NCBI RefSeq assembly: GCF_023016265.1
Contig: NZ_CP095412.1
Span: forward strand, 3,472,001 to 3,536,000
Reading direction: 5' to 3'
DNA: 64,000 nucleotides
Origin: Blastococcus sp. PRF04-17
GTDB taxonomy: Bacteria > Actinomycetota > Actinomycetes > Mycobacteriales > Geodermatophilaceae
Part shown: one piece after another, positions 1 through 64,000 of the stretch
Numbering within the stretch: position 1 is the first letter of the stretch
Layout of the letters: the number at the start of each line of letters is the position of its first letter
Position numbers and translations under genes: made by a program
The notes under the pieces: generated by a model
The model's input: the letters and a program-made list of their open reading frames with translations, nothing else
Database searches by the model: none
What the model was told of the DNA's origin: nothing

Positions 1-1586
1 GCGCAGGGGCTGTTCAGCGTCGTCCCGACCATCTTCGGGCTGCCCGAGGGGCGCATCGAGCACGAGGCCTGCGAGTCCGACGGCCATCCCGCCTGCGTCT
101 ACGTCGTCAGCTGGGACCGCCGGTCCCGGCTCCCGCGACGGCGGCGGGACAGGGCCGATGACCCCGAGCTGCGCGCGCTGCGCGGACAGCTGCGGATCCT
201 CCAGTCCACGGCGACCGAGCTCACGGCCAGCGAGGACATCGACACCGCGCTCGAGCGCATCGTGACCCGGGCCGCGGAGGCCGTGCTCGCGCCGTCCTAC
301 CTCCTCGCCGTCCGCGCCCCCGATGACGGGAAGACCCTGGTGCACAGCTCCGGCGTGCCCGGGCCCGAGGTCGGGGCGCTCGCCGCGACGCTGCTCGCCG
401 GCGGTGACCTGGGCCCGAACGCCGTCGTGGTGGACGTCGCCTCGGCGCGCCGCCAGCACGGCCGCCTGGCCGCCATCTACCCGGACGGCAACGGCGCGAT
501 GGGGGAGGAGGCCTCGATGCTCGCGGCCTACGCGGGCCATGCCGCGGCCACCCTCGACCTCATCATCGCGCTCGGTGGCGCACGGCAGGAGGCCGAGCGG
601 GCCAGTGCCCTGCTGTCGCTGGCGCACGATCTCGCCGCAGCGACGGAGGCCGACGCCGTCGCCGACATCGTGACCAGGTCGCTGCCGCGCATCGTCGGCT
701 GCACGAGCGCCGGCATCCTGCTGTGGGATCCCGCGGCCGGCCGGCTCCGGAGCCAGTCGTCGTTCGGCCTCACCCAGCGCGCGCACGAGTTCATGCTCGC
801 GTCGCCCCTGGACCCCGACGACACCCCGGAGCTGGTCGGCATGCTGACCGACCGCGAGCCCCGCATCATCGGCGCCTCCAGCAGCCCGGCGCTGCGGCAC
901 CTCCTGGAGGGGGCCGGCGTCTCCGACGCCGTCGCGGTTCCGCTCGTGGCGGGGACGACGTTCCTGGGTGTCGCGACGGCGAGCTGGCAGACCGGGGAGG
1001 CGCCGCCCTCCCTGGCCGGTGACGTCCTCGTCCGCCTGCGCGGCGTGGGCGACCAGGCCGCGACGGCATTGCAGAAGGCCCGCCTGCTCGAGACCGTCAG
1101 CCACCAGGCGACGCACGACGCGCTCACCGGGCTGCCCAACCGGGTGCTGTTCCTCGAGCGTCTGGCGGAGGCGATCCCCGCGGCTGCCCGCGGAGCCCAG
1201 CTGGCGGTGCTCTTCTGCGACCTCGACCGCTTCAAGCAGGTCAACGACACGCTCGGCCACGCGGCCGGCGACGAACTGCTGCGTCAGGTCGCGGCGCGGC
1301 TGGGCGGCGTCGTCCGACCCGGTGACACCGTCGGCGGCTGAGCGGCGACGAGTTCGCCATCGTCCTGCCCGGCCTCGCCGACCCCGAGGACGCCCGCCGG
1401 CTCGCCGACCGGGTCGCCGCCTGCTTCGACGAGACGTTCCGGCTCGACGGCACGGACGTCGAGATGGGCACCAGCGTGGGCGTCGCCGTCCTCACTCCCG
1501 GCTCGGCGGCCAGCGCGGAGCAGCTGCTCCGCGAGGCGGACGCCGCGATGTACCGGGACAAGCAGCAGAAGACCCGGCGCTCCTAG
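1..1586 (+). CDS. GAF-GGDEF diguanylate cyclase, 5' end outside window, frameshifted
   Basis: The frame is open from base 1, so the start lies upstream. The first residues carry a Cys-x8-Cys-x-Tyr-x-Val-x3-Trp-like motif (EACESDGHPACVYVVSW) of the kind seen at the end of V4R/HNOB-like sensor domains. GAF-like sequence follows (about bases 250-1080), then a GGDEF domain starting at THDALTGLPNR. The frame breaks at about 1330-1338 and resumes as RLSGDEFAIVLPG, ending at 1586. One added G restores DTVGRLSGDEF. The active-site motif is SGDEF, and the RxxD inhibitory site (RPGD) sits five residues before it, as in c-di-GMP-inhibited cyclases. Function (c-di-GMP synthesis from two GTP) is inferred from the family. 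The stop overlaps the convergent phosphatase stop through a shared CTAG. Confidence 0.85.
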
Positions 1587-2415
1587 TCCCGGAGGCGGGA
1601 CCGCAGAGCCGCCTGCTCGTCGGCTCCGAAGCCGTGCGCCGTCAGCCACCCGGTCGGGCCGCCGTACCGCTCGTCGAGCAGCGTGAGCACCCGGTCCATG
1701 GTGGCGGCACGCGGTGTGTGGCTGGCGACGTCGCGGGTGACCATGTCCTCGGCATAGGTCGGGGACGCCGCCAGCTTGGCGACCAGCGCCTCGATGACGT
1801 CGGCGGTCATCGCGTAGTCGGCGACGATCTCCTCGTGGCCGACGCCGGCCACCGCCAGCGCGAAGGCGCACACCACGCCGGTCCGGTCCTTGCCCGCTGC
1901 GCAGTGCACCACCGAGGCGCCCTCCGGGGTCTCGGTGAGGGCGCGCAGCGCGGCCACCACGTTGACCGCCCGCTGGCCGAGGTAGCCCAGGTAGGAGCGC
2001 ACCGCGGGGGCTCGCCCTGGTCGTGCTCGGCCACCTGGCGCGGGAGCAGGGTCTCCGCCCAGCCCTCGGGCAGGTCGGGCAGGTACTCGGCCTCCTCGAC
2101 GGCGAAGACGTCGGTGTGCTGGCCCCGCTCGGGCAGCAGGGTGAAGTGCCGGTGCGTGACCTCGGCGACCTCGCGCAGCGGACCGCGGCCCTCCAGCAGG
2201 ATCTCGGCGGTCGTGCGCAGGTCGATCACCTCGCGCACGCCGAGCTCGTCGACCAGCCGCCGGACGTCGTCCTCGCTCAGGGTCTGCAGGTTGTCGCTGC
2301 GCAGGATGCGACCGGACGCCGTCCGCCCGCCGTCGGTCGTGGGCAGTCCGCCGAGGTCGCGGGTGTTCGTGGTGCCGTCGAGCCGCACCCAGCGGCCGGT
2401 CTGCGTCGAAGTCAC
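1583..2415 (-). CDS. Tyrosine-protein phosphatase (Y_phosphatase3-like), frameshifted
   Basis: The protein begins VTSTQTGRWVRLDGTTNTRDLGGL, the usual opening of actinobacterial protein tyrosine phosphatases (DGTxNxRDLGG). It ends with the catalytic P-loop HCAAGKDRTGVV and a helical tail ending RSRLRD. The P-loop Cys is the predicted nucleophile and the Arg binds phosphate. The N-terminal and C-terminal halves lie in different frames. They join after EHDQGEPP at the C5 run opposite bases 2006-2010; one extra C gives EPPAVRSYLGYLG. The GTG start overlaps the preceding stop as GTGA, so it is probably co-transcribed with the upstream gene. Substrate unknown: either protein phosphotyrosine or phosphoinositide-like molecules are possible in this family. 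Confidence 0.85.
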
Positions 2416-3406
2416 CCGACAGAAGGTACTTGGCGAGGTACTCGGCGCGGTCCCGACGAACAGGGGCCGGAGGCTCCCCGAGGAGGGACGGCGGGGCTGC
2501 GCCCGAGCCGGGACGGCACCTGGCCGGGGTGTCGTCCGGTAGGGCGACGATGTCGTCGCAGACGTCGACCAGGCGCTGCCGCAGGACGGCGCCGCGCTCG
2601 GCGAAGGCGCGCTGCGCGGCGGCGTACTCCGCCTTGCCCTCCGGCGTCTCGACGGCGACCGGCTCGTAGCCGTGGTCGCGCAGGTCGTAGGGCGAGGCGC
2701 GCATGTCCAGCTCGCGGATCTCGATCGCCAGTTCGAAGCAGTCGGTCAGCAACTCGCCCGGGGTGGCCGGGCCGAGCTTGCCGGCCCACTTGTAGAGGTC
2801 CATGCCGGCGTGCAGGCAGCCCGGCTGCTCCAGGTCCGACTGCGACTCCCGCGTGGGCTGCAGCCGGTTGCGCCCGACGGCCTCCGGGGTGAAGAACCGG
2901 AACGCGTCGTAGTGGGTGCAGCGGATCGTGTGTGCCTCGACGACGGCGTCGGTGCCGGCGGGGCCGAGCCGCAACGGCACCGCGTGACGGGTCTGCCGGT
3001 CGCGGTACACCATCGCCCACTCGTGCAGCCCGAAGCAGCCGGTGGATGCCGGACGCGACGCCGTGGCGGCCAGCAGGTGGCGGATGAAGCGCAGCGTGTC
3101 CCCGCGATCGGCCACGTACGCGGCCACGTCCAGCCGGACCCCGTCGGCGTCCGCCCGGTACCAGCGCCACCGCGCGTGCGGCGCCGGCCCGTCGAGGACC
3201 GCCCCCGGGCCCGGGTGCCAGCGCCGCAGCCGGCCAGGCGTCTGCGAGTAGTAGGTGAACAGGAAGTCGAGCACCGGGTGCTTCTCGCCGCGGCGGCGGC
3301 GCTCCCGATGCGGGGCGATCCACCGGTCCATGCGCGCCTCGTGCGCCGCCGTCCGTGCGGTCCACTCCTCCACCGGCAGGTGGACGGGGGCGATGACCGG
3401 ACGCAC
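2412..3406 (-). CDS. Conserved actinobacterial protein commonly labelled 3-methyladenine DNA glycosylase
   Basis: GTG start at 3406 gives VRPVIAPVHLPVEEW. Conserved stretches include EKHPVLDFLFTYYS, RRWHPGPG, GCFGLHEWAMVY, HYDAFRFFTP, LEQPGCLHAGMDLYKWAGKL and RASPYDLRDHGYEPV. The whole family carries the 3-methyladenine glycosylase name in databases, but I see no helix-hairpin-helix or AlkA/Tag signature, so that activity is doubtful. The conserved part ends near base 2550 (DVCDDIVALPDD), exactly where a dispersed repeat begins. In the same frame no stop follows. A one-base shift inside the repeat would end the gene at a TGA at 2412 that overlaps the GTG of the phosphatase. Treat the C-terminal 40-45 residues as repeat-derived and uncertain. 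Confidence 0.7.
2464..2552 (-). repeat. Dispersed repeat family R1, copy 1
   Basis: Reading on the minus strand, this segment begins CATCGTCGCCCTACCGG, continues CCAGGTGCCGTCCCGGC, and ends near GGGAGCCTCCGGCCCC. It matches the segments at 58427-58520 and 62806-62875. It sits at the 3' end of the glycosylase-like gene in the same orientation as that gene, as do the other copies. It is GC-rich and able to fold. Confidence 0.75.
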
Positions 3407-3484
3407 CCGACCAGGGTAGGAGGCGCTCCGGAGGGAACTGCGAGACTCGGTCGTCCGACCTCTTCCCACCCCGCGGAGTGACCC

Positions 3485-4209
3485 ATGCGTGTGCGGAGCC
3501 CCGACCGCCGCAACCTGCTGGAGGAGCGCGTCGCCCTGATCGTCGGCGGGGCGGGGAGCCTGGGGCTGGCTACCGCGCGGTTGTTCCTCAAGGAGGGCGC
3601 CCGCGTCGTCCTGGCCGACCGCGAGGCGCGCGCCCTCAAGGCGGCGGAGTCGGCCCTCGACGACGTGAACGTGGCCGGCGTCGTCGGGGATCCCTCCCGC
3701 GAGGGCGACGTCGTCGCCGCGACGGACGCGGTGCTCGACCGGCACGGGCGGCTCGACGTCGTGGTGGTCGACACCGGCACCCCTGCCGCTCCGGGGCCGG
3801 TCACCGCGCTCGATGCCGGGGAGTTCGACCGCTTCCTGGCCGTCCACGTCCGCGGCACGTTCCTCGCCTGCAAGCACGGCCTGCGCGTGCTCGAGGACGG
3901 CGGCAGCGTGGTGATCGTCTCCGGCGTGTCCGGGCTGCGCGCCGAGGCCGGCGCGAGCGCGGCCGCGGCGGTGGAGCACGCGCAGGTCGGGCTGATGCGC
4001 TCGCTCGCGAAGGAGGCGGCGGGCCGCGGATCCGGGTCAACACCGTGCACCCGGGGTCGCCGGAGCCGTCCGCCGACTTGGCCCGGGTCCCGCTCGGCCG
4101 GCTGGTGCGGGCCGACGAGATCGCACGCTCGGTGCTCTACCTCGCCTCGGCGCAGAGCAGCTTCACCACCGGCACGACGCTGGTGGTCGACGGCGGGCTC
4201 ACGGCGTAG
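3485..4209 (+). CDS. SDR-family protein with degenerate catalytic site, frameshifted
   Basis: The Rossmann start is VALIVGGAGSLGLATARLF and the C-terminus is SVLYLASAQSSFTTGTTLVVDGGLTA, both typical of short-chain dehydrogenases of about 240 residues. The usual NNAG motif reads VDTG. In the region that should hold YxxxK (SAYxASKHAxxG) the sequence is SAAAAVEHAQVG, so both catalytic Tyr and Lys are replaced. The frame breaks at about 4027 (GRGSGS versus GRGIRVNTVHPG); one added G repairs it. ATG at 3485 follows a GGAG at 3474-3477. It is divergent from the glycosylase-like gene. It is probably not an active oxidoreductase; it may be a binding or structural paralogue. Confidence 0.8.
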
Positions 4210-4217
4210 CAGAAGGA

Positions 4218-4266
4218 CCCCGTCCCTCTCACCGCTCGCGGGCTCGCGGCGAGCCTCCGGACGGGG
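4218..4266. terminator. Hairpin between convergent genes
   Basis: CCCCGTCC (4218-4225) pairs with GGACGGGG (4259-4266). Inside lies a second stem, GCTCGC/GCGAGC. It sits between the SDR stop and the stop of the small acidic gene on the other strand, so it may serve both. Confidence 0.55.
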
Positions 4267-4269
4267 CCG

Positions 4270-4443
4270 TCAGTCGGGCTCGTTGCCCGGCCGGACGACG
4301 CCGTCGTCCTTCTGGGCCTCGTCGTCGGTGGTCAGCGTGGCGTCGCTCCCGCCGCCGTCCCCGTTACCCGTCTGGTCGTCGGCCACGGGCCCGTCGGTCG
4401 TGTCCGGCGACTCGCGGTAGCCGGTGGGGTCGGACTCGCTCAT
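4270..4443 (-). CDS. Small acidic hypothetical protein (57 aa)
   Basis: The product starts MSESDPTGYRESPDTTDG and ends VVRPGNEPD. It is rich in Asp, Gly, Thr and Pro, with no hydrophobic segment and probably disordered. Its ATG overlaps the stop of the next upstream gene (ATGA at 4440-4443), which supports translation by coupling. I do not recognise a family. Similar low-complexity acidic proteins are encoded at 4440-4703, 7204-7368 and 17481-17647. Confidence 0.55.
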   Translation of the reverse strand: MSESDPTGYRESPDTTDGPVADDQTGNGDGGGSDATLTTDDEAQKDDGVVRPGNEPD

Positions 4444-4703
4444 GCCTCTGGTCCTCCGGATCGGGGGGTGGGCCCGTCGACCTCGCCGGACGCCCCGGCG
4501 CCCCGGGCGCGGGCCACGTCGCTGTCGGCGCCCGCGGGCAGGTCGTCGTCGTGGGCGGCGTCGCGCTCGACGGCGTCCTCACGGGTCAGCGGCACGTCGT
4601 CGAAGCCCGTGCCGGTGGAGCTGTTGTCGCCCGTGCCGGACGACGTGGGGATGTCCTGCTGCAGCCGGTCGCTGCCTGCCGGGTCGGTCATGAACCCGCT
4701 CAT
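4440..4703 (-). CDS. Small acidic hypothetical protein (87 aa)
   Basis: The product MSGFMTDPAGSDRLQQDIPT... is Asp/Gly/Ser/Thr-rich with no membrane segment or known motif. A second in-frame ATG four codons in (4691) is an equally good start. It follows the fadE5 terminator hairpin, so it probably has its own promoter. Its stop overlaps the start of the 57-residue gene. Function unknown; predicted disordered. Confidence 0.5.
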   Translation of the reverse strand: MSGFMTDPAGSDRLQQDIPTSSGTGDNSSTGTGFDDVPLTREDAVERDAAHDDDLPAGADSDVARARGAGASGEVDGPTPRSGGPEA

Positions 4704-4730
4704 GCCCGCCCCGGACCGGCGGAAACGGCG

Positions 4731-4765
4731 GACGGCCGCCGTCCCTCGTCGGGACGGCGGCCGTC
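4731..4765 (-). terminator. Strong hairpin downstream of fadE5
   Basis: A perfect 15-bp stem, GACGGCCGCCGTCCC with its complement, closes a 5-nt loop (TCGTC). It lies 18-52 bases past the fadE5 stop and separates it from the small acidic genes. There is no clear U tract, as is common in actinobacteria. Confidence 0.7.
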
Positions 4766-4782
4766 GACGGGCCGTCCGGGGC

Positions 4783-6627
4783 TCAGAACGCCGCCTCGTC
4801 GATCTCCATCAGCGCGTTGTCGGTGTTCTCGGCGATCAGGCGCTCGGCGGTCAGCCGCGGCAGGATCTGCGTGCAGAAGAAACGGGTCGCGGCGAGCTTG
4901 CCCTCGTAGAAGGACCGGTCATTCCCGCCGACCTCGCTGCCGAGCGCTGCCAGGGCGACCTCCGACTGGCGGATCAGCAGCCATGCGGTGATCAGATCAC
5001 CGGTGGCCAGCAGCAGCCGGGAGGTGTTCTGGCCCACCTTGTACAGGTTCGCCATGTCCTCCTGGGCGGCGGTCAGGTCGGCGAACATCGCGGTGAGCAT
5101 GCCCTGCACGTCCTGCAGTGCCGTGGCCAGCAGCGCCCGCTCCTCCTTGAGCCGGCCGTTGCCGACCTCGGCGTCGATCGTGGCCTGGATCTGCGTGGCG
5201 AGCCAGGTCAGCGCGACACCGCCGTCCTTGACGATCTTCCGGAAGAAGAAGTCCTGGCCCTGGATCGCGGTCGTGCCCTCGTAGAGGGTGTCGATCTTGG
5301 AGTCGCGGATGTACTGCTCGATCGGGTAGTCCTGCAGGTAGCCCGACCCGCCGAGGGTCTGCAGCGACTCGGCGGTCAGCAGCTGGGTGGCGCGCTCGGA
5401 GCCGAATCCCTTGACGATCGGCAGCAGCAGGTCGTTGACCCGCTCGGCGAGCCTGGCCTCCTCGCTGTCGGCCGTGCCGGCGGCCTCGGCCTCGACGACC
5501 TGGTCGCGGAAGCTCGCCGCGTACAGGTAGAGGGCGCGCATGCCCTCGGCGTACGCCTTCTGCGTCATCAGCGAGCGGCGGACGTCGGGGTGGTGGGTGA
5601 TGGTGACCCGCGGGGCGTCCTTGCTCGTCGCGGTCAGGTCGGCGCCCTGGACGCGGCTCTTCGCGTAGTCCAGTGCGACCTGGTAGCCGGCCGACAGGGT
5701 CGCGATGGCCTTGGTGCCCACGAACATGCGGGCGTGCTCGATGACCTTGAACATCTGCGCGATGCCGTCGTGCACCTCGCCGACCAGCCAGCCCTTCGCC
5801 GGCACCGGGCCGTCGCCGAAGGTGAGCTCGCAGGTCGTGGAGACCTTGAGGCCCATCTTCTTCTCGACGTTGGTGACGAAGACGCCGTTGCGCTCGCCCA
5901 GCGCGCCGGTCGCGAGGTCGACGTGGAACTTGGGGACGACGAACAGCGACAGGCCCTTGGTGCCGGCCTTCGCGCCCTCCGGGCGGGCCAGGACGAGGTG
6001 GATGATGTTGTCGCTCAGGTCGTGCTCGGCCGACGTGATGAACCGCTTCACGCCCTCGATGTGCCAGGAGCCATCCGCCTGCTGCACGGCCTTGGTGCGG
6101 CCGGCGCCGACGTCGGAGCCGGCGTCGGGCTCGGTGAGCACCATGGTGGCGCCCCACTTGTGCTCGAGCATGAGCTCGGCCAGGCGCTTCTGGTCGTCGG
6201 TGCCCAGCTCGTGCAGGACGGCGGCGAACGCGGCCCACGAGCCGTACATGAAGACGGCGGGGTTCGCGCCCAGCACCATCTCGAAGGCGCCCCAGGTCAG
6301 GGCGTGCGGAGCGCCGAAGCCACCGAGGTGCTCGGGGAGGTCGAGCCGGTACCACTCGCCGGCCTCCAGCGCGCGCACGGACTTCTTGAAGGACTCGGGC
6401 AGCGTCACCGAGTTCGTGGCCGGGTCGAACACCGGCGGATTGCGGTCGGCGTCCTCGAACGACTCGGCCAGTGGGCCCTCGGCGAGGCGACGGATCTCGG
6501 CCAGCACACCGCGGGCGGTCTCGGCGTCCATCTGCTCGAAGGGGCCGGTGCCGAACTTGTCCTTGGTGTCGAGGAACTCGAAGAGGTTGAACTCGAGGTC
6601 CCGGAGGTTGGCGGTGTAGTGGCTCAT
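4783..6627 (-). CDS. fadE5: Acyl-CoA dehydrogenase, FadE5 type
   Basis: The 614-residue product aligns by eye along its length with mycobacterial FadE5: it starts [19 protein letters not shown] and has [60 protein letters not shown] and [17 protein letters not shown]. The catalytic base is the Glu in [19 protein letters not shown] long C-terminal helical extension ending LMEIDEAAF is specific to this subfamily. It oxidises acyl-CoA to trans-2-enoyl-CoA with FAD, passing electrons to electron-transfer flavoprotein (ETF); FadE5 accepts a broad range of chain lengths. It is monocistronic, with a terminator downstream and a pair of operator-like sites 44-78 bases upstream that recur before the etfD-like gene. 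Confidence 0.95.
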
Positions 6628-6670
6628 CTGGTGGCGCTCCCGTGCTCCGTGCCGGTGGGCGGCGGTTATC

Positions 6671-6705
6671 TACTCGCCAGTAACAACGGTATTACCCACC
6701 AGTAG
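6671..6705 (-). promoter_or_regulatory. Paired operator-like sites upstream of fadE5
   Basis: TACTCGCCAGTAAC (6671-6684) and TTACCCACCAGTAG (6692-6705) are two imperfect palindromes of the form TTAC-N5/6-AGTA, 21 bases apart (two helical turns). The first matches the site at 35645-35658 upstream of the etfD-like gene at 13 of 14 positions. The shape suits a TetR-type repressor. The regulator is not identified here. Confidence 0.6.
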
Positions 6706-6773
6706 CAACGAGCAAGGCAGCGCGCGGTGACACGCCCGGACGGGGTGATCTCGTTCCGGTTCCGAGCGCCTGC

Positions 6774-7163
6774 TCAGCGGTTCCTGCGCCGCCGGACCGC
6801 CATGACGGCGTCGAGGAGCCCGACGATCAGCCCACCCAGGGCGGCGGCGATGAGCAGGGCGACGACGAGGGGTGCGCGGACGTCGGTGAAGACCAGGCTG
6901 ATGTCCACCGTCTGGGTGTTGAACATGACGAAGAGGACGAGCACCACCGTCACGAACACCAGCAGCGCCGCGGCCAGCCCCCGGCCGATGGTCCGGCCGG
7001 GCGAGCGCCCGGAGCCGGTGGTCTCGGCAGGCCGGGTCGTGGGCGGAGAGGTGGCCGGGCCCGTGGCGGTGGCCGGCGGCGGGCTCGGTCGGTCGCGGCC
7101 GAGGGAGCCGGGATTCGGGGTCGAGCCGGGGGTGCCGGCGGGGCGTGGATCGGGAGTGCTCAC
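6774..7163 (-). CDS. LapA-domain (DUF1049) membrane protein
   Basis: The 129-residue product has a Pro/Thr/Gly-rich cytoplasmic N-terminus (about 55 residues). Two membrane helices follow: GLAAALLVFVTVVLVLFVMF and PLVVALLIAAALGGLIVGLL. The signature between them, FNTQTVDISLVFTDVRAPL, is characteristic of the lipopolysaccharide-assembly protein A/DUF1049 domain. It ends in a basic cluster (RRRRNR). In actinobacteria without LPS the role is unknown; a membrane-scaffolding part is plausible. Confidence 0.8.
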   Translation of the reverse strand: MSTPDPRPAGTPGSTPNPGSLGRDRPSPPPATATGPATSPPTTRPAETTGSGRSPGRTIGRGLAAALLVFVTVVLVLFVMFNTQTVDISLVFTDVRAPLVVALLIAAALGGLIVGLLDAVMAVRRRRNR

Positions 7164-7203
7164 ATCCCTGAGTGTGGCGGCGCCGGGCCTCCTCCGCAGC
7201 AGG

Positions 7204-7368
7204 TCAGTGCGCGTCGGGCTCGGTCCCCGCCGGTGGATAGCTGGGACCGGCCACGCCGCTGGCCGGTCCGTCCTCGCCGCCCTGGGACTGCTTGTCCCCG
7301 ACCGGCGCCGTCTCGGTGCCGAGGGGGTGGGCGTCGCGCTCGTCGTCGTCCGGTGTCGGCATCGTCAT
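7204..7368 (-). CDS. Small acidic hypothetical protein (54 aa)
   Basis: The product MTMPTPDDDERDAHPLGTET... ending AGTEPDAH is acidic and Gly/Pro-rich. ATG at 7368, or the in-frame ATG at 7362, could start it; no strong ribosome site is visible. The frame is open further upstream, but only through repeat R2, so the longer start is unlikely. No family recognised. Confidence 0.45.
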   Translation of the reverse strand: MTMPTPDDDERDAHPLGTETAPVGDKQSQGGEDGPASGVAGPSYPPAGTEPDAH

Positions 7369-7424
7369 GCGGTCATCGTCGCCCGGCGGCGGGCGCGCAG
7401 CCACTCCGTCGGCCGGCCTGGCCA

Positions 7425-7506
7425 TGATCAGGGAACCTGATCGCCCAGCGTCCTCCCTCACCGCCCACCATGAGGGAGGACGCCGCATGATCAGGGACCC
7501 TGATCG
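7425..7506. repeat. Dispersed repeat family R2, copy A (palindrome-hairpin-palindrome)
   Basis: The order is: GATCAGGGAACCTGATC (7426-7442); a 12-bp hairpin, CGTCCTCCCTCA with TGAGGGAGGACG (7449-7482, 10-nt loop); then GATCAGGGACCCTGATC (7489-7505). The same three-part design recurs at 54779-54860. It lies between two minus-strand genes. Confidence 0.85.
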
Positions 7507-7515
7507 TGGCCGCAG

Positions 7516-7940
7516 TCAGGCGTCGAGGGCCGGGCCGGGCTCGTGACGAGGGTGCCCGGCGGTCCGCTCGCGCTGCTTCATCCGCGCCTCGAACACGTGC
7601 CGGTCGCCCCCGAGAGTTCGTCGCGCGCGCGCCGGTCGAACGAGCGGAAGGCGCTCCAGTAGTTGTCGTCGAAGTCCTCGACGATCTGGAAGGTCCAGCG
7701 ATCGGCGATGACGTTGCGCCCGACGAGATCGCGGTCCAGGTCGTCGGCGAGCGCGCCGTGGCCGGCCTTCCGCAGGAGCTCCACCGCCTCCTGGAGCTGG
7801 CGGTCGGCCTTGCCGGTCAGCTGGTGGAACGCGTAGAGGAAGCCACGGGCCTGGTCGACGGTCTCGAGGGCCTCGGACAGCTTGCCGAGCCCCTCGACCG
7901 TGGTGTCGTCGAGGTCGGGGCGGGAGCGATCGGTCGTCAC
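7516..7940 (-). CDS. Conserved actinobacterial hypothetical protein, frameshifted near 3' end
   Basis: The product begins MTTDRSRPDLDDTTVEGLGKL. It contains ARGFLYAFHQLTGKADRQLQEAV and LVGRNVIADRWTFQIVEDFDDNYWSAFR, which I recognise as a conserved but uncharacterised actinobacterial family. The frame runs off after DELSG. One added base in the 5-C run at 7607-7611 (plus strand) restores GGDRHVFEARMKQRERTAGHPRHEPGPALDA and a stop at 7516, which is the usual family ending. Mostly helical, soluble; function unknown. Confidence 0.75.
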
Positions 7941-7977
7941 CCGCCCATCGTGCGGGCCGGGCCAGCGACCTGCCCGC

Positions 7978-8601
7978 TCAGGCCTCGCCGGTCGCGATGC
8001 CGATCAGCCGCTCGGCCAGCTGACGGCCGTGGGACGCCGGACCGTCGGGTCCGAGCAGCCCGCCGGACAGGTACATGCCGTCGATGATCAGGTGGAGCTG
8101 CGCGGCGAGATCCTCGCCGCGGCCGGGTGCGATCTGCTCCGACAGGCGCTCGAGCCGGCTGTAGAGCTCGAACTTGTAGTCGGCGGCGGCGCTGCGGGCC
8201 GGGTGCTGCGGGTCGTCGTACTCGCTGCTGACGTTGTTGAACGGGCAGCCGCGGAAGCCGGTGCGCGTGACGTCGCGCTCGACGGCGTCCACGACGGACA
8301 GGAGTGCGGCCCGCGGGTCGCCTTCCAGCCGCACCAGCTCGGCGTCGACGAAGGCGAGCACCGTGGCGGCCTTGCGCGCGAGGTAGGCGCCGACCAGGTC
8401 GTCCTTGCTCTTGAAGAGCCGGTAGACCGTCATCTTGCCCAGGCCGGTCTCGCGGACCAGCTCGTCCATGCCCACGCTGCGGGAGCTCCGTCCGGCGAAG
8501 AGCCGTTCGGCGGTGTCGAGCACGATGGCCTGGCGCTCGGCGCGCGAGCGTCGAACGGGGGCCGTGGTGTCGGCGGCGTCGAGCTTGAGGGCGGCGGTCA
8601 C
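7978..8601 (-). CDS. TetR/AcrR-family transcriptional regulator
   Basis: The N-terminal helix-turn-helix is RQAIVLDTAERLFAGRSSRSVGMDELVRETGLGKMTVYRLFKSK (written here as one region, about residues 25-65). The C-terminal ligand domain has GFRGCPFNNVSSEYDD and HPAR, typical of the TetR_C YxaF-like group. I prefer the GTG at 8601 (207 aa). The open frame reaches a GTG at 8646, but the added codons have unusually AT-rich third positions. A perfect palindrome, TGGTGCACCA (8610-8619), lies just upstream of 8601 and could be an autoregulatory operator. Target genes unknown. Confidence 0.85.
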   Translation of the reverse strand: MTAALKLDAADTTAPVRRSRAERQAIVLDTAERLFAGRSSRSVGMDELVRETGLGKMTVYRLFKSKDDLVGAYLARKAATVLAFVDAELVRLEGDPRAALLSVVDAVERDVTRTGFRGCPFNNVSSEYDDPQHPARSAAADYKFELYSRLERLSEQIAPGRGEDLAAQLHLIIDGMYLSGGLLGPDGPASHGRQLAERLIGIATGEA

Positions 8602-8791
8602 GTCAGCGATGGTGCACCACCGGCGTGACGGAGCAGTTCGCGGCACGCCGAAGATGGTTGCGCTGTGTGACTAGAGGCGTCCGGGTTATGCGGGGCGGCG
8701 GGGGGACCTGATGCCCGTGTGACAGCGGAGCGTCATGAACGGCCCGGTTCCTCCTACCTCGGAGGCTCGGTGCGGGCCCCGGCGACGGGGG

Positions 8792-8929
8792 CTAGTCGCG
8801 GCGGGTGCGGCGCGGGTTGGCGAGCAGCCGCGCCATGGTGGCGGCGGTCGCCTGCTGGGTGCGCGACTCCTCGGTCTGCGCGGCCTCCGCGTCGCCTGAG
8901 ACGCCTACCTCGTGCTGCGTGTTCGCCAT
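8792..8929 (-). CDS. Possible small protein (45 aa)
   Basis: ATG at 8929 would give MANTQHEVGVSGDAEAAQTE... ending LLANPRRTRRD: an acidic first half and a basic tail. The ribosome site is weak and I recognise no family. It occupies the gap between the TetR gene and the LLM oxidoreductase and could be non-coding. Confidence 0.3.
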   Translation of the reverse strand: MANTQHEVGVSGDAEAAQTEESRTQQATAATMARLLANPRRTRRD

Positions 8930-9021
8930 GCCGACCAGCCTGCCCTCGCCCTCCGCGGCGAAAACAGCCCCGATCGCGTGATCCTCGTTACGGAGACTGA
9001 GAGTTCCCTCACCCGCCGGAC

Positions 9022-10038
9022 TCAGCGGAGCGCGCGCACCAGGGGGTCCCAGCGGTCCAGCGGCGCCGGGTAGGAGGCGTAGACGCTGAACCGGTCGACC
9101 AGTCCCCCGTAGCGGGCCCGCACCTGCGCGGCGAGCTCCTCGGGCTCCGCCACGACGGCGAACGTGGCCAGCACCTCGTCGGCGACCAGGTCGCGCATCG
9201 CCGTCCACTTGTCGGGCCGGCGGCCGACCGACAGGGCGTGCAGCTCGTCGGCGAGGGACTCCCAGCCGTGCAGCTCGAGCACCGGCCGGTAGGCCGGGGT
9301 GCTGCCGTAGAAGGCGATCGTCGCCTTCACCGCCGAGGCCGCCTCGGCGCGTTCCGCGTCGGTGCGGCCGGACACGACCAGTCCCGGCAGCGTGACGGCG
9401 ACCTGGTCGAGCGACCGTCCGGCGGCGGCCAGGCCCTCCTCCAGTGCCGGGAGCGTCCGCTCGCGCAGGTACCGCTCGGTGGTGAAGCCGTGCACGAGCA
9501 GCCCGTCGCCGACCTCGCCGGCCAACCGGGTCATGGCCGGCCCCACGGCGGCCAGGTACACCGGCGGAGGGCCCCACTCGTGGGCGTCGGGCGCGAACAT
9601 CGGCGTCATCAGCGTGTGCCGGTAGTGCTCGCTCTGGAAACGCAGCGGCGTGCCGTCCTGCCAGGACGCCCAGATCGCCCGCAGCGCGCCCACGAACTCC
9701 CGCATGCGGGCGACGGGGGCGCTCCACGGCATGGAGAACCGGCGCTCCACGTGGGCCTTGACCTGGGTGCCGAGGCCCAGGACGAAGCGGCCCCGTGAGT
9801 ACCGCTGCAGGTCGTAGGCGGTCGTCGCGAGGGTCATGGGCGAGCGGGCGAAGGCCACGGCGATCGCGGTGCCGATCTGCAGCCGGTCGGTGGCCTGCGC
9901 GGCCATGAGCAGCGGCAGGAAGGGGTCGTGGTCGACCTCCGACGCCCACACGCCGGTGTAGCCCCGTGCCTCCAGGTCCCGGGCGGTGGCGGGGATGTCG
10001 TCGATCCCGGTCGAGAGGAGCGCGGCGTCGAGGAGCAC
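9022..10038 (-). CDS. LLM-class F420-dependent oxidoreductase (TIGR03617-like)
   Basis: The product has the luciferase-like TIM barrel: LLDAALLSTGIDDIPATARDLEARGYTG, then LQIGTAIAVAFARSP, GRFVLGLGTQVKAHVERRF, PVYLAAVGPAMTRLAGEVGDGLLVHG and ALEEGLAAAGR. It reads best as a TIGR03617-type enzyme using F420 (family knowledge). GTG at 10038 gives the usual M-L-L-D start and has GGGCAGGG just upstream; GTG at 10047 is the alternative. It is divergent from the acyl-CoA operon at 10145, sharing a 100-bp promoter region, which suggests a shared pathway. Substrate unknown. Confidence 0.85.
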   Translation of the reverse strand: MLLDAALLSTGIDDIPATARDLEARGYTGVWASEVDHDPFLPLLMAAQATDRLQIGTAIAVAFARSPMTLATTAYDLQRYSRGRFVLGLGTQVKAHVERRFSMPWSAPVARMREFVGALRAIWASWQDGTPLRFQSEHYRHTLMTPMFAPDAHEWGPPPVYLAAVGPAMTRLAGEVGDGLLVHGFTTERYLRERTLPALEEGLAAAGRSLDQVAVTLPGLVVSGRTDAERAEAASAVKATIAFYGSTPAYRPVLELHGWESLADELHALSVGRRPDKWTAMRDLVADEVLATFAVVAEPEELAAQVRARYGGLVDRFSVYASYPAPLDRWDPLVRALR

Positions 10039-10092
10039 GCCCGGCACCCTGCCCGACGGGGGCCGGTGCTGGCCAGGCGGAGTGCCTCGACC

Positions 10093-10131
10093 TAGGTTCA
10101 CTCCCGGAACCCGGCAGCGTCGCCGGTTCCG
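10093..10131 (+). promoter_or_regulatory. Possible promoter and inverted repeat before the AtuA operon
   Basis: TAGGTT (10093-10098) fits an actinobacterial -10 box (TANNNT). Just downstream CGGAACC (10105-10111) and GGTTCCG (10125-10131) form a 7-bp inverted repeat, which could be a repressor site or 5' hairpin. GGAGG at 10135-10139 precedes the GTG start. Confidence 0.35.
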
Positions 10132-10144
10132 AGCGGAGGTGGGC

Positions 10145-10936
10145 GTGGCGGACCGGGCAGCGGTGCTCGCCGATCTGGCCGCGGAGGGCGACGCGCTCGA
10201 CGCCGTCGTCGCGCATCTGGAGGACACCGCCTGGCGAACGCCGACACCGGCGGAGGGCTGGACCGTCGCCGACTCGATCTCGCACCTGGAGTGGACCGAC
10301 CGGCAGACGCTGCGGGCCCTCACCGATCCCGACGGTTTCGCCGCGGCCGTGGCCGCGTTCGCGGACCGGGTGGACACGATCGTGGACGACGAGGCCAGGG
10401 CGGGCGCGGCCACCGAGCCGGCGGGACTGCTGCACCGATGGCGGACCGGCCGGACCGCGGTGTCCGAGGCCCTCGCCGCGGTCAGGGACGACGAGCGCAT
10501 CCCCTGGTTCGGCCCGCCGATGAAGGCGTCGTCCATGGCGACGGCGCGGCTGATGGAGACGTGGGCGCACGGCATCGACGTCACCGACGCGCTCGGACTG
10601 CCGCCCACGGCGTCCGACCGGCTGCGGCACGTGGCCCACCTCGGCGTCCGCACGCGGGACTTCGCCTTCCTGCAGCGCGGGCAGACGCCGCCGGCCGAGC
10701 CGTTCCGGGTCGAGCTGACGTCCCCCGGCGGCGACGTCTGGTCCTGGGGCCCGGAGGACGCCGCCCAGCGGGTCACCGGCCCGGCGCTGGACTTCTGCCT
10801 GCGGGTGACCCGGCGTCGCCACCGTGCCGACCTCGCGCTGGCGGCCACCGGCGCCGAGGCCGACCGGTGGCTGGACCTCGCGCAGGCGTTCGCCGGGCCA
10901 CCCGGCGCCGAGCGCGAGCCGCGGGAGGGTGCGTGA
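10145..10936 (+). CDS. TIGR03084-family (maleylpyruvate isomerase/DinB-fold) putative metal-binding protein
   Basis: The 263-residue product starts VADRAAVLADLAAEGDALDAVVAHL. Candidate metal-binding His residues of the DinB/MDMPI fold are in DSISHLEWTD and ETWAHGIDVTDALGL. GWTVADSISHLEWTD and FGPPMKASSMATARLMETW mark the TIGR03084 family as I know it. GTG at 10145 has GGAGG five bases upstream. It is the first gene of a five-gene operon and overlaps the next start (GTGA). Reaction unknown; related folds act as thiol-dependent isomerases or transferases, which would fit acyl-CoA metabolism. Confidence 0.8.
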   Translation: MADRAAVLADLAAEGDALDAVVAHLEDTAWRTPTPAEGWTVADSISHLEWTDRQTLRALTDPDGFAAAVAAFADRVDTIVDDEARAGAATEPAGLLHRWRTGRTAVSEALAAVRDDERIPWFGPPMKASSMATARLMETWAHGIDVTDALGLPPTASDRLRHVAHLGVRTRDFAFLQRGQTPPAEPFRVELTSPGGDVWSWGPEDAAQRVTGPALDFCLRVTRRRHRADLALAATGAEADRWLDLAQAFAGPPGAEREPREGA

Positions 10937-12632
10937 GCGAGCCGCTGCGGATCGGCAATGCCTCCGGCTTCTACGGCGACCGGCGCGCGGCGGTGCGGGA
11001 GATGCTCGAGGGCGGGCCGCTCGACGTCCTCACCGGGGACTACCTCGCCGAGCTGACCCTGCTGATCCTGGGCCGCGACCGGATGAAGGACCCGTCCCGC
11101 GGCTACGCCCGCACCTTCCTGGCCCAGATGGAGGAGTGTCTCGGGCTGGCCGTCGACCGCGGCGTGCGGACCGTGGTCAACGCGGGCGGGCTGAACCCGG
11201 CCGGGCTGGCGACGGCGCTGCGCGAGCAGGCCGACCGGCTCGGCATCTCCGCCGCCGTCGCGTCGGTCGAGGGGGACGACCTGCTGCCGCGGGCCGAGGA
11301 ACTGGGCCTGGGCCGGCCGCTCACCGCGAACGCCTACCTCGGCGCGTTCGGCATCGCCGAGTGCCTGCGGGCCGGCGCCGACGTCGTCGTCACCGGCCGG
11401 GTCACCGACGCCTCCCTGGTCGTCGGCCCGGGCATCGCCCGCTTCGGCTGGACCCGGGCGGACCTCGACGCGCTGGCCGGCGCGGTGGTCGCCGGCCACG
11501 TCCTCGAGTGCGGCGCCCAGGCGACGGGCGGCAACCTGTCCAGCTTCGACGAGTACCCCCTCGAGCAGCTGCTGCACCCCGGCTTCCCCGTGGCGGAGCT
11601 GGCGGCCGACGGCTCCGCCGTGATCACCAAGCATCCCGGCTCCGGAGGCGTGGTCGACCTCGACACGGTCACCGCGCAGCTCCTCTACGAGGTGGGTGGT
11701 CCGCGCTACGCCGGCCCGGACGTGGTGGCCCGCTTCGACACGATCGAGCTCGCCGGCGACGGCCCCGACCGGGTGCGCATCTCCGGCGTCCGGGGCGAAC
11801 CGCCGCCGCCGGAGGTCAAGGTGTGCCTCAACTCCCTCGGCGGGCACCGCAACGAGGTCACCTTCGTGCTGACCGGCGACCGGATCGACGCGAAGGCCGC
11901 CTTCGTGCGCGCCCAGTTCGAGGCCGCGCTGCCGGCCCGCCCACAGGAGCTCGTCTGGTCCACCCTCGGCGCCGAGGACCCGGACGCCGACACGGAGGCA
12001 TCGGCCAGCGTGCTGCTGCGCTGCCAGGCGCTCGACCCATCACCGGACGTCGTCGGCCGCGCGTTCAGTGGCGCCGCCGTCGAGCTCGCGCTGGCGAGCT
12101 ACCCCGGCTTCCACCTCACCGCGCCGCCCGGCAGCGGCTCCCCGTTCGGGGTCTACACCGCGGCCTTCGTGCCGCAGGACGCCGTCCCGCACGTCGCCGT
12201 CCTGCCGGACGGGACGCGCGTCGACGTCCCCTCGCCCGCGGTCACCTCCCCCTCGAGCCCGTCCCAGGGGCCGAAACCGCGGTTTCGGCCCCTGGCGGAC
12301 CGACGCGGCGGGCGCCGCTGGGGGCGGTGGCCCGGGCGCGCAGCGGCGACAAGGGTGGGACGGCGAACATCGGGCTGTGGGCGCGCACCGACGCCGGCGG
12401 CGCGTGGCTGGCCGACGTCCTGACGCCCGACGAGGTCCGCGCCCTGCTGCCCGAGGCGGCCGACCTGCCGGTCACCGTCCACCCGCTGCCGAACCTGCGG
12501 GCGGTGAACGTGGTGATCGACGGGCTGCTCGGCCGCGGCGTCGCGGCCAGCACGCGGTTCGACCCGCAGGCCAAGGCGCTCGGCGAGTGGCTGCGCGGCC
12601 GCGTCCTCGACATCCCGGAGGCCCTCCTGTGA
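10933..12632 (+). CDS. AtuA-family (DUF1446) acyclic terpene utilisation protein, frameshifted in the linker
   Basis: The large N-terminal DUF1446 domain runs from PLRIGNASGFYGDRRAAVREML through NAGGLNPAGLATALREQAD, TGRVTDASLVVGPGIARFGW and ECGAQATGGNLSSFDEYPLEQL to about base 12240. The C-terminal AtuA ferredoxin-like domain is APLGAVARARSGDKGGTANIGLWAR to the end. They lie in different frames. One added C in the C5 run at 12248-12252 joins them into one protein of about 566 residues. The linker then reads through a 32-bp perfect palindrome (repeat R3). AtuA is needed for growth on citronellol/geraniol in Pseudomonas, though its reaction is unclear. Start and stop overlap both neighbours. 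Confidence 0.85.
12264..12295. repeat. Palindromic repeat family R3, inside AtuA coding region
   Basis: A perfect 32-bp palindrome centred on AAACCGCGGTTT, flanked by GGGGCCG/CGGCCCC arms. It encodes part of the inter-domain linker of the AtuA protein. Related palindromes lie at 17397-17456. Confidence 0.85.
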
Positions 12633-14241
12633 CCGCGTTCCGCACCGCGCTGGACACCGCGTCCGAGCAGTTCGCCGCCAACCGCGCCGCGATGCTCGAC
12701 GCGCTGGCGGCGCTGGACGCCGAGCACGCCAAGGCGCTGGCCGGCGGCGGCGAGAAGCCGGTCGCGCGGCACCGCGAGCGCGGCAAGCTGGCGCCGCGGG
12801 AGCGCATCGAGCTGCTGCTGGACCCCGACAGCGCCTTCCTCGAGCTCTCGCCGCTGGCCGCCTGGGGCAGCGACTTCGCCGTCGGCGCCAGCGTCGTCAC
12901 CGGCGTCGGCGTCGTCGAGGACGTCGAGTGCGTGGTCATCGCCAACGACCCGACGGTCCGCGGCGGCGCGAGCAACCCCTGGACGCTGAAGAAGTCGCTG
13001 CGCGCGCTGCAGATCGCCCGCGAGAACCGGCTGCCGGTGATCCAGCTGGTCGAGTCCGGCGGCGCCGACCTGCCCACGCAGAAGGAGATCTTCGTCCCGG
13101 GCGGGCAGCTGTTCCGCGACCTGACCCGGCTCTCGGCCGAGGGCATCCCGACGATCGCGCTGGTCTTCGGCAACTCCACCGCCGGCGGCGCGTACGTGCC
13201 CGGCATGAGCGACCACGTGGTGATGGTCGACGGCGGCGCGAAGGTGTTCCTGGGCGGTCCGCCGCTGGTGCGCATGGCCACCGGCGAGATCGCCGACGAG
13301 GAGGAGCTCGGCGGCGCCGCGATGCACGGGCGGGTCAGCGGGCTGGCCGACTCCGTCGCGCGGGACGAGGTCGACGCGCTGCGCATCGGACGGCGCATCG
13401 TCGCCCGGCTCAACTGGCGCAAGCGGGGGCCGCGGCCAGGGCCGGTCGCGCCGCCGCGGTACGACGAGGAGGAGCTGCTCGGCGTCGTCGGCACCGACCT
13501 GTCCCGGCCGTTCGACCCGCGCGAGGTCCTCGCCCGGATCGTCGACGACTCCGACTTCGACGAGGTCAAACCGCGGTACGGCGCCAGCCTGGTCACCGCC
13601 TGGGCGCGCATCCACGGCCAGCCCGTCGGCATCCTGGCCAACGCGCAGGGCGTGCTGTTCAGCCAGGAGGCGCAGAAGGCCACCCAGTTCATCCAGCTGG
13701 CCAACCAGACCGACACCCCGTTGGTCTTCCTGCACAACACGACCGGCTACATGGTCGGTCGGGAGTACGAGCAGGGCGGGATCATCAAGCACGGCGCGAT
13801 GATGATCAACGCCGTCTCCAACAGCCGGGTGCCGCACCTGTCGGTGCTGCTCGGCGCCTCGTACGGCGCCGGCCACTACGGCATGTGCGGCCGGGCGTAC
13901 GACCCCCGCTTCTTGTTCGCCTGGCCCTCGGCGAAGTCGGCCGTCATGGGGCCGGCGCAGCTGGCCGGCGTGCTCTCGATCGTCTCCCGGGCCGCCGCCG
14001 AGGCCCGGGGAGGCCGTTCGACGAGGAGGGCGACGCCGCCATGCGCGCGGCCGTCGAGGCGCAGATCGAGGCGGAGTCGCTGCCGCAGTTCCTCTCCGGT
14101 CGGGTCTACGACGACGGCGTCATCGACCCGCGGGACACCCGCACGGTGCTGGGTCTGTGTCTCTCGGCCGCGGCCACCCGTGAGATCGAAGGCGTCGGCT
14201 CGGGGTCCGGGACCCCGGGCTTCGGCGTCTTCCGGATGTGA
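12629..14241 (+). CDS. Acyl-CoA carboxylase beta (carboxyltransferase) subunit, frameshifted near 3' end
   Basis: It transfers carboxyl from biotin to an acyl-CoA. Typical motifs are RHRERGKLAPRERIELLLDPDS, DPTVRGGASNPWTLKK, LVESGGADLPTQ, NSTAGGAYVPGMSD, FLGGPPLVRMATGE and LGASYGAGHYGMCGRAYDPRF. The pattern resembles methylcrotonyl-/geranyl-CoA carboxylases (MccB/AtuC) more than propionyl-CoA enzymes. The frame shifts after AAAEARG; one added G in the 14007-14010 run gives RGRPFDEEGDAAM and the normal end TPGFGVFRM. GTG at 12629 overlaps the AtuA stop. The substrate is inferred from context as 3-methylcrotonyl-, geranyl- or a similar beta-methyl-enoyl-CoA. Confidence 0.9.
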
Positions 14242-14249
14242 GGCCTTCC

Positions 14250-16217
14250 GTGATCACCCGAGTCCTGGTGGCCAACCGCGGCGAGATCGCCCGGCGGGTC
14301 TTCCGCACCTGCCGCGACCTCGGCATCGGCACCGTCGCGGTCTACTCCGACGCGGACGCCGACAGCCCGCACCGCCGCGAGGCCGACCGCGCCGTCCGGC
14401 TGCCCGGAGCGGCGCCGGCCGACACGTATCTGCGCGCCGACCTGCTGATCGAGGCCGCCCGCACCTCGGGCGCCGATGCGATCCACCCCGGCTACGGCTT
14501 CCTGTCCGAGAACGCCGAGTTCGCGCAGGCGGTGCTCGACGCCGGCCTCAGCTGGATCGGACCGCCGCCGGCCGCGATCGCCGCGATGGGATCGAAGGTC
14601 GAGGCCAAGCACCTGATGGCCGACGCCGGCGTCCCCGTGCTGCCCGAGCTGGACCCCTCCGCCGTCACCGAGCGGGACCTCCCGGTCCTGGTGAAGGCGT
14701 CGGCCGGCGGTGGCGGGCGCGGCATGCGGATCGTGCGCACGCTCGCCGCCCTGCATGGGGAGATCGCCGCGGCGCGGGCCGAGGCGCAGTCGGCGTTCGG
14801 CGACCCGACCGTGTTCTGCGAGCCTTATGTGGAGGCCGGCCGGCATCTCGAGGTGCAGGTGCTCGCCGACGCCCACGGCACCGTCTGGTCCCTCGGCGAG
14901 CGCGAGTGCTCGCTGCAGCGCCGGCACCAGAAGGTGGTCGAGGAGACGCCGTCCCCGATGGTGGACGACGCCCTGCGCGCCGAGCTGTCCGCCGCCGCGG
15001 TGGCTGCGGCCAAGGCGATCGACTACGTCGGCGCCGGCACGGTCGAGTTCCTCGCCCAGAACGACGGCAGTTTCTGGTTCCTCGAGACCAACACCCGGCT
15101 GCAGGTGGAGCACCCCGTCACCGAGTGCGTCACCGGGCTGGACCTCGTCGCCGAACAGCTGCGCATCGCGGCGGGGGAGCGACTCGCCGCGGAGCCGCCC
15201 GCCGCCAGGGGCGCCGCGATCGAGGTGCGCCTCTACGCAGAGGACCCGGCGCAGGGCTGGCGGCCGGCGGCCGGGGTCGTGCGGAGGTTCGCCGTCCCCG
15301 GGGTGCGGGCGGAGTTCGAGGTCCCCGACCGGCCGGGCATCCGGCTGGACGCCGGTGTCGTCGACGGAACACCGGTCGGGACGGCGTACGACCCGATGCT
15401 GGCCAAGGTGATCGCCTGGGCGCCGACGCGGGTCGAGGCGGCCGCCCGCCTCGCCGCCGTGCTCGCCGGCGCCCGGGTGCACGGCCCGCCGACCAACCGC
15501 GACCTGCTCGTCCGCGGCCTGCGGCACCCCGAGTTCCTCGCCGGCCGCACCGACACCGCGTTCTTCGACCGGATCGGGCTCGACGTCCTCGCCGCACCCC
15601 TCGCCGGCCCCGCGGAGGTGCACCTCGCCGCGCTGGCCGCGGCGCTCGCGGGTGCCGCCGCCCGCAGGCAGGCGGCGCGCGTGCAGGGCGGCCTGCCGAG
15701 CGGGTGGCGGAACGTCCCGTCACAGCCGCAGCGCGCCGCGTTCGAGGTGGCCGGCGAGACGCTCGAGGTCGGCTACCGGCACACCGGCGACGGCCTGGTA
15801 GTGGAGGGACGCGACGACGTCACGCTGGTCTCCGCCTCGCCTGCGGAGGTCGTGCTCGAGGTCGCCGGAGTCGAGCACCGCCTCCGCGCTTTCGGTACAG
15901 AAAGCGGGGAGGTGGTGGACGTCGACGGCGACGGCTGGGCCACCACCCTGCGGGTCCTGCCCCGGTTCCCCGATGCGGCGACGACCGTGGCCGAGGGCTC
16001 ACTCGTCGCACCCATGCCGGGCACGGTCACCGCCGTGCACGTGGCGGCCGGCGAGCCGGTCGCTGCCGGGCAGCCGCTGCTCGTGCTCGAGGCGATGAAG
16101 ATGCAGCACCCCGTTGTGGCGCCGGCTGCCGGCGTGCTCCGCTCCCTGGACGTCGTCGCGGGAGCGCAGGTGGAGGCCGGCGCCGTGCTGGCCGTGATCG
16201 AGGCGGGAGAACGGTGA
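14250..16217 (+). CDS. Acyl-CoA carboxylase alpha subunit (biotin carboxylase + BCCP)
   Basis: The product opens ITRVLVANRGEIARRVFRTCRDLG. The biotin carboxylase domain has HPGYGFLSENAEFA, the ATP-grasp loop KASAGGGGRGMRIV, RECSLQRRHQKVVEE and FLETNTRLQVEHPVTE. A middle linker follows, then a C-terminal biotin carrier domain with the biotinylated Lys in EAMKMQHPV. I choose GTG at 14250, since it gives the standard VITRVLVANRG start and has GAGG about 8 bases upstream; GTG at 14238, overlapping the beta stop, is the alternative. With the beta subunit it makes an ATP- and bicarbonate-dependent acyl-CoA carboxylase. Confidence 0.93.
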   Translation: MITRVLVANRGEIARRVFRTCRDLGIGTVAVYSDADADSPHRREADRAVRLPGAAPADTYLRADLLIEAARTSGADAIHPGYGFLSENAEFAQAVLDAGLSWIGPPPAAIAAMGSKVEAKHLMADAGVPVLPELDPSAVTERDLPVLVKASAGGGGRGMRIVRTLAALHGEIAAARAEAQSAFGDPTVFCEPYVEAGRHLEVQVLADAHGTVWSLGERECSLQRRHQKVVEETPSPMVDDALRAELSAAAVAAAKAIDYVGAGTVEFLAQNDGSFWFLETNTRLQVEHPVTECVTGLDLVAEQLRIAAGERLAAEPPAARGAAIEVRLYAEDPAQGWRPAAGVVRRFAVPGVRAEFEVPDRPGIRLDAGVVDGTPVGTAYDPMLAKVIAWAPTRVEAAARLAAVLAGARVHGPPTNRDLLVRGLRHPEFLAGRTDTAFFDRIGLDVLAAPLAGPAEVHLAALAAALAGAAARRQAARVQGGLPSGWRNVPSQPQRAAFEVAGETLEVGYRHTGDGLVVEGRDDVTLVSASPAEVVLEVAGVEHRLRAFGTESGEVVDVDGDGWATTLRVLPRFPDAATTVAEGSLVAPMPGTVTAVHVAAGEPVAAGQPLLVLEAMKMQHPVVAPAAGVLRSLDVVAGAQVEAGAVLAVIEAGER

Positions 16218-17389
16218 GTCTGGACTTCGACGAGGGTGACGAGCTGCGGGCCCTGCGCTCGGCGGTGGCCGAGCTCGGATCCCGCTACGGGCAGTCCTAC
16301 TTCCTCGAGCAGGCCCGCAGCGGCGGCACCACCAGCGCACTGTGGGCCGAGGCCGGGAAGGCCGGGTTCATCGGCGTCAACCTGCCCGAGGAGTACGGCG
16401 GCGGGGGCGGCGGCATGGTCGAGCTGTCGCTGGTGTGCGAGGAGCTCGGCGCGGCCGGCTGCGGGCTGCTCATGATGGTGGTGTCGCCGGCGATCTGCGG
16501 CACGGTCATCGCCCGGTTCGGCACGGCGGAGCAGAAGCAGCGCTGGCTGCCCGGCCTGGCCGACGGCTCGACGATCATGGCGTTCGCGATCACCGAGCCC
16601 GACGCCGGGTCGAACTCGCACGAGATCAGCACGACCGCCCGCCGGGACGGCGACGAGTGGGTGCTCACGGGGCGCAAGACCTGGATCAGCGGGGTGGACC
16701 TCGCCGACGCCGTCCTCGTGGTGGGCAAGCTGGCCGACGGGCGGGCGGGGACAGGCAGGGGCACGCTGCGCCCGGCGCTGTTCGTCGTCCCCACCGATGC
16801 GCCGGGCCTCGCCGCCCAGCCGATCCCGATGGAGCTGGTCAGCCCCGAGCGGCAGTTCCAGGTCTTCCTGGACGACGTCCGGCTGCCCGCCGATGCCCTC
16901 GTCGGGCACCCCGATCAGGGCATCGCCCAGCTGTTCGCAGGGCTCAATCCCGAGCGGGTCATGGCCGCGGCGTTCTCCCTGGGGGTCGCCCGCCTGGCGA
17001 TGACGAAGGCCACCGACTACGCCCGGCAGCGGCAGGTGTGGGGCACGCCGATCGGCGCACACCAAGGCCTGGCGCACCCGCTGGCGGCCTGCCAGATCGA
17101 GATCGAGCTTGCCCGGCTGATGACCCAGAAGGCCGCCTGGCTGATCGACCGGGGCCGCGACGCCGAGGCGGGGCTGGCCGCCAACAGCGCCAAGTACGCC
17201 GCCGCCGAGGCCGCCGCCCGAACCGTCGACCAGGCGGTGCAGACCCACGGCGGCGCCGGACTCGCCCAGGAGTACGGCGTCGGGGCGTTGCTCGTCTCGT
17301 CCCGGCTGAGCCGGATCGCCCCGGTCAGCCGCGAGATGATCCTCAGCTTCGTCGCCCAGCACGACCTGCGGCTGCCCCGCTCGTACTGA
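16214..17389 (+). CDS. Acyl-CoA dehydrogenase of the AtuA/carboxylase operon
   Basis: The 391-residue FAD enzyme has GFIGVNLPEEYGGGGGGMVEL, AFAITEPDAGSNSHEISTTA, GRKTWISGVDLADAVLVVGK and QTHGGAGLAQEYGVG. It would oxidise the acyl-CoA before carboxylation, like AtuD/LiuA. The segment that normally carries the catalytic Glu (IYEGT) reads RIAPVSREMILSF, so the base must be supplied elsewhere, as known for isovaleryl-CoA and long-chain dehydrogenases. GTG overlaps the alpha-subunit stop (GTGA). It is the last gene of the operon; two R3 palindromes follow 8 bases after the stop. Confidence 0.9.
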   Translation: MSLDFDEGDELRALRSAVAELGSRYGQSYFLEQARSGGTTSALWAEAGKAGFIGVNLPEEYGGGGGGMVELSLVCEELGAAGCGLLMMVVSPAICGTVIARFGTAEQKQRWLPGLADGSTIMAFAITEPDAGSNSHEISTTARRDGDEWVLTGRKTWISGVDLADAVLVVGKLADGRAGTGRGTLRPALFVVPTDAPGLAAQPIPMELVSPERQFQVFLDDVRLPADALVGHPDQGIAQLFAGLNPERVMAAAFSLGVARLAMTKATDYARQRQVWGTPIGAHQGLAHPLAACQIEIELARLMTQKAAWLIDRGRDAEAGLAANSAKYAAAEAAARTVDQAVQTHGGAGLAQEYGVGALLVSSRLSRIAPVSREMILSFVAQHDLRLPRSY

Positions 17390-17396
17390 CCCCCGT

Positions 17397-17456
17397 GGCC
17401 GGAACCGCGGTTCCGGCCCCCTCCGACAGGAGCCGGAACCGCGGTTTCGGCTCCTG
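17397..17456. repeat. Two tandem palindromes of repeat family R3 after the AtuA operon
   Basis: 17397-17418 is a perfect 22-bp palindrome with core GAACCGCGGTTC. 17427-17456 is a 30-bp palindrome with one mismatch and core GAACCGCGGTTT. They share the AACCGCGGTT core with the copy in atuA. They could act as a terminator for the operon. Confidence 0.85.
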
Positions 17457-17480
17457 TGACGGGAGGACGACGATGTCGGG

Positions 17481-17647
17481 CTAGGCGCCCGGGGTGTCGG
17501 CGCCGCCCTGGGTGTCGGCGCCGCCCTGGGTGTCGGCGCCCTCGGCCGGCTGCTCGGGGTGCGGCGTCCGGCCGCCCTCGCCGGTCCCCGGCTGCTCGGC
17601 GCCCTCGGCGGCTCGGCGGTGTGCGGGTTGTTCTCGGGCTCGGTCAT
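17481..17647 (-). CDS. Small acidic repeat-containing hypothetical protein, frameshifted
   Basis: The reading starts MTEPENNPHTAEPP. As given, it shifts into an Arg/Pro-rich frame. One added G after CCGCCG gives EGAEQPGTGEGGRTPHPEQP, then GADTQG repeated (GADTQG, GADTQG, GADTPGA) and a TAG at 17481, about 55 residues. The repaired frame resembles the other short acidic proteins in this window, which is why I prefer it. Disordered; function unknown. Confidence 0.5.
17494..17545 (-). repeat. Short tandem repeat, 18-bp unit
   Basis: GTGTCGGCGCCGCCCTGG occurs twice, followed by a partial third unit. On the minus strand it encodes GADTQG hexapeptides in the small acidic gene. Confidence 0.8.
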
Positions 17648-17688
17648 GTCGGGCCCTGTGCCCGGCCGGTCGGCGCGGAAACGCCGGC

Positions 17689-18612
17689 TCAGCCGACGGG
17701 CTCGGCGGCCGGTGCCTGCCTCAGCAGCGCCCGGACGGCGTCGTCGTCGGGGAGCGCCCCGCGGGCACCGCGGCCGGTCGTCGACAGGGCTGCTGCGACG
17801 ACCGCGTAGCGCACCGCGTCGGGCAGCGCGTCTCCCCGGGCCAGAGCCTGGGCCATCGCGCCGCAGAAGCAGTCACCGGCGCCGGTGGTGTCGACGGGCC
17901 CGACCGGCGGCGGCGCCTGCAGCACCGCCGGCCCGTCGGCTGGGACGACGAGGGCGCCGCGCGCCCCGAGCGTGACGACGACCGAGCAGCCGGCCACCGA
18001 GCGGGCCAGCGCCACCAGCTCGTCCGGTGAGCGCTCCCGAGGCTCGGCGCCCGCCAGCTGGGCGAGCTCGTGCTCGTTGGGCACGAGCACGTCGACCAGT
18101 TCGAGCAGCGCAGCGGGAAGTGGCCGGGGTGGGGCGGGCGTCAGGACGACGGTGCCGGCCGCGACGCTCGCCGCCGCGGCCACCGTCTCCAGCGGCACCT
18201 CGAGCTGGAGCAGCAGCACCGACGCGCGGCGGACCGACTCGACGTCGGCGTCGGCGGGCGCCAGCGCGGCGTTGGCGCCGGGGACCACGACGATCAGGTT
18301 CTCGCCGGTGCCGGCCTCCACGGCGATCGTCGCCGAGCCGGTCGGGACGCCGGCCGTGCGGTGCACCCGGCTGACGTTCACCCGGGAGCCCGCCAGCGCG
18401 GCCAGCTGCCGGTCGCCGGCGGCGTCCTCGCCCACCCGGCCCACCATGTGCACCCCCGCGCCCAGCAGGCCCGCGGCGGCGGCCTGGTTGGCGCCCTTCC
18501 CGCCGGGCGCGATGTCGACGGACCGGCCGACGACGGTCTCCCCGCGCCCGGGCAGGCGGTCGACGGCGACCAGCACGTCCTCGTTCAGGCTGCCGACGAC
18601 GGTGACGGACAC
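17689..18612 (-). CDS. rbsK: Ribokinase (PfkB family)
   Basis: The 307-residue product begins VSVTVVGSLNEDVLVAVDRLPGRGET and has the PfkB signatures APGGKGANQAAAAGLLG and, near the C-terminus, VGPVDTTGAGDCFCGAMAQAL with the catalytic Asp in TTGAGD. It phosphorylates D-ribose, or a related sugar or nucleoside, with ATP. GTG at 18612 has an excellent GGAGG six bases upstream, so the longer open frame to 18666 is not needed. No transporter or ribose regulator lies next to it; the sugar-type ABC genes at 58.8-60.7 kb are far away. Confidence 0.9.
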   Translation of the reverse strand: MSVTVVGSLNEDVLVAVDRLPGRGETVVGRSVDIAPGGKGANQAAAAGLLGAGVHMVGRVGEDAAGDRQLAALAGSRVNVSRVHRTAGVPTGSATIAVEAGTGENLIVVVPGANAALAPADADVESVRRASVLLLQLEVPLETVAAAASVAAGTVVLTPAPPRPLPAALLELVDVLVPNEHELAQLAGAEPRERSPDELVALARSVAGCSVVVTLGARGALVVPADGPAVLQAPPPVGPVDTTGAGDCFCGAMAQALARGDALPDAVRYAVVAAALSTTGRGARGALPDDDAVRALLRQAPAAEPVG

Positions 18613-18692
18613 GCAGACCTCCAGGCGACGGGGAGACCAGCAGTACCAGACGGCCGGTTTCCGCACGTCGGCGGAGCGGTACCCCCCGATCC

Positions 18693-19031
18693 ATGGCCGA
18701 GGGCGACGCCGACACGATCCGCCGCGACTTCGGCGAGGCGGTGAACATGACCGCCGGCGAGCTGGAGAAGTGGCTGGCGACCGAGGAGTCCCGGGAGGTC
18801 GGCCAGAAGGACGGCGGAGGCGAGAGCACCGGTCACGAGTCCGGGCGGCGCATCGTCGAGCTGCTGCGCACGAAGAAGGCCGACCTGACCGACGACGACC
18901 TCGCCCACATGCGCAAGGTCCACGGCTACGTGCAGCGGCACCTGGCCCAGGGGTCGGGGAAGTCCTACGTCGAGACGTCGAAGTGGCGGTACTCCCTCAT
19001 GAACTGGGGGCACGACCCGCTGAAGAAGTAG
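18693..19031 (+). CDS. DUF3140 protein
   Basis: The 112-residue product MAEGDADTIRRDFGEAVNMTAGELEKWL carries the DUF3140 features SREVGQKDGGGESTGHESGRRIVELL, DDDLAHMRKVHGYVQRHLAQ and SKWRYSLMNWGHDPLKK. The family is small, basic-helical and widespread in soil actinobacteria; it has been discussed as DNA-binding but is not characterised to my knowledge. It is divergent from the ribokinase gene and 9 bases ahead of the methyltransferase start. Confidence 0.85.
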   Translation: MAEGDADTIRRDFGEAVNMTAGELEKWLATEESREVGQKDGGGESTGHESGRRIVELLRTKKADLTDDDLAHMRKVHGYVQRHLAQGSGKSYVETSKWRYSLMNWGHDPLKK

Positions 19032-19040
19032 GTTGCGCCG

Positions 19041-19748
19041 ATGCGGCGCGAGGACAGGGCACGCAACGACCCGGCGCAGTACGACGAGCTGGCCGACCAC
19101 TGGTGGCGGCACGACGGCGAGTTCGCCGCCCTGCACTGGCTGGCGGCGTCGCGGGCCGAGCACATCCCGCCGGCGCCGTCGCCGGACGCGGTGCTCGTCG
19201 ACCTCGCCTGCGGTGGCGGGCTGATGTGCCCGCACGTCGAGCGGCTCGGCTACCGGCACGTCGGCGTCGACATCGGCGAGACCGGGCTCCGCCTGGCCCG
19301 CGAGCACGGTGTGACCCCGGTGCTCGGCTCGGTGCTGCAGGTGCCGCTGGCCGACGGCTGCGCGGACGTCGTCGTGGCCGGGGAGATCCTCGAGCACGTC
19401 GAGGACGACGTCGGCGTGCTGGCCGAGTGCGCGCGGCTGCTCAAGCCGGGCGGCGCACTCGTCCTCGACGCCCTGGCCGCCGGCCGGCTCTCGGTGCTGA
19501 TCAACGTCCACCTGCTCGAGCGCCTGCCCGGCGGCCCGCCCAGGGGGCTGCACGACCCCGCGCTGTTCGTCGACCGCGAGCGGCTCCTCGCGGCGGCCGA
19601 CCGGCTCGGCCTGGACCTCCAGCTCGTCGGCCTCCGGCCGTCGATGCGGCAGGCGATCGCCTGGAAACTCGGCCGCCGGCGGCTGGTGCGCATGAAGCCG
19701 ATCCGCTCGACCGCCGTCGTCTTCGCCGGCTACGGACGGAAGCGGTGA
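19041..19748 (+). CDS. SAM-dependent methyltransferase (UbiG-like)
   Basis: The 235-residue product has a class I Rossmann fold: motif I VLVDLACGGGLMCPHVE, acidic end of strand 2 GVDIGETGL, and VVVAGEILEHVEDDVGVL followed by LLKPGGALVLDALA. The start YDELADHWWRHDGEFAALHWL is like UbiG/Coq3 O-methyltransferases. The neighbouring type III polyketide synthase starts 37 bases downstream, so the enzyme may methylate a phenolic or pyrone hydroxyl, as methyltransferases do in phenolic-lipid clusters. That role is inference from context. Confidence 0.85.
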   Translation: MRREDRARNDPAQYDELADHWWRHDGEFAALHWLAASRAEHIPPAPSPDAVLVDLACGGGLMCPHVERLGYRHVGVDIGETGLRLAREHGVTPVLGSVLQVPLADGCADVVVAGEILEHVEDDVGVLAECARLLKPGGALVLDALAAGRLSVLINVHLLERLPGGPPRGLHDPALFVDRERLLAAADRLGLDLQLVGLRPSMRQAIAWKLGRRRLVRMKPIRSTAVVFAGYGRKR

Positions 19749-19773
19749 GGCGGCGGATCGATTGCGCCCCACG

Positions 19774-19779
19774 TACCGT
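19774..19779 (+). promoter_or_regulatory. Possible leaderless -10 box for the type III PKS
   Basis: TACCGT (TANNNT) ends 6 bases before the ATG at 19786, and no Shine-Dalgarno is visible, a layout typical of leaderless transcripts. Confidence 0.35.
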
Positions 19780-19785
19780 CGGGCC

Positions 19786-20814
19786 ATGAGTTCCGCCGTC
19801 CTGACCGGTGCCGGGTCCGCCCTGCCGGCGGCGATCGAGCAGGACGCCGTCTGGGACGGCTTCTTCGCCAACCACTACGCGGGCGTCCGCGCCGCGCAGC
19901 GGATCTTCGCCGGAGCGGGGGTACGCCGGCGGCACGCCGTGGCCAGCCCCCTGGACGAGGACCTCAGCGGCTGGGGCACCGGCGCCCGCATGGAGCGCTA
20001 CGTGCAGGAGGCGCTGCCCCTCGGCAAGCAGGCCGTGGCCGGTGCTCTCGACGCCGCCGGGCTCGCCCCGGGTGAGGTCGGCCTGTTCGCCGTCGCCACC
20101 TGTACCGGCTATGCGACACCGGGGCTCGACATCCGCCTGGCCAGCGACCTCGGGATGCCCTCGGGGCTGCAGCGCCTGCTGGTCGGGCACATGGGCTGCT
20201 ACGCGGCCATCCCGGGGCTGGCGGCGGTCAGCGATTTCGTCACCGCGCGCTCCCGCCCGGCGGTGCTCCTGTGCTGCGAGCTGACCAGCCTGCACGTGCA
20301 GCCGGCCCAGCGGGACCTCGAGCAGGTCGTGGCGCACGCCCTCTTCTCCGACGCCGCGGCGGCCGTCGTCCTGGAGCCGGGTGCGGGCCGCGGCCGCCGG
20401 GTCGCCGGCATCGTGGCCCGCACCGATCCCTCGACCACCGACCACATGACCTGGGACGTCACCGACCTCGGCTTCCGCATGGGCCTGTCGCCGCGGGTGC
20501 CCGACGTGCTGTCCCGGCACGTGGGCGACGTCGTCGCCGAGCTCCTGGCCGGCGCCGGTCTGCGCGCCGAGGACGTCGCCGGCTGGGCCGTGCACCCTGG
20601 CGGGCCGCGGATCCTCGACGTCGTCCAGACGGAGCTGGGGCTGACCGACCCGCAGATGGCGGCCTCCCGCCGGGTGCTGGCCGAGCACGGCAACTGCTCC
20701 TCGGCGACCGTCCTCCTCGTGCTCGAGGAGCTCGCCGACGTGGACGGTCCGGTGGTCGCCATGGCGTTCGGGCCGGGCCTGACGCTCTACGCGACGGTGC
20801 TCGTACCCGCCTGA
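19786..20814 (+). CDS. Type III polyketide synthase (chalcone/stilbene synthase-like)
   Basis: The 342-residue product has the thiolase-fold triad: nucleophile Cys138 in GHMGCYAAIPGL, His270 in WAVHPGGPRIL and Asn303 in EHGNCSSATVL. It condenses acyl-CoA starters with malonyl-CoA extenders into pyrones, resorcinols or related phenolics; the product here cannot be read from sequence. ATG at 19786 is chosen over an upstream TTG (19762) because family members start near VLTGAGSALP. Together with the methyltransferase it forms a minimal two-gene biosynthetic cluster resembling alkylresorcinol/pyrone loci, but without a flavin hydroxylase. Confidence 0.92.
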   Translation: MSSAVLTGAGSALPAAIEQDAVWDGFFANHYAGVRAAQRIFAGAGVRRRHAVASPLDEDLSGWGTGARMERYVQEALPLGKQAVAGALDAAGLAPGEVGLFAVATCTGYATPGLDIRLASDLGMPSGLQRLLVGHMGCYAAIPGLAAVSDFVTARSRPAVLLCCELTSLHVQPAQRDLEQVVAHALFSDAAAAVVLEPGAGRGRRVAGIVARTDPSTTDHMTWDVTDLGFRMGLSPRVPDVLSRHVGDVVAELLAGAGLRAEDVAGWAVHPGGPRILDVVQTELGLTDPQMAASRRVLAEHGNCSSATVLLVLEELADVDGPVVAMAFGPGLTLYATVLVPA

Positions 20815-20840
20815 CCTGCTCTGTCGGGAGGCGCACCACC

Positions 20841-20861
20841 TAGACTGTGATCTACCTCACA
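20841..20861 (+). promoter_or_regulatory. -10 box overlapped by a perfect CRP/GlxR-type site
   Basis: TAGACT (20841-20846) fits a -10 box. TGTGATCTACCTCACA (20846-20861) matches the CRP consensus TGTGA-N6-TCACA and also the actinobacterial GlxR form TGTGANNTANNTCACA with no mismatch. Its position over the -10 and start point suggests repression of the downstream response regulator by a CRP/FNR-family protein. Confidence 0.65.
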
Positions 20862-20877
20862 CCATGGAGGTGGTCCG

Positions 20878-21534
20878 GTGCAGACGACCCAGTCGGTGCG
20901 GGTCTTCCTCGTCGACGACCACGAGGTGGTCCGGCGGGGCGTCGCCGAGGTGCTCGAGGACGATCCGGGCATCAGCGTGTGCGGCGAGGCCGGGTCGGTG
21001 GCCGAGGCCCTGGCCCGGGTCCCGGCCGTGCGGCCCGACGTCGTGGTCATCGACATGCGGCTGCCCGACGGGGACGGCGCCGAGCTCTGCCGCGGCCTCC
21101 GCGAGCGGGTGCCGGGGCTGTGCTGCCTGGTGCTGACCAGCTTCTCCGAGCAGGAGGCGCTGGAGGCGGCGGTCCGCGCCGGCGCATCGGGCTTCCTGCT
21201 CAAGCAGGTGCGCGGCCCGGCGCTGGTCTCCGCCGTCCGCACGGTCGCCGCCGGCGGCACCCTCTTCGACGAGGTCTCGCCGGCCATGGTGGCGCGCACC
21301 CGCCCGCCCAGGGCGGCCGGCGGCGACCGGCTGCGCCTGCTGACCGACCAGGAGCGCACGGTGCTCCGGCTGATCGGCGAAGGGCTGACCAACCGGCAGA
21401 TCGGCGAGCGCATGGGACTGGCCGAGAAGACGGTGAAGAACTACACCAGCCACCTGCTGGCGAAACTGGGGCTCGAGCGGCGCACCCAGGCCGCCATCCT
21501 CGCCACCGAGCTGCGCGACCGCCAGGGCGGCTGA
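20878..21534 (+). CDS. NarL/LuxR-family response regulator (DevR/DosR-like)
   Basis: The receiver domain starts VRVFLVDDHEVVRRGVAEVLE, with phosphoacceptor Asp59 in VVVIDMRLPDGDG and the switch Thr/Lys in VLTSFSE and GFLLKQV. The C-terminal LuxR-type HTH (LLTDQERTVLRLIGEGLTNRQIGERMGLAEKTVKNYTSHLLAKLG) closely resembles DevR. GTG at 20878 has GGAGG eight bases upstream. It is convergent with the DevS-like kinase at 21551-23227, which is the probable partner. In mycobacteria DevR controls the hypoxia/NO response; a similar role is inferred here. Confidence 0.9.
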   Translation: MQTTQSVRVFLVDDHEVVRRGVAEVLEDDPGISVCGEAGSVAEALARVPAVRPDVVVIDMRLPDGDGAELCRGLRERVPGLCCLVLTSFSEQEALEAAVRAGASGFLLKQVRGPALVSAVRTVAAGGTLFDEVSPAMVARTRPPRAAGGDRLRLLTDQERTVLRLIGEGLTNRQIGERMGLAEKTVKNYTSHLLAKLGLERRTQAAILATELRDRQGG

Positions 21535-21556
21535 CCGGAGCCGTTCCGGCTCAGCC
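21529..21556. terminator. Bidirectional hairpin carrying both stop codons
   Basis: GGCTGA (21529-21534) pairs with TCAGCC (21551-21556) and CCGGA with TCCGG inside, one bulged base. The stem contains the stop codons of the convergent response-regulator and kinase genes. Confidence 0.6.
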
Positions 21557-23227
21557 GGGCGCCGGCACCGTCCACCGGATCTCGGTCCCGGACACGGCCG
21601 CGGCAGCGGTGAGCCGGCCGCCGCGGCGCTCCGCCCGGTCGGCGAGGTTGGCCAGGCCGCTGCGGACGGTGATCGGCGGCAGGCCGCACCCGTCGTCGGT
21701 CACGACGACCTCCACCTCGTCGGTGACGGTCACCGACACGGTGAGGCGGGCGGCGCCCGCGTGCCGGACGACGTTGGTCGCGAGCTCGCGCACCACCGCC
21801 ACCAGGTCGAGCACCAGGTCGGGCGGCAGGTCGTCGCGCTCGTAGCGCATCCGGAGGTCGGGACGGACGTCGTGGCCGTCGGTCACCGAGCGCAGCACCT
21901 CCGCCAGCCGGCGCCGGACCGCGGCCGGGGAGGCGTCCTCGGCCTCGTGCAGCTCGAAGATCGACGTCCGGATCCGGGAGATCGTGCCGTGCAGCTCATC
22001 CACGCTGCGGGACAGCCGTCTCGCGGCCTCCGGGTGGTCGTTCTCCAGGTTGCGGGAGAGCCGGTCGAGGGCGAGCGCGGTGGCGAAGATCCGCTGGACG
22101 ACGTGGTCGTGCAGGTCGCGGGCGATCCGGTCGCGGTCGGCCTGCACCTGCAGCACCCGCTCGCGCTGCTGGGCGCGGGCCAGCTCGAGCGCGACCGACG
22201 CCTGTGCCGCGAACGCCGACAGCAGGTCCAGCTCGTCGGGGGTGAAGGGCGGGCGGCCCGATGCCCGCAGGGTCGCCAGCAGCCCCCGGGACGAGCCGCT
22301 GCCCAGGGGCACCACGAGCGCCGGTCCGTAACCGGCCGTCAGCTCGACGACCACTGCCGCGCGGGTGCCGATGACGGGCATGGTGCTGATGTCCTCGATC
22401 AGCCGCGGCTCCCCGGCCTCCTGGGTGACCGCGAGGTAGCTGTCGCCCAGCGGCAGCCGGACGCCTTCCACGTCGTCGGCGACCGGTCCGACCGCCGCGA
22501 CGATGGTCATCGTGCCCGGGTCGCCGTCGCTCGGGACGAGCACGCCGACCATGTCGGCGTCGGTCAGCGCCGAGACCTGGGTGCAGACCGCCCGGAGCAC
22601 GTCGTCGGGATCGGCGCCCGACAGCAGCGCCGTCGCCATCTCGGCGGCCGCCAGCCCCCACCGGCCACGGGTCTCCGCCCGCTCGGCGAGCCGGGCGTTC
22701 TCGATCGCCATGCCGGCGACCACCGCGAGCGCCTGCGCGACCTCCACGTCGGCATCGGTGAAGGTGTCGCCGGTGCGCTTCTCGGTGAGGTACAGGTTGC
22801 CGAACACGGCCTCGCCCACCCGCACCGGCACACCGAGGAACGAGCGCATCTCCGGGTGTTCGGGCGGAAAACCCACCGACGCCGGGTGGTCCCCGAGGTC
22901 GTCGAGGCGGAGGGCGGCGGGCTCGGCGACCAGCAGGCCCAGGATGCCGTGCCCGGCGGGCAGCCGGCCGATGCGCTCCCGGACGTGGTCGTCCATGCCG
23001 ACGATGACGAAGCGGTCCAGCCCCCGGCCGTCGGGCGACAGCACGCCGAGCGCGCCGTAGCCGGCGTCGACGTGGCGGACGGCGGCCTGCACGATGTCGT
23101 GCAGCGTGGCCTCGAGCTGGCTGCCCGACGCCGCGGCGCGGAGCGCCGCCGCGAGGACCGGCGTGACGCGGACGTCGCCGCGCTCGGCGGCGGCCGAGGA
23201 TTCGGGCGGGGGATCGGGCGGGGGCAC
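21551..23227 (-). CDS. GAF-domain sensor histidine kinase (DevS/DosS-like)
   Basis: Two GAF domains come first (about LEATLHDIVQAAVRHVDAGYGALGVL and the segment around VCTQVSALTDADMVGVLV). Then come a HisKA_3 dimerisation region with phosphoacceptor His in RIARDLHDHVVQRIFATALALDRL, and a HATPase with RELATNVVRHAGA and VTDDGCGLP. This is the layout of DevS/DosT. I could not confirm heme-binding residues. GTG at 23227 is preferred: the open frame extends to a GTG at 23323 overlapping the USP gene, but those 32 codons have far more A/T third bases than the rest. It lies directly downstream of the USP gene. Confidence 0.9.
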   Translation of the reverse strand: MPPPDPPPESSAAAERGDVRVTPVLAAALRAAASGSQLEATLHDIVQAAVRHVDAGYGALGVLSPDGRGLDRFVIVGMDDHVRERIGRLPAGHGILGLLVAEPAALRLDDLGDHPASVGFPPEHPEMRSFLGVPVRVGEAVFGNLYLTEKRTGDTFTDADVEVAQALAVVAGMAIENARLAERAETRGRWGLAAAEMATALLSGADPDDVLRAVCTQVSALTDADMVGVLVPSDGDPGTMTIVAAVGPVADDVEGVRLPLGDSYLAVTQEAGEPRLIEDISTMPVIGTRAAVVVELTAGYGPALVVPLGSGSSRGLLATLRASGRPPFTPDELDLLSAFAAQASVALELARAQQRERVLQVQADRDRIARDLHDHVVQRIFATALALDRLSRNLENDHPEAARRLSRSVDELHGTISRIRTSIFELHEAEDASPAAVRRRLAEVLRSVTDGHDVRPDLRMRYERDDLPPDLVLDLVAVVRELATNVVRHAGAARLTVSVTVTDEVEVVVTDDGCGLPPITVRSGLANLADRAERRGGRLTAAAAVSGTEIRWTVPAPG

Positions 23228-23312
23228 GGCCCGACGGTAGGAGTCCTGGCCCGGAACGGACAGCGGTCCAGGAGCGGCGGGGATGGTCGACGGAGTCGGG
23301 CGGGCGGAGGGA

Positions 23313-23849
23313 TCAGGCGCCACGGGCCAGGCGGCGGCTGGGCGGACGGGGGACTGCCTGGCGGAGCAGCGCCTTGCTGCCGGCGCCGACCACGACCAGA
23401 TCGGCCCCGCGGGTGGCGGCTACGAGTGCGTCGAACACCGACCGGTCGAGGACGGCGGTGCGCGTCCGGCCGTGCACGCCGGTGTCCGCGATGGCACGGA
23501 GCACCTGGGCCTCCAGCCGGTCGAGCGCCGCGTGGTTCTCCCGGACGAGCACCCGGCTCGACCCCTCGAGGGGGTCGCCCTCCGGCGCGTCGAGCACGGC
23601 GACGGCGACCACCGTTCCCTCCCGGCGCGCGGCTTCGCGCAGGGCCCACACCAGTGCTCCGTGACCCGCCCCCGTGCCGTCCACCTCCACGATCAACCAG
23701 GGCGTCTGGCGCCGGGGGAGCAGCGGAGGGAGGCGCAGCGGCTCGACGCCCTGCGCCTCGGGCGGTCGGAGCGACGGCGGTGGAACGGCCCGCATCGGCT
23801 CCGTCTCGGGCCCCTGGTCGGGCTCCCGGGCGGAACGGATGTCGCTCAT
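23313..23849 (-). CDS. Universal stress protein-like protein
   Basis: The 178-residue product has a proline-rich leader of about 45 residues, then one Usp-type alpha/beta fold: TPWLIVEVDGTGAGHGALVWALREAARR, TVVAVAVLD, and DALVAATRGADLVVVGAGSKALLRQ. The nucleotide-binding G-2x-G-9x-G(S/T) motif is only partly present (GAGSKALL). It sits just upstream of the DevS-like kinase on the same strand, which fits the known link between USP genes and the DevR regulon. ATG at 23849. Confidence 0.75.
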   Translation of the reverse strand: MSDIRSAREPDQGPETEPMRAVPPPSLRPPEAQGVEPLRLPPLLPRRQTPWLIVEVDGTGAGHGALVWALREAARREGTVVAVAVLDAPEGDPLEGSSRVLVRENHAALDRLEAQVLRAIADTGVHGRTRTAVLDRSVFDALVAATRGADLVVVGAGSKALLRQAVPRPPSRRLARGA

Positions 23850-24066
23850 GGGGGGATCGTCTCTGGCGCACCCGGCCTGCGGGAGGGACCAAGGGCCCGG
23901 TCACCGGGCCGAACCAGGCGGCACGAACGAGTTGCGAAATCGATGCCCTGCGTGTTCCGGACGGAGCGTGATCTCTGCCACGCTCTGCGTCACTCCCCGG
24001 AGGGGAAAGCGAAGCCGGCCGGGTGGCCTCGCTCAAGATCGCCGCGACGGCAACCGATGCAGGGGC

Positions 24067-26115
24067 ATGAGCCTTCTCCGGCGGCTGCGCAGCACCAGCC
24101 TGCTGACCCGCTTTGGGGTCGTCAGCCTGCTGCTGACCATCGCCGTGGGTGCGGTGCTCTCCTCCGTGCTGAGCACCGTCATCGAGGACCGGGCCCGCCA
24201 GCAGGCGGAGGACGCCGCCCTCATGGCCGTGCGCCTCGGGCTCCAGCCGCACTTCAGCCGAGCCGACCTGGCCATCGGCTTCGAGGCCGGGCGACTGGCC
24301 GACGTGGAGCACGCCGTCGACAGCGCCGCCGAGCGGTTCGGCACGGCGGGCAGCTCGCTGGCCGCCTTCGACCCGGTGGAGCTGAAGGTGTTCAACGGCG
24401 AGCAGACGATCGTCTACCACTCGGAGCATCCGGAGCTGGTCGGCACGACCTCGAACTCGGGTGAGCTCCGGGCGGCCCTGGACGGCTACGTCGTCTCCGG
24501 TTTCGCCCACTCCTCCGACGACAGCGACACCAGCGAGGACGGCGAACGGCAGCTGCTCGAGGTGTACGTGCCGCTGCAGTACCCGGGTTCCTCGGAACCC
24601 GACGGCGTCATCGAGGTGTACCTGCCCTACGCGCCGGTGGCCGCCGCCGTCCGGGACGACGTGCGGACGATGACCGTCGCCCTGGGCGTGAGCCTGACCG
24701 TCTTCTACGTCGTGGTCTTCCGCCTCATCGCCTCGGCGTCCAAGCGCCTGCGCCGCCAGACCGAGGAACTGCACATCTCCGCCGAGCGCGACCGGCACCA
24801 GGCCACCCACGACGCGCTGACCGGCCTGCCGAACTGGGAGCTCATGCGCGACCGGCTGGACCAGGGCCTGGCCGCCGCGAGCCGCACCGACCGCGAGGTC
24901 GCGCTGCTGCTCATCGACCTCGACCGGTTCAAGGAGATCAACGACACCCTGGGCCATTCGTACGGCGACCGGCTGCTCTGCCAGGTCGGTCCGCGCCTGC
25001 AGTCGGTGCTCCGCGAGGGCGACACCGTCGCCCGCCTCGGTGGCGACGAGTTCGCCGTCCTGCTGCCGGTCGTGGACGGCGTCGCGGAGGCGGAGGCCGT
25101 CGCCGAGCGGCTGCGCGAGTCGCTGCACCAGGCCTTCGACGTCAACGGCGTCGCCCTCGACGTCGAGGCCAGCATCGGCATCGCGCTGTCGCCGTGGCAC
25201 GGCACCGACACCGAGGAGCTCCTGCGCAACGCCGACATCGCGATGTACGTCGCGAAGGAGATGAAGGCCGGCGCGGTCGTCTTCGAGGCCACCGAGCACG
25301 TCACCGCGCCCTCACGCATCACCGTGCTCGGTGACCTGCGCCGGGCGCTGGAGAACACCGACGAGCTCTTCCTCAACTACCAGCCGAAGTACACCCTCGA
25401 CCGGGAGCGGATCGAGGGCCTCGAGGCACTGCTGCGCTGGGAGCACCCGACCGAGGGCCTGATCCCGCCGGGCGAGTTCATCCCGGTCGCGGAGGGCACC
25501 GGCATCATCCTGCGGCTGACCGAGCGCGTCCTGGACATGGCGCTGGCCCAGATGCGGCTGTGGCTCGACGCGGGCCACGCCGTGCCCGTGGCGGTCAACC
25601 TGTCCACCCGGTGCCTGCTCGACGCCGGGCTGCCCGAGCTCGTGCAGCGCCTGCTCGCCCGGTTCCGCGTGCCGGCCGAGCTGCTGCGCCTCGAGGTCAC
25701 CGAGAGCGCGGTCATGGGCGATGCCGCCCGGTGCATGGAGGTCCTGCAGCGCCTGCACGACCTCGGCGTGAAGCTGTCCATCGACGACTTCGGCACCGGC
25801 TACAGCTCCATGGCCCACCTGCGCCGGCTGCCGGTGGACGAGCTGAAGATCGACCGTTCGTTCGTGCTCGGCATGACGAGCGCCCCGCAGGACGCCGTCC
25901 TCGTGCGCACCGCGATCGATCTGGGCCACAACCTCGGCCTCACCGTGGTGGCGGAGGGGGTCGAGGGCGCCGAGCACGTGGCGGCGCTCCGGGAGCTCGG
26001 GTGCGACATCGCGCAGGGGTACCACTACGCGCGCCCGATGCCGGGTGGCGCGATGACCGAGCTGCTGGGTCGCGTGGGCACCATCCACGGCAGCACGGTG
26101 CCGGTCACCCGCTGA
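24067..26115 (+). CDS. Membrane GGDEF-EAL protein (c-di-GMP metabolism)
   Basis: The 682-residue product has a first membrane helix (about 15-40), an extracytoplasmic sensor region to about 200, and a second helix (FYVVVFRLIA, about 203-223). The GGDEF domain has intact GGDEF at 325-329 and an RxxD inhibitory site (REGD) five residues before. The EAL domain has EAL at 453-455, plus DDFGTGYSSMAHLRRLPVDELKIDRSF and VVAEGVE. Both active sites look complete, so it could make or degrade c-di-GMP. ATG at 24067 is preceded by AGGGG. The 217-bp gap upstream, shared with the divergent USP gene, holds a 17-bp palindrome centred near 23902 and no RNA motif I can support. Confidence 0.93.
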   Translation: MSLLRRLRSTSLLTRFGVVSLLLTIAVGAVLSSVLSTVIEDRARQQAEDAALMAVRLGLQPHFSRADLAIGFEAGRLADVEHAVDSAAERFGTAGSSLAAFDPVELKVFNGEQTIVYHSEHPELVGTTSNSGELRAALDGYVVSGFAHSSDDSDTSEDGERQLLEVYVPLQYPGSSEPDGVIEVYLPYAPVAAAVRDDVRTMTVALGVSLTVFYVVVFRLIASASKRLRRQTEELHISAERDRHQATHDALTGLPNWELMRDRLDQGLAAASRTDREVALLLIDLDRFKEINDTLGHSYGDRLLCQVGPRLQSVLREGDTVARLGGDEFAVLLPVVDGVAEAEAVAERLRESLHQAFDVNGVALDVEASIGIALSPWHGTDTEELLRNADIAMYVAKEMKAGAVVFEATEHVTAPSRITVLGDLRRALENTDELFLNYQPKYTLDRERIEGLEALLRWEHPTEGLIPPGEFIPVAEGTGIILRLTERVLDMALAQMRLWLDAGHAVPVAVNLSTRCLLDAGLPELVQRLLARFRVPAELLRLEVTESAVMGDAARCMEVLQRLHDLGVKLSIDDFGTGYSSMAHLRRLPVDELKIDRSFVLGMTSAPQDAVLVRTAIDLGHNLGLTVVAEGVEGAEHVAALRELGCDIAQGYHYARPMPGGAMTELLGRVGTIHGSTVPVTR

Positions 26116-26250
26116 CCAGGACGACCCCGCGCCGAACGGGTGCAGGCGACGCCCAGGCCCACCGCCGTTCGGCAGGTCGTCGCACCGCCCGCGTCCTGAC
26201 CCGCCGGCGTCGGCGAGCGGAGTCGCCGCCGCGCTGGCAGGCTCGCCGGG

Positions 26251-26664
26251 GTGACGGCCGTCGTGAGCAGGGGCATCGACGCGGTGCTGGCAGCGAGCCG
26301 GGCGGGGGTCGCCAGGCTCGGCCCGGCCGAGCTGCTCGAGGCAGCGGCCCGCGGCGCGCTGGTCGTGGACACGCGTACCGACGCCCAGCGCCGTCGGCAG
26401 GGCGAGTTCCCCGGTGCCGTGGTCATCGACCGGACGGTCCTGGAGTGGCGACTCGACCCGGCGAGCGAGGCCCGCATCCCGGAGGCGACCGGGTACGACC
26501 TGGAGGTCGTGGTCCTGTGCCGGCAGGGCTACAGCTCCAGCCTCGCCGCTGCGTCGCTGCGGGCGGTCGGCCTGCACCGCGCGACCGACCTCGTCGGCGG
26601 CGTCGAGGCGTGGCTCGGGGCGGGCCTGCCGATGTCGGAGGCAGGCGCCGACGTACGGGAGTGA
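26251..26664 (+). CDS. Rhodanese-like domain protein
   Basis: The 137-residue single-domain protein has ELLEAAARGALVVDTRTDAQRRRQGEFPGAVVIDRTVLEWRL, the active-site loop CRQGYSSSLAA with Cys90, and the end DLVGGVEAWLGAGLPM. It would carry persulfide sulfur for transfer; the six-residue loop fits sulfurtransferases rather than Cdc25-like phosphatases. GTG at 26251 is chosen. It stands alone, followed directly by the tRNA gene on the other strand. Confidence 0.85.
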   Translation: MTAVVSRGIDAVLAASRAGVARLGPAELLEAAARGALVVDTRTDAQRRRQGEFPGAVVIDRTVLEWRLDPASEARIPEATGYDLEVVVLCRQGYSSSLAAASLRAVGLHRATDLVGGVEAWLGAGLPMSEAGADVRE

Positions 26665-26665
26665 G

Positions 26666-26736
26666 AGCGGGTGACGAGAATCGAACTCGCACTGTCAGCT
26701 TGGGAAGCTGATGTTCTGCCATTGAACTACACCCGC
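26666..26736 (-). tRNA. tRNA-Gly (anticodon CCC)
   Basis: The acceptor stem GCGGGTG/CACCCGC closes a cloverleaf. The anticodon arm is CAGCTTCCCAAGCTG, loop TTCCCAA, anticodon CCC. The T arm is GCGAGTTCGATTCTCGT. The discriminator is U and no CCA is encoded. All are normal for bacterial tRNA-Gly. Confidence 0.95.
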
Positions 26737-26788
26737 GAACGCCGCCCAGACTACCTGGCGAGCCCGCCCGCGCGGGAGCAGCCCCTGA

Positions 26789-27751
26789 TCAGCGGCGCAT
26801 CTCGGCGAGGAATCCGGTGGCCTCCGAGCGCAGCCGCTCGGCCATCTGCGACAGCCCGGTGATGTCGTCCCCGCCGGTGGCCAGCGAGGACGAGCCGTCG
26901 ACCGCCGCCGCGATGCCGTCGACGAGGGTGTTCATCTCGCCGACCGTCGTCCCCACCGTGCCCATCCGGGCCGCGACCGCCTCGGTGGCCTCGCGGATCT
27001 GCTCGACCTGGGCGGTGACCCGCAGGGTTGCCTGACCGGTCTGGTCCGCGAGGTCCTTGACCTCGGAAGCGACCACGGCGAACCCCTTGCCGGCCTCTCC
27101 GGCGCGGGCGGCCTCGATCGTGGCGTTGAGGGCCAGCAGCCGGGTCTGCGCGGCGATGGCGTCGATCATCGCGATGATCTCCTTGATCTCGGCCGAGGAG
27201 GTGGTCAGGGAGGTGATCGTCGCCTGCGCGGTGCCGACCTCGGTGGCGGCGGCACCGGCCGCGGCCGTCAGCCCGGACGCCGACGCGCTCATCTCCGTCG
27301 AGGCGGTGGCCACCTGCTCCGACATGGCCAGGACGACGGACTCGAAGGCGTCGGCCAGGCGCAGGCGGGCGTTCTGCGCCTCGGTGACCCGGCCGGCCGT
27401 CTCCTGCATGGCCGTCCGGGCGGTGTTGATGTCGGTGGCGCTCTTCCGGAAGGCGCCGCGCAGGCCGGTCAGCAGCAGCCGTCGGGAGAACCGGCCCTCC
27501 GCGGCGGCGGTGAGCGCGGCCGACGACTCGCGGACGAAGGCGTCGGAGACGTCGAGCACCCGGTTGACGGCGTCGTGCAGAGCGGCCAGCTCCGGCCGGG
27601 CCGCGATCTCGGGCGTCGGGCGCACCCGGGCCTCCAGGTCGCCGCGGGCGGCGGCGTCGCAGGTCTCGGTCAGCTGGCGCACGAAAGCCCGGTGGGCGGC
27701 GAGCTCCGCGGCGTCGTCGCCTCCCTGGGCGCGCAGGCCCCGGAAGCCCAT
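26789..27751 (-). CDS. Soluble methyl-accepting chemotaxis protein, partner of PAS sensor
   Basis: The 320-residue product has no membrane segment. A HAMP-like helical region (residues about 25-110) leads to an MCP signalling domain. Its hairpin tip reads [46 protein letters not shown], a close match to the conserved MCP tip ([24 protein letters not shown]). The start codon lies one base after the stop of the PAS gene, so the two are co-translated and probably form one energy/redox sensor. No other chemotaxis gene lies in this window. Confidence 0.9.
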
Positions 27752-27752
27752 G

Positions 27753-28313
27753 TCAGCTCTCCTCGCGGTTGATGATCGACCAGACGAGGTCGTCGTAGCC
27801 GCCGCCCTGCTCGGCCAGGATGTCGGTCAGCAGCTGCGAGGAGGCGGAGACCGCCGCCTTGGCACCGGGGTGCCGGCGCTCCTCGGCGGACAGCCGCGCG
27901 TACAACGGCCGCACCGCCTCGATCGCCCGCTGCGCGGGCTTGCGACGGCTTGAGTGGTAGCCGACGACCCGGCCGCGGGCGTCGAAGGACGGCGTCACGT
28001 GGGCCAGCACCCAGTAGTGGGCGCCGTCCCGGGCGAGGTTGTTGATGTAGGCGAAGAGTTCCTCACCGCGGCCGAGCGTCTGCCAGAGGAGCCAGAAGAC
28101 CGCCCGGGGCATCTCGGGGTGCCGGATGAGGTTGTGCGGACGGCCGAGGACTTCGTCCATCTCGTAGCCGCTGACCCGCAGGAACACGTCGTTGGCGTAG
28201 GTGATGACGCCGCGCGGATCGGTCTTGGAGACGATCAGCTCGTCGGCGTCGAACGTGCGCTCCTGGCCGGTGGGTCGCACCGCCCGCCCCGGTGCCGGCT
28301 GCAGATCCAGCAT
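27753..28313 (-). CDS. Aer-like PAS domain protein
   Basis: The 186-residue product has an N-terminal PAS domain very like the FAD-binding PAS of Aer: [56 protein letters not shown], then [31 protein letters not shown] helical tail follows. It lacks its own signalling domain, which is supplied by the adjacent MCP gene. ATG at 28313 has GGAGGAGGG just upstream. Confidence 0.9.
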
Positions 28314-28385
28314 GTGCCCTCCTCCAGGATCGACGTCCGGAGGTTGTCATCGGCAGGCCGCCGAGCGGCCGGTACCGGCACGCAG

Positions 28386-28424
28386 CTGCGCCCCGTCCGC
28401 ATGGGGAGGTCGGACGGGGCGCAG
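28386..28424 (-). terminator. Hairpin downstream of the S8 protease
   Basis: CTGCGCCCCGTCC (28386-28398) pairs perfectly over 13 bp with GGACGGGGCGCAG (28412-28424), with a 13-nt loop. It lies 30 bases past the protease stop and upstream of the PAS gene. Confidence 0.7.
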
Positions 28425-28453
28425 CGGTTCGGGCCGCATGTCGAGGACTCGGC

Positions 28454-31128
28454 CTAGATCGCGACCCCCGTGCAGGACGAGGAGCAGTTCACCGACCAGA
28501 TGGAGCCCAGCGCCCGGAACCTGTCGGACCGGACGAGGCGCTCACCCGCCGGACCGGTGCGCTCGACCGGGCCGGTGCCGGTGCCCGGACCGCCGGGCGC
28601 CCCGTCCTCACCGCCGTCCTCGCCGCCGTCGTCCCCCGGTGGCGTGGCGCCGTCCCCGGGCGCGGGGGCGCCCGGGTCGGTCCCGTCACCCGGCCCCGTC
28701 GGGGCCGACGGGTCGACGTAGGTCAACGCCCGGCTGAGCACCTGCGCGGTGTCGTCCGGCGCGTAGATCGACACGTCGTAGGTGTCGGCCGTGCGTGCCG
28801 GGACCCGGAAGGTGACCCGCGTGCTCGTCGCCGTGACCACGGAGGCCGTCGCGGTGGCGCCGATCCGGATGGTCGGCGATTCCGGCAGGGCGAGCCCGGT
28901 GATGGTCACCAGCGTGCCCCCGGCGGTGCCGACCCTGTTCGGGCTGAGCGAGGTCACCTTGAACACGCCCAGCTCGTCGTAGCGCGTCGTGTCCGGGGAC
29001 GAGCCGCCGGCGTCCGGCGCCGTCGGCGTGCTGCCGCCCGAGCCGATGGGCGGCGTGCCGCCGCCGGAGCCGATGGGCGGGACGACCGGCGAGGTCACCG
29101 GTGGGGTCACCGGGGCGACGGGTGTGCCGGGGCCCGCCGGGTTGGGTGCTCCCGGCTCGGCCGGATCGCCCGGCTCGGCCGGGTCGCCGGGCACGGCGCC
29201 GCCGCCGGGAGGCGTGCCGGAGCCGCCGGTCTCCGGCGTCGTGCCGGGGAGGGTCGGACTGCCCGGCGGGACCGGGCTGCCGCCGCCGGGGGCGGGGTGC
29301 CCGTGCCGGGAGGCGCACCTCCAGGAGCGGTGCCGCCGGGCTGCGTGCCGGCGTCCGGCGTCGTCCCGCCCGGAGCGGTGCCGCCGCCGGGAGCCGCGCC
29401 GTCGGTGGGGGTCTCGTCGCCCGGCGCCGGGACGGCGGCGCCGACCAGCAGCGGGGCGGCGTGCGTCCGGCCGACGGGCTCGCCGTCGCGGTACAGCTGA
29501 ACGGTCAGGACGTAGCGCCCGTCACCGAGCTCCATCGCCGGAGTCAGGCCCACTGACCCGGAACCGGCGAACGTGCCGAGCGGGAAGGCGGCGTCACCCG
29601 CGTCGTCGGTGGCCACGGTGACGCCGTCGAGCGTGATGTCCTTGTCCGCCAGCGCCCAGATCTCGCCGGCGTGCTCCATCCCCAGGCCGAGCACGACCTC
29701 GTAGGCGCCGGCGGCCGTCGGGCCGCTCACCCCGATGCCCGGGGTCAGGAGGCCGGCCGGAGCGGTCATCGAGGTGAAGGCGTAGCCGACCGACTCGGCC
29801 GGGGTGCCCGCCAGGCGGCTCATCGTCAGGCGGCCGCCGGTCACCGACCTGCCGCTGAACGCGGGCAGGGGGTCCACGTCGTCGAGCACGGCCTGCTTCA
29901 GCTCGGCGTGGCCGGCGTCGGGCATGTGAGCGCGGTACAGCGCGTAGGCGGCGGCGACGTGCGGCGCTGCGATGGAGGTGCCACTGACCAGCCGGTAGCC
30001 GCCGTCGTTCCACGTGGTGGCCACGAGGTAGCCCGGAGCGAACAGATCCACGTTGGACGCGCCGTAGGCGGAGCTGGGTGATGCCGTGTCGCCGGCCGTC
30101 GAGCTGCCGACCGTCACGATGTTCGGGTCGGTCAGGCTGGCCGGGTAGAGGATGTTCGTGTCCCGGTTGGCGGCGTCGTTGCCGGCCGCCGCGACGACCA
30201 GGACGTCGTGGGCGGCGGCGTAGGCGACCGCGTTCCGCAGATTCTGCAGAGCAGTGCCGGTGAACGCCCCGCCCCAGGAGGCGTTGATGACGTCGGCGCC
30301 GTTGTCCACGGCGTACCGGATCGCCTGGGCTCCCAGGTTGACGTCGACGCTGCCACCTCCACCGATGACCAGCGGCATGATCCTGGCCTGCGGCGCGACG
30401 CCGGCCACGCCGATGCCGTTGCCGGCGCGGGCGGCGACGACGCCGGACACGCCCGTGCCGTGGGAACCCATGCCCGCGTTGTCGAGGTCGGCGTTGTTCG
30501 AGTAGAAGTTCCAGCCGTGGCAGTCGCCGGCCTTGCCGTTCCCGTCGGTGTCGCCGCCACCGCACGGCTGGCCGGGGTTGGTCCACAGCGCGCCGGCCAG
30601 GTCCGGGTGGTCGGTGTCGAAGCCGGTGTCGGTGACGGCGATGACCAGGCCGTCTCCTGTCCCGGTGGCCCACCCGTCGGTGGCGTCCACGTCGGCGTCG
30701 GCGACGGCCGCCACCGGCTGCTGGTAGGAGTTGGTGCCGGTGTTCTCGAGGTTCCAGCCGTACTGGGGGAAGTACGGGTCGGTGACGGTGCCGAGCACGG
30801 GAGCGGAGACCGAGAACTCGGCGTGCGCCACGCCGGGGACCACGGCGAGCTGGTGCGGGGCGAGTCCCTCCGTGGCGACCAGCGCACGGCCGTCGTCGAG
30901 CGACTGCGCGGTCACGACCCCGTCCACCGACTCGAGGGCCTCGAGCATCGCCGCGTCGACGGCTCCGGCGTCCGCGGTCAGGACGATCCGGGTCAGGCCG
31001 TCGTCCGGTCCGAAGTCGGTGGCGATCGGGATCGCCGGCGCGGCCAGCGCAGAGAACACCGCCGCGCCGGCGTAGCCGGCCACGACCGCACCGGCCAGCG
31101 CGACCGCCTGGACCCGCTTGCTCTTCAT
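28454..31128 (-). CDS. Secreted S8 (subtilisin-like) serine protease with Pro/Gly linker and IPT/TIG domain, frameshifted
   Basis: ATG at 31128 (GGAGAGG upstream) opens a signal peptide (KSKR, then a hydrophobic run to about residue 30). A propeptide-like region follows, then the catalytic domain with Asp167 ([16 protein letters not shown]), His223 ([10 protein letters not shown]), oxyanion Asn317 (AAAGNDAA) and Ser385 ([13 protein letters not shown]). A beta-rich domain and a long Pro/Gly/Thr linker come next. The frame breaks in that linker at the G5 run 29286-29290; one added base continues [15 protein letters not shown]. An IPT/TIG domain ([25 protein letters not shown]) and an acidic tail ending [11 protein letters not shown] complete it, about 890 residues. 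Extracellular protein degradation is inferred. Confidence 0.88.
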
Positions 31129-31278
31129 CGACCGACCTCTCCCCGCTGGCGCGCGCCTGCGCGTTCCCGGCGTCAACGGCGGGTCGGGTGCGGCTCTTGA
31201 GAACGCCCGGTTCCGATTCGCTCGGAGGAGTGAGCCGCTGGAGGGGTCCTGGTCGGCCGGGCCCCCGGATCGGGTCCC

Positions 31279-31284
31279 TAGACT
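31279..31284 (+). promoter_or_regulatory. -10 box for a probable leaderless dcd transcript
   Basis: TAGACT lies 7 bases before the ATG at 31292, and no ribosome-binding site fits between. That spacing places the transcription start at the start codon. Confidence 0.5.
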
Positions 31285-31291
31285 CCGCGCC

Positions 31292-31879
31292 ATGCTGCTG
31301 AGCGACCGCGACATCACGGCCGCGATCGCCGAGGGCCGCCTCGGCATCGAGCCCTACGACAAGGCGCTCGTGCAGCCCTCGAGCATCGACGTCCGGCTCG
31401 ACCGGTTCTTCCGGGTCTTCAACAACGCCCGGTACACCCACATCGACCCGGCCCAGCAGCAGGACGACCTCACCACCCTTGTCGAGCCCGAGGGCGACGA
31501 GCCGTTCGTCCTGCACCCGGGGGAGTTCGTGCTGGGTTCGACCCTCGAGGTCGTGTCGATCCCCGACGACCTGGCCGCCCGGCTCGAGGGCAAGAGCTCG
31601 CTCGGCCGGCTGGGCCTGCTCACCCACTCCACCGCCGGCTTCGTCGACCCGGGGTTCTCCGGTCACATCACGCTGGAGCTGTCGAACGTCGCGAACCTGC
31701 CGATCACGCTGTGGCCGGGCATGAAGATCGGCCAGCTCTGCCTGTTCCGGCTGACCGGCCCGGCCGAGCACCCGTACGGGTCGGCGGTGTACGGCTCGCG
31801 CTACCAGGACCAGCGGGGCCCGACGCCGTCCCGGTCGTTCCGCAATTTCACCCGGGCGGAGACGCGTCGTCCGTCCTGA
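31292..31879 (+). CDS. dcd: dCTP deaminase (probably bifunctional dCTP deaminase/dUTPase)
   Basis: The 195-residue product closely matches actinobacterial Dcd: [85 protein letters not shown] and the nucleotide-binding tail [16 protein letters not shown]. The M. tuberculosis homologue converts dCTP to dUMP directly, and the HSTAG segment here is the same. It feeds thymidylate synthesis. The last 32 bases overlap the convergent MFS gene. Confidence 0.95.
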
Positions 31880-33191
31880 GGTGGGCGACGACCGGCGCCT
31901 CGGCGCCGGCGACCTCGACGACCTCCTCGCCGCACCGCCGGGCTGACGTCCGGCCCGGGACCTCGTCGTCGACGAACCGCTGGTGGGTGCACAGCCACCC
32001 GGTGACCGCCATGAGGACGACCCCGACGAGCACGAGCACGAACATGCCGGTGTAGCTGCCGGTGCTGCCGCGGAGGACGCCGACGAGCAGCGGTCCGGCA
32101 GCGGCGATCAGGTAACCGAAGCCCTGGGTCGTCGTCGAGAGGGCGGCCGTGGTCTCCGGCGTGCGTGCACGCAGCCCGATGAGGGTCAGGATCATGGCGA
32201 ACGTGCCCATGGCCACCCCGAGCAGGCCCGTCCAGAGCAACGTCGCCGACCGCGGGCTGATCCACAGGCCCAGCCAGCCGACCAGGTAGCAGACCAGGAA
32301 GAAGACGAGCAGCGGCCGCTGCAGCCGGACCCGGACGGTCAGTGCCGGCACGACGGCGTTGACCGGCACGATCATCACCAGCGCGACGGCGAGGAAGAGG
32401 CCGGCAGCGGCCGCGCTGAGTCCCGCGTCCCGCAGGTACTGGGCCGTCCAGCCGGCGATGACGTAGGCCTCCATGGCCTGGATCCCGAAGAAGAGGGCCA
32501 GGGCGACGGCCGTGCGGCTCCGCAGCAGTGCGCGGACCCGGACGGTCGGCTGTCCGACGGGCGAGCCACCGGGCCGGGCCGGCACGGCCAGCCACACGAC
32601 CGCGGCGACGAGCGCGGGCACCGCCCAGACGGCGAGCGCCCACCGCCAACCCTCGCTTCCCGCGGCGTCGGCGATCGGCTGGGCGACGACGGCGACGACG
32701 GCGCCACCGACGCTCATGGCCGTGCTGTAGGCGCCCACGAGCAGGCCGGTGCGGTGCGGGAAGTACCGCTTGACCAGGCTGGGCAGCAGCACGTTGCCGA
32801 GCGCTCCGCCGGTCATGGCGATCACCGTGCCGAGGAGGAACAGCCAGAAGGCCCCGGCCACCCCACGGAGAACGAGGCCGGCCGCCATCGCGGCCAGCGC
32901 ACCGAACAGGACGTGCGAATCCCGGTACCGCGCCGACAGCGGCGGACCGGCGAAGCCCAGGGCCGCGAAGCACAGGACCGGCAGCGCGGTGATCACTCCG
33001 GCGAGGCTGCTGGAGAGGTCCAGCCCTTGCTCGATCTCCTCGAGCACCGGCCCGACGCTGTTGACCGCCGTGCGCAGGTTCAGGGCGGTCAGGACGATCG
33101 CGACGCCGATGAGGAGCAGCCCCCGGCCGTGGGTGCCAGGGGTCGCTGCTGCCGGTTCGGCGGTGCGGGTCACCGGGCGATGGTCCTCCAC
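31848..33191 (-). CDS. MFS transporter, CynX/NimT type
   Basis: The 447-residue product has about 12 membrane helices, beginning [33 protein letters not shown], the characteristic CynX/NimT start. [29 protein letters not shown] is the conserved loop and helix. CynX/NimT members export or import cyanate, nitroimidazoles and other small anions; substrate unknown here. The GTG at 33191 is used; GTG at 33173 with GGAGG about 11 bases upstream is a good alternative. The cytoplasmic C-tail overlaps the dcd 3' end by 32 bases. Confidence 0.88.
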
Positions 33192-33201
33192 CCGGAACGA
33201 C

Positions 33202-33236
33202 GGCGGCGCGCGCCCCCTGGGGGAACGCGCGCCGCC
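33202..33236 (-). terminator. Hairpin downstream of the etfD-like gene
   Basis: GGCGGCGCGCG (33202-33212) pairs with CGCGCGCCGCC (33226-33236), an 11-bp perfect stem. It lies 10 bases past the etfD stop and just before the MFS start. Confidence 0.65.
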
Positions 33237-33245
33237 GGGGTCATG

Positions 33246-35536
33246 TCAGGCCTGGCCGTGCTCCGTCGCCGCCGAGTCCAGGCCGACGACGTCATCGGCC
33301 TTGGTGCCGACGTCCGCGCCCTGCTCGGTGCCCTGCGCGCCGACCGGGGCCAGCGAGCGCAGCAGGATCTGGCTGACGTCGAGGACCTCGACGTGCTCGC
33401 CGATCTCCCCTGCCTGCTTCTTGGCGGTGACGGCGTCGCTCAGCATCGTGATGCAGAACGGGCAGGCGGTGGAGATGACGTCGGGGTCGAGCTCGAGGGC
33501 CTCCTCGGTGCGCTCCATGTTGATGCGCTTGCCGATCTTCTCCTCCATCCACATGCGCGCGCCGCCGCGCCGCAGCAGAAGCCGCGGTCCTTGCAGCGGT
33601 GCATCTCCTGGGTGGAGAGGCCACCGACGGAGTCGAGGATCTCCCGTGGCGGCGTGTAGACCTTGTTGTGCCGGCCGAGGAAGCAGGGGTCGTGGTAGGT
33701 GACCTTGCGGTCGACCGGCGTGACCGGGGTGAGCCGGCCGTCGGCCACCAGCTGGCTGATCAGCTGGGTGTGGTGGACGACCTCGTAGTGGCCCTCGACC
33801 TGCGGGTACTCCTTGCTCAGCGAGTTGAAGCAGTGCGGGCAGGTCGCGACGATCTTGCGCATGCCGGGCACCCGGCCCTCGAAGACGCCGTCGAGGGTGG
33901 CCACGTTCTCCTGCGCCAGCATCTGGAACAGGAACTCGTTGCCCATGCGGCGGGCCGGGTCGCCCGAGCAGGTCTCCCCGTTGCCGAGGACGGCGAACTC
34001 CACGCCGGCGATGTGCAGCAGCTCGGCGACGGCCTTGGTCACCTTCTTGGCGCGGTCGTCGACGGCGCCGGCACAGCCGACCCAGAACAGGTACTCGATG
34101 TCGTAGTCCAGGGGGCCGTCGGCCACCTTCACCTCGAAGTCGAGCTCCTTGATCCAGTCCTCGCGGACGTTGCCGCCCATGCCCCACGGGTTCCCGCGCT
34201 TCTCGAGGTTGGTCATCATGACGCCGGCCTCGGACGGGAAGTTGGACTCGATGAGCACCTGGTACCGGCGCATGTCGTCGATGTGGTCGATGTGCTCGAT
34301 GTCGACCGGGCACTGCTCGACGCAGGCGCCGCAGTTGGTGCAGCTCCACAGGACGTCGGGGTCGATGACCCCACCCTCCTCGAGGGTGCCGACCAGCGGA
34401 CGGTGCGCCTGTGCGTCGTTGGTCCCCTCGATGCGGGCGTAGCCGCTCGCCCAGACCTGTTCGTCGCTGGGCTTCAGGACGTCGTAGTCCGGCGCGGTCT
34501 CCGACGCGGTCTTCTCGCCGAGGAGGTAGGGGGCCTTCGCGTACAGGTGGTCGCGGAGGTCCATGATCACCATCTTGGGGCTGAGCGGCTTGCCCGTGTT
34601 CCACGCCGGGCACTGGCTCTGGCACCGCCCGCACTCGGTGCAGGTGGTGAAGTCGAGCATCCCCTTCCAGGTGAAGTCCTCGATCTTGCCGCGGCCGAAG
34701 ACGTCGTCCTCGCCGGGATCCTCGAAGTCGATCGGCTTGCCGCCGCTGGTCATGGGCAGCAGCGGGCCGAGCGCGGGTGCGCCGTCGGCGTTGCGCTTGA
34801 AGTAGATGTTGAAGAAGGCGCTGAACCGATGCCAGGCCACGCCCATGTTCAGGATCCTGCTGATGACGACCAGCCAGACCAGGCTCACCACGATCTTGAC
34901 GAAGGCCACGATCGTGAGCAGGTCGGGGCTGTCCGGCAGCACCGTGGCCAGCGCGCCGGAGACCGGGTGCGACCAGGCCGGCGCCTCGGTGAGGTCGCTG
35001 CTCACCTTGAGCGCGCGGATCAGCAGGATGCAGGTGCCGACGGTCAGGACGACCGCCTCGACGAAGTAGCCGCGGCCCTCGTTGGTGCCGGCGAAGCGGC
35101 TCTTGCGGCCCTGGCGCCGCGGGTGGTCCTTCTGGCGCCGGTAGATCAGGTAGAGGATGCCGAGGATCGTGCCGGTGCCGATGATGTCGGCGAACAGGTT
35201 CCAGAGGAACCACTCGCCGATGAGCGGCAGGTGGAAGGCCGGGTTCCACACCTCGCCGAAGGCCTCGACCAGCGTGAGGAACAGGCCGTAGAAGCCGACG
35301 AAGACGAACCAGTGGGCGATCCCGATGGTGGACCACTTGAGCATCCGGGTGTGGCCGAGCGACTCGACCAGCATCATCTTCAGCCGCGTCTTGACCGGGC
35401 CGAACCGGGTGCCGTCGGGCTGGCCGGTGCGGATGATGCGGACCATGGCGCGGACCGCCCGGTAGGCCATGACCGAGGCCACGATCAGGAACAGGACGCT
35501 GATCGTGCCCAGGACGATCTGCAACGGGCCCGTCAT
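33246..35536 (-). CDS. etfD: EtfD-like membrane Fe-S oxidoreductase (heterodisulfide-reductase type), frameshifted
   Basis: The N-terminus carries several membrane helices (IVLGTISVLFLIVASVMAY; AHWFVFVGFYGLFLTLVEAF; two more), like a NarI-type b subunit. Two 4Fe-4S motifs follow, CTECGRCQSQCP and CTNCGACVEQCP. Then come CCG-type cysteine domains: CPHCFNSL, HDPCFLGRHN, CCGAGGARMW and CPFCITML. The frame breaks within the third (about 33570); one added G restores GAGGARMWMEEKIG. The full length is about 763 residues. It is homologous to M. tuberculosis Rv0338c, described as EtfD, which passes electrons from ETF to the quinone pool during beta-oxidation. ATG at 35536 has GGGAG upstream, and an operator-like site shared with fadE5 lies 109 bases upstream. 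Confidence 0.9.
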
Positions 35537-35644
35537 CGATCTCCCTCTCCCAGCGCCGGGCGACCCACGGCGACGGGTCCACGGTAGGTGTGCGCCGTTC
35601 GCCGCACCGACCGGGGTCGGAGCACGACGAGCGCGCCCCGATGC

Positions 35645-35658
35645 TACTCGCCGGTAAC
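35645..35658 (-). promoter_or_regulatory. Operator-like site upstream of etfD, shared with fadE5
   Basis: TACTCGCCGGTAAC differs at one position from TACTCGCCAGTAAC at 6671-6684 before fadE5, and the preceding C is also shared. Reading on the etfD strand it is GTTACCGGCGAGTA, a TTAC-N5-AGTA imperfect palindrome. Confidence 0.6.
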
Positions 35659-35764
35659 CACCAGGCGGCCGCCACCGCCCCGAGTCTCGCTCGGCCTGAT
35701 CTTCGCGGTGTCGGCGCTTCTTCGCCGCGCATCACGCAACCACGCCCGCACCGCGAGGCTCGAT

Positions 35765-36763
35765 TCAGCCGGCGCGGTCAGCGACCGCCAGTCGCCGCGT
35801 CGCCGTGAAGCGGCGTCGGCTCGGTCCAGGGGCCGCCAACAGGTCGCGCAGGCGTTCCTCGGTTCGCTGCCATGCCCCGCCCAGGTCGGCCTCCGCGATG
35901 CGCACCACTCGGATGTCGAGCGCCCGGAGTTCGTCCTCCCGCCGCTTCTCGTCCCACAGAACCTGCGCGGGGGAGCGGTTGCGCCACGGGTCGGTGTACT
36001 TGATCTGCCCGTCGAACTCCACTGCCACCGCTGCATGCTCGAACCAGGCGTCGACCACTCCGACCAGTCGGCCGCCAGATCTGATCTCGACCTGGAGCTC
36101 GTCGGGAACCAGCCCGGCCCCCACCAGCCGCAAGCGTCCGCGCGACTCGAGCGGTGACTCCGCGCGTCCGTCGGTGAGCGCCACAGCTCGTGTCGCCCGG
36201 CTGATGCGAGCCCAGCCGGCCATGGTGGCTGCGCCGTCCCGGAGTTGATCGAGCGTGACCTTCTTCTTCCGGAGGGCGTCGTCCATGGCCACCACCGCAT
36301 CCTCGAGGTCCCACTCCCGAGCGCAGTCCAGGAGCGTCCGGGAGGTCGAGGTCAGCCGGATCTGCCCGCTGCGCACGATCTCACCCGGTCGCAGCGGCGC
36401 CTGGACGATGCGAAAACCGCGGCCCCGTCGTGACAGGGCCGGGTCCGTGAGCCGAACATCGGTCACGGCGCCCCGCCGCACGAGCAAGCCCCACAGCACC
36501 GCCGCCGATCCATGGCTGATCGCCGTCCTCGGCCGGTCGAGGTCGAGCAGCACGGCGAGGCACTCGGCCTGGTGGCGGCGGCCGCGGGCCTCGAGCGCGG
36601 CGAGGTCGGCCGTCGTCGCGTAGACACCCCGGCGGAGGCGGGCCCAGACGCCGGTGGAGCAGTTGCGTCGGATCTCCGTGTGCTCGTAGCCGGCGCGACG
36701 GGCATCGGTCGCCGTGAAGAGTCCGAGCTGGCGGTCCGCCGCGGCGCGCAGAAGGGGGTGCAC
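35765..36763 (-). CDS. AbiEi-type N-terminal domain fused to a PD-(D/E)xK nuclease-like domain
   Basis: The 332-residue product has an N-terminal winged-helix AbiEi-like region ([29 protein letters not shown]). Its middle part is like other AbiEi-type antitoxin relatives ([29 protein letters not shown]). The C-terminal Vsr/DUF559-like nuclease fold has Glu206, Asp238 (GVVDAWFE), Glu249/Asp251 ([11 protein letters not shown]) and Lys255, so the active site looks intact. GTG at 36763. No AbiEii nucleotidyltransferase toxin lies next to it, so it is not a normal type IV toxin-antitoxin pair. Many actinobacteria carry several such orphan genes; function unknown, defence is possible. Confidence 0.75.
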
Positions 36764-36967
36764 CTCCGCAGCGTCCAGTCCTCGAGCGGTCCGTGGTGTC
36801 GTCGAGCGACTTCTGTGGACGGCGGCGCCGCGTCACCTTCGCCGTGCGTGGGAAATCCCGCGGTACGGGGCGAGACGCCGGCGACATGGCGCGGGCGGTG
36901 GGCGACCGGCGGGAGTGCCGGTGCGGAAACTCCCGCGCCCGTGGAACACGGCCAGGTTCGTTGCCGT

Positions 36968-37017
36968 TAGGGTAGGCAGGAAAGTTGAGTGGACCCAGCG
37001 CAAGGTGGGCACTCGAC
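36968..37017 (+). promoter_or_regulatory. dnaK promoter with HspR (HAIR) site
   Basis: TAGGGT (36968-36973) fits a -10 box. GTTGAGT-N7-GCGCAAG (36984-37004) matches the HAIR consensus CTTGAGT-N7-ACTCAAG at 11 of 14 positions; an extra half-site ACTCGAC is at 37011-37017. This lies over the start of transcription, suited to repression by HspR from the same operon. The rest of the 307-bp gap (36764-37070) shows nothing else I can support. Confidence 0.7.
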
Positions 37018-37070
37018 TACCGGGACAAGCCAAGCACCACCTGACAGCACACGGAAGAGAGGCCATCCCC

Positions 37071-38929
<1,859 letters not shown>

Positions 38930-38933
<4 letters not shown>

Positions 38934-39625
38934 CCGAGATGCCGCAGGGAGAGGAGACGCCGCGGGTCGTGATCCGCGACAAGCGGCGCATCGACCCGAC
39001 CAGCGGCGCCGTGCGGGTGCCGGCCGGCGAGCAGCCGGCCGGCACCCCGCTCCGCACCGACGCAGCCGCCCCAGGGGAGCAGATGAGCGAGCAGGACACC
39101 ACCGTCGTCGAGCAGCCGACGGAGCAGTCCGCCGGTGCCGGCGGAGATCTGGCCACGCAGCTGGCCGAGCGGACCGAGGACCTCCAGCGGGTCACCGCCG
39201 AGTACGCGAACTACCGGCGACGGGTCGACCGCGACCGCACCCTGGTCGTCGACCAGGCGGCGGAGCGGTTCGCGCTCCAGCTGTTCCCGATCGTCGACGA
39301 CATCGAGCGTGCCCGTGACCACGGCGACCTGACCGGCGCCTTCAAGGTGGTCGCCGACCGCGTGCTCGGTCTCCTCGACGGGCTGGGCGTGGAGGCGTTC
39401 GGCAGGAACGGCGACCCGTTCGACCCGGCGCACCACGAGGCGGTCATCCACGACACGTCGGCCGACGTCGACTACCCGATGGTCACGACGGTCCTGCGGC
39501 AGGGTTACCGCCGCGGCGACCGGGTGCTGCGCACCGCGATGGTCGCGGTGACCGATCCCGAGGCGCCGTCGGCGGCTCCCGCGGAGGAGCAGCCATCGGC
39601 CGACGACTCATCCGCGTCCGACTGA
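38930..39625 (+). CDS. grpE: Nucleotide exchange factor GrpE
   Basis: The 231-residue product has a disordered acidic N-terminus and a coiled-coil helix ([30 protein letters not shown]). Its C-terminal beta domain has the GrpE signature [19 protein letters not shown], then [19 protein letters not shown] and [20 protein letters not shown]. It releases ADP from DnaK and acts as a heat sensor. ATG overlaps the dnaK stop. The M-E-x starts further in are not needed, as the coupled ATG fits the operon. Confidence 0.96.
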
Positions 39626-39686
39626 GCACGAGAGGGGGCCGGATGAACATGCCGAAGGCTTCCGGTTCCTCACCGGAGGTGGGTCG

Positions 39687-40880
39687 ATGAGCACCCGGGA
39701 CTTCATCGAGAAGGACTACTACGCCGCGCTGGGCGTGCCCAAGGACGCTGACGCCGCGGCGATCAAGAGGGCCTATCGCAAGCTGGCGACCGAGCTGCAC
39801 CCGGACAAGAACCCCGGGAACACCGAGGCGGAGACGAGGTTCAAGGAGGTCTCCGAGGCCTACGACGTGCTCTCCGACCCCAAGCGGCGAGGTGAGTACG
39901 ACGAGGCCCGCCGGCTCTTCGGGGCCGGCAGCCGGGGCGGCTTCACCGGCGGGTTCCCCGGGGCCGGCGGCGGTCAGCCGTTCGACCTCGGCGACCTGTT
40001 CGGCGGCGCGGCCGGCGGTGCCACCCGCGGCGCGGGCGGCCTGGGCGACATCCTGGGCGGGCTCTTCGGCGGAGCAGGGGGAACGGCGCGCAGCCGCAGC
40101 CAGGCCGCGTCGGGTCCGGCCCGCGGTCAGGACGTCGAGACCGAGGCGACGCTCTCCTTCGAGGAGGCGGTCCTCGGCGTGACCGTGCCGCTGCGCATGC
40201 AGAGTCCGGGCACGTGCCCCACGTGTGCCGGCAGCGGGGCGAAGCCGGGCACCAGCCCGCACACCTGTCCGGTGTGCCAGGGCGCCGGCGTGACCAGCCG
40301 CAGCCAGGGCGCGTTCGCCTTCTCCGAGCCCTGCCGCAACTGCCGCGGCACCGGCTCGGTCGTCGACGACCCGTGTCCGACCTGCTCCGGCAGCGGGGTC
40401 ACGACACAGACCCGCACGATCACCGTCCGGATCCCGGCCGGCGTCAAGGACGGTCAGCGCATCCGGCTTCCCGGCAAGGGCGCGCCCGGTCGTCGCGGCG
40501 GTCCGGCGGGCGACCTGTTCGTCGTGGTGCACGTCAGCGAGCACCCGCTGTTCGGCCGCAAGGGCGACGACCTCACGCTCACCGTGCCGATCACCTTCGC
40601 CGAGGCCGCCCTCGGGACGACGGTGACGGTGCCGACGCTCGACGGGAACGTGTCGCTCAAGGTGCCGGCCGGCACGGCCAGCGGCCGCACGCTCCGCGTC
40701 CGGGGTCGTGGCGTGCCCGGCAAGGGCCGGTCGGGCGACCTCCTGGTGACCCTCGAGGTCGCCGTGCCGGTTCGCCTGACGCCGGCGCAGCGCAAGGTGA
40801 TCGAGACGCTGGCCGAGGAGATGGACGAGGACCCGCGCCCGCAGATCACGGCGGCCGTCCAGGAGGGGGCCGACACGTGA
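39687..40880 (+). CDS. dnaJ: Chaperone DnaJ (Hsp40)
   Basis: The 397-residue type I DnaJ has a J domain with the HPD motif ([20 protein letters not shown]), a Gly/Phe-rich region, and four zinc-finger repeats: [24 protein letters not shown] and CPTCSGSG. The C-terminal substrate domains include [19 protein letters not shown]. It delivers unfolded clients to DnaK. GGAGG lies upstream of the ATG. It is 61 bases after grpE and overlaps hspR by GTGA, as in mycobacteria (DnaJ1). Confidence 0.97.
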
Positions 40881-41326
40881 CCGCTCCGGGTGGGGAGGCG
40901 CAGGACGCCGTCCGCTCGGTCGCCGAGGACGCACCCGTCTTCGTCATCTCGGTGGCCGCGGAGCTGGCCGGCATGCACGCCCAGACGCTGCGGCAGTACG
41001 ACCGGCTCGGGCTGGTGAGCCCGGGCCGGACGTCCGGCGGCGGTCGGCGCTACAGCCCCCGCGACGTCGCGCTGCTGCGCGAGGTGCAGCGGCTCAGCCA
41101 GGAGGACGGCGTCAACCTCGCCGGTATCAAGCGGATCATCGAGCTCGAGTCGCGGGTCGAGGCGCTCCAGGCCCGCGTGCACGAGCTGCTCGACGAGCTG
41201 GAGCGGTCGGAGAGCCGACGCATCGCCGCGGAGGCCGCGGTCTCCGCCACCTACCGGCGTGACCTCGTGCCGCAGCGCCGGCCGGGGTCCGCCCTCGTGG
41301 TCTGGCGTCCGCGGACCGACCGATGA
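40877..41326 (+). CDS. hspR: Heat-shock repressor HspR (MerR family)
   Basis: The 149-residue product has a MerR winged helix, [53 protein letters not shown], then a coiled coil ([26 protein letters not shown]). HspR binds HAIR sites with DnaK as co-repressor. Matching sites lie before dnaK (36984-37004) and clpB (47571-47591). GTG start overlaps the dnaJ stop, and the stop overlaps the next ATG, so the MarR gene may be in the same operon. Confidence 0.95.
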
Positions 41327-41796
41327 GCGCAGCCGACGCGCACGAGGCGTTCGTCCGGCTCGAGCGCGAGATCGGCCTCCTGCTCCGGCGGGCGCGCGCC
41401 ATCTCCACGCGGCTGGCGTCCGAGCTGCACCCCGAACTCGACGGCGCTGCCTACGGCCTGCTCGCGCTGCTGCAGGACACCGGCCCCCTTCGAGCGACCG
41501 ATCTCGTGCCCCGTCTCGGCCTGGACAAGAGCACCGTCAGCCGTCAGGTCGCGGCGCTGGTCGAGCTCGGGCTGGTCGACCGCAGCGCCGACCCGGTCGA
41601 CGGCCGGGCGCAGGTGCTCACCCCGTCCGCCGAGGGCTCCGCCCGCCTGGAGCGCATCCGGGGCGCCCGTCGCGCCCGGTGGGAGGACGACATGAAGGAC
41701 TGGCCGGCCGAGGACGTCGCGCGGCTCGCCGAGCTCCTGGCGCGGCTCAACCGGCTCGGGGAGGCGCGTGAGGCCGAGGCGCGCACCCAGCCGTAG
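41323..41796 (+). CDS. MarR-family regulator coupled to hspR
   Basis: The 157-residue product has a central winged helix: YGLLALLQDTGPLRATDLVPRLGLDKSTVSRQVAALVELGLVDRSADPVDGRAQVLTPS. Long helices at both ends would dimerise. Its ATG overlaps the hspR stop (ATGA), putting it at the end of the heat-shock operon. There is no redox Cys, so it is not OhrR-like. Ligand and targets unknown. Confidence 0.88.
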   Translation: MSAADAHEAFVRLEREIGLLLRRARAISTRLASELHPELDGAAYGLLALLQDTGPLRATDLVPRLGLDKSTVSRQVAALVELGLVDRSADPVDGRAQVLTPSAEGSARLERIRGARRARWEDDMKDWPAEDVARLAELLARLNRLGEAREAEARTQP

Positions 41797-41818
41797 CAGC
41801 TCGCGTCGGGCCGGTTGG

Positions 41819-42262
41819 TCAGGACTCCAGCGCGGCATCCAGGCTGATGTCGACCGCGGCCAGTGCCTTGCTGACGGGGCAACCGGCCTTCGCCTCCTGG
41901 GCGGCCTTCTCGAACGCAGCGGCGTCCATGCCGTCGACCCGGCCGCGCACGGTGAGCTTGATGCCGGTGATCATGAAGCCGCCACGCTCGCTGTCGGGTC
42001 CGAAGCCCACATCGGCGGTGACGTCGAGGCTCTGCGGGGTGCCGCCGGCCTTCGCGATCCCGCCGGAGAAGGCCATCGCGAAACAGGACGCGTGGGCGGC
42101 CGCGATCAGCTCCTCCGGGCTGGTGCTCCCGTCGGCGGACTCCGACGTCCGCTTGGGCCAGGAGACGTCGAAGGTGCCCAGGCCGGAGCTGGCCAGTTCG
42201 GTGCGACCGGACCCTTCCTGCAGGGTGCCGGTCCAGGCGGTGCGGGCAGAACGTGTGGTCAC
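41819..42262 (-). CDS. osmC: OsmC-family peroxiredoxin
   Basis: The 147-residue product has SARTAWTGTLQEGSGRTELASSG, SPEELIAAAHASCFAMAFS with peroxidatic Cys60, and AKAGCPVSKALA with resolving Cys128. The SWPKRTSESADGSTSPEEL region fits the OsmC rather than Ohr subgroup. It reduces organic hydroperoxides. GTG at 42262 follows GGAG. It is downstream of, and on the same strand as, the redox-type MarR gene, which probably controls it. Confidence 0.92.
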   Translation of the reverse strand: MTTRSARTAWTGTLQEGSGRTELASSGLGTFDVSWPKRTSESADGSTSPEELIAAAHASCFAMAFSGGIAKAGGTPQSLDVTADVGFGPDSERGGFMITGIKLTVRGRVDGMDAAAFEKAAQEAKAGCPVSKALAAVDISLDAALES

Positions 42263-42345
42263 GGGTGCTCCTTCGGTGGGAGGTCGCTCGGCCCCCTGCC
42301 GGGACCCGACGCGAGCCTGCGGGTGGTGGGGATCGAGGTCCTCTT

Positions 42346-42801
42346 TCAGCAAACCGCTTCGCCGCGGTTCACCCGGTCGGTCAGCAGGCGCAGCCGCTGC
42401 ATGAGCTCGTCGAACTCGCCGGTGTCGAACCCGATGGCGCCGATCATCTCCTCGGAGATGGCCATGGCCTTGTCCTGCAGTGCCCGTCCGGCGTCGGTCA
42501 GCGCGATGGACACCGAGCGCTCGTCCTCGACCCGCCGGTGCCGGCTGACCAGCCCTGCGGCGGTGAGCCGCTTGAGGAGCGGGGAGAGCGTCCCGCTGTC
42601 GAGTGCGAGCCGGGAGCCGAGCTGCCCGACGGTCTGGTTGTCGGTCTCCCAGAGCAGCATCATCACCAGGTACTGCGGATAGGTCAGCCCCAGCTTGTCG
42701 AGCATCGGCCGATAACGCGCCGTCACCGCCCTCGACGCGGCATACAGCGCGAAGCAGAGCTGGTCGTCGAGCGCCACGCTCGGCGCCGGCAGGGTCGTCA
42801 T
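42346..42801 (-). CDS. ohrR: OhrR-type MarR regulator (organic peroxide sensor)
   Basis: The 151-residue product has LDDQLCFALYAASRAVTARYRPMLDKLGLTYPQYLVMMLLWE, the OhrR N-terminus with the peroxide-sensing Cys16. The winged helix is TVGQLGSRLALDSGTLSPLLKRLTAAGLVSRHRR. It ends GEAVC with a second Cys, which might resolve a disulfide. It represses peroxide-defence genes until oxidised; the osmC gene 84 bases downstream is the natural target. ATG at 42801 is chosen over upstream in-frame starts. Confidence 0.9.
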   Translation of the reverse strand: MTTLPAPSVALDDQLCFALYAASRAVTARYRPMLDKLGLTYPQYLVMMLLWETDNQTVGQLGSRLALDSGTLSPLLKRLTAAGLVSRHRRVEDERSVSIALTDAGRALQDKAMAISEEMIGAIGFDTGEFDELMQRLRLLTDRVNRGEAVC

Positions 42802-42979
42802 GTCCGGAGTGTAGGACCCCGGCGAGGACGCCCCCCCGGATGCGCCCAGGCGCGGGCCACCCGCGAACGCCCGGTGACGGGGGGACCGACTCCAGGACGT
42901 GACCTGTTTGGTCTCGGAAATCACGTCCGGGGAGGGCATCGTCGTCTACCGTGCGCGCACGCACCCAAGGGAGACCTCA

Positions 42980-43996
42980 ATGCACATCCGTCGCGCCGCT
43001 GCTCCGCTCTGCGGCCTGGCCGCTCTGGCCCTGCTCCTGTCCGGCTGCTCGGGGTCGGACGGGGACGACGCGCGGGACCCGGCCGCGAGCGAGCAGGAAT
43101 CGCCCCTGCAGAAGTACCTCAACGCGGCCTACGGCGGCGACCTCTCCCCGGAGGAGCAGGAGGAGAAGTACGCCGAGCAGCAGCGGCAGATCGAGGAACT
43201 GGTCGCGCAGTGCATGCAGGACGAGGGCTTCGAGTACACGCCCGCGACCGACAGCGGCGCGTTCTACGTCGGCGACGACACCGAGTGGAAGCCCGATGAC
43301 CGGGAGTGGGTCTCGCAGTACGGCTACGGCGCCGTCAACTCGCCGTTCGGCTCCCCGTTCGACTCGGAGCCGGTCCCGGAGGAAGAGTACGTCGATCCCA
43401 ACGCCGACTACGTCGCGAGCCTGTCCGAGTCGGAGCAGATGGCCTTCTACGAGGCGCTGTACGGCGTGCCGCCCGAGGAGGAGGAAATGTCCGAGGAGGG
43501 CCAATACGAGTACGACTGGACCCAGGCCGGGTGCCAGGGCGCCGCGCAGCACGAGGTCGCCGGTGAGGACCCGTCCCAGTCCGAGGAGTTCAAGCCGCTG
43601 TTCGACGCCATCAACGACCTGTACTCCGACCACTCGTCGTGGCCGGGCATGGCCGAACTCGACGCCGAGTGGGCCTCGTGCATGGAGGACGCCGGACAGG
43701 GCGGGCACGCCAGCCCGATGGAGGCGCAGAACTCCATCCACGAGGAGATGAACAAGCTCTACGAGAGCGTCGGGATGCCGGAGGAGGACGCCACCGCCGC
43801 CCCGGAGCCCGACCGGGCCGCGACGGAAGCGCTCGCCGAGCGCGAGGTGGAACTGGCCCTGGCCGACCTCGACTGCCGTGAGGAGATCGACTACGGCGAC
43901 CGCCAGGCGGAGATCACCCGCACGGTCGAGCAGCGGTTCATCGACGACCACAAGGCGGAGCTGGATGCGATGGTCGCCTCCGTCGAGCAGAACTGA
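42980..43996 (+). CDS. Acidic lipoprotein of an export operon
   Basis: The 338-residue product has a lipoprotein signal (HIRRAAAPLCGLAALALLLSGC, lipobox LLSGC, Cys23). The mature part is very acidic, with QIEELVAQCMQDEGFEYTP, DAEWASCMEDAG and LADLDCREEIDYGDRQAEITRTVEQRFIDDH. These Cys-Met-x-x-(D/E)-(A/E)-G blocks recur in actinobacterial lipoproteins of unknown function. GGGAGA precedes the ATG at 42980. Its stop overlaps the likely start of the adaptor gene, linking it to a MacAB-like transporter. Confidence 0.8.
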   Translation: MHIRRAAAPLCGLAALALLLSGCSGSDGDDARDPAASEQESPLQKYLNAAYGGDLSPEEQEEKYAEQQRQIEELVAQCMQDEGFEYTPATDSGAFYVGDDTEWKPDDREWVSQYGYGAVNSPFGSPFDSEPVPEEEYVDPNADYVASLSESEQMAFYEALYGVPPEEEEMSEEGQYEYDWTQAGCQGAAQHEVAGEDPSQSEEFKPLFDAINDLYSDHSSWPGMAELDAEWASCMEDAGQGGHASPMEAQNSIHEEMNKLYESVGMPEEDATAAPEPDRAATEALAEREVELALADLDCREEIDYGDRQAEITRTVEQRFIDDHKAELDAMVASVEQN

Positions 43997-45540
43997 CGTG
44001 GCGGATCCGGACGGGGGAGCACCTGGACGGACCGGTCACGGGCGACGCAGCAGCCCGCTGGTCGGCGTGGTCGGCCCTGCTCCGTCGGAACCGTCCGCTG
44101 TGGATCACCGCGGCAGTGGCGGTCGTGGCGCTGCTCGCGGGCCTGCTCGCCGGCCGGTTCGTCATCGCGCCGGACACCGCAGGGGCCCAGACCCCGGCCC
44201 CGGGACTGGTGACCGTGCCCGTCGCCTTCGGTCCCCTGAGCAACGACGTCACCATCCGGGGCGAGGTCGCCTACGCCGACTCCGTCGAGGTCACCATCGA
44301 CACCTCCTCGCTGTCCGGCCCCGCCGTGGTGACCGGCCAGGTGCCCGAGGTCGGCTCCGAGCTGGGCCCGCTGGGCGTCGCCCTGGAGGTCGCCGGCCGA
44401 CCGGTCATCGTGCTCCCCGGCGAGCTGCCGGCCTACCGGACGCTGCGGATCGGGCTCTCCGGACCCGACGTCGTCCAGTTCAAGCACGCCATGCGCGCCG
44501 TCGGCCTGGATGCCGGCGACCCGGCCGGAAACGTGTTCGACCGGACCGCCGCCGACGCGATCACCGCGCTCTACGCGCAGGCCGGCTACCCGGCGCCGGC
44601 CAACGAGGAGGGGGCCGAGGAGGGCGTTCTCGCCGCCCGGGACGCCGTACGGAGCGCTCAGGAGGCGGTGTCCGCCGCCGACGCCGAGCTGGCCGCCGCA
44701 CGTCGTGGCCCGTCGGCGGTCGCCGTCCGGGAGGCGGACAACGCCGTCGCCAGCGCCAAGCGCGCGCTGGACGCCGCGATGTCCACCTCCCCGAACGATG
44801 CGGTGACCATCGGAGATCTCCGGGACGCCCTGGCGCTCGCCCAGCTGCGGCGCCAGGAGCTCGACCTCCCGGCCGACACGGCGCCGCAGCGAGCCGCGGC
44901 CGCCGCCGCCCAGCAGCAGCTCGTCCAGGCCCGCGAGGCGCTGACCGAGGCGGAGGAGGCCGTTCTGCCGACGCTGCCGGCGGCCGAGGTCCTCTACCTC
45001 ACCCAGCTGCCGCGCCGGGTGGACGCCGTGGCCACCCAGCGCGGCGCGGTCCTGCAAGGGACGGCCATGACGGTGTCCGGGGCCGACGTCGGCCTGTCCG
45101 GCACCGTCGCCGGAGCCGACGCCCGGCTGCTCGAGCCGAGGATGACGGCGACCTTCGAGCTGCCGGACGGCGGCGAGCACGCCGCCACCATCACCGAGGT
45201 GACCCCGGGCGAGAGCGATGACGCCCGCTGGACCGTGCAGCTCGAACCGGCCCCGCTCACCCCCGAGCAGGTCACCCAGCTGCAGGGCGCCAATGTGCGG
45301 GTCCGGATCCCGGTCGGGGCGACCGACGGCGACGTGCTCTCCGTACCCCTGGCCGCGCTCAGCGCCGGGCCCGGCGGGGAGTCCCGGGTGGAGGTCGTCG
45401 ACGGCGACCCCCGCGACGGCGCCCGCGCCGAGACACACATGGTCGTGGTCGAGACGGGGCTGGCCGCCGACGGCGCCGTCGAGGTCCGTCCCCGCGACGG
45501 CGACCTCGAGGAGGGCGAGCTGGTCGTGGTCGGCCGATGA
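43996..45540 (+). CDS. Peptidoglycan-binding/HlyD-like membrane fusion protein, unusual start
   Basis: The N-terminal helix PLWITAAVAVVALLAGLLAG anchors it. Then come a PG_binding_1-like stretch (LSGPDVVQFKHAMRAVGLDAG; DRTAADAITALYAQAGY), an Ala-rich coiled coil (about 44620-44960), and beta-barrel parts typical of MacA-like adaptors. The first standard start (GTG 44116) would cut the membrane helix. The frame has plausible coding sequence (TWRIRTGEHLDGPVTGDAA) back to 43996, where an ACG overlaps the lipoprotein stop as TGACG. A classic TGATG overlap would need only C to T. So either ACG is used or this is a sequence error. It overlaps the ABC ATPase by ATGA. Confidence 0.75.
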   Translation, partial: TWRIRTGEHLDGPVTGDAAARWSAWSALLRRNRPLWITAAVAVVALLAGLLAGRFVIAPDTAGAQTPAPGLVTVPVAFGPLSNDVTIRGEVAYADSVEVTIDTSSLSGPAVVTGQVPEVGSELGPLGVALEVAGRPVIVLPGELPAYRTLRIGLSGPDVVQFKHAMRAVGLDAGDPAGNVFDRTAADAITALYAQAGYPAPANEEGAEEGVLAARDAVRSAQEAVSAADAELAAARRGPSAVAVREADNAVASAKRALDAAMSTSPNDAVTIGDLRDALALAQLRRQELDLPADTAPQRAAAAAAQQQLVQAREALTEAEEAVLPTLPAAEVLYLTQLPRRVDAVATQRGAVLQGTAMTVSGADVGLSGTVAGADARLLEPRMTATFELPDGGEHAATITEVTPGESDDARWTVQLEPAPLTPEQVTQLQGANVRVRIPVGATDGDVLSVPLAALSAGPGGESRVEVVDGDPRDGARAETHMVVVETGLAADGAVEVRPRDGDLEEGELVVVGR

Positions 45541-46226
45541 CGGCCGCAACGCCTGCACCGGCCATCGATCTCCGGGACGTCACCCGGTCCTTCCCGGGGC
45601 CCCCGGAGGTGCAGGCGCTCAAGGGCGTCAACCTGTCGATCGCCGACGGCGAATACGTCTCGGTCACCGGTCCGAGCGGATCGGGCAAGTCCACGATGCT
45701 GAACATCCTCGGGCTGCTCGACCGCCCCACGGTCGGCGAGTACCGGCTGGGCGGGGTCCTGACCGGAGTGCTGGACGAGGACGAGCGGGCCGCCGTGCGC
45801 GCCCGCCAGCTCGGCTTCGTGTTCCAGGCCTTCCACCTGATGTCCCGGCGGACCGCGCTGCAGAACGTGCTGCTGCCCATGCTCTACAACGGCACACCGC
45901 GCGCGGAGCGCGACGGGCGAGCCCGGATGGCCCTCGAGCGGGTGGGTCTGCGGCACCGCATCGACTTCCTGCCCGGGGCCCTCTCCGGAGGCGAGCGGCA
46001 GCGGGTCGCCGTCGCCCGGGCCGTGGCCTCCCGGCCTCGGGTGCTGCTGGCCGACGAGCCGACCGGGAACCTGGACCAGGCGACGTCCGCGGAGATCATG
46101 TCCCTCTTCGAGGAGCTGCACGCCGACGGCCTGACCTTCGTGGTCATCACCCACGACGAGGGCGTCGCACGACGGGCCTCGCGGCGCATCCGGCTCGCCG
46201 ACGGCCGCGTCGACGAGGCGGCATGA
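45537..46226 (+). CDS. ABC transporter ATP-binding protein (MacB/LolD type)
   Basis: The 229-residue product has Walker A GPSGSGKST, the Q loop in FVFQAFHLMSRRTALQNVLLPMLYNG, signature LSGGERQRVAVARA, Walker B VLLADEPTGNLD and switch His in VVITHDEG. The MacB/LolD group powers mechanotransmission-type export of peptides, lipoproteins or lipids. ATG overlaps the adaptor stop and its own stop overlaps the permease ATG. Confidence 0.94.
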   Translation: MTAATPAPAIDLRDVTRSFPGPPEVQALKGVNLSIADGEYVSVTGPSGSGKSTMLNILGLLDRPTVGEYRLGGVLTGVLDEDERAAVRARQLGFVFQAFHLMSRRTALQNVLLPMLYNGTPRAERDGRARMALERVGLRHRIDFLPGALSGGERQRVAVARAVASRPRVLLADEPTGNLDQATSAEIMSLFEELHADGLTFVVITHDEGVARRASRRIRLADGRVDEAA

Positions 46227-47547
46227 CGGGAGAGGACCGGCCGCCCCTCCGCGCCCGGCTTCCGTTCCGCCTGTTCCGGTCGCGCCCGCGTCGGCCCGGC
46301 CCGGAGCCCGACCCGTGGCCGGTGGCACCGGCCGACCGGTTCCGCCTCTCCGACCTGCTCGGCGAGGCCACCGCAGACATCGGATCGCGGCCCGGCCGGC
46401 TGGTGACGACGATCGTGGGCACGGTGCTGGGCATCGCCGCGCTGATCACCACCGTCGGTCTCGCCCAGACCGCAGCGGGCCAGATCGCCCGGCAGTTCGA
46501 CGCCAACGCCGCCACCCAGCTGGTGGTCAGCCCGAGGACGGCGAACACGGCTGGCGGCGCCACCGTGGCCGCCGGGGCGCTGCCCTGGGACGCCGTCTCC
46601 CGCCTGGAGCGGCTGTCCGGGATCGAGTCCGTGGCCCTGCTCGCGGAGGTCTCGCTGCCCGAGGCGGTGGTGACCGCGGTGCCGGTGAACGACCCGTCGC
46701 AACCGCCGAGTGCCCCACCGCCGATCTACGCGGCCTCGGAGGAGCTGCTCGACACCGTCGGCGGACGACTGGCCACCGGCCGGTTCTTCGACGCCGGCCA
46801 CGACGAGCGGGCCGACCGGGTCGCGGTCCTGGGCTTCCGGGCGGCGGAGCGCCTGGGTGTCCAACGCATCGACACGCAGCCCTCGGTGTTCGTCGACGGC
46901 ATCGCGTACGCCGTCGTGGGCGTGGTCCGGTCGGTCGACGTCCGGGGGGAGCTGCTCGATGCGGTGATCCTGCCCACCCGGACCGCGCGGGCCGACTTCG
47001 GTCTGGTCGCGCCCGGGAACGCCCAGGCGCGCATCGCCGTCGGAGCCGGTCCACAACTGCGCACCCAGGCCGCCCTGACCCTGGCACCCGACGATCCGGA
47101 GAGCCTGGAGGTGAGAGCTCCGAGCGGTCGGTCGGAGCTGGGGCGGGACGTGCAGGCCGACGTCAACGTGGTGTTCGTCGTCCTGGCCGTGATCGTGCTC
47201 CTCGCCGGCGGGGTGGGCATCGCCAACGTGACGATGCTGTCGGTGCTGGAGCGGGTCGGCGAGATCGGCCTCCGCCGGGCCGTCGGCGCGACCGGACGCC
47301 AGATCGCCGGCCAGTTCGTGGCCGAGTCTGTCGTCATCGGTCTGCTCGGGGGCTCATCGGCGCGGCGCTGGGCGTGTTCGCCGTCGTGCTCGTCTCGGTG
47401 GCCCGGAGCTGGGCCCCGGTCGTCGACCCCTGGATCGCCCTGGGCGGCGCCGCGCTCGGTGGCGTCGTCGGTCTCGTGGCCGGCGGCCTGCCGGCGCGTC
47501 GCGCAGCCCGGATCGAACCGGTCGACGCCCTCCGCGGCGGCACCTGA
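46223..47547 (+). CDS. MacB-like ABC permease, frameshifted near 3' end
   Basis: After a basic N-terminus (RPPLRARLPFRLFRSRPRRPG) come helix 1 (RLVTTIVGTVLGIAALITTVGL), a large extracytoplasmic MacB_PCD domain, and the FtsX-like block VNVVFVVLAVIVLLAGGVGIANVTMLSVLERVGEIGLRRAVGATGRQI. The frame shifts after VVIGLLGG; one added C at about 47352 continues LIGAALGVFAVVLVSVARSW and ends GLPARRAARIEPVDALRGGT, the normal FtsX end. With adaptor and ATPase it makes a complete MacAB-type exporter, though there is no outer-membrane partner, as expected in actinobacteria. Confidence 0.9.
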
Positions 47548-47570
47548 CGCGGGGCGACTGGACTCTCAGG

Positions 47571-47591
47571 GTTGAGTGGAACAGACTCAAC
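47571..47591 (+). promoter_or_regulatory. HspR (HAIR) operator upstream of clpB
   Basis: GTTGAGT-N7-ACTCAAC is a perfect inverted repeat differing from the HAIR consensus only at the outermost base of each arm. It lies 65-85 bases before the clpB ATG. Confidence 0.85.
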
Positions 47592-47655
47592 TCCGTGGTC
47601 GTTGAACCCGGCGACCAGATCCGCGAACATCCCGAGAGGACGCGCGCCAGCGACC

Positions 47656-50250
47656 ATGGAGAGCAAGCTCACCACCCGTTCTCAGGAAGCCTTCGCCGCC
47701 GCCCAGCGACTCGCCGTCAGCCGTGGCCAGGCAGCGCTCGAACCCATCCACCTGCTCGCCGCGCTGCTGGAGCAGACCGACGGCATCGCCGGCCCGCTCC
47801 TGACCGCGGTGGGCGCCGACCCCGCCGACGTGCGCGCGAAGACCGAGGCCGCGCTGCGCCGGATGCCCAGCGTCAGCGGCGCGACCGTCGCCGCCCCCTC
47901 GCCGTCCCGGGAGCTGCTGCGCGTCATCAACGCCGCCGGGGAGCAGGCCAGCGCGCTGGGTGACGAGTACGTCTCCACCGAGCACCTGCTGGTCGGCCTG
48001 GCCGGTTCGGACGGCGACGCCGGGGACGTGCTGACCGGCGCCGGTGCCACCCGCGACACGCTGCTGGCCGCCTTCCGCACGGTGCGGGGCAACCGCAAGG
48101 TCACCACGCCCGACCCCGAGGGCACCTTCCAGGCCCTGGAGAAGTACGCGGTCGACCTCACGCAGCGGGCCCGGGACGGCAAGATCGACCCGGTCGTCGG
48201 CCGGGACACCGAGATCCGGCGGGTCGTGCAGGTGCTCTCCCGGCGAACGAAGAACAACCCGGTCCTCATCGGTGAGCCGGGCGTCGGCAAGACCGCGATC
48301 GTGGAGGGCCTCGCCCAGCGGATCGTCGCCGGCGACGTCCCCGAGAGCCTGAAGGGCAAGCGGCTCATGGCGCTCGACCTCGGTTCGATGGTGGCCGGCG
48401 CCAAGTACCGCGGCGAGTTCGAGGAGCGGCTCAAGGCCGTCCTGCAGGAGATCACCGACGCCGAGGGCGAGATCGTCACCTTCATCGACGAGCTGCACAC
48501 GATCGTCGGCGCCGGGGCGACCGGCGAGTCGGCCATGGACGCCGGGAACATGATCAAGCCGATGCTGGCTCGCGGCGAGCTGCGCATGGTCGGCGCCACC
48601 ACGCTCGACGAGTACCGCGAGCACATCGAGAAGGACCCCGCCCTGGAGCGCCGCTTCCAGCAGGTCTACGTGGGGGAGCCCAGCGTCGAGGACACGATCG
48701 GCATCCTGCGCGGCCTCAAGGAGCGCTACGAGGTGCACCACGGCGTCCGCATCACCGACGCGGCCATCGTCGCCGCCGCCACGTTGTCGGACCGGTACGT
48801 CACGGCGCGTTTCCTGCCCGACAAGGCCATCGACCTCGTGGACGAGGCGGCCAGCCGGCTGCGCATGGAGATCGACAGCCGCCCCGTCGAGGTGGACGAG
48901 GTCGAGCGCGCCGTCCGCCGCATGGAGATCGAGGAGATGGCGCTGTCGAAGGAGGACGACGAGTCCTCGCGGCAGCGGCTCGCCGCGCTCCGGGAGGACC
49001 TGGCCAACCGGCGTCAGGAGCTCGCCGAGCTGACGTTCCGCTGGCAGCAGGACAAGACGGCGATCGAGCGCATCCAGCGGATCAAGGAGGAGCTCGAGCA
49101 CGTCCGGCTGGAGGCCGAGCGGGCCGAGCGGGACGGCGACCTGGCCCGTGCCGCCGAGCTGCGCTACGGCCGGCTGCCCGAGCTCGAGCGGTCGCTGGCC
49201 GCCGCCGAGGAGTCGGTGCAGACCGGCGAGTCGATGCTCAAGGAGGAGGTCGGACCCGACGACATCGCCGAGGTCGTCCAGGCCTGGACCGGCATTCCCG
49301 CGGGCCGGTTGCTCGAGGGGGAGACCCAGAAGCTGCTGCGCATGGAGGAGGGTCTCACCAAGCGGGTGGTCGGCCAGCCCGACGCCGTCCGCGCGGTCTC
49401 CGATGCCGTCCGGCGGGCCCGGTCCGGTGTCAGCGACACCGACCGGCCGACCGGGTCCTTCCTGTTCCTCGGTCCCACCGGCGTCGGCAAGACCGAGCTC
49501 GCCAAGGCGCTGGCGGAGTTCCTCTTCGACGACGAGCGGGCGATGGTCCGCATCGACATGAGCGAGTACTCGGAGAAGCACGCCGTCGCGCGCCTGGTCG
49601 GGGCCCCGCCCGGCTACGTCGGCTACGAGGCCGGTGGCCAGCTCACCGAGGCGGTGCGGCGCCGGCCCTACACCGTGGTGCTGTTCGACGAGGTCGAGAA
49701 GGCCCACCAGGACGTCTTCGACATCCTCCTGCAGGTGCTCGACGACGGGCGGCTGACCGACGGTCAGGGGCGCACGGTGGACTTCCGCAACACCATCCTC
49801 ATCCTGACCTCGAACCTGGGGTCGCAGATCATCGCCGACCAGTCGATCCCGGAGGAGCGGCGGCGCGCGGCGGTCATGGACGTCGTCCGCGCCCAGTTCA
49901 AGCCCGAGTTCCTCAACCGGCTGGACGACGTCGTGGTCTTCCGGGCGCTGGGCAGCGACGAGCTCACCGGGATCGTCGACATCCAGATCGGCGTGCTGGC
50001 CCGCCGGCTCGCGGCCCGGCGACTGACGCTGACGGTGACCGACGCGGCGCGCGACTGGCTGGCGCTCAACGGGTTCGACCCGGTGTACGGCGCACGGCCG
50101 CTGCGCCGCCTGGTGCAGTCGGCGATCGGCGACCAGCTCGCCAAGGCGCTGCTGGCCGGCGACATCCGGGACGGCGACGAGGTCGTGGTCGATGCGCCGG
50201 AGGACCTCACCGCCGCCGGCGAAGGGGGCCTGACCGTCCGCCGCGGCTGA
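47656..50250 (+). CDS. clpB: ATP-dependent disaggregase ClpB (Hsp100)
   Basis: The 864-residue product has a double Clp N domain ([22 protein letters not shown]). AAA-1 has Walker [10 protein letters not shown] and Walker [14 protein letters not shown] middle coiled coil (about [17 protein letters not shown]-like region to [10 protein letters not shown]) specific to ClpB follows. AAA-2 has GPTGVGKTE, the pore loop [15 protein letters not shown] and [11 protein letters not shown]. It extracts proteins from aggregates with DnaK/DnaJ. Its promoter carries an HspR site, so it is in the same regulon as the dnaK operon. A strong hairpin terminator follows. Confidence 0.97.
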
Positions 50251-50263
50251 CAGAAGAACCCTT

Positions 50264-50302
50264 GACGGGCCCGCCGCATCCCCGCGATCCGGCGGGCCCG
50301 TC
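50264..50302 (+). terminator. Terminator hairpin after clpB
   Basis: GACGGGCCCGCCG (50264-50276) pairs perfectly with CGGCGGGCCCGTC (50290-50302), a 13-bp stem with a 13-nt loop, 14 bases past the clpB stop. Confidence 0.8.
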
Positions 50303-50500
50303 GCCGTCCACAGGCCTGTGGACGACGGCCACGCGCGCTCGGCGATTCGACCTGCCGTCCCCGCGTGCGGTGCCGCGCCTGCTGATCACGGGTCTCGCTC
50401 CGAACACGACCGGGGGTCCTTCGGCGCGTGCCGCTGGTCCCTCCGCCCGGGCTCCTCCATGATCGGACCGGATACGGAACGAGCGGGAGGCGCAGCAGAG

Positions 50501-51127
50501 ATGACGTCAGGACAGGGCGGGCCGTACGGCGGCCAGTACCCGGGCCCGGAGGGGCAGGGCGGTCAGCCGCAGGGGTGGAACGCCCCGCCGCCTCCGCAGC
50601 AGTCCTACCCCGGCTACGGCCCCGCGCCGTCGGCGCCGGTCGGTCATGGCGCCCCGCAGGCGATGGAGCGGCCCTCCACCGTGCGGTTCGGCATCGGCGC
50701 TTTCGTGGCCAGTCTGATCATCGGGGCGATCTCATCGGTCGTCGCCTTCGGCAACGTCGATCAGATCGTCGCCCAGACGATGGCGACCACCGACGACCCG
50801 GCGGTCACCGAGGAGGTCATCCGCACCGGGATCGTCATCGGGGCCGTCATCGCGCTGATCATCTACGCCCTGTTCGCGCTCTTCCTCTGGTTCGCCTGGC
50901 AGGGGCGCAACTGGGCACGCGTCGTCCTGTGGGTGCTGGGCGGCATCAGCGTGGTCTTCGGGCTGGTCGGGCTGGCGGCGCCGGCGCCGGGCCAGTCCGG
51001 CTTCCAGACCTCGCTCGGCTGGTTCTCGTTCCTGCTCACCCTCGCCGGCATCGTCCTGCTGGCGCTCAAGCCGTCCAACGACTGGTACCGCTTCCGCGGC
51101 TGGCAGCGGGCCACCGGCCAGGGTTGA
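50501..51127 (+). CDS. Membrane protein with Pro/Gly/Gln-rich N-terminus
   Basis: The 208-residue product starts MTSGQGGPYGGQYPGPEGQGG, a disordered Gly/Pro/Gln/Tyr segment of about 55 residues. Four membrane helices follow: FGIGAFVASLIIGAISSVVAF, GIVIGAVIALIIYALFALFLWFAW, VVLWVLGGISVVFGLVGL and LGWFSFLLTLAGIVLLALK. The pattern W-Q-G-R-N-W-A-R-V-V-L between helices 2 and 3 is common in uncharacterised actinobacterial membrane proteins. ATG at 50501 follows GGGAGG; ATG at 50459 is possible. Function unknown. Confidence 0.75.
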   Translation: MTSGQGGPYGGQYPGPEGQGGQPQGWNAPPPPQQSYPGYGPAPSAPVGHGAPQAMERPSTVRFGIGAFVASLIIGAISSVVAFGNVDQIVAQTMATTDDPAVTEEVIRTGIVIGAVIALIIYALFALFLWFAWQGRNWARVVLWVLGGISVVFGLVGLAAPAPGQSGFQTSLGWFSFLLTLAGIVLLALKPSNDWYRFRGWQRATGQG

Positions 51128-51136
51128 GGTCGCGGG

Positions 51137-51589
51137 TCAGTCGTGCGCGGGGCTGCCGGCCAGCCAGTCCTTGGTCGGGCGCGTGAGCAGGCTGGTCAGC
51201 GCCGCCACGGAGCAGACCATCAGCAGCAGCGAGAGCGCTGACGCGGCGGCCGCCGCGAGGATCGACAGCAGCGTCACCACCGCCAGCAGCGAGGTGACCA
51301 GCACGCCCAGTCGGCGGGCCCAGGCGCGCCGGCGTGGCAGGAAGGCGGCGGCGGTCAGCGCCGTGAGGCCGATGACGGTGTAGGCGAGCCCGAACAGCAG
51401 GAGCGTCTGCGCTGCCTCGGAGCGGTCGACGCCCGAGCTGACCAGGCGGTCGACCACCTCTCTCTGCGCGATCCAGGTGAGGGCGGAGTTCAGCAGGAGC
51501 AGCACGCCGAGCAGGGCCATCAGCACGACCGCGACGCGGGTTGCCGTGGGCATGGGCGGGCGCTGGGTAGCCGGAGCCTTCTCGGTCAC
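51137..51589 (-). CDS. Four-helix membrane protein of unknown function
   Basis: From GTG 51589 the product (150 residues) starts VTEKAPATQRPPMPTATRVAVVLMALLGVLLLLNSAL. It has four hydrophobic helices, with REVVDRLVSSGVDRSEAAQTLLLFGLAYTVIG after the first, and ends LLTRPTKDWLAGSPAHD. The layout is like small actinobacterial membrane proteins of unknown role. It is convergent with the 50501 gene (9 bases between stops) and divergent from the molybdopterin oxidoreductase gene. Confidence 0.7.
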   Translation of the reverse strand: MTEKAPATQRPPMPTATRVAVVLMALLGVLLLLNSALTWIAQREVVDRLVSSGVDRSEAAQTLLLFGLAYTVIGLTALTAAAFLPRRRAWARRLGVLVTSLLAVVTLLSILAAAAASALSLLLMVCSVAALTSLLTRPTKDWLAGSPAHD

Positions 51590-51656
51590 GGCACCAGCCT
51601 GGCAGAGCGGGGACCCTGGGCTCTGCCGCGGCACCGGCGGCGTCGCCGAGAAAAAA

Positions 51657-51668
51657 GTTGTGCGCAAC
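51657..51668 (+). promoter_or_regulatory. Inverted repeat upstream of the molybdopterin oxidoreductase
   Basis: GTTGTGCGCAAC (GTTG-N4-CAAC, self-complementary except the central N4 TGCG) follows a run of six A, 35 bases before the GTG start. It may be an operator or promoter element for the gene below; regulator unknown. Confidence 0.35.
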
Positions 51669-51703
51669 GAATCCGGATCGGGTCCGGCTGCCGAAAGCCG
51701 GGT

Positions 51704-53302
51704 GTGACCACCTCCGTGCAGGCTCCGCCCCCTGCCCCGGGCACCCCGCGGCAGGCGACTGCCTCGCGCGGCCTGCGCCGGGTCTGGGCCGGGTCGGCCG
51801 GGCTGCTCGCGGCGGCGGTCGCCCTCGGTCTCGCCGAGCTGGTCGCCGCGTTCGTCGGACCGAACTCCTCGCCGGTCATCGCGGTCGGCGACGCGGCCAT
51901 CACCCTGACGCCTGAGTCGGTCAAGAGCTTCGCGATCGAGACCTTCGGCGAGAACGACAAGATCGCGCTGGTCGTCGGCACGCTGGTCGTGATCGCCGTG
52001 TACGCGGCCGTGCTGGGCCTGCTCGGGCTGCGCAGACGACGCCTGGGCGTAGCCGGTGTGGCGCTGTTCGGCCTCATCGGGGCGCTGGCGGCGATCACCC
52101 GCCCCGCCGGCGGCGTCCTCGACACGCTGCCCTCCCTGATCGGGGCAGCAGCCGGGATCGTCGCCCTGCTCGCGCTGCTCTCGCCGCTCGCAGCGAACGC
52201 ACCGGCGGTCGGCTCGGGAGAGGACGGCCTCGACCGCCGGCGCCTCCTCCTGACCGGTGGCGTCGCGCTGGCCGTGGCCGCGGCCGCCGGTGGCGGCGGC
52301 CGGCTGCTGCTCCGGAGGTTCGAGGTCGCGGGGGAACGAGCCGACCTACGGCTGCCCACCCCAGCGTCGCGCGCGCCGGCGCTGCCCGCCGGCGCCGACC
52401 TCTCGGGGGAGGTCGACGGGCTCACGCCGCTGTTCACCAGCAACCGCGACTTCTACCGGGTGGACACCGCGATCACGGTGCCGCAAATCCGGCCCGGCGA
52501 CTACCGGCTCGAGCTGGCCGGCATGTTCGACGCTCCCCGAAGCTTCACGCTCGAAGACCTCCTGGGCCGCGACGACGTCATCGAGCGCGACGTCACGCTC
52601 ACCTGCGTGAGCAACGAGGTGGGCGGGAAGCTCGCCGGCACCGCCCGCTGGACCGGCATCCCCCTCGGGGCGTTCCTGCGGGAGAACGGCATCCGCTCCA
52701 GCAGCGACCAGCTCGTCTGCCGCGACGTGAACGGCATGACCATCGGTACCCCCACCCGCTCCGCCCTCGAGGTGGCGGACGCGATGCTCGCGTTCGGCAT
52801 GAACGGCGAGCCGCTGCCGATCGAGCACGGCTTCCCGGTCCGCATGCTGATCCCGGGCCTGTACGGCTACGTCTCCGCGTGCAAGTGGCTCACCCGCATC
52901 GAGGCGACCACCTACGACGCCTTCGACGCGTACTGGGTCGAGCGGGACTGGGCCGCCGAGGGGCCCATCAAGCTCGCGTCGCGGATCGACACGCCGGCGC
53001 CCCTGCGCGAGTTCCCGGCCGGTCGCCGTGCCATCGCCGGCGTGGCGTGGGCCCAGACCCGCGGCATCGCCCGGGTCGAGGTCCGGGTCGACGACGAGGA
53101 GTGGACACCCGCCGAACTGTCGCCCGAGGTGGACGCCGACCTCTGGCGCCAGTGGGTGCTGCCCTACGACTTCCGACCCGGCCGGCACTCGATCGCCGTG
53201 CGCGCCACCAGCGCGGACGGAGAGGTGCAGACCGAGGAGCGGACTACGCCCTTCCCCTCCGGGTCCAGCGGCTGGCACACCGTCCAGGTCGTCGCCGCGT
53301 GA
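51704..53302 (+). CDS. Membrane-anchored molybdopterin-dependent oxidoreductase (sulfite-oxidase fold)
   Basis: The 532-residue product has four or so N-terminal membrane helices (residues about 25-165) and a second hydrophobic stretch (LLLTGGVALAVAAAAGGGGRLLL). An oxidoreductase molybdopterin domain follows with the Mo-ligand Cys301 in VTLTCVSNEVGGKLAGTARWTGIPL, then HGFPVRMLIPGLYGYVSACKWLTRIE. A C-terminal Mo-co dimerisation domain ends the protein. Similar YedY-like proteins face outward and may repair oxidised Met or reduce S- and N-oxides. The fasciclin lipoprotein follows on the same strand, a pairing I know from other actinobacteria. GTG at 51704. Confidence 0.9.
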   Translation: MTTSVQAPPPAPGTPRQATASRGLRRVWAGSAGLLAAAVALGLAELVAAFVGPNSSPVIAVGDAAITLTPESVKSFAIETFGENDKIALVVGTLVVIAVYAAVLGLLGLRRRRLGVAGVALFGLIGALAAITRPAGGVLDTLPSLIGAAAGIVALLALLSPLAANAPAVGSGEDGLDRRRLLLTGGVALAVAAAAGGGGRLLLRRFEVAGERADLRLPTPASRAPALPAGADLSGEVDGLTPLFTSNRDFYRVDTAITVPQIRPGDYRLELAGMFDAPRSFTLEDLLGRDDVIERDVTLTCVSNEVGGKLAGTARWTGIPLGAFLRENGIRSSSDQLVCRDVNGMTIGTPTRSALEVADAMLAFGMNGEPLPIEHGFPVRMLIPGLYGYVSACKWLTRIEATTYDAFDAYWVERDWAAEGPIKLASRIDTPAPLREFPAGRRAIAGVAWAQTRGIARVEVRVDDEEWTPAELSPEVDADLWRQWVLPYDFRPGRHSIAVRATSADGEVQTEERTTPFPSGSSGWHTVQVVAA

Positions 53303-53426
53303 CCGGCACCCCCCAGACTCGTCCCGGCGCCCGCCGGTGACGCGACATCCGGACCGCGACCGCGGCCGGTGCACCACCCGCCCGCGACAATGCGGTCGCA
53401 CGGACAGGACAAAGGAGCACCACCTC

Positions 53427-54092
53427 GTGAAGAGCAACCTTCTCTCCCGCGGCGCCGTTCTCGCTGCCGTCTCCACCCTCGCGCTCACCCTGAGCGCCTG
53501 CGGCTCCGACGACACCTCGTCGGACGGCACCGCGTCCGCCGAGACCAGCAGCAGCCCCATGGAGACCACCGAGAGCGAGGACATGGCGATGTCCGACGAG
53601 CCCTTCGGCTCGGGCTGCTCCGCCGTCCCCGCCGAGGGCGAGGGCAGCTTCACCGGCATGACCGACGACCCGGTCGCCACCGCCGCCAGCAACAACCCGG
53701 CACTGTCGACCCTGGTCCAGGCGGTGACCGCGGCCAACCTGGTGGACACCCTGAACACCACGGACGACATCACGGTGCTGGCACCGGCGAACCCGGCATT
53801 CGAGGCCATTCCGGCCGACCAGCTCCAGGCGGTGCTGGCCGACACCCCCCAGCTCACCGCCATCCTGACCCACCACGTCATCCCGGGGCGCCTCACCCCG
53901 GAGGAGCTGGCCGGCACGCACACCACGCTGAACAACGACGAGGTCACCATCGAGGGCGAGGGCGAGGACTTCACCGTCGCCATGGACGGCACCGTCACGC
54001 AGATGGAGGCGTCGGTGATCTGCGGCAACGTGCAGACGGCGAACGCGACCGTCTACATCATCGACCAGGTGCTGGCCCCGGCCGCTGCGTAA
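53427..54092 (+). CDS. Fasciclin-domain lipoprotein (MPT83/MPT70-like)
   Basis: The 221-residue product has a lipobox (LTLSAC, Cys25), a Ser/Thr/Glu-rich spacer, and one fasciclin domain: GSFTGMTDDPVATAASNNPALSTLVQAVTAANLVDTLNTTDDITVLAPANPAFEAI, ILTHHVIPGRLTPEEL, and ATVYIIDQVLAPAAA. Homologues are cell-surface antigens (MPT83/MPT70) in mycobacteria, under SigK control. No sigK-rskA pair lies in this window. GTG at 53427 follows AAGGAG. Adhesion or matrix roles are inferred from the family. Confidence 0.92.
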   Translation: MKSNLLSRGAVLAAVSTLALTLSACGSDDTSSDGTASAETSSSPMETTESEDMAMSDEPFGSGCSAVPAEGEGSFTGMTDDPVATAASNNPALSTLVQAVTAANLVDTLNTTDDITVLAPANPAFEAIPADQLQAVLADTPQLTAILTHHVIPGRLTPEELAGTHTTLNNDEVTIEGEGEDFTVAMDGTVTQMEASVICGNVQTANATVYIIDQVLAPAAA

Positions 54093-54151
54093 GCACCCCC
54101 GTCCAGGGCCGTCGTCCGACCGCGGGTCGGGCGGCGGCCCTGCCGCGTGTC

Positions 54152-54157
54152 TAGGGT
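54152..54157 (+). promoter_or_regulatory. -10 box for a probable leaderless pyrE transcript
   Basis: TAGGGT lies 7 bases before the ATG at 54165, the same geometry as at dcd. It supports the 54165 start even though the frame shifts shortly after. Confidence 0.5.
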
Positions 54158-54164
54158 GCCGGGA

Positions 54165-54766
54165 ATGGAGAAGGACCCGGTTCCCCCCAACCCTCGTCCC
54201 TCGGGCCGGGCCCCTGGAACGGGGCCGCACTGCCCGACCGCGACCGTCTGCTCCAGCTGATCGTGGACCTCGCCGTCGTGCACGGGAAGGTCACGCTCTC
54301 CTCGGGGCGGGAGGCGGACTGGTACATCGACATGCGCCGCCTGACGCTGCACCACGAGGGCGCACCGCTGGTCGGCCGGGTGATGCGGCAGCTGACCGGC
54401 GACCTGCGCTACGACGTCGTCGGCGGCCTGACCCTGGGTGCCGACCCGGTGGCGACGGCGATGCTGCACGCGGCGGCCGGCGGGGAGGGCTTCCTCGACG
54501 CGTGCGTCGTCCGCAAGGCCGGCAAGGCGCACGGCCTGCAGCGCCGGATCGAGGGCCCGGACGTCGCGGGGCGCGCGGTGCTGGTGGTCGAGGACGTCTC
54601 CACGACCGGCAGCAGCCCGCTGACCGCCGCCGAGGCGCTGCAGGAGGCCGGGGCGGAGGTCATCGCCGTCGCGGTGATCGTCGACCGCGGCGCGCGCGCC
54701 GCCGTCGAGGCGGCCGGTTTCGAGTACCGAGCCGCCTTCGAGCTCTCGGACCTGAGTCTGGCCTGA
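54165..54766 (+). CDS. pyrE: Orotate phosphoribosyltransferase, frameshifted near 5' end
   Basis: It makes OMP from orotate and PRPP (pyrimidine synthesis). Family motifs are VVHGKVTLSSGREADWYIDMRRLTLHHEGAPLVGRVM, VGGLTLGADPVATAMLHAA, VRKAGKAHGLQRRIEG and the PRPP loop VLVVEDVSTTGSSPLTAAEAL. The nearest in-frame start, GTG 54263, would cut the N-terminal helix. ATG at 54165 (MEKDPVPPNPRPSGRAP) joins it as LPDRDRLLQLIVDLAVVHG if one C is added in the C runs at 54183-54214, and a -10 box sits exactly upstream. So I place the start there. Confidence 0.9.
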
Positions 54767-54778
54767 CGCGCGGCGCGA

Positions 54779-54860
54779 TGATCAGGTGACCTGATCATCG
54801 CGCGTCCTCCCTCGTGGTCCACCGTGAGGGAGGACGCTGGGCGATCAGGGAAGCTGATCA
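54779..54860. repeat. Dispersed repeat family R2, copy B (palindrome-hairpin-palindrome)
   Basis: TGATCAGGTGACCTGATCA (54779-54797) is a perfect palindrome. A 12-bp hairpin follows, GCGTCCTCCCTC with GAGGGAGGACGC (54802-54837), then GATCAG-N5-CTGATC (54843-54859). Spacing and orientation match copy A at 7425-7506. It lies between pyrE and the GlcD-like gene. Confidence 0.85.
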
Positions 54861-54880
54861 TCGGGGGACGTCGCTACGGT

Positions 54881-56317
54881 GTGACGGTGGGCACAGCGTG
54901 GGTGGCCGAACTGCGGGACGCGCTCGGGGCCGACTCCGTGCTCACCGACCCGGATGTCACGGCGTCCTACGCCCGTGACCAGGCGATGCTGGCAGCCGCC
55001 GGCACGCCCGCGGCCGTGGTGTTCCCACGGTCGACGGCCGACGTCGTCGCGGTGCTGCAGGTGGCCACCCGCCACGGCGTCCCGGTCGTTCCGCGCGGCG
55101 CGGGCTCGGGGCTGGCGGGGTCGAGCAACGCCCTGGACGGCGCGGTCACCCTCGTCATGACCCGGATGGACGCCGTCCTCGAGGTCGCGCCGGCCGACCG
55201 GCTGGCCGTCGTCCAGCCCGGCGTGGTCAACAAGCAGCTCCGGGACGCCGTCGCCGGCGCGGGGCTGTTCTATCCGCCGGACCCGTCCAGCTATGACTGG
55301 TGCACGATCGGCGGCAACCTCTCCACCAACTCCGGCGGGTTGTGCTGCGTCAAGTACGGCGTGACCACCGACTACGTCCTGGGCCTGGAGGTGGTGCTGG
55401 CCGACGGACGGGTCCTGCGGACCGGACGGCGCACCGTCAAGGGCGTCGCCGGATACGACCTGGCCCGGCTGTTCGTCGGCTCCGAGGGCACCCTCGGCGT
55501 CATCACCGAGGCCACGCTCGCGCTGCGCCCTGCCCCTCAGCGGCCGGTGACCCTGGCCGCCACCTTCGCCACCACCGCGCAGACCGGCGAGGTCGTCGAG
55601 CGGGTGGTGACCGGCGGACTGGTGCCCAGCCTGCTGGAGGTCATGGACAACACGTGCATCTGCGCGGTCGACGACCTGATGCGCGCCGACCTCGACCGGG
55701 GTGCCCGGGCGCTGCTGGTCGCCCAGTCCGACGCCGGGGGAGCAGCCGCCGCGGCCGAGATCGCCGCGCTGGCCCAGCTGTGCGCGGCGGCCGGTGCGGA
55801 CCTCGTGCACACCACGGACGACCCGGCCGAGGGCGACCTGCTCCTGGCCGCTCGCCGGATGGCGCTGCCCGCCCTCGAGCAGCTCGGCAGCACGCTCATC
55901 GACGACGTCGCCGTCCCGCGGTCGCGGATCGCGGCCTTCCTCGACGGCTGCGACGGCATCGCCGAGCGCCGGCAGCTCGTCATCGGCGTCGTCGGCCACG
56001 CCGGTGACGGCAACATGCACCCGACGATCTGCTTCGACCCCACCGACGCCGACCAGCGCGAGCGGGCCTTCGCGGCCTTCGACGACATCCTCGAGCTCGG
56101 CCTCTCCCTCGGCGGCACCATCACCGGTGAGCACGGCGTGGGATCGATCAAGGTCGACTGGCTCGAGCGCGAGATCGGCCCCGTGTCGCTGTCGGTCCAC
56201 CGGGCGATCAAGGACGCGCTCGACCCGGCCGGTCTGCTCAACCCGGGCAAGGTGTTCCGGCGGGCGAGCGTCGCCGACCTGGCCGCCGTGGGCGGCCTGA
56301 CGAGCGGGGCTCGGTGA
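54881..56317 (+). CDS. FAD-linked oxidase, GlcD/D-lactate dehydrogenase type
   Basis: The 478-residue product has an FAD_binding_4 domain (VVFPRSTADVVAVLQVATRHGVPVVPRGAGSGLAGSSNALDGAVTL; FYPPDPSSYDWCTIGGNLSTNSGGLCCVKYGVT; VKGVAGYDLARLFVGSEGTLGVITEA). A FAD-oxidase_C domain has VVGHAGDGNMHPTICFD, TGEHGVGSIKVDWL and DPAGLLNPGKVF. It would oxidise a 2-hydroxy acid such as glycolate or D-lactate. GTG at 54881 is used; GTG at 54887 is equally possible. It overlaps the pentapeptide gene by GTGA. Confidence 0.9.
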   Translation: MTVGTAWVAELRDALGADSVLTDPDVTASYARDQAMLAAAGTPAAVVFPRSTADVVAVLQVATRHGVPVVPRGAGSGLAGSSNALDGAVTLVMTRMDAVLEVAPADRLAVVQPGVVNKQLRDAVAGAGLFYPPDPSSYDWCTIGGNLSTNSGGLCCVKYGVTTDYVLGLEVVLADGRVLRTGRRTVKGVAGYDLARLFVGSEGTLGVITEATLALRPAPQRPVTLAATFATTAQTGEVVERVVTGGLVPSLLEVMDNTCICAVDDLMRADLDRGARALLVAQSDAGGAAAAAEIAALAQLCAAAGADLVHTTDDPAEGDLLLAARRMALPALEQLGSTLIDDVAVPRSRIAAFLDGCDGIAERRQLVIGVVGHAGDGNMHPTICFDPTDADQRERAFAAFDDILELGLSLGGTITGEHGVGSIKVDWLEREIGPVSLSVHRAIKDALDPAGLLNPGKVFRRASVADLAAVGGLTSGAR

Positions 56318-56904
56318 GCGAGATCCGCGACGCCGACTGGTACGGCGCGGACCTCGGCGGGCAGGAGCACATCGACGTCACGTTCGCCGGCGTCGACCTG
56401 ACCGAGACCACCGGGGACGGTGCCGTCTTCACCGACTGCACCTTCCGCGACTGCGCGTTCAACCTCGCCGAGCTCACCGATGCGGCCTTCGTGAACTGCA
56501 CCTTCACCGGCTGCTCCTTCTTCCACGTCACCTTCGCCGGCTGCAAGCTCGTCGGCAGCACGTTCGGCCGGTGCACCTTCGACCTGCTGACCGTCAGCGG
56601 GGGCGACTGGTCCTTCGTCGGGCTGGCGGGAGCCGATCTCTCCCGTGCCACCTTCACCGGCGCGCGGATGCGCGAGGCCGACCTCACCGGCGTGCGCGCC
56701 GCGGGCGCGACGCTGCGCGGCCTGGACCTCTCCGCGGCCACCCTGGACGACGCCGACCTGCGCGGCGCCGACCTGCGCGGCTCGGACCTCTCGTCGCTCG
56801 ACCCGCGCACCGTGCAACTCGCCGACGCGCAGATCGACCTCCCGCAGGCGCTCGCGCTGGTCACCGCGCTGGGCCTTCGCGTGCGCCCCGACGCTTCCGA
56901 CTGA
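56314..56904 (+). CDS. Pentapeptide-repeat protein (MfpA/Qnr-like fold)
   Basis: The 196-residue product is mostly tandem A(D/N)LxX-type repeats: VFTDCTFRDCAFNLAELTDAAFVNCTFTGCSF, then GADLSRATFTGARMREADLTGVRAAGATLRGLDLSAATLDDADLRGADLRGSDLSSL. They should form a right-handed quadrilateral helix. A C-terminal helix (QIDLPQALALVTALGLRV) may dimerise it, as in MfpA and Qnr, which mimic DNA and bind gyrase. Whether this one does is unknown. GTG overlaps the oxidase stop. Confidence 0.85.
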   Translation: MSEIRDADWYGADLGGQEHIDVTFAGVDLTETTGDGAVFTDCTFRDCAFNLAELTDAAFVNCTFTGCSFFHVTFAGCKLVGSTFGRCTFDLLTVSGGDWSFVGLAGADLSRATFTGARMREADLTGVRAAGATLRGLDLSAATLDDADLRGADLRGSDLSSLDPRTVQLADAQIDLPQALALVTALGLRVRPDASD

Positions 56905-56967
56905 CCGCCGCGGCGGGATACTGGTGTCGAGCTGCACCGCCGGACACCGACGACAGGAGTGCCCCGC

Positions 56968-57999
56968 ATGCCCATCGCGACCCCCGAGGTCTACGCCGAC
57001 ATGATCAGCCGGGCCAAGGAGGGCGGGTTCGCCTATCCGGCGATCAACTGCACGTCCTCCGAGACCATCAACGCGGCGCTGCGCGGGTTCGCCGACGCCG
57101 GGAGCGACGGCATCATCCAGTTCTCCACCGGCGGCGCGGAGTTCGGCTCCGGCACCCGGGTGAAGGACATGGTGACCGGCGCGGTGGCGCTGGCCGAGTT
57201 CGCGCACGTCGTCGCCGAGAAGTACCCGGTGAACATCGCTTTGCACACCGACCACTGCCCCAAGGACAAGCTGGACGGTTACGTGCGGCCCCTGGTCGCC
57301 CTGTCGCAGGACCGGGTGAACGCCGGCCAGGCGCCGCTGTTCCAGTCGCACATGTGGGACGGTTCGGCGATCGACCTCGACGAGAACCTGCAGATCGCCG
57401 AGGAGCTCCTCGACAAGACCGCGGCGGCCAAGATCGTCCTGGAGGTCGAGATCGGCGTGGTGGGCGGCGAGGAGGACGGCGTCGCGCACGACATCAACGA
57501 GAAGCTCTACACCGCCGAGGGCGACTTCGTGGCCACCGCGCGCAAGCTGGGCCTGGGCGAGCGCGGCATCTACCTGCTGGCCGCCACCTTCGGCAACGTC
57601 CACGGCGTCTACAAGCCGGGCAACGTGAAGCTGCGGCCGGAGATCCTCAAGCGGGGCCAGGACGTCGTCGCGAAGGAGTTCGGCAGCGCCGACGACAAGC
57701 CGTTCAACCTGGTCTTCCACGGCGGCTCGGGCTCGGCGCAGTCGGAGATCCGCGAGGCGCTGTCCTACGGCGTGGTGAAGATGAACGTCGACACCGACAC
57801 CCAGTACGCCTTCACCCGTCCGGTGGTCGGCCACATGTTCACCAACTACGACGGCGTCCTGAAGGTCGACGGCGAGGTCGGCAACAAGAAGGCCTACGAC
57901 CCGCGCAGCTACCTCAAGGCCGCCGAGACCGGCATGGCCGCCCGCGTCGTCGAGGCGTGCGAGGACCTGCTGTCGGCCGGCCAGTCGCAGGGCGCCTGA
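56968..57999 (+). CDS. fba: Class II fructose-bisphosphate aldolase
   Basis: The 343-residue product splits fructose-1,6-bisphosphate into DHAP and glyceraldehyde-3-phosphate. It has catalytic Asp95 and zinc His96 (ALHTDHCPKD), EVEIGVVGGEEDG, zinc His in ATFGNVHGVYKPG and VFHGGSGS, and the NVDTDTQYAF substrate loop. ATG at 56968 has AGGAG nine bases upstream; GTG at 56959 is less likely. It is followed by DUF3151 with a TGATG overlap, a pairing also seen in other actinobacteria. Confidence 0.97.
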   Translation: MPIATPEVYADMISRAKEGGFAYPAINCTSSETINAALRGFADAGSDGIIQFSTGGAEFGSGTRVKDMVTGAVALAEFAHVVAEKYPVNIALHTDHCPKDKLDGYVRPLVALSQDRVNAGQAPLFQSHMWDGSAIDLDENLQIAEELLDKTAAAKIVLEVEIGVVGGEEDGVAHDINEKLYTAEGDFVATARKLGLGERGIYLLAATFGNVHGVYKPGNVKLRPEILKRGQDVVAKEFGSADDKPFNLVFHGGSGSAQSEIREALSYGVVKMNVDTDTQYAFTRPVVGHMFTNYDGVLKVDGEVGNKKAYDPRSYLKAAETGMAARVVEACEDLLSAGQSQGA

Positions 58000-58421
58000 T
58001 GACCCACTCGCACCAGAACCTGCTCGGCGAGCCGCCCGCCACCCTCTTGCCGCCCACACCGGAGGCCGACCGCGAGCTGGCCGAGGGCACGCCCGCCGCG
58101 GAGGTCGCCTCCCGCCACCCCACCGTCAGCGCGGCCTGGGCCGCGCTCGCCGAGGAGGCGCTGGGTCGGCCCGAGCGGCAGCTCCGCGACACCGTCGAGG
58201 GCTACGCCTACGCGCGCACCGGCTACCACCGCGGGCTGGACGCGCTGCGCCGCAACGGCTGGAAGGGCTTCGGTCCCGTGCCGTGGGCCCACGAGCCCAA
58301 CCGCGGCTTCCTGCGCTGCGTCACCGAACTGGCGAAGGCCGCCGAGGCCATCGGCGAGTACGAGGAGCACGAGCGCTGCGTCCAGTTGCTGCGCGACTGC
58401 GACCCGAGCCTCGCGCCATGA
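57999..58421 (+). CDS. DUF3151 protein
   Basis: The 140-residue product has NLLGEPPATLLPPTPEADRELAEG, HPTVSAAWAALAEEAL, AYARTGYHRGLDALRRNGWKGFGPVPWAHEPNRGFLRCVTELAKAAEAIGE and ECVQLLRDCDPSLAP-like end (HERCVQLLRDCDPSLAP). That is the DUF3151 family, small and helical, next to fba. It may be a metabolic accessory factor; nothing is proven to my knowledge. Its ATG overlaps the fba stop by one base. Repeat R1 copy 2 begins 5 bases after its stop. Confidence 0.88.
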   Translation: MTHSHQNLLGEPPATLLPPTPEADRELAEGTPAAEVASRHPTVSAAWAALAEEALGRPERQLRDTVEGYAYARTGYHRGLDALRRNGWKGFGPVPWAHEPNRGFLRCVTELAKAAEAIGEYEEHERCVQLLRDCDPSLAP

Positions 58422-58426
58422 CATCA

Positions 58427-58520
58427 CATCGTCGCCCTACCGGGCCAAACCGCGGCCAGGTGCCGTCCCGGCCGAGCTGAGCCCACTCGTCGGAGCCTCG
58501 GGGACCCTCCGGGCCCCGCT
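58427..58520 (+). repeat. Dispersed repeat family R1, copy 2 (fullest copy)
   Basis: It begins CATCGTCGCCCTACCGGGCC, has CCAGGTGCCGTCCCGGCCGA in the middle, and ends near GACCCTCCGGGCCCC. Complementary G- and C-rich segments (CGGGG...CCCCG; CCGGG...CCCGG) allow stem-loops. It directly follows the DUF3151 stop in the same orientation. Confidence 0.8.
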
Positions 58521-58635
58521 CGCCATCGACACCGCACGGGCCGTCTCCTGCCTGCAGGTTTGCGACCGCTCCCCAGTGATCATGAAGAAGGGGCATGCGC
58601 CATGGTGGCGTCACGGGGGAGACAGGAGGCAGGTC

Positions 58636-58779
58636 ATGGCCACGCTTCTGTGGATCCTCGCGGTCGTCCTGGTGGTCGCCGGCATCTTCGCGATCATCCG
58701 GGGCCAGCTCCTCTGGGGCATCGTGCTCATCATCGTCGGGCTGCTCGTCGGCCCTGGCGGGGTGAGCGTCTTCGCCTGA
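58636..58779 (+). CDS. GPGG-motif small membrane protein (47 aa)
   Basis: The product starts MATLLWILAVVLVVAGIFAI, has two short hydrophobic helices joined by IRGQLLWGIVLIIVGLLV, and ends GPGGVSVFA. This matches a small actinobacterial membrane protein family named for that GPGG motif. ATG at 58636 has AGGAGG and AGG just upstream. The frame is open to 58576, but the added residues look non-coding. Function unknown. Confidence 0.8.
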   Translation: MATLLWILAVVLVVAGIFAIIRGQLLWGIVLIIVGLLVGPGGVSVFA

Positions 58780-58786
58780 CCGGCGC

Positions 58787-59596
58787 TCAGCGGCCGCCCT
58801 GGTCCGGATGCACTCCCGCCAGGGCGTCGCTGAGCGCGCCGAACTCCTCGCCCCCGGCCATCAACCGGGTCAGGTCCGAGGCGTCGACGTCCTCGCGGCC
58901 GAGCCTGCCCGCCACCCGGCCGTGCGCGAGCAGCAGGAACCGGTCGCCGACCAGGTGGGCGTACCGCGGGTTGTTGGTCACCAGCAGCACGGCCAGCCCC
59001 TGACCGCGGGCCGCGACGATCGCCTGCAGGAGCAGTGTCTGCTGGGCGACGGTGAGCGGCGCCGTCGGCTCGTCCACGATCAGGGCACGGGCCCCGAAGT
59101 GCATCGCGCGTGCCACGGCAAGGCTCTGCCGGGCACCGGCCTCGAGCGTGCTGGCCGGCTGGTCGGGGTCCAGGCCGGTCACACCGACCCGGGCCATCGC
59201 CTCGATCGTCACCTCCCGCGCGCGCTCGACGTCGAGGCGGCGCAACGGCCATCGGCCCCGGGTCGGCTCGGCGCCGAGGAAGAAATTGCGCCAGATCGAC
59301 AGCAGCGGGGCCACCGCGAGGTCCTGCCAGACGGTGGCGATGCCGACCGCCCGCGCCTGCTTCGGCGACCGGAAGTGCACCGGTTCGCCGGCGAGCAGCA
59401 GCTGCCCCTCGTCGTGCCGCCGCAGCCCCGAGAGCACCGACACCAGCGTCGACTTGCCCGAGCCGTTCTCCCCCAGCACGCAGGTGATCTGGCCGGCCGA
59501 CAGGGCGGCGTTCACCCGGCACAGCGCCGTCACGCTGCCGAAGCGGACGGTGAGCCCGCGCAGCTCGAGGACGGGCAGCAGGACGCTGGAGCTCAC
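58787..59596 (-). CDS. Sugar-type ABC transporter ATP-binding protein (single domain)
   Basis: The 269-residue product has Walker A VLGENGSGKSTLVSVLSGL, the Q loop region GIATVWQDLAVAPLLSIWRNFFLG, Walker B ALIVDEPTAPLTV, and switch-region NNPRYAHLVGDRFLLLAHGR. It resembles the FrcA/RbsA carbohydrate importers, with one nucleotide-binding domain. The signature normally LSGGQ reads LEAGARQSLAVARA, and the switch His is replaced (VTNNPRY). GTG overlaps the permease stop (GTGA). Confidence 0.87.
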   Translation of the reverse strand: MSSSVLLPVLELRGLTVRFGSVTALCRVNAALSAGQITCVLGENGSGKSTLVSVLSGLRRHDEGQLLLAGEPVHFRSPKQARAVGIATVWQDLAVAPLLSIWRNFFLGAEPTRGRWPLRRLDVERAREVTIEAMARVGVTGLDPDQPASTLEAGARQSLAVARAMHFGARALIVDEPTAPLTVAQQTLLLQAIVAARGQGLAVLLVTNNPRYAHLVGDRFLLLAHGRVAGRLGREDVDASDLTRLMAGGEEFGALSDALAGVHPDQGGR

Positions 59597-60654
59597 GACC
59601 GCGGCACCGCCTTCAACCGGCGGCGGACCACGCCGTTGGCCAGCAGGGCGACCAGCAGCAGGACGCCGAGCAGCGCCTGGAACCAGGGGGCGTCCCAGCC
59701 GGCCAGGGTGATCCCCTGCCGGGCGACCGCGTAGAGCAGCGCGCCGACCGCCGCCCCGACCGCCGACCCGTACCCGCCGGTCAGCAGGCAGCCGCCGATG
59801 ACCGCGACGACGATGAACTCGACGCCGGTGGTCAGGCCGGCCACGCCGACCTGGACGCTCTGCAGGCGGATGAGCGCGAGGGTGCCGAGCAACCACCCCG
59901 CGGTGGCGCTGAGGCAGAACAGCACCAGCGTCGTGTTCCGCACCGGGACGCCGAGCTGGCGGGCGGCGCGCCGGGCGCCGCCGCTGGCGAAGATCGCGTT
60001 GCCGAAGCGGGTGCGCCACAGCGCCCAGCTCGCGACCGCGGTCGCCGCCAGCCACCAGAGCAGCGACACCCGGAACCGGCCGTCTCCCAGCTGCAGGGTG
60101 GCGCCGAACACCGCCGAGGCCGACTCCCAGCCCGGCGCACCGTCGAGATCGGCGATCCGGGCCGAGCCGGCCACGCCCTGGACGGCGGCCTGCGAGGTGC
60201 CCTGCAGGACCAGGAACGTGGCCAGCGTGACCAGGAAACTGGGCAGCCCGGTGCTGACCACCAGGAGGCCGTTGACCAGGCCCACGAACAGCGCGACCCC
60301 CAGGGACGCGGCCAGGGCCGGCCAGGCGCCCCAGCCGGCGTGCCCGATGAGCAGCGCGGTCACCAGCGAGCTGGCCACCCCGAGCACGCCGATGGACAGG
60401 TCGAACTGGCCGGCGATGAGCAGCAGGGAGACGGCGACCGCGCCGATCCCGAGCACCGCGGCGACATCGAGGACCCCGGCCAGCCCGCCGGAGGTGAGCA
60501 GTGCCGGCGCCCGGACGCCGAAGAAGGCCACGACCACGACGAGACCGATCACCGCCGGCAGGCTGGGACGTGCCAGCGCCCGCAGCAGGGGTCCCCGCCC
60601 GCGCGTCAGCTCGACCGGCGCGGCGCCCAGCCGGGGCAGACGGTCGGTGCTCAC
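59593..60654 (-). CDS. Sugar-type ABC transporter permease (RbsC family)
   Basis: The 353-residue product has eight to ten membrane helices. The RbsC-like motif GIGAVAVSLLLIAGQFDLSIGVLGVASSLV and the EAA-like RFGNAIFASGGARRAARQLGVPVRNTTLVLFCLSATAGWLLG identify the BPD_transp_2 family. GGCLLTGGYGSAVGAAVGALLYA is the conserved late helix. It would import ribose, fructose or a related sugar. No periplasmic/lipoprotein sugar-binding protein is encoded on either side within this window. Confidence 0.9.
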   Translation of the reverse strand: MSTDRLPRLGAAPVELTRGRGPLLRALARPSLPAVIGLVVVVAFFGVRAPALLTSGGLAGVLDVAAVLGIGAVAVSLLLIAGQFDLSIGVLGVASSLVTALLIGHAGWGAWPALAASLGVALFVGLVNGLLVVSTGLPSFLVTLATFLVLQGTSQAAVQGVAGSARIADLDGAPGWESASAVFGATLQLGDGRFRVSLLWWLAATAVASWALWRTRFGNAIFASGGARRAARQLGVPVRNTTLVLFCLSATAGWLLGTLALIRLQSVQVGVAGLTTGVEFIVVAVIGGCLLTGGYGSAVGAAVGALLYAVARQGITLAGWDAPWFQALLGVLLLVALLANGVVRRRLKAVPRS

Positions 60655-60799
60655 CGGCGCGTCCCTGCGGGCAGCCGCGGTCCGGTCGTGGCGCGGGGCG
60701 ACGGCAGCGTGACCTCCTCGACGGACGGGTGCGCCCAGTGTCCACGACCGGACTGTGCAGAGTGCAGCGACCGGACGCGCCCAGGTCAGGCCGGACGCG

Positions 60800-62769
<1,970 letters not shown>

Positions 62770-62805
62770 GTCAGGTGCGCCGTCCGTGGCGCGGGGCCGG
62801 AGGCT

Positions 62806-62875
62806 CCCGCCGCGGACGCGCCGACACGCTCAGCTCAGCGGGGGGACGGCACCTGGCCGCGGTGCTGCCCGGAGG
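62806..62875 (-). repeat. Dispersed repeat family R1, copy 3 (overlaps GDPD 3' end)
   Basis: On the minus strand it reads CACCGCGGCCAGGTGCCGTC, then GCTGAGCTGAGCG, and ends GGGAGCCTCCGGCCCC. It encodes the last residues (HRGQVPSPR) and stop of the GDPD gene, and has the same orientation as that gene. Confidence 0.7.
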
Positions 62876-63887
62876 GCAGCAATGCGCACAGCTCCCGGAT
62901 GGCCGCGGCGGCGAGGTCGGGGGAGTCGGTGATGAGCCCGTCCACGCCCAGGCCGAGCAGCTGGCGGGCCTCGCCGAGGGCGTCCCCCATGGCACCGGGC
63001 GCCTCGCCGCGGCGCAGGTGCTCGGGCAGGAACGCGTTCTCGGCCCGCAGCGTCCAGCAGAAGACCGACAGCGCCGCGCGGTGGGCCTCCTGGACCAGCG
63101 CGGAGGCGCCGCTCACCGGGCGGCCGTCGGCCTCCAGCAGCACCCGGTGCCAGCTGGGGCCGACCGCCTGGGCGTAGGTCGATATCTCGCGCAGACCGGC
63201 CGGCGTGACCATGCCGTCGCCGGACTGCCCCTCCGGGACCAGCTGCACCATCTGCGGGTCCTCCCCCAGCCGGGCGCGCAGGTCGCGCAGCACCGTCGGG
63301 TCGAAGGACTGCAGCAGCACGGTGCCGTCGTCGGCACCGAGGCGGCGCAGCTCCTCGCTCACGAGCTCGGCCATGGGGAGCCCGTGCGCAGTGCACCACC
63401 CGGGGTCCTTGAGCTCGGCGAGCACCCGGATCTGCCGCTCGGCGGTCGATCGGGTGCGCGCGAGCTCGATGACCTCGGCGAGGGTGAGGATGCCGAAGTG
63501 GCCGTCGTAGGCCGTGTTGAGGGGCCGCAGCTCGGGCATGCGCTCGACGGCGCGGAGCGTCTGCAGCTCGGGATAGGTGAAGTCCTCGGCGAACCACCCG
63601 GTGCAGACCTCGTCGTCGACCGCCCGGGTGGTGCGGCGCTCGGCGAACTCGGGCCGCGAGGCGACGTCCGTGGTGAGCGAGAGCTCGCTCTCGTGGCGGA
63701 CGACGAGGACGCCGTCACGGCTGATGACGACGTCCGGCTCGATCAGCTCGGCGCCGAGGTCGATCGCCAGTTCGTAGCTGGCGGTCGTGTGCTCGGGTCG
63801 GTAGGCCGGAGCGCCGCGGTGGCCGATGACGACGGGCAGGGGAGTGCCGGTCGCCGGCCGTCGGGCCGGCGACTGTGTCGCGTGCAT
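62835..63887 (-). CDS. Glycerophosphodiester phosphodiesterase family protein
   Basis: The 350-residue product has the GDPD core: VVIGHRGAPAYRPEHTTASYELAIDLGAELIEPDVVISRDGVLVVRHE (catalytic His/Arg/Glu/Asp), TLAEVIELAR, VLAELKDPGW, LLQSFDP and VFCWTLRAENAFLP, ending with LLGLGVDGLITDSPDLA. It hydrolyses glycerophosphodiesters to glycerol-3-phosphate and an alcohol. There is no clear signal peptide from ATG 63887; an upstream in-frame start (63965) adds nothing signal-like. The C-terminal residues GQHRGQVPSPR come from repeat R1. Confidence 0.9.
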   Translation of the reverse strand: MHATQSPARRPATGTPLPVVIGHRGAPAYRPEHTTASYELAIDLGAELIEPDVVISRDGVLVVRHESELSLTTDVASRPEFAERRTTRAVDDEVCTGWFAEDFTYPELQTLRAVERMPELRPLNTAYDGHFGILTLAEVIELARTRSTAERQIRVLAELKDPGWCTAHGLPMAELVSEELRRLGADDGTVLLQSFDPTVLRDLRARLGEDPQMVQLVPEGQSGDGMVTPAGLREISTYAQAVGPSWHRVLLEADGRPVSGASALVQEAHRAALSVFCWTLRAENAFLPEHLRRGEAPGAMGDALGEARQLLGLGVDGLITDSPDLAAAAIRELCALLPSGQHRGQVPSPR

Positions 63888-63984
63888 GTCACCCACAACA
63901 CCTGAATCGGGTGTCCGCAGGGCGAACTGAAGAGAACGTGTCGCCCACAATTCGGAAGACACCACTCTGACCAGCCCGGCACCA

Positions 63985-64000
63985 TGCGTCCCGTGACCGA
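63985..64000 (+). other. Possible start of a further gene, cut by the window end
   Basis: ATG at 63985 (ATGCGTCCCGTGACC) is open to the last base, but only five codons are visible. It is divergent from the GDPD gene. No product can be inferred. Confidence 0.2.

What the first reader, a model, noticed from the sequence alone, without database searches (positions are those of the whole stretch)
6671..35658. fadE5 and the etfD-like gene share an operator-like motif
TACTCGCCAGTAAC (6671-6684) before fadE5 and TACTCGCCGGTAAC (35645-35658) before the etfD-like gene differ at one base over 14 (two more flanking bases also agree), in otherwise unrelated upstream regions 29 kb apart. fadE5 has a second related site, TTACCCACCAGTAG (6692-6705). 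FadE5 hands electrons to ETF, and EtfD (Rv0338c type) is reported to take them from ETF to quinone. A single repressor, probably TetR-type given the TTAC-N5-AGTA form, could therefore co-control both ends of the beta-oxidation electron path. The regulator is not obviously in this window, though the TetR gene at 7978 is a candidate to test.
Basis: partly seen in the sequence, partly recalled or inferred. Interest (0 to 1): 0.78.

Follow-up and report, generated by a model that had tools for sequence, protein, structure and literature searches.

The report
Class-wide fatty-acid oxidation operator
A short mirror-image DNA switch, probably the landing site of a repressor that senses fatty-acid building blocks, sits before the genes that burn fatty acids and pass on their electrons, and it appears to be kept across the Actinomycetes.

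Summary
The shared motif is real: a palindromic operator, wGTTACYSR|YSRGTAACw, once before etfD (35644-35657) and twice before fadE5 (6670-6683, 6692-6705).

It is conserved far beyond this family. A site precedes fadE5 in 78 of 78 named loci with upstream DNA and 60 of 60 class genomes tested, etfD in 19 of 30 loci and etfB in 16 of 30; background is about 0.011 per upstream region. In this genome the ten best sites found precede ccr, a thiolase, fadE5, etfD, etfB, an Mce-type importer, a CoA mutase and two acyl-CoA dehydrogenases.

At fadE5 one operator lies inside the -35/-10 spacer, the other just behind the -10 (48 of 65 loci, control 0), implying repression.

The best regulator candidate is not the window's TetR but the orthologue of mycobacterial FasR (G000:C1:4018853-4019488): present in 57 of the 60 operator-bearing genomes, its own gene carrying the operator in 10 of 29 loci (a TetR paralogue: 0 of 30). 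The published FasR-DNA crystal oligonucleotide contains ACTCGCCAGTA, as the fadE5 site does. Binding is untested; one genome (G068) has the operator but no FasR or FdmR gene.

The parts
6670..6683 (-). proximal operator of fadE5 (gene strand TTACTGGCGAGTAG), 56 bp before the ATG, just after the -10
   Evidence: score 25.3
6692..6705 (-). distal operator of fadE5 (gene strand CTACTGGTGGGTAA), inside the -35/-10 spacer
   Evidence: score 25.3; anatomy
6710..6715 (-). probable -35 of fadE5 (TTGCTC), spacer 18
   Evidence: read from the sequence; the pattern is conserved at this place in related loci
6686..6691 (-). probable -10 of fadE5 (TACCGT) between the two operators
   Evidence: read from the sequence
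4783..6627 (-). fadE5, acyl-CoA dehydrogenase
   Evidence: Pfam; match in 61 of 79 class genomes (own included), the others 57-70% identical
35644..35657 (-). operator of etfD (gene strand TTACCGGCGAGTAG)
   Evidence: (score 25.0)
35641..35646 (-). probable -10 of etfD (TAGCAT), overlapping the operator's end
   Evidence: my reading: TANNNT at this place in 18 of the 21 family loci with a site; no control run
33440..35536 (-). etfD-like gene (CCG and 4Fe-4S domains); its C-terminus is out of frame in this assembly
7978..8646 (-).

Best explanation
The motif is the operator of a TetR-family, acyl-CoA-responsive repressor of fatty-acid oxidation that is conserved across the class. In this genome the repressor is most likely the single orthologue of mycobacterial FasR (G000:C1:4018853-4019488, minus strand), outside the window. 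Proposed working: without long-chain acyl-CoA, a repressor dimer sits on each palindrome. At fadE5 one dimer lies in the -35/-10 spacer and a second just behind the -10, over the likely transcription start, so RNA polymerase is shut out. Long-chain acyl-CoA loosens the repressor, and fadE5, etfD, etfBA, thiolase, acyl-CoA dehydrogenases, ccr and the lipid importer are switched on together. Acyl-CoA oxidation, its electron outlet and the use of its acetyl-CoA would then rise as one. Shown here: the operator, its conservation, its promoter position, its neighbours, and co-occurrence and self-targeting of FasR-type genes. Inferred: that FasR binds it, that it represses, and the ligand (taken from M. 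tuberculosis FasR and M. marinum FdmR).
For: Operator before fadE5 in 78 of 78 named loci (68 with two or more by consensus; 65 with two 18-30 bp apart by matrix) and 60 of 60 class genomes (45 with a second site of score 10 or more). etfD 19 of 30, etfB 16 of 30, etfD in the family 21 of 29. Background 0.011 per region. Promoter: TTG before the distal site in 60 of 65, control 8; joint -35/-10 in 48 of 65, control 0. FasR-type gene (E up to 1e-30) in 68 of 79 genomes, one copy in 67 of these, and in 57 of the 60 operator-bearing genomes; the paralogue type (L049) in 43, FdmR (E below 1e-50, my cut) in 12. Four genomes of 1.3-1.4 Mb with only 3-5 TetR genes keep the fadE5 site and have a FasR-type gene. 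FasR-type genes carry the operator before themselves in 10 of 29 loci, L049-type in 0 of 30. The own protein matches FasR 6o6p nearly along its whole length, E 2.1e-59. The FasR-DNA crystal oligonucleotide holds ACTCGCCAGTA, as in the fadE5 site (PMC7382501, passages), and acyl-CoAs of C16 and longer break that complex (same call).
Against: No binding or expression data. G068 has operators at fadE5, etfB and etfD but no FasR-type and no FdmR gene in its draft. The site before the own FasR gene is degenerate (CAACCCGTCGGTAA, score 12.2), and 19 of 29 FasR-type genes have no site of score 15 or more. In M. tuberculosis FasR is described as an activator of fas-acpS, and fadE5 control is ascribed to FdmR. 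The own protein stays below NCBIfam's FasR cut-off (250.9 against 330 bits). 11 of 30 etfD and 14 of 30 etfB loci lack a site. 5 of the 19 own sites of score 15 or more are at genes with no clear lipid role or not annotated.
Confidence: 0.74

Rival explanations
1. The operator is real but a different regulator reads it here, for example the second conserved FasR-like TetR (L049 type, G000:C1:2371864-2372469) or a regulator not of this group.
For: L049-type protein is about 30% identical to FdmR and its recognition helix also begins SKP..Y; G068 keeps the operator with only this type.
Against: L049-type is missing (E above 1e-35) from 17 of the 60 operator-bearing genomes, including the four streamlined ones; 0 of 30 of its genes carry the operator.
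Confidence: 0.18
2. The regulator is an FdmR orthologue, as in Mycobacterium.
For: FdmR is described as a long-chain acyl-CoA-responsive TetR repressor and regulator of fadE5 (PMC12403877, PMC9262360; passages). A TetR of the FdmR place lies near fadE5 in mycobacteria and Pseudonocardiaceae.
Against: No FdmR orthologue seen in this genome: of three matches of the FdmR profile the two listed are the FasR-type (2.1e-34) and L049-type genes, and the tree keeps FdmR apart from both. Only 12 of the 60 operator-bearing genomes have one at my cut of 1e-50; G013, G036 and G048 have weaker extra hits (4e-43 to 2e-39) that I did not sort out.
Confidence: 0.03
3. The neighbouring TetR at 7978-8646 is the regulator, as first proposed.
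For: It lies 1.35 kb from fadE5 and is kept there in 7 Geodermatophilaceae loci.
Against: No operator before it; among the TetR genes near 80 fadE5 loci its close relatives were seen only in this family, while the operator is class-wide. Not searched for in whole genomes.
Confidence: 0.02
4. FasR binds here but activates, as reported for fas-acpS in mycobacteria.
For: M. tuberculosis FasR is an activator of fas-acpS (PMC7382501).
Against: The two fadE5 operators overlap the spacer and the start rather than lying upstream of the -35.
Confidence: 0.07
5. Chance likeness of two promoters.
For: The loose motif is hardly more frequent in the genome than its reversed control.
Against: 78 of 78 and 60 of 60 conservation, fixed promoter position.
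Confidence: 0.005

Closest known systems
FdmR (Rv0238 type) regulon of Mycobacterium
   Same: TetR repressor answering to long-chain acyl-CoA, regulates fadE5 and other fatty-acid degradation genes (as cited in PMC12403877 and PMC9262360, passages); the mycobacterial fadE5 loci fetched carry this same operator.
   Different: FdmR itself was not found in this genome, nor (at E below 1e-50) in 48 of the 60 operator-bearing genomes. The original paper (PMC8072231) was not held, so its motif and target list were not compared.
FasR of M. tuberculosis (Rv3208) and its operator in the fas promoter
   Same: Own candidate is a near full-length homologue (E 2.1e-59) with the same SKPVLYQHF helix; the crystal oligonucleotide contains ACTCGCCAGTA.
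   Different: FasR is described as an activator of fatty-acid synthesis; here the sites lie before oxidation genes and in repressor position.
FadR (YsiA) of Bacillus subtilis (title seen in the reference list; details recalled)
   Same: TetR acyl-CoA-responsive repressor of beta-oxidation including ETF genes (recalled).
   Different: Other subfamily: own protein scores 41.6 bits against a cut-off of 200 for NCBIfam's FadR model.
BkaR (Rv2506) of mycobacteria
   Same: TetR; 16-bp palindrome GTTA(N)T(N4)A(N)TAAC (PMC3920632, passages), similar outer arms.
   Different: Inner arms differ: here TTAC and GTAA are near invariant in the sites chosen; its targets are branched-chain keto-acid genes.

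Membership tests
FasR (M. tuberculosis Rv3208) orthologue group | full-length sequence homology to FasR, TetR N-terminal domain | tested here: met
   own residues 3-206 to 6o6p residues 41-244, E 2.1e-59; TetR_N match; own protein falls with the FasR-type rows, support 95/99 for the group with the streamlined genomes
FasR (M. tuberculosis Rv3208) orthologue group | curated NCBIfam equivalog cut-off NF053731 (330 bits) | tested here: not met
   250.9 bits over positions 1-196 of 199; the model is named for mycobacteria
FasR (M. tuberculosis Rv3208) orthologue group | operator sequence | tested here: inconclusive
   crystal 25-mer read contains ACTCGCCAGTA, as the fadE5 site; by eye its other half is one base off TACYNNNNRGTA; no binding test
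FasR (M. tuberculosis Rv3208) orthologue group | activation of a fas-acpS operon | not tested
   no site annotated here lies before a gene recognised as a fatty-acid synthase, but not every site was annotated
FasR (M. tuberculosis Rv3208) orthologue group | release by acyl-CoA of C16 or longer | not testable with these tools
   needs protein
FdmR | orthologous sequence | tested here: not met
   own hits listed 2.1e-34 and 9.1e-32, both in other paralogue groups; a third is not listed
FdmR | place downstream of fadE5 | tested here: not met
   TetR genes near fadE5 in the Geodermatophilaceae loci lie upstream and are of other types
TetR-type operator | palindrome with conserved arms, lying over a promoter | tested here: met

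The most novel reading that the evidence does not exclude
FasR, known as the activator of fatty-acid synthesis in mycobacteria, would be the ancestral and class-wide repressor of fatty-acid oxidation in Actinomycetes. It would couple lipid import, acyl-CoA dehydrogenation, the ETF/EtfD electron outlet and the ethylmalonyl-CoA pathway under one acyl-CoA sensor. FdmR and the activation of fas would be later changes in lineages such as Mycobacterium.
Probability: 0.55. Interest if true: 0.76.

Novelty: new variant of a known kind. Interest (0 to 1): 0.63.

Why it matters
If true, a regulator studied as a mycobacterial fatty-acid-synthesis activator is the common switch of fatty-acid burning in a whole bacterial class. 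EtfD, reported in 2021 as essential for beta-oxidation (PMC8593149, passages), would gain a regulator that ties it to FadE5 and ETF. It gives a ready operator model for predicting lipid-use genes in many Actinomycetes, and a direct question about how FasR could act as a repressor in most and an activator in mycobacteria.

Tried and rejected
Rejected: chance likeness; the window TetR as regulator; FdmR as the regulator here; L049-type TetR as the regulator; MadR (its consensus TCTGTG...) and Rv0158 (YGGCGGBGMCGGCGG), by motif.

Led nowhere or weak: counting the loose motif in the genome (little or no excess over the reversed control). The 3-mismatch scan of the window gave 15 against 3.9 expected, but most are weak strings. 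In the genome, loose-pattern sites near FMN_dh, FhaA, EF-Tu, an aldehyde dehydrogenase and one AMP-ligase (L042) scored under 15 and were left out of the regulon. The own-genome list covers only regions fetched because they matched one of two patterns, so it is not complete. The site at 3263585 (score 15.2) was not annotated.

Errors of mine: searches used the FasR-type gene in a wrong frame, so the tally and the empty one search are void; repeated in frame. One search read the L049 gene out of frame and is void; repeated. In some searches some loci were read in the wrong orientation or with a short flank; recomputed. The background used 40 of the 80 loci and did not mask every true fadE5 site, so it is too high. 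One search stopped on a script error; repeated. Thresholds (matrix 15; consensus 16.5; FdmR 1e-50) were set by me after seeing data. The 30-locus sets for etfD, etfB, FasR-type and L049-type are the best-scoring loci of 65, 74, 68 and 57 genomes with a match, not random draws.
Full report
Observation. All three are copies of one palindrome. A matrix from 148 sites before fadE5 in 78 named loci reads wGTTACYSR|YSRGTAACw; the TAC and GTA arms are about 99% constant and the middle is freer. The sites were chosen with a consensus of mine, and the matrix was made symmetrical, so its arms are somewhat idealised.

Is it more than chance? As a loose string, hardly: the genome holds about as many copies as of the reversed pattern. 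By position, yes. Named loci: 80 fadE5 loci were fetched (the nearest are Geodermatophilus and Blastococcus); 2 lacked upstream DNA; all other 78 have a site; 68 have two or more by consensus, and their spacing is 23-27 bp in 64 of 68. Class survey: 61 of 79 genomes have fadE5; I tested 60 (G020 ends at a contig edge and was not fetched) and 60 have a site of score 15 or more, 45 a second one of 10 or more. Second fadE5 copies in four genomes of the same order lack the site. EtfD: 19 of 30 class loci and 21 of 29 loci of the same family (own included; two copies of G106 lack it; partial matches of G083 and G086 were not all tested). EtfB: 16 of 30. The rate elsewhere is 24 in 764,641 positions of 40 fadE5 loci, 0.011 per region; with the consensus score it is 24 in 1,563,510 positions of all 80.

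Anatomy. In 65 named loci with two fadE5 sites 18-30 bp apart, a TTG lies in the 16 bp before the distal site in 60 (control window 8). A TTG and a TANNNT at promoter spacing occur in 48 (control 0). The distal operator therefore lies in the -35/-10 spacer and the proximal one just behind the -10. In the window this reads TTGCTC (6710-6715), operator, TACCGT (6686-6691), operator (sequence). Before etfD the operator's end makes a TAGCAT; 18 of the 21 family loci with a site have TANNNT there by my reading (no control run). This is the layout of a repressor.

Regulon in this genome. Sites ranked by the matrix, with genes by Pfam/NCBIfam or by reading ORFs: crotonyl-CoA carboxylase/reductase ccr (28.0), thiolase (26.7), fadE5 twice (25.3), etfD (25.0), etfB (24.2), an MlaF/Mce-type ABC ATPase followed by what looks like its permease (21.5; MlaF model 223 bits, under its cut-off; permease by eye), a methylmalonyl-CoA-mutase-family gene (20.3), and two acyl-CoA dehydrogenases (20.1, 20.0; the second shares its gap with a mannitol dehydrogenase). 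These are the first ten sites. The next nine of score 15 or more are mixed: 3-hydroxybutyryl-CoA dehydrogenase (19.5), GDSL lipase (18.7), a third acyl-CoA dehydrogenase (17.6) and an acyl-CoA ligase-type AMP-binding enzyme (16.5), but also an M14 peptidase (19.9), two glycosyltransferase neighbourhoods (19.7, 19.2), PorA (15.7) and one unannotated (15.2). So 14 of 19 sites lie at lipid or CoA genes, the importer counted. ccr, the mutase and a CitE-like lyase (14.4) suggest the ethylmalonyl-CoA pathway; that naming of the mutase and lyase is inference.

Which regulator? The genome has 35 TetR-domain matches. The window TetR has no site, and among TetR genes near the 80 fadE5 loci its close relatives were seen only in its own family. 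FdmR, described as the mycobacterial regulator of fadE5 (PMC12403877, PMC9262360, passages), was found by place, downstream of fadE5, in mycobacteria and Pseudonocardiaceae; taking that gene for FdmR rests on recalled gene order around Rv0238. A profile of it finds hits under 1e-50 in 12 of 79 genomes and none here; the own hits listed are two other genes. In a tree of 50 rows the L049 type is one group (100/100), the FasR type with the streamlined genomes is another (95/99), and the FdmR rows fall together with the fadE5 neighbours (93/91), with one very long own branch among them. The FasR-type gene is in 68 of 79 genomes and 57 of the 60 with the operator; L049-type is in 43 and FdmR in 12. 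The three operator-bearing genomes without FasR are G053 and G069, which have FdmR, and G068, which has neither. Four genomes of 1.3-1.4 Mb have only 3-5 TetR genes and still keep the fadE5 operator; all four have the FasR type, none the L049 type. FasR-type genes carry the operator before themselves in 10 of 29 loci; L049-type 0 of 30; FdmR 1 of 12, plus 3 of 11 named loci. The own protein matches M. tuberculosis FasR nearly along its length (E 2.1e-59). The FasR-DNA crystal oligonucleotide TACCCGTACGTAGAACTCGCCAGTA (PMC7382501, passages, section 10) contains ACTCGCCAGTA; the window's fadE5 site is TACTCGCCAGTA.

Reading. FasR-type repressor on the palindromes, released by long-chain acyl-CoA. 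The ligand and release are taken from FasR (C16 and longer) and FdmR, not shown here. I put 0.74 on the FasR orthologue as regulator and near certainty on the operator.

Against. No wet data; G068; the degenerate site at the own FasR gene and no site at 19 of 29 FasR-type genes; FasR's reported role as activator in mycobacteria; and the unread FdmR paper, which may already give this motif for mycobacteria. Paper searches showed, in their listings, no report that I recognised of FasR or this operator controlling beta-oxidation outside mycobacteria; those searches cover only open-licence papers.

Noticed in passing
window about 33560-33600 (etfD C-terminus): The etfD reading frame leaves the conserved sequence after CCGA; another frame continues the family's C-terminus, which a same-genus relative has in one frame. 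Likely an assembly indel or a real frameshift.
   Followed up: partly
window about 4020-4030: A short-chain dehydrogenase is split over two frames: N-part in ORF 3485-4420, C-part in ORF 3478-4209.
   Followed up: no
L036 about 2450 (G000:C1 about 4157150): ccr is split over two frames: TIGR01751 matches positions 3-158 in one and 157-397 in the other. With the two cases above this suggests indels in the assembly.
   Followed up: no
G000:C1:13745-14521 and 4193343-4194119: Two etfB copies, 98% identical; only the second has the operator.
   Followed up: partly
G000:C1:2371864-2372469 (L049): A second FasR-like TetR, one copy in each of 57 of 79 class genomes (the others 57-71% identical), no operator before itself in 30 of 30 loci, target unknown.
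   Followed up: partly
window 7978-8646: TetR gene kept beside fadE5 in 7 Geodermatophilaceae loci; role unknown.
   Followed up: partly
G003, G031, G049, G066: Second fadE5 copies without the operator.
   Followed up: no
G028:C7, G022:C279, G078:C1, G063:C1: In these four genomes fadE5 and etfD lie about 12-19 kb apart, as they are 27-29 kb apart here.
   Followed up: no
PDB 3f1b: An unnamed TetR structure in the PDB is a close relative of the FdmR-place protein (E 1.7e-72).
   Followed up: no
window 35765-36763: A protein with an AbiEi_4 antitoxin-type domain lies upstream of etfD.
   Followed up: no
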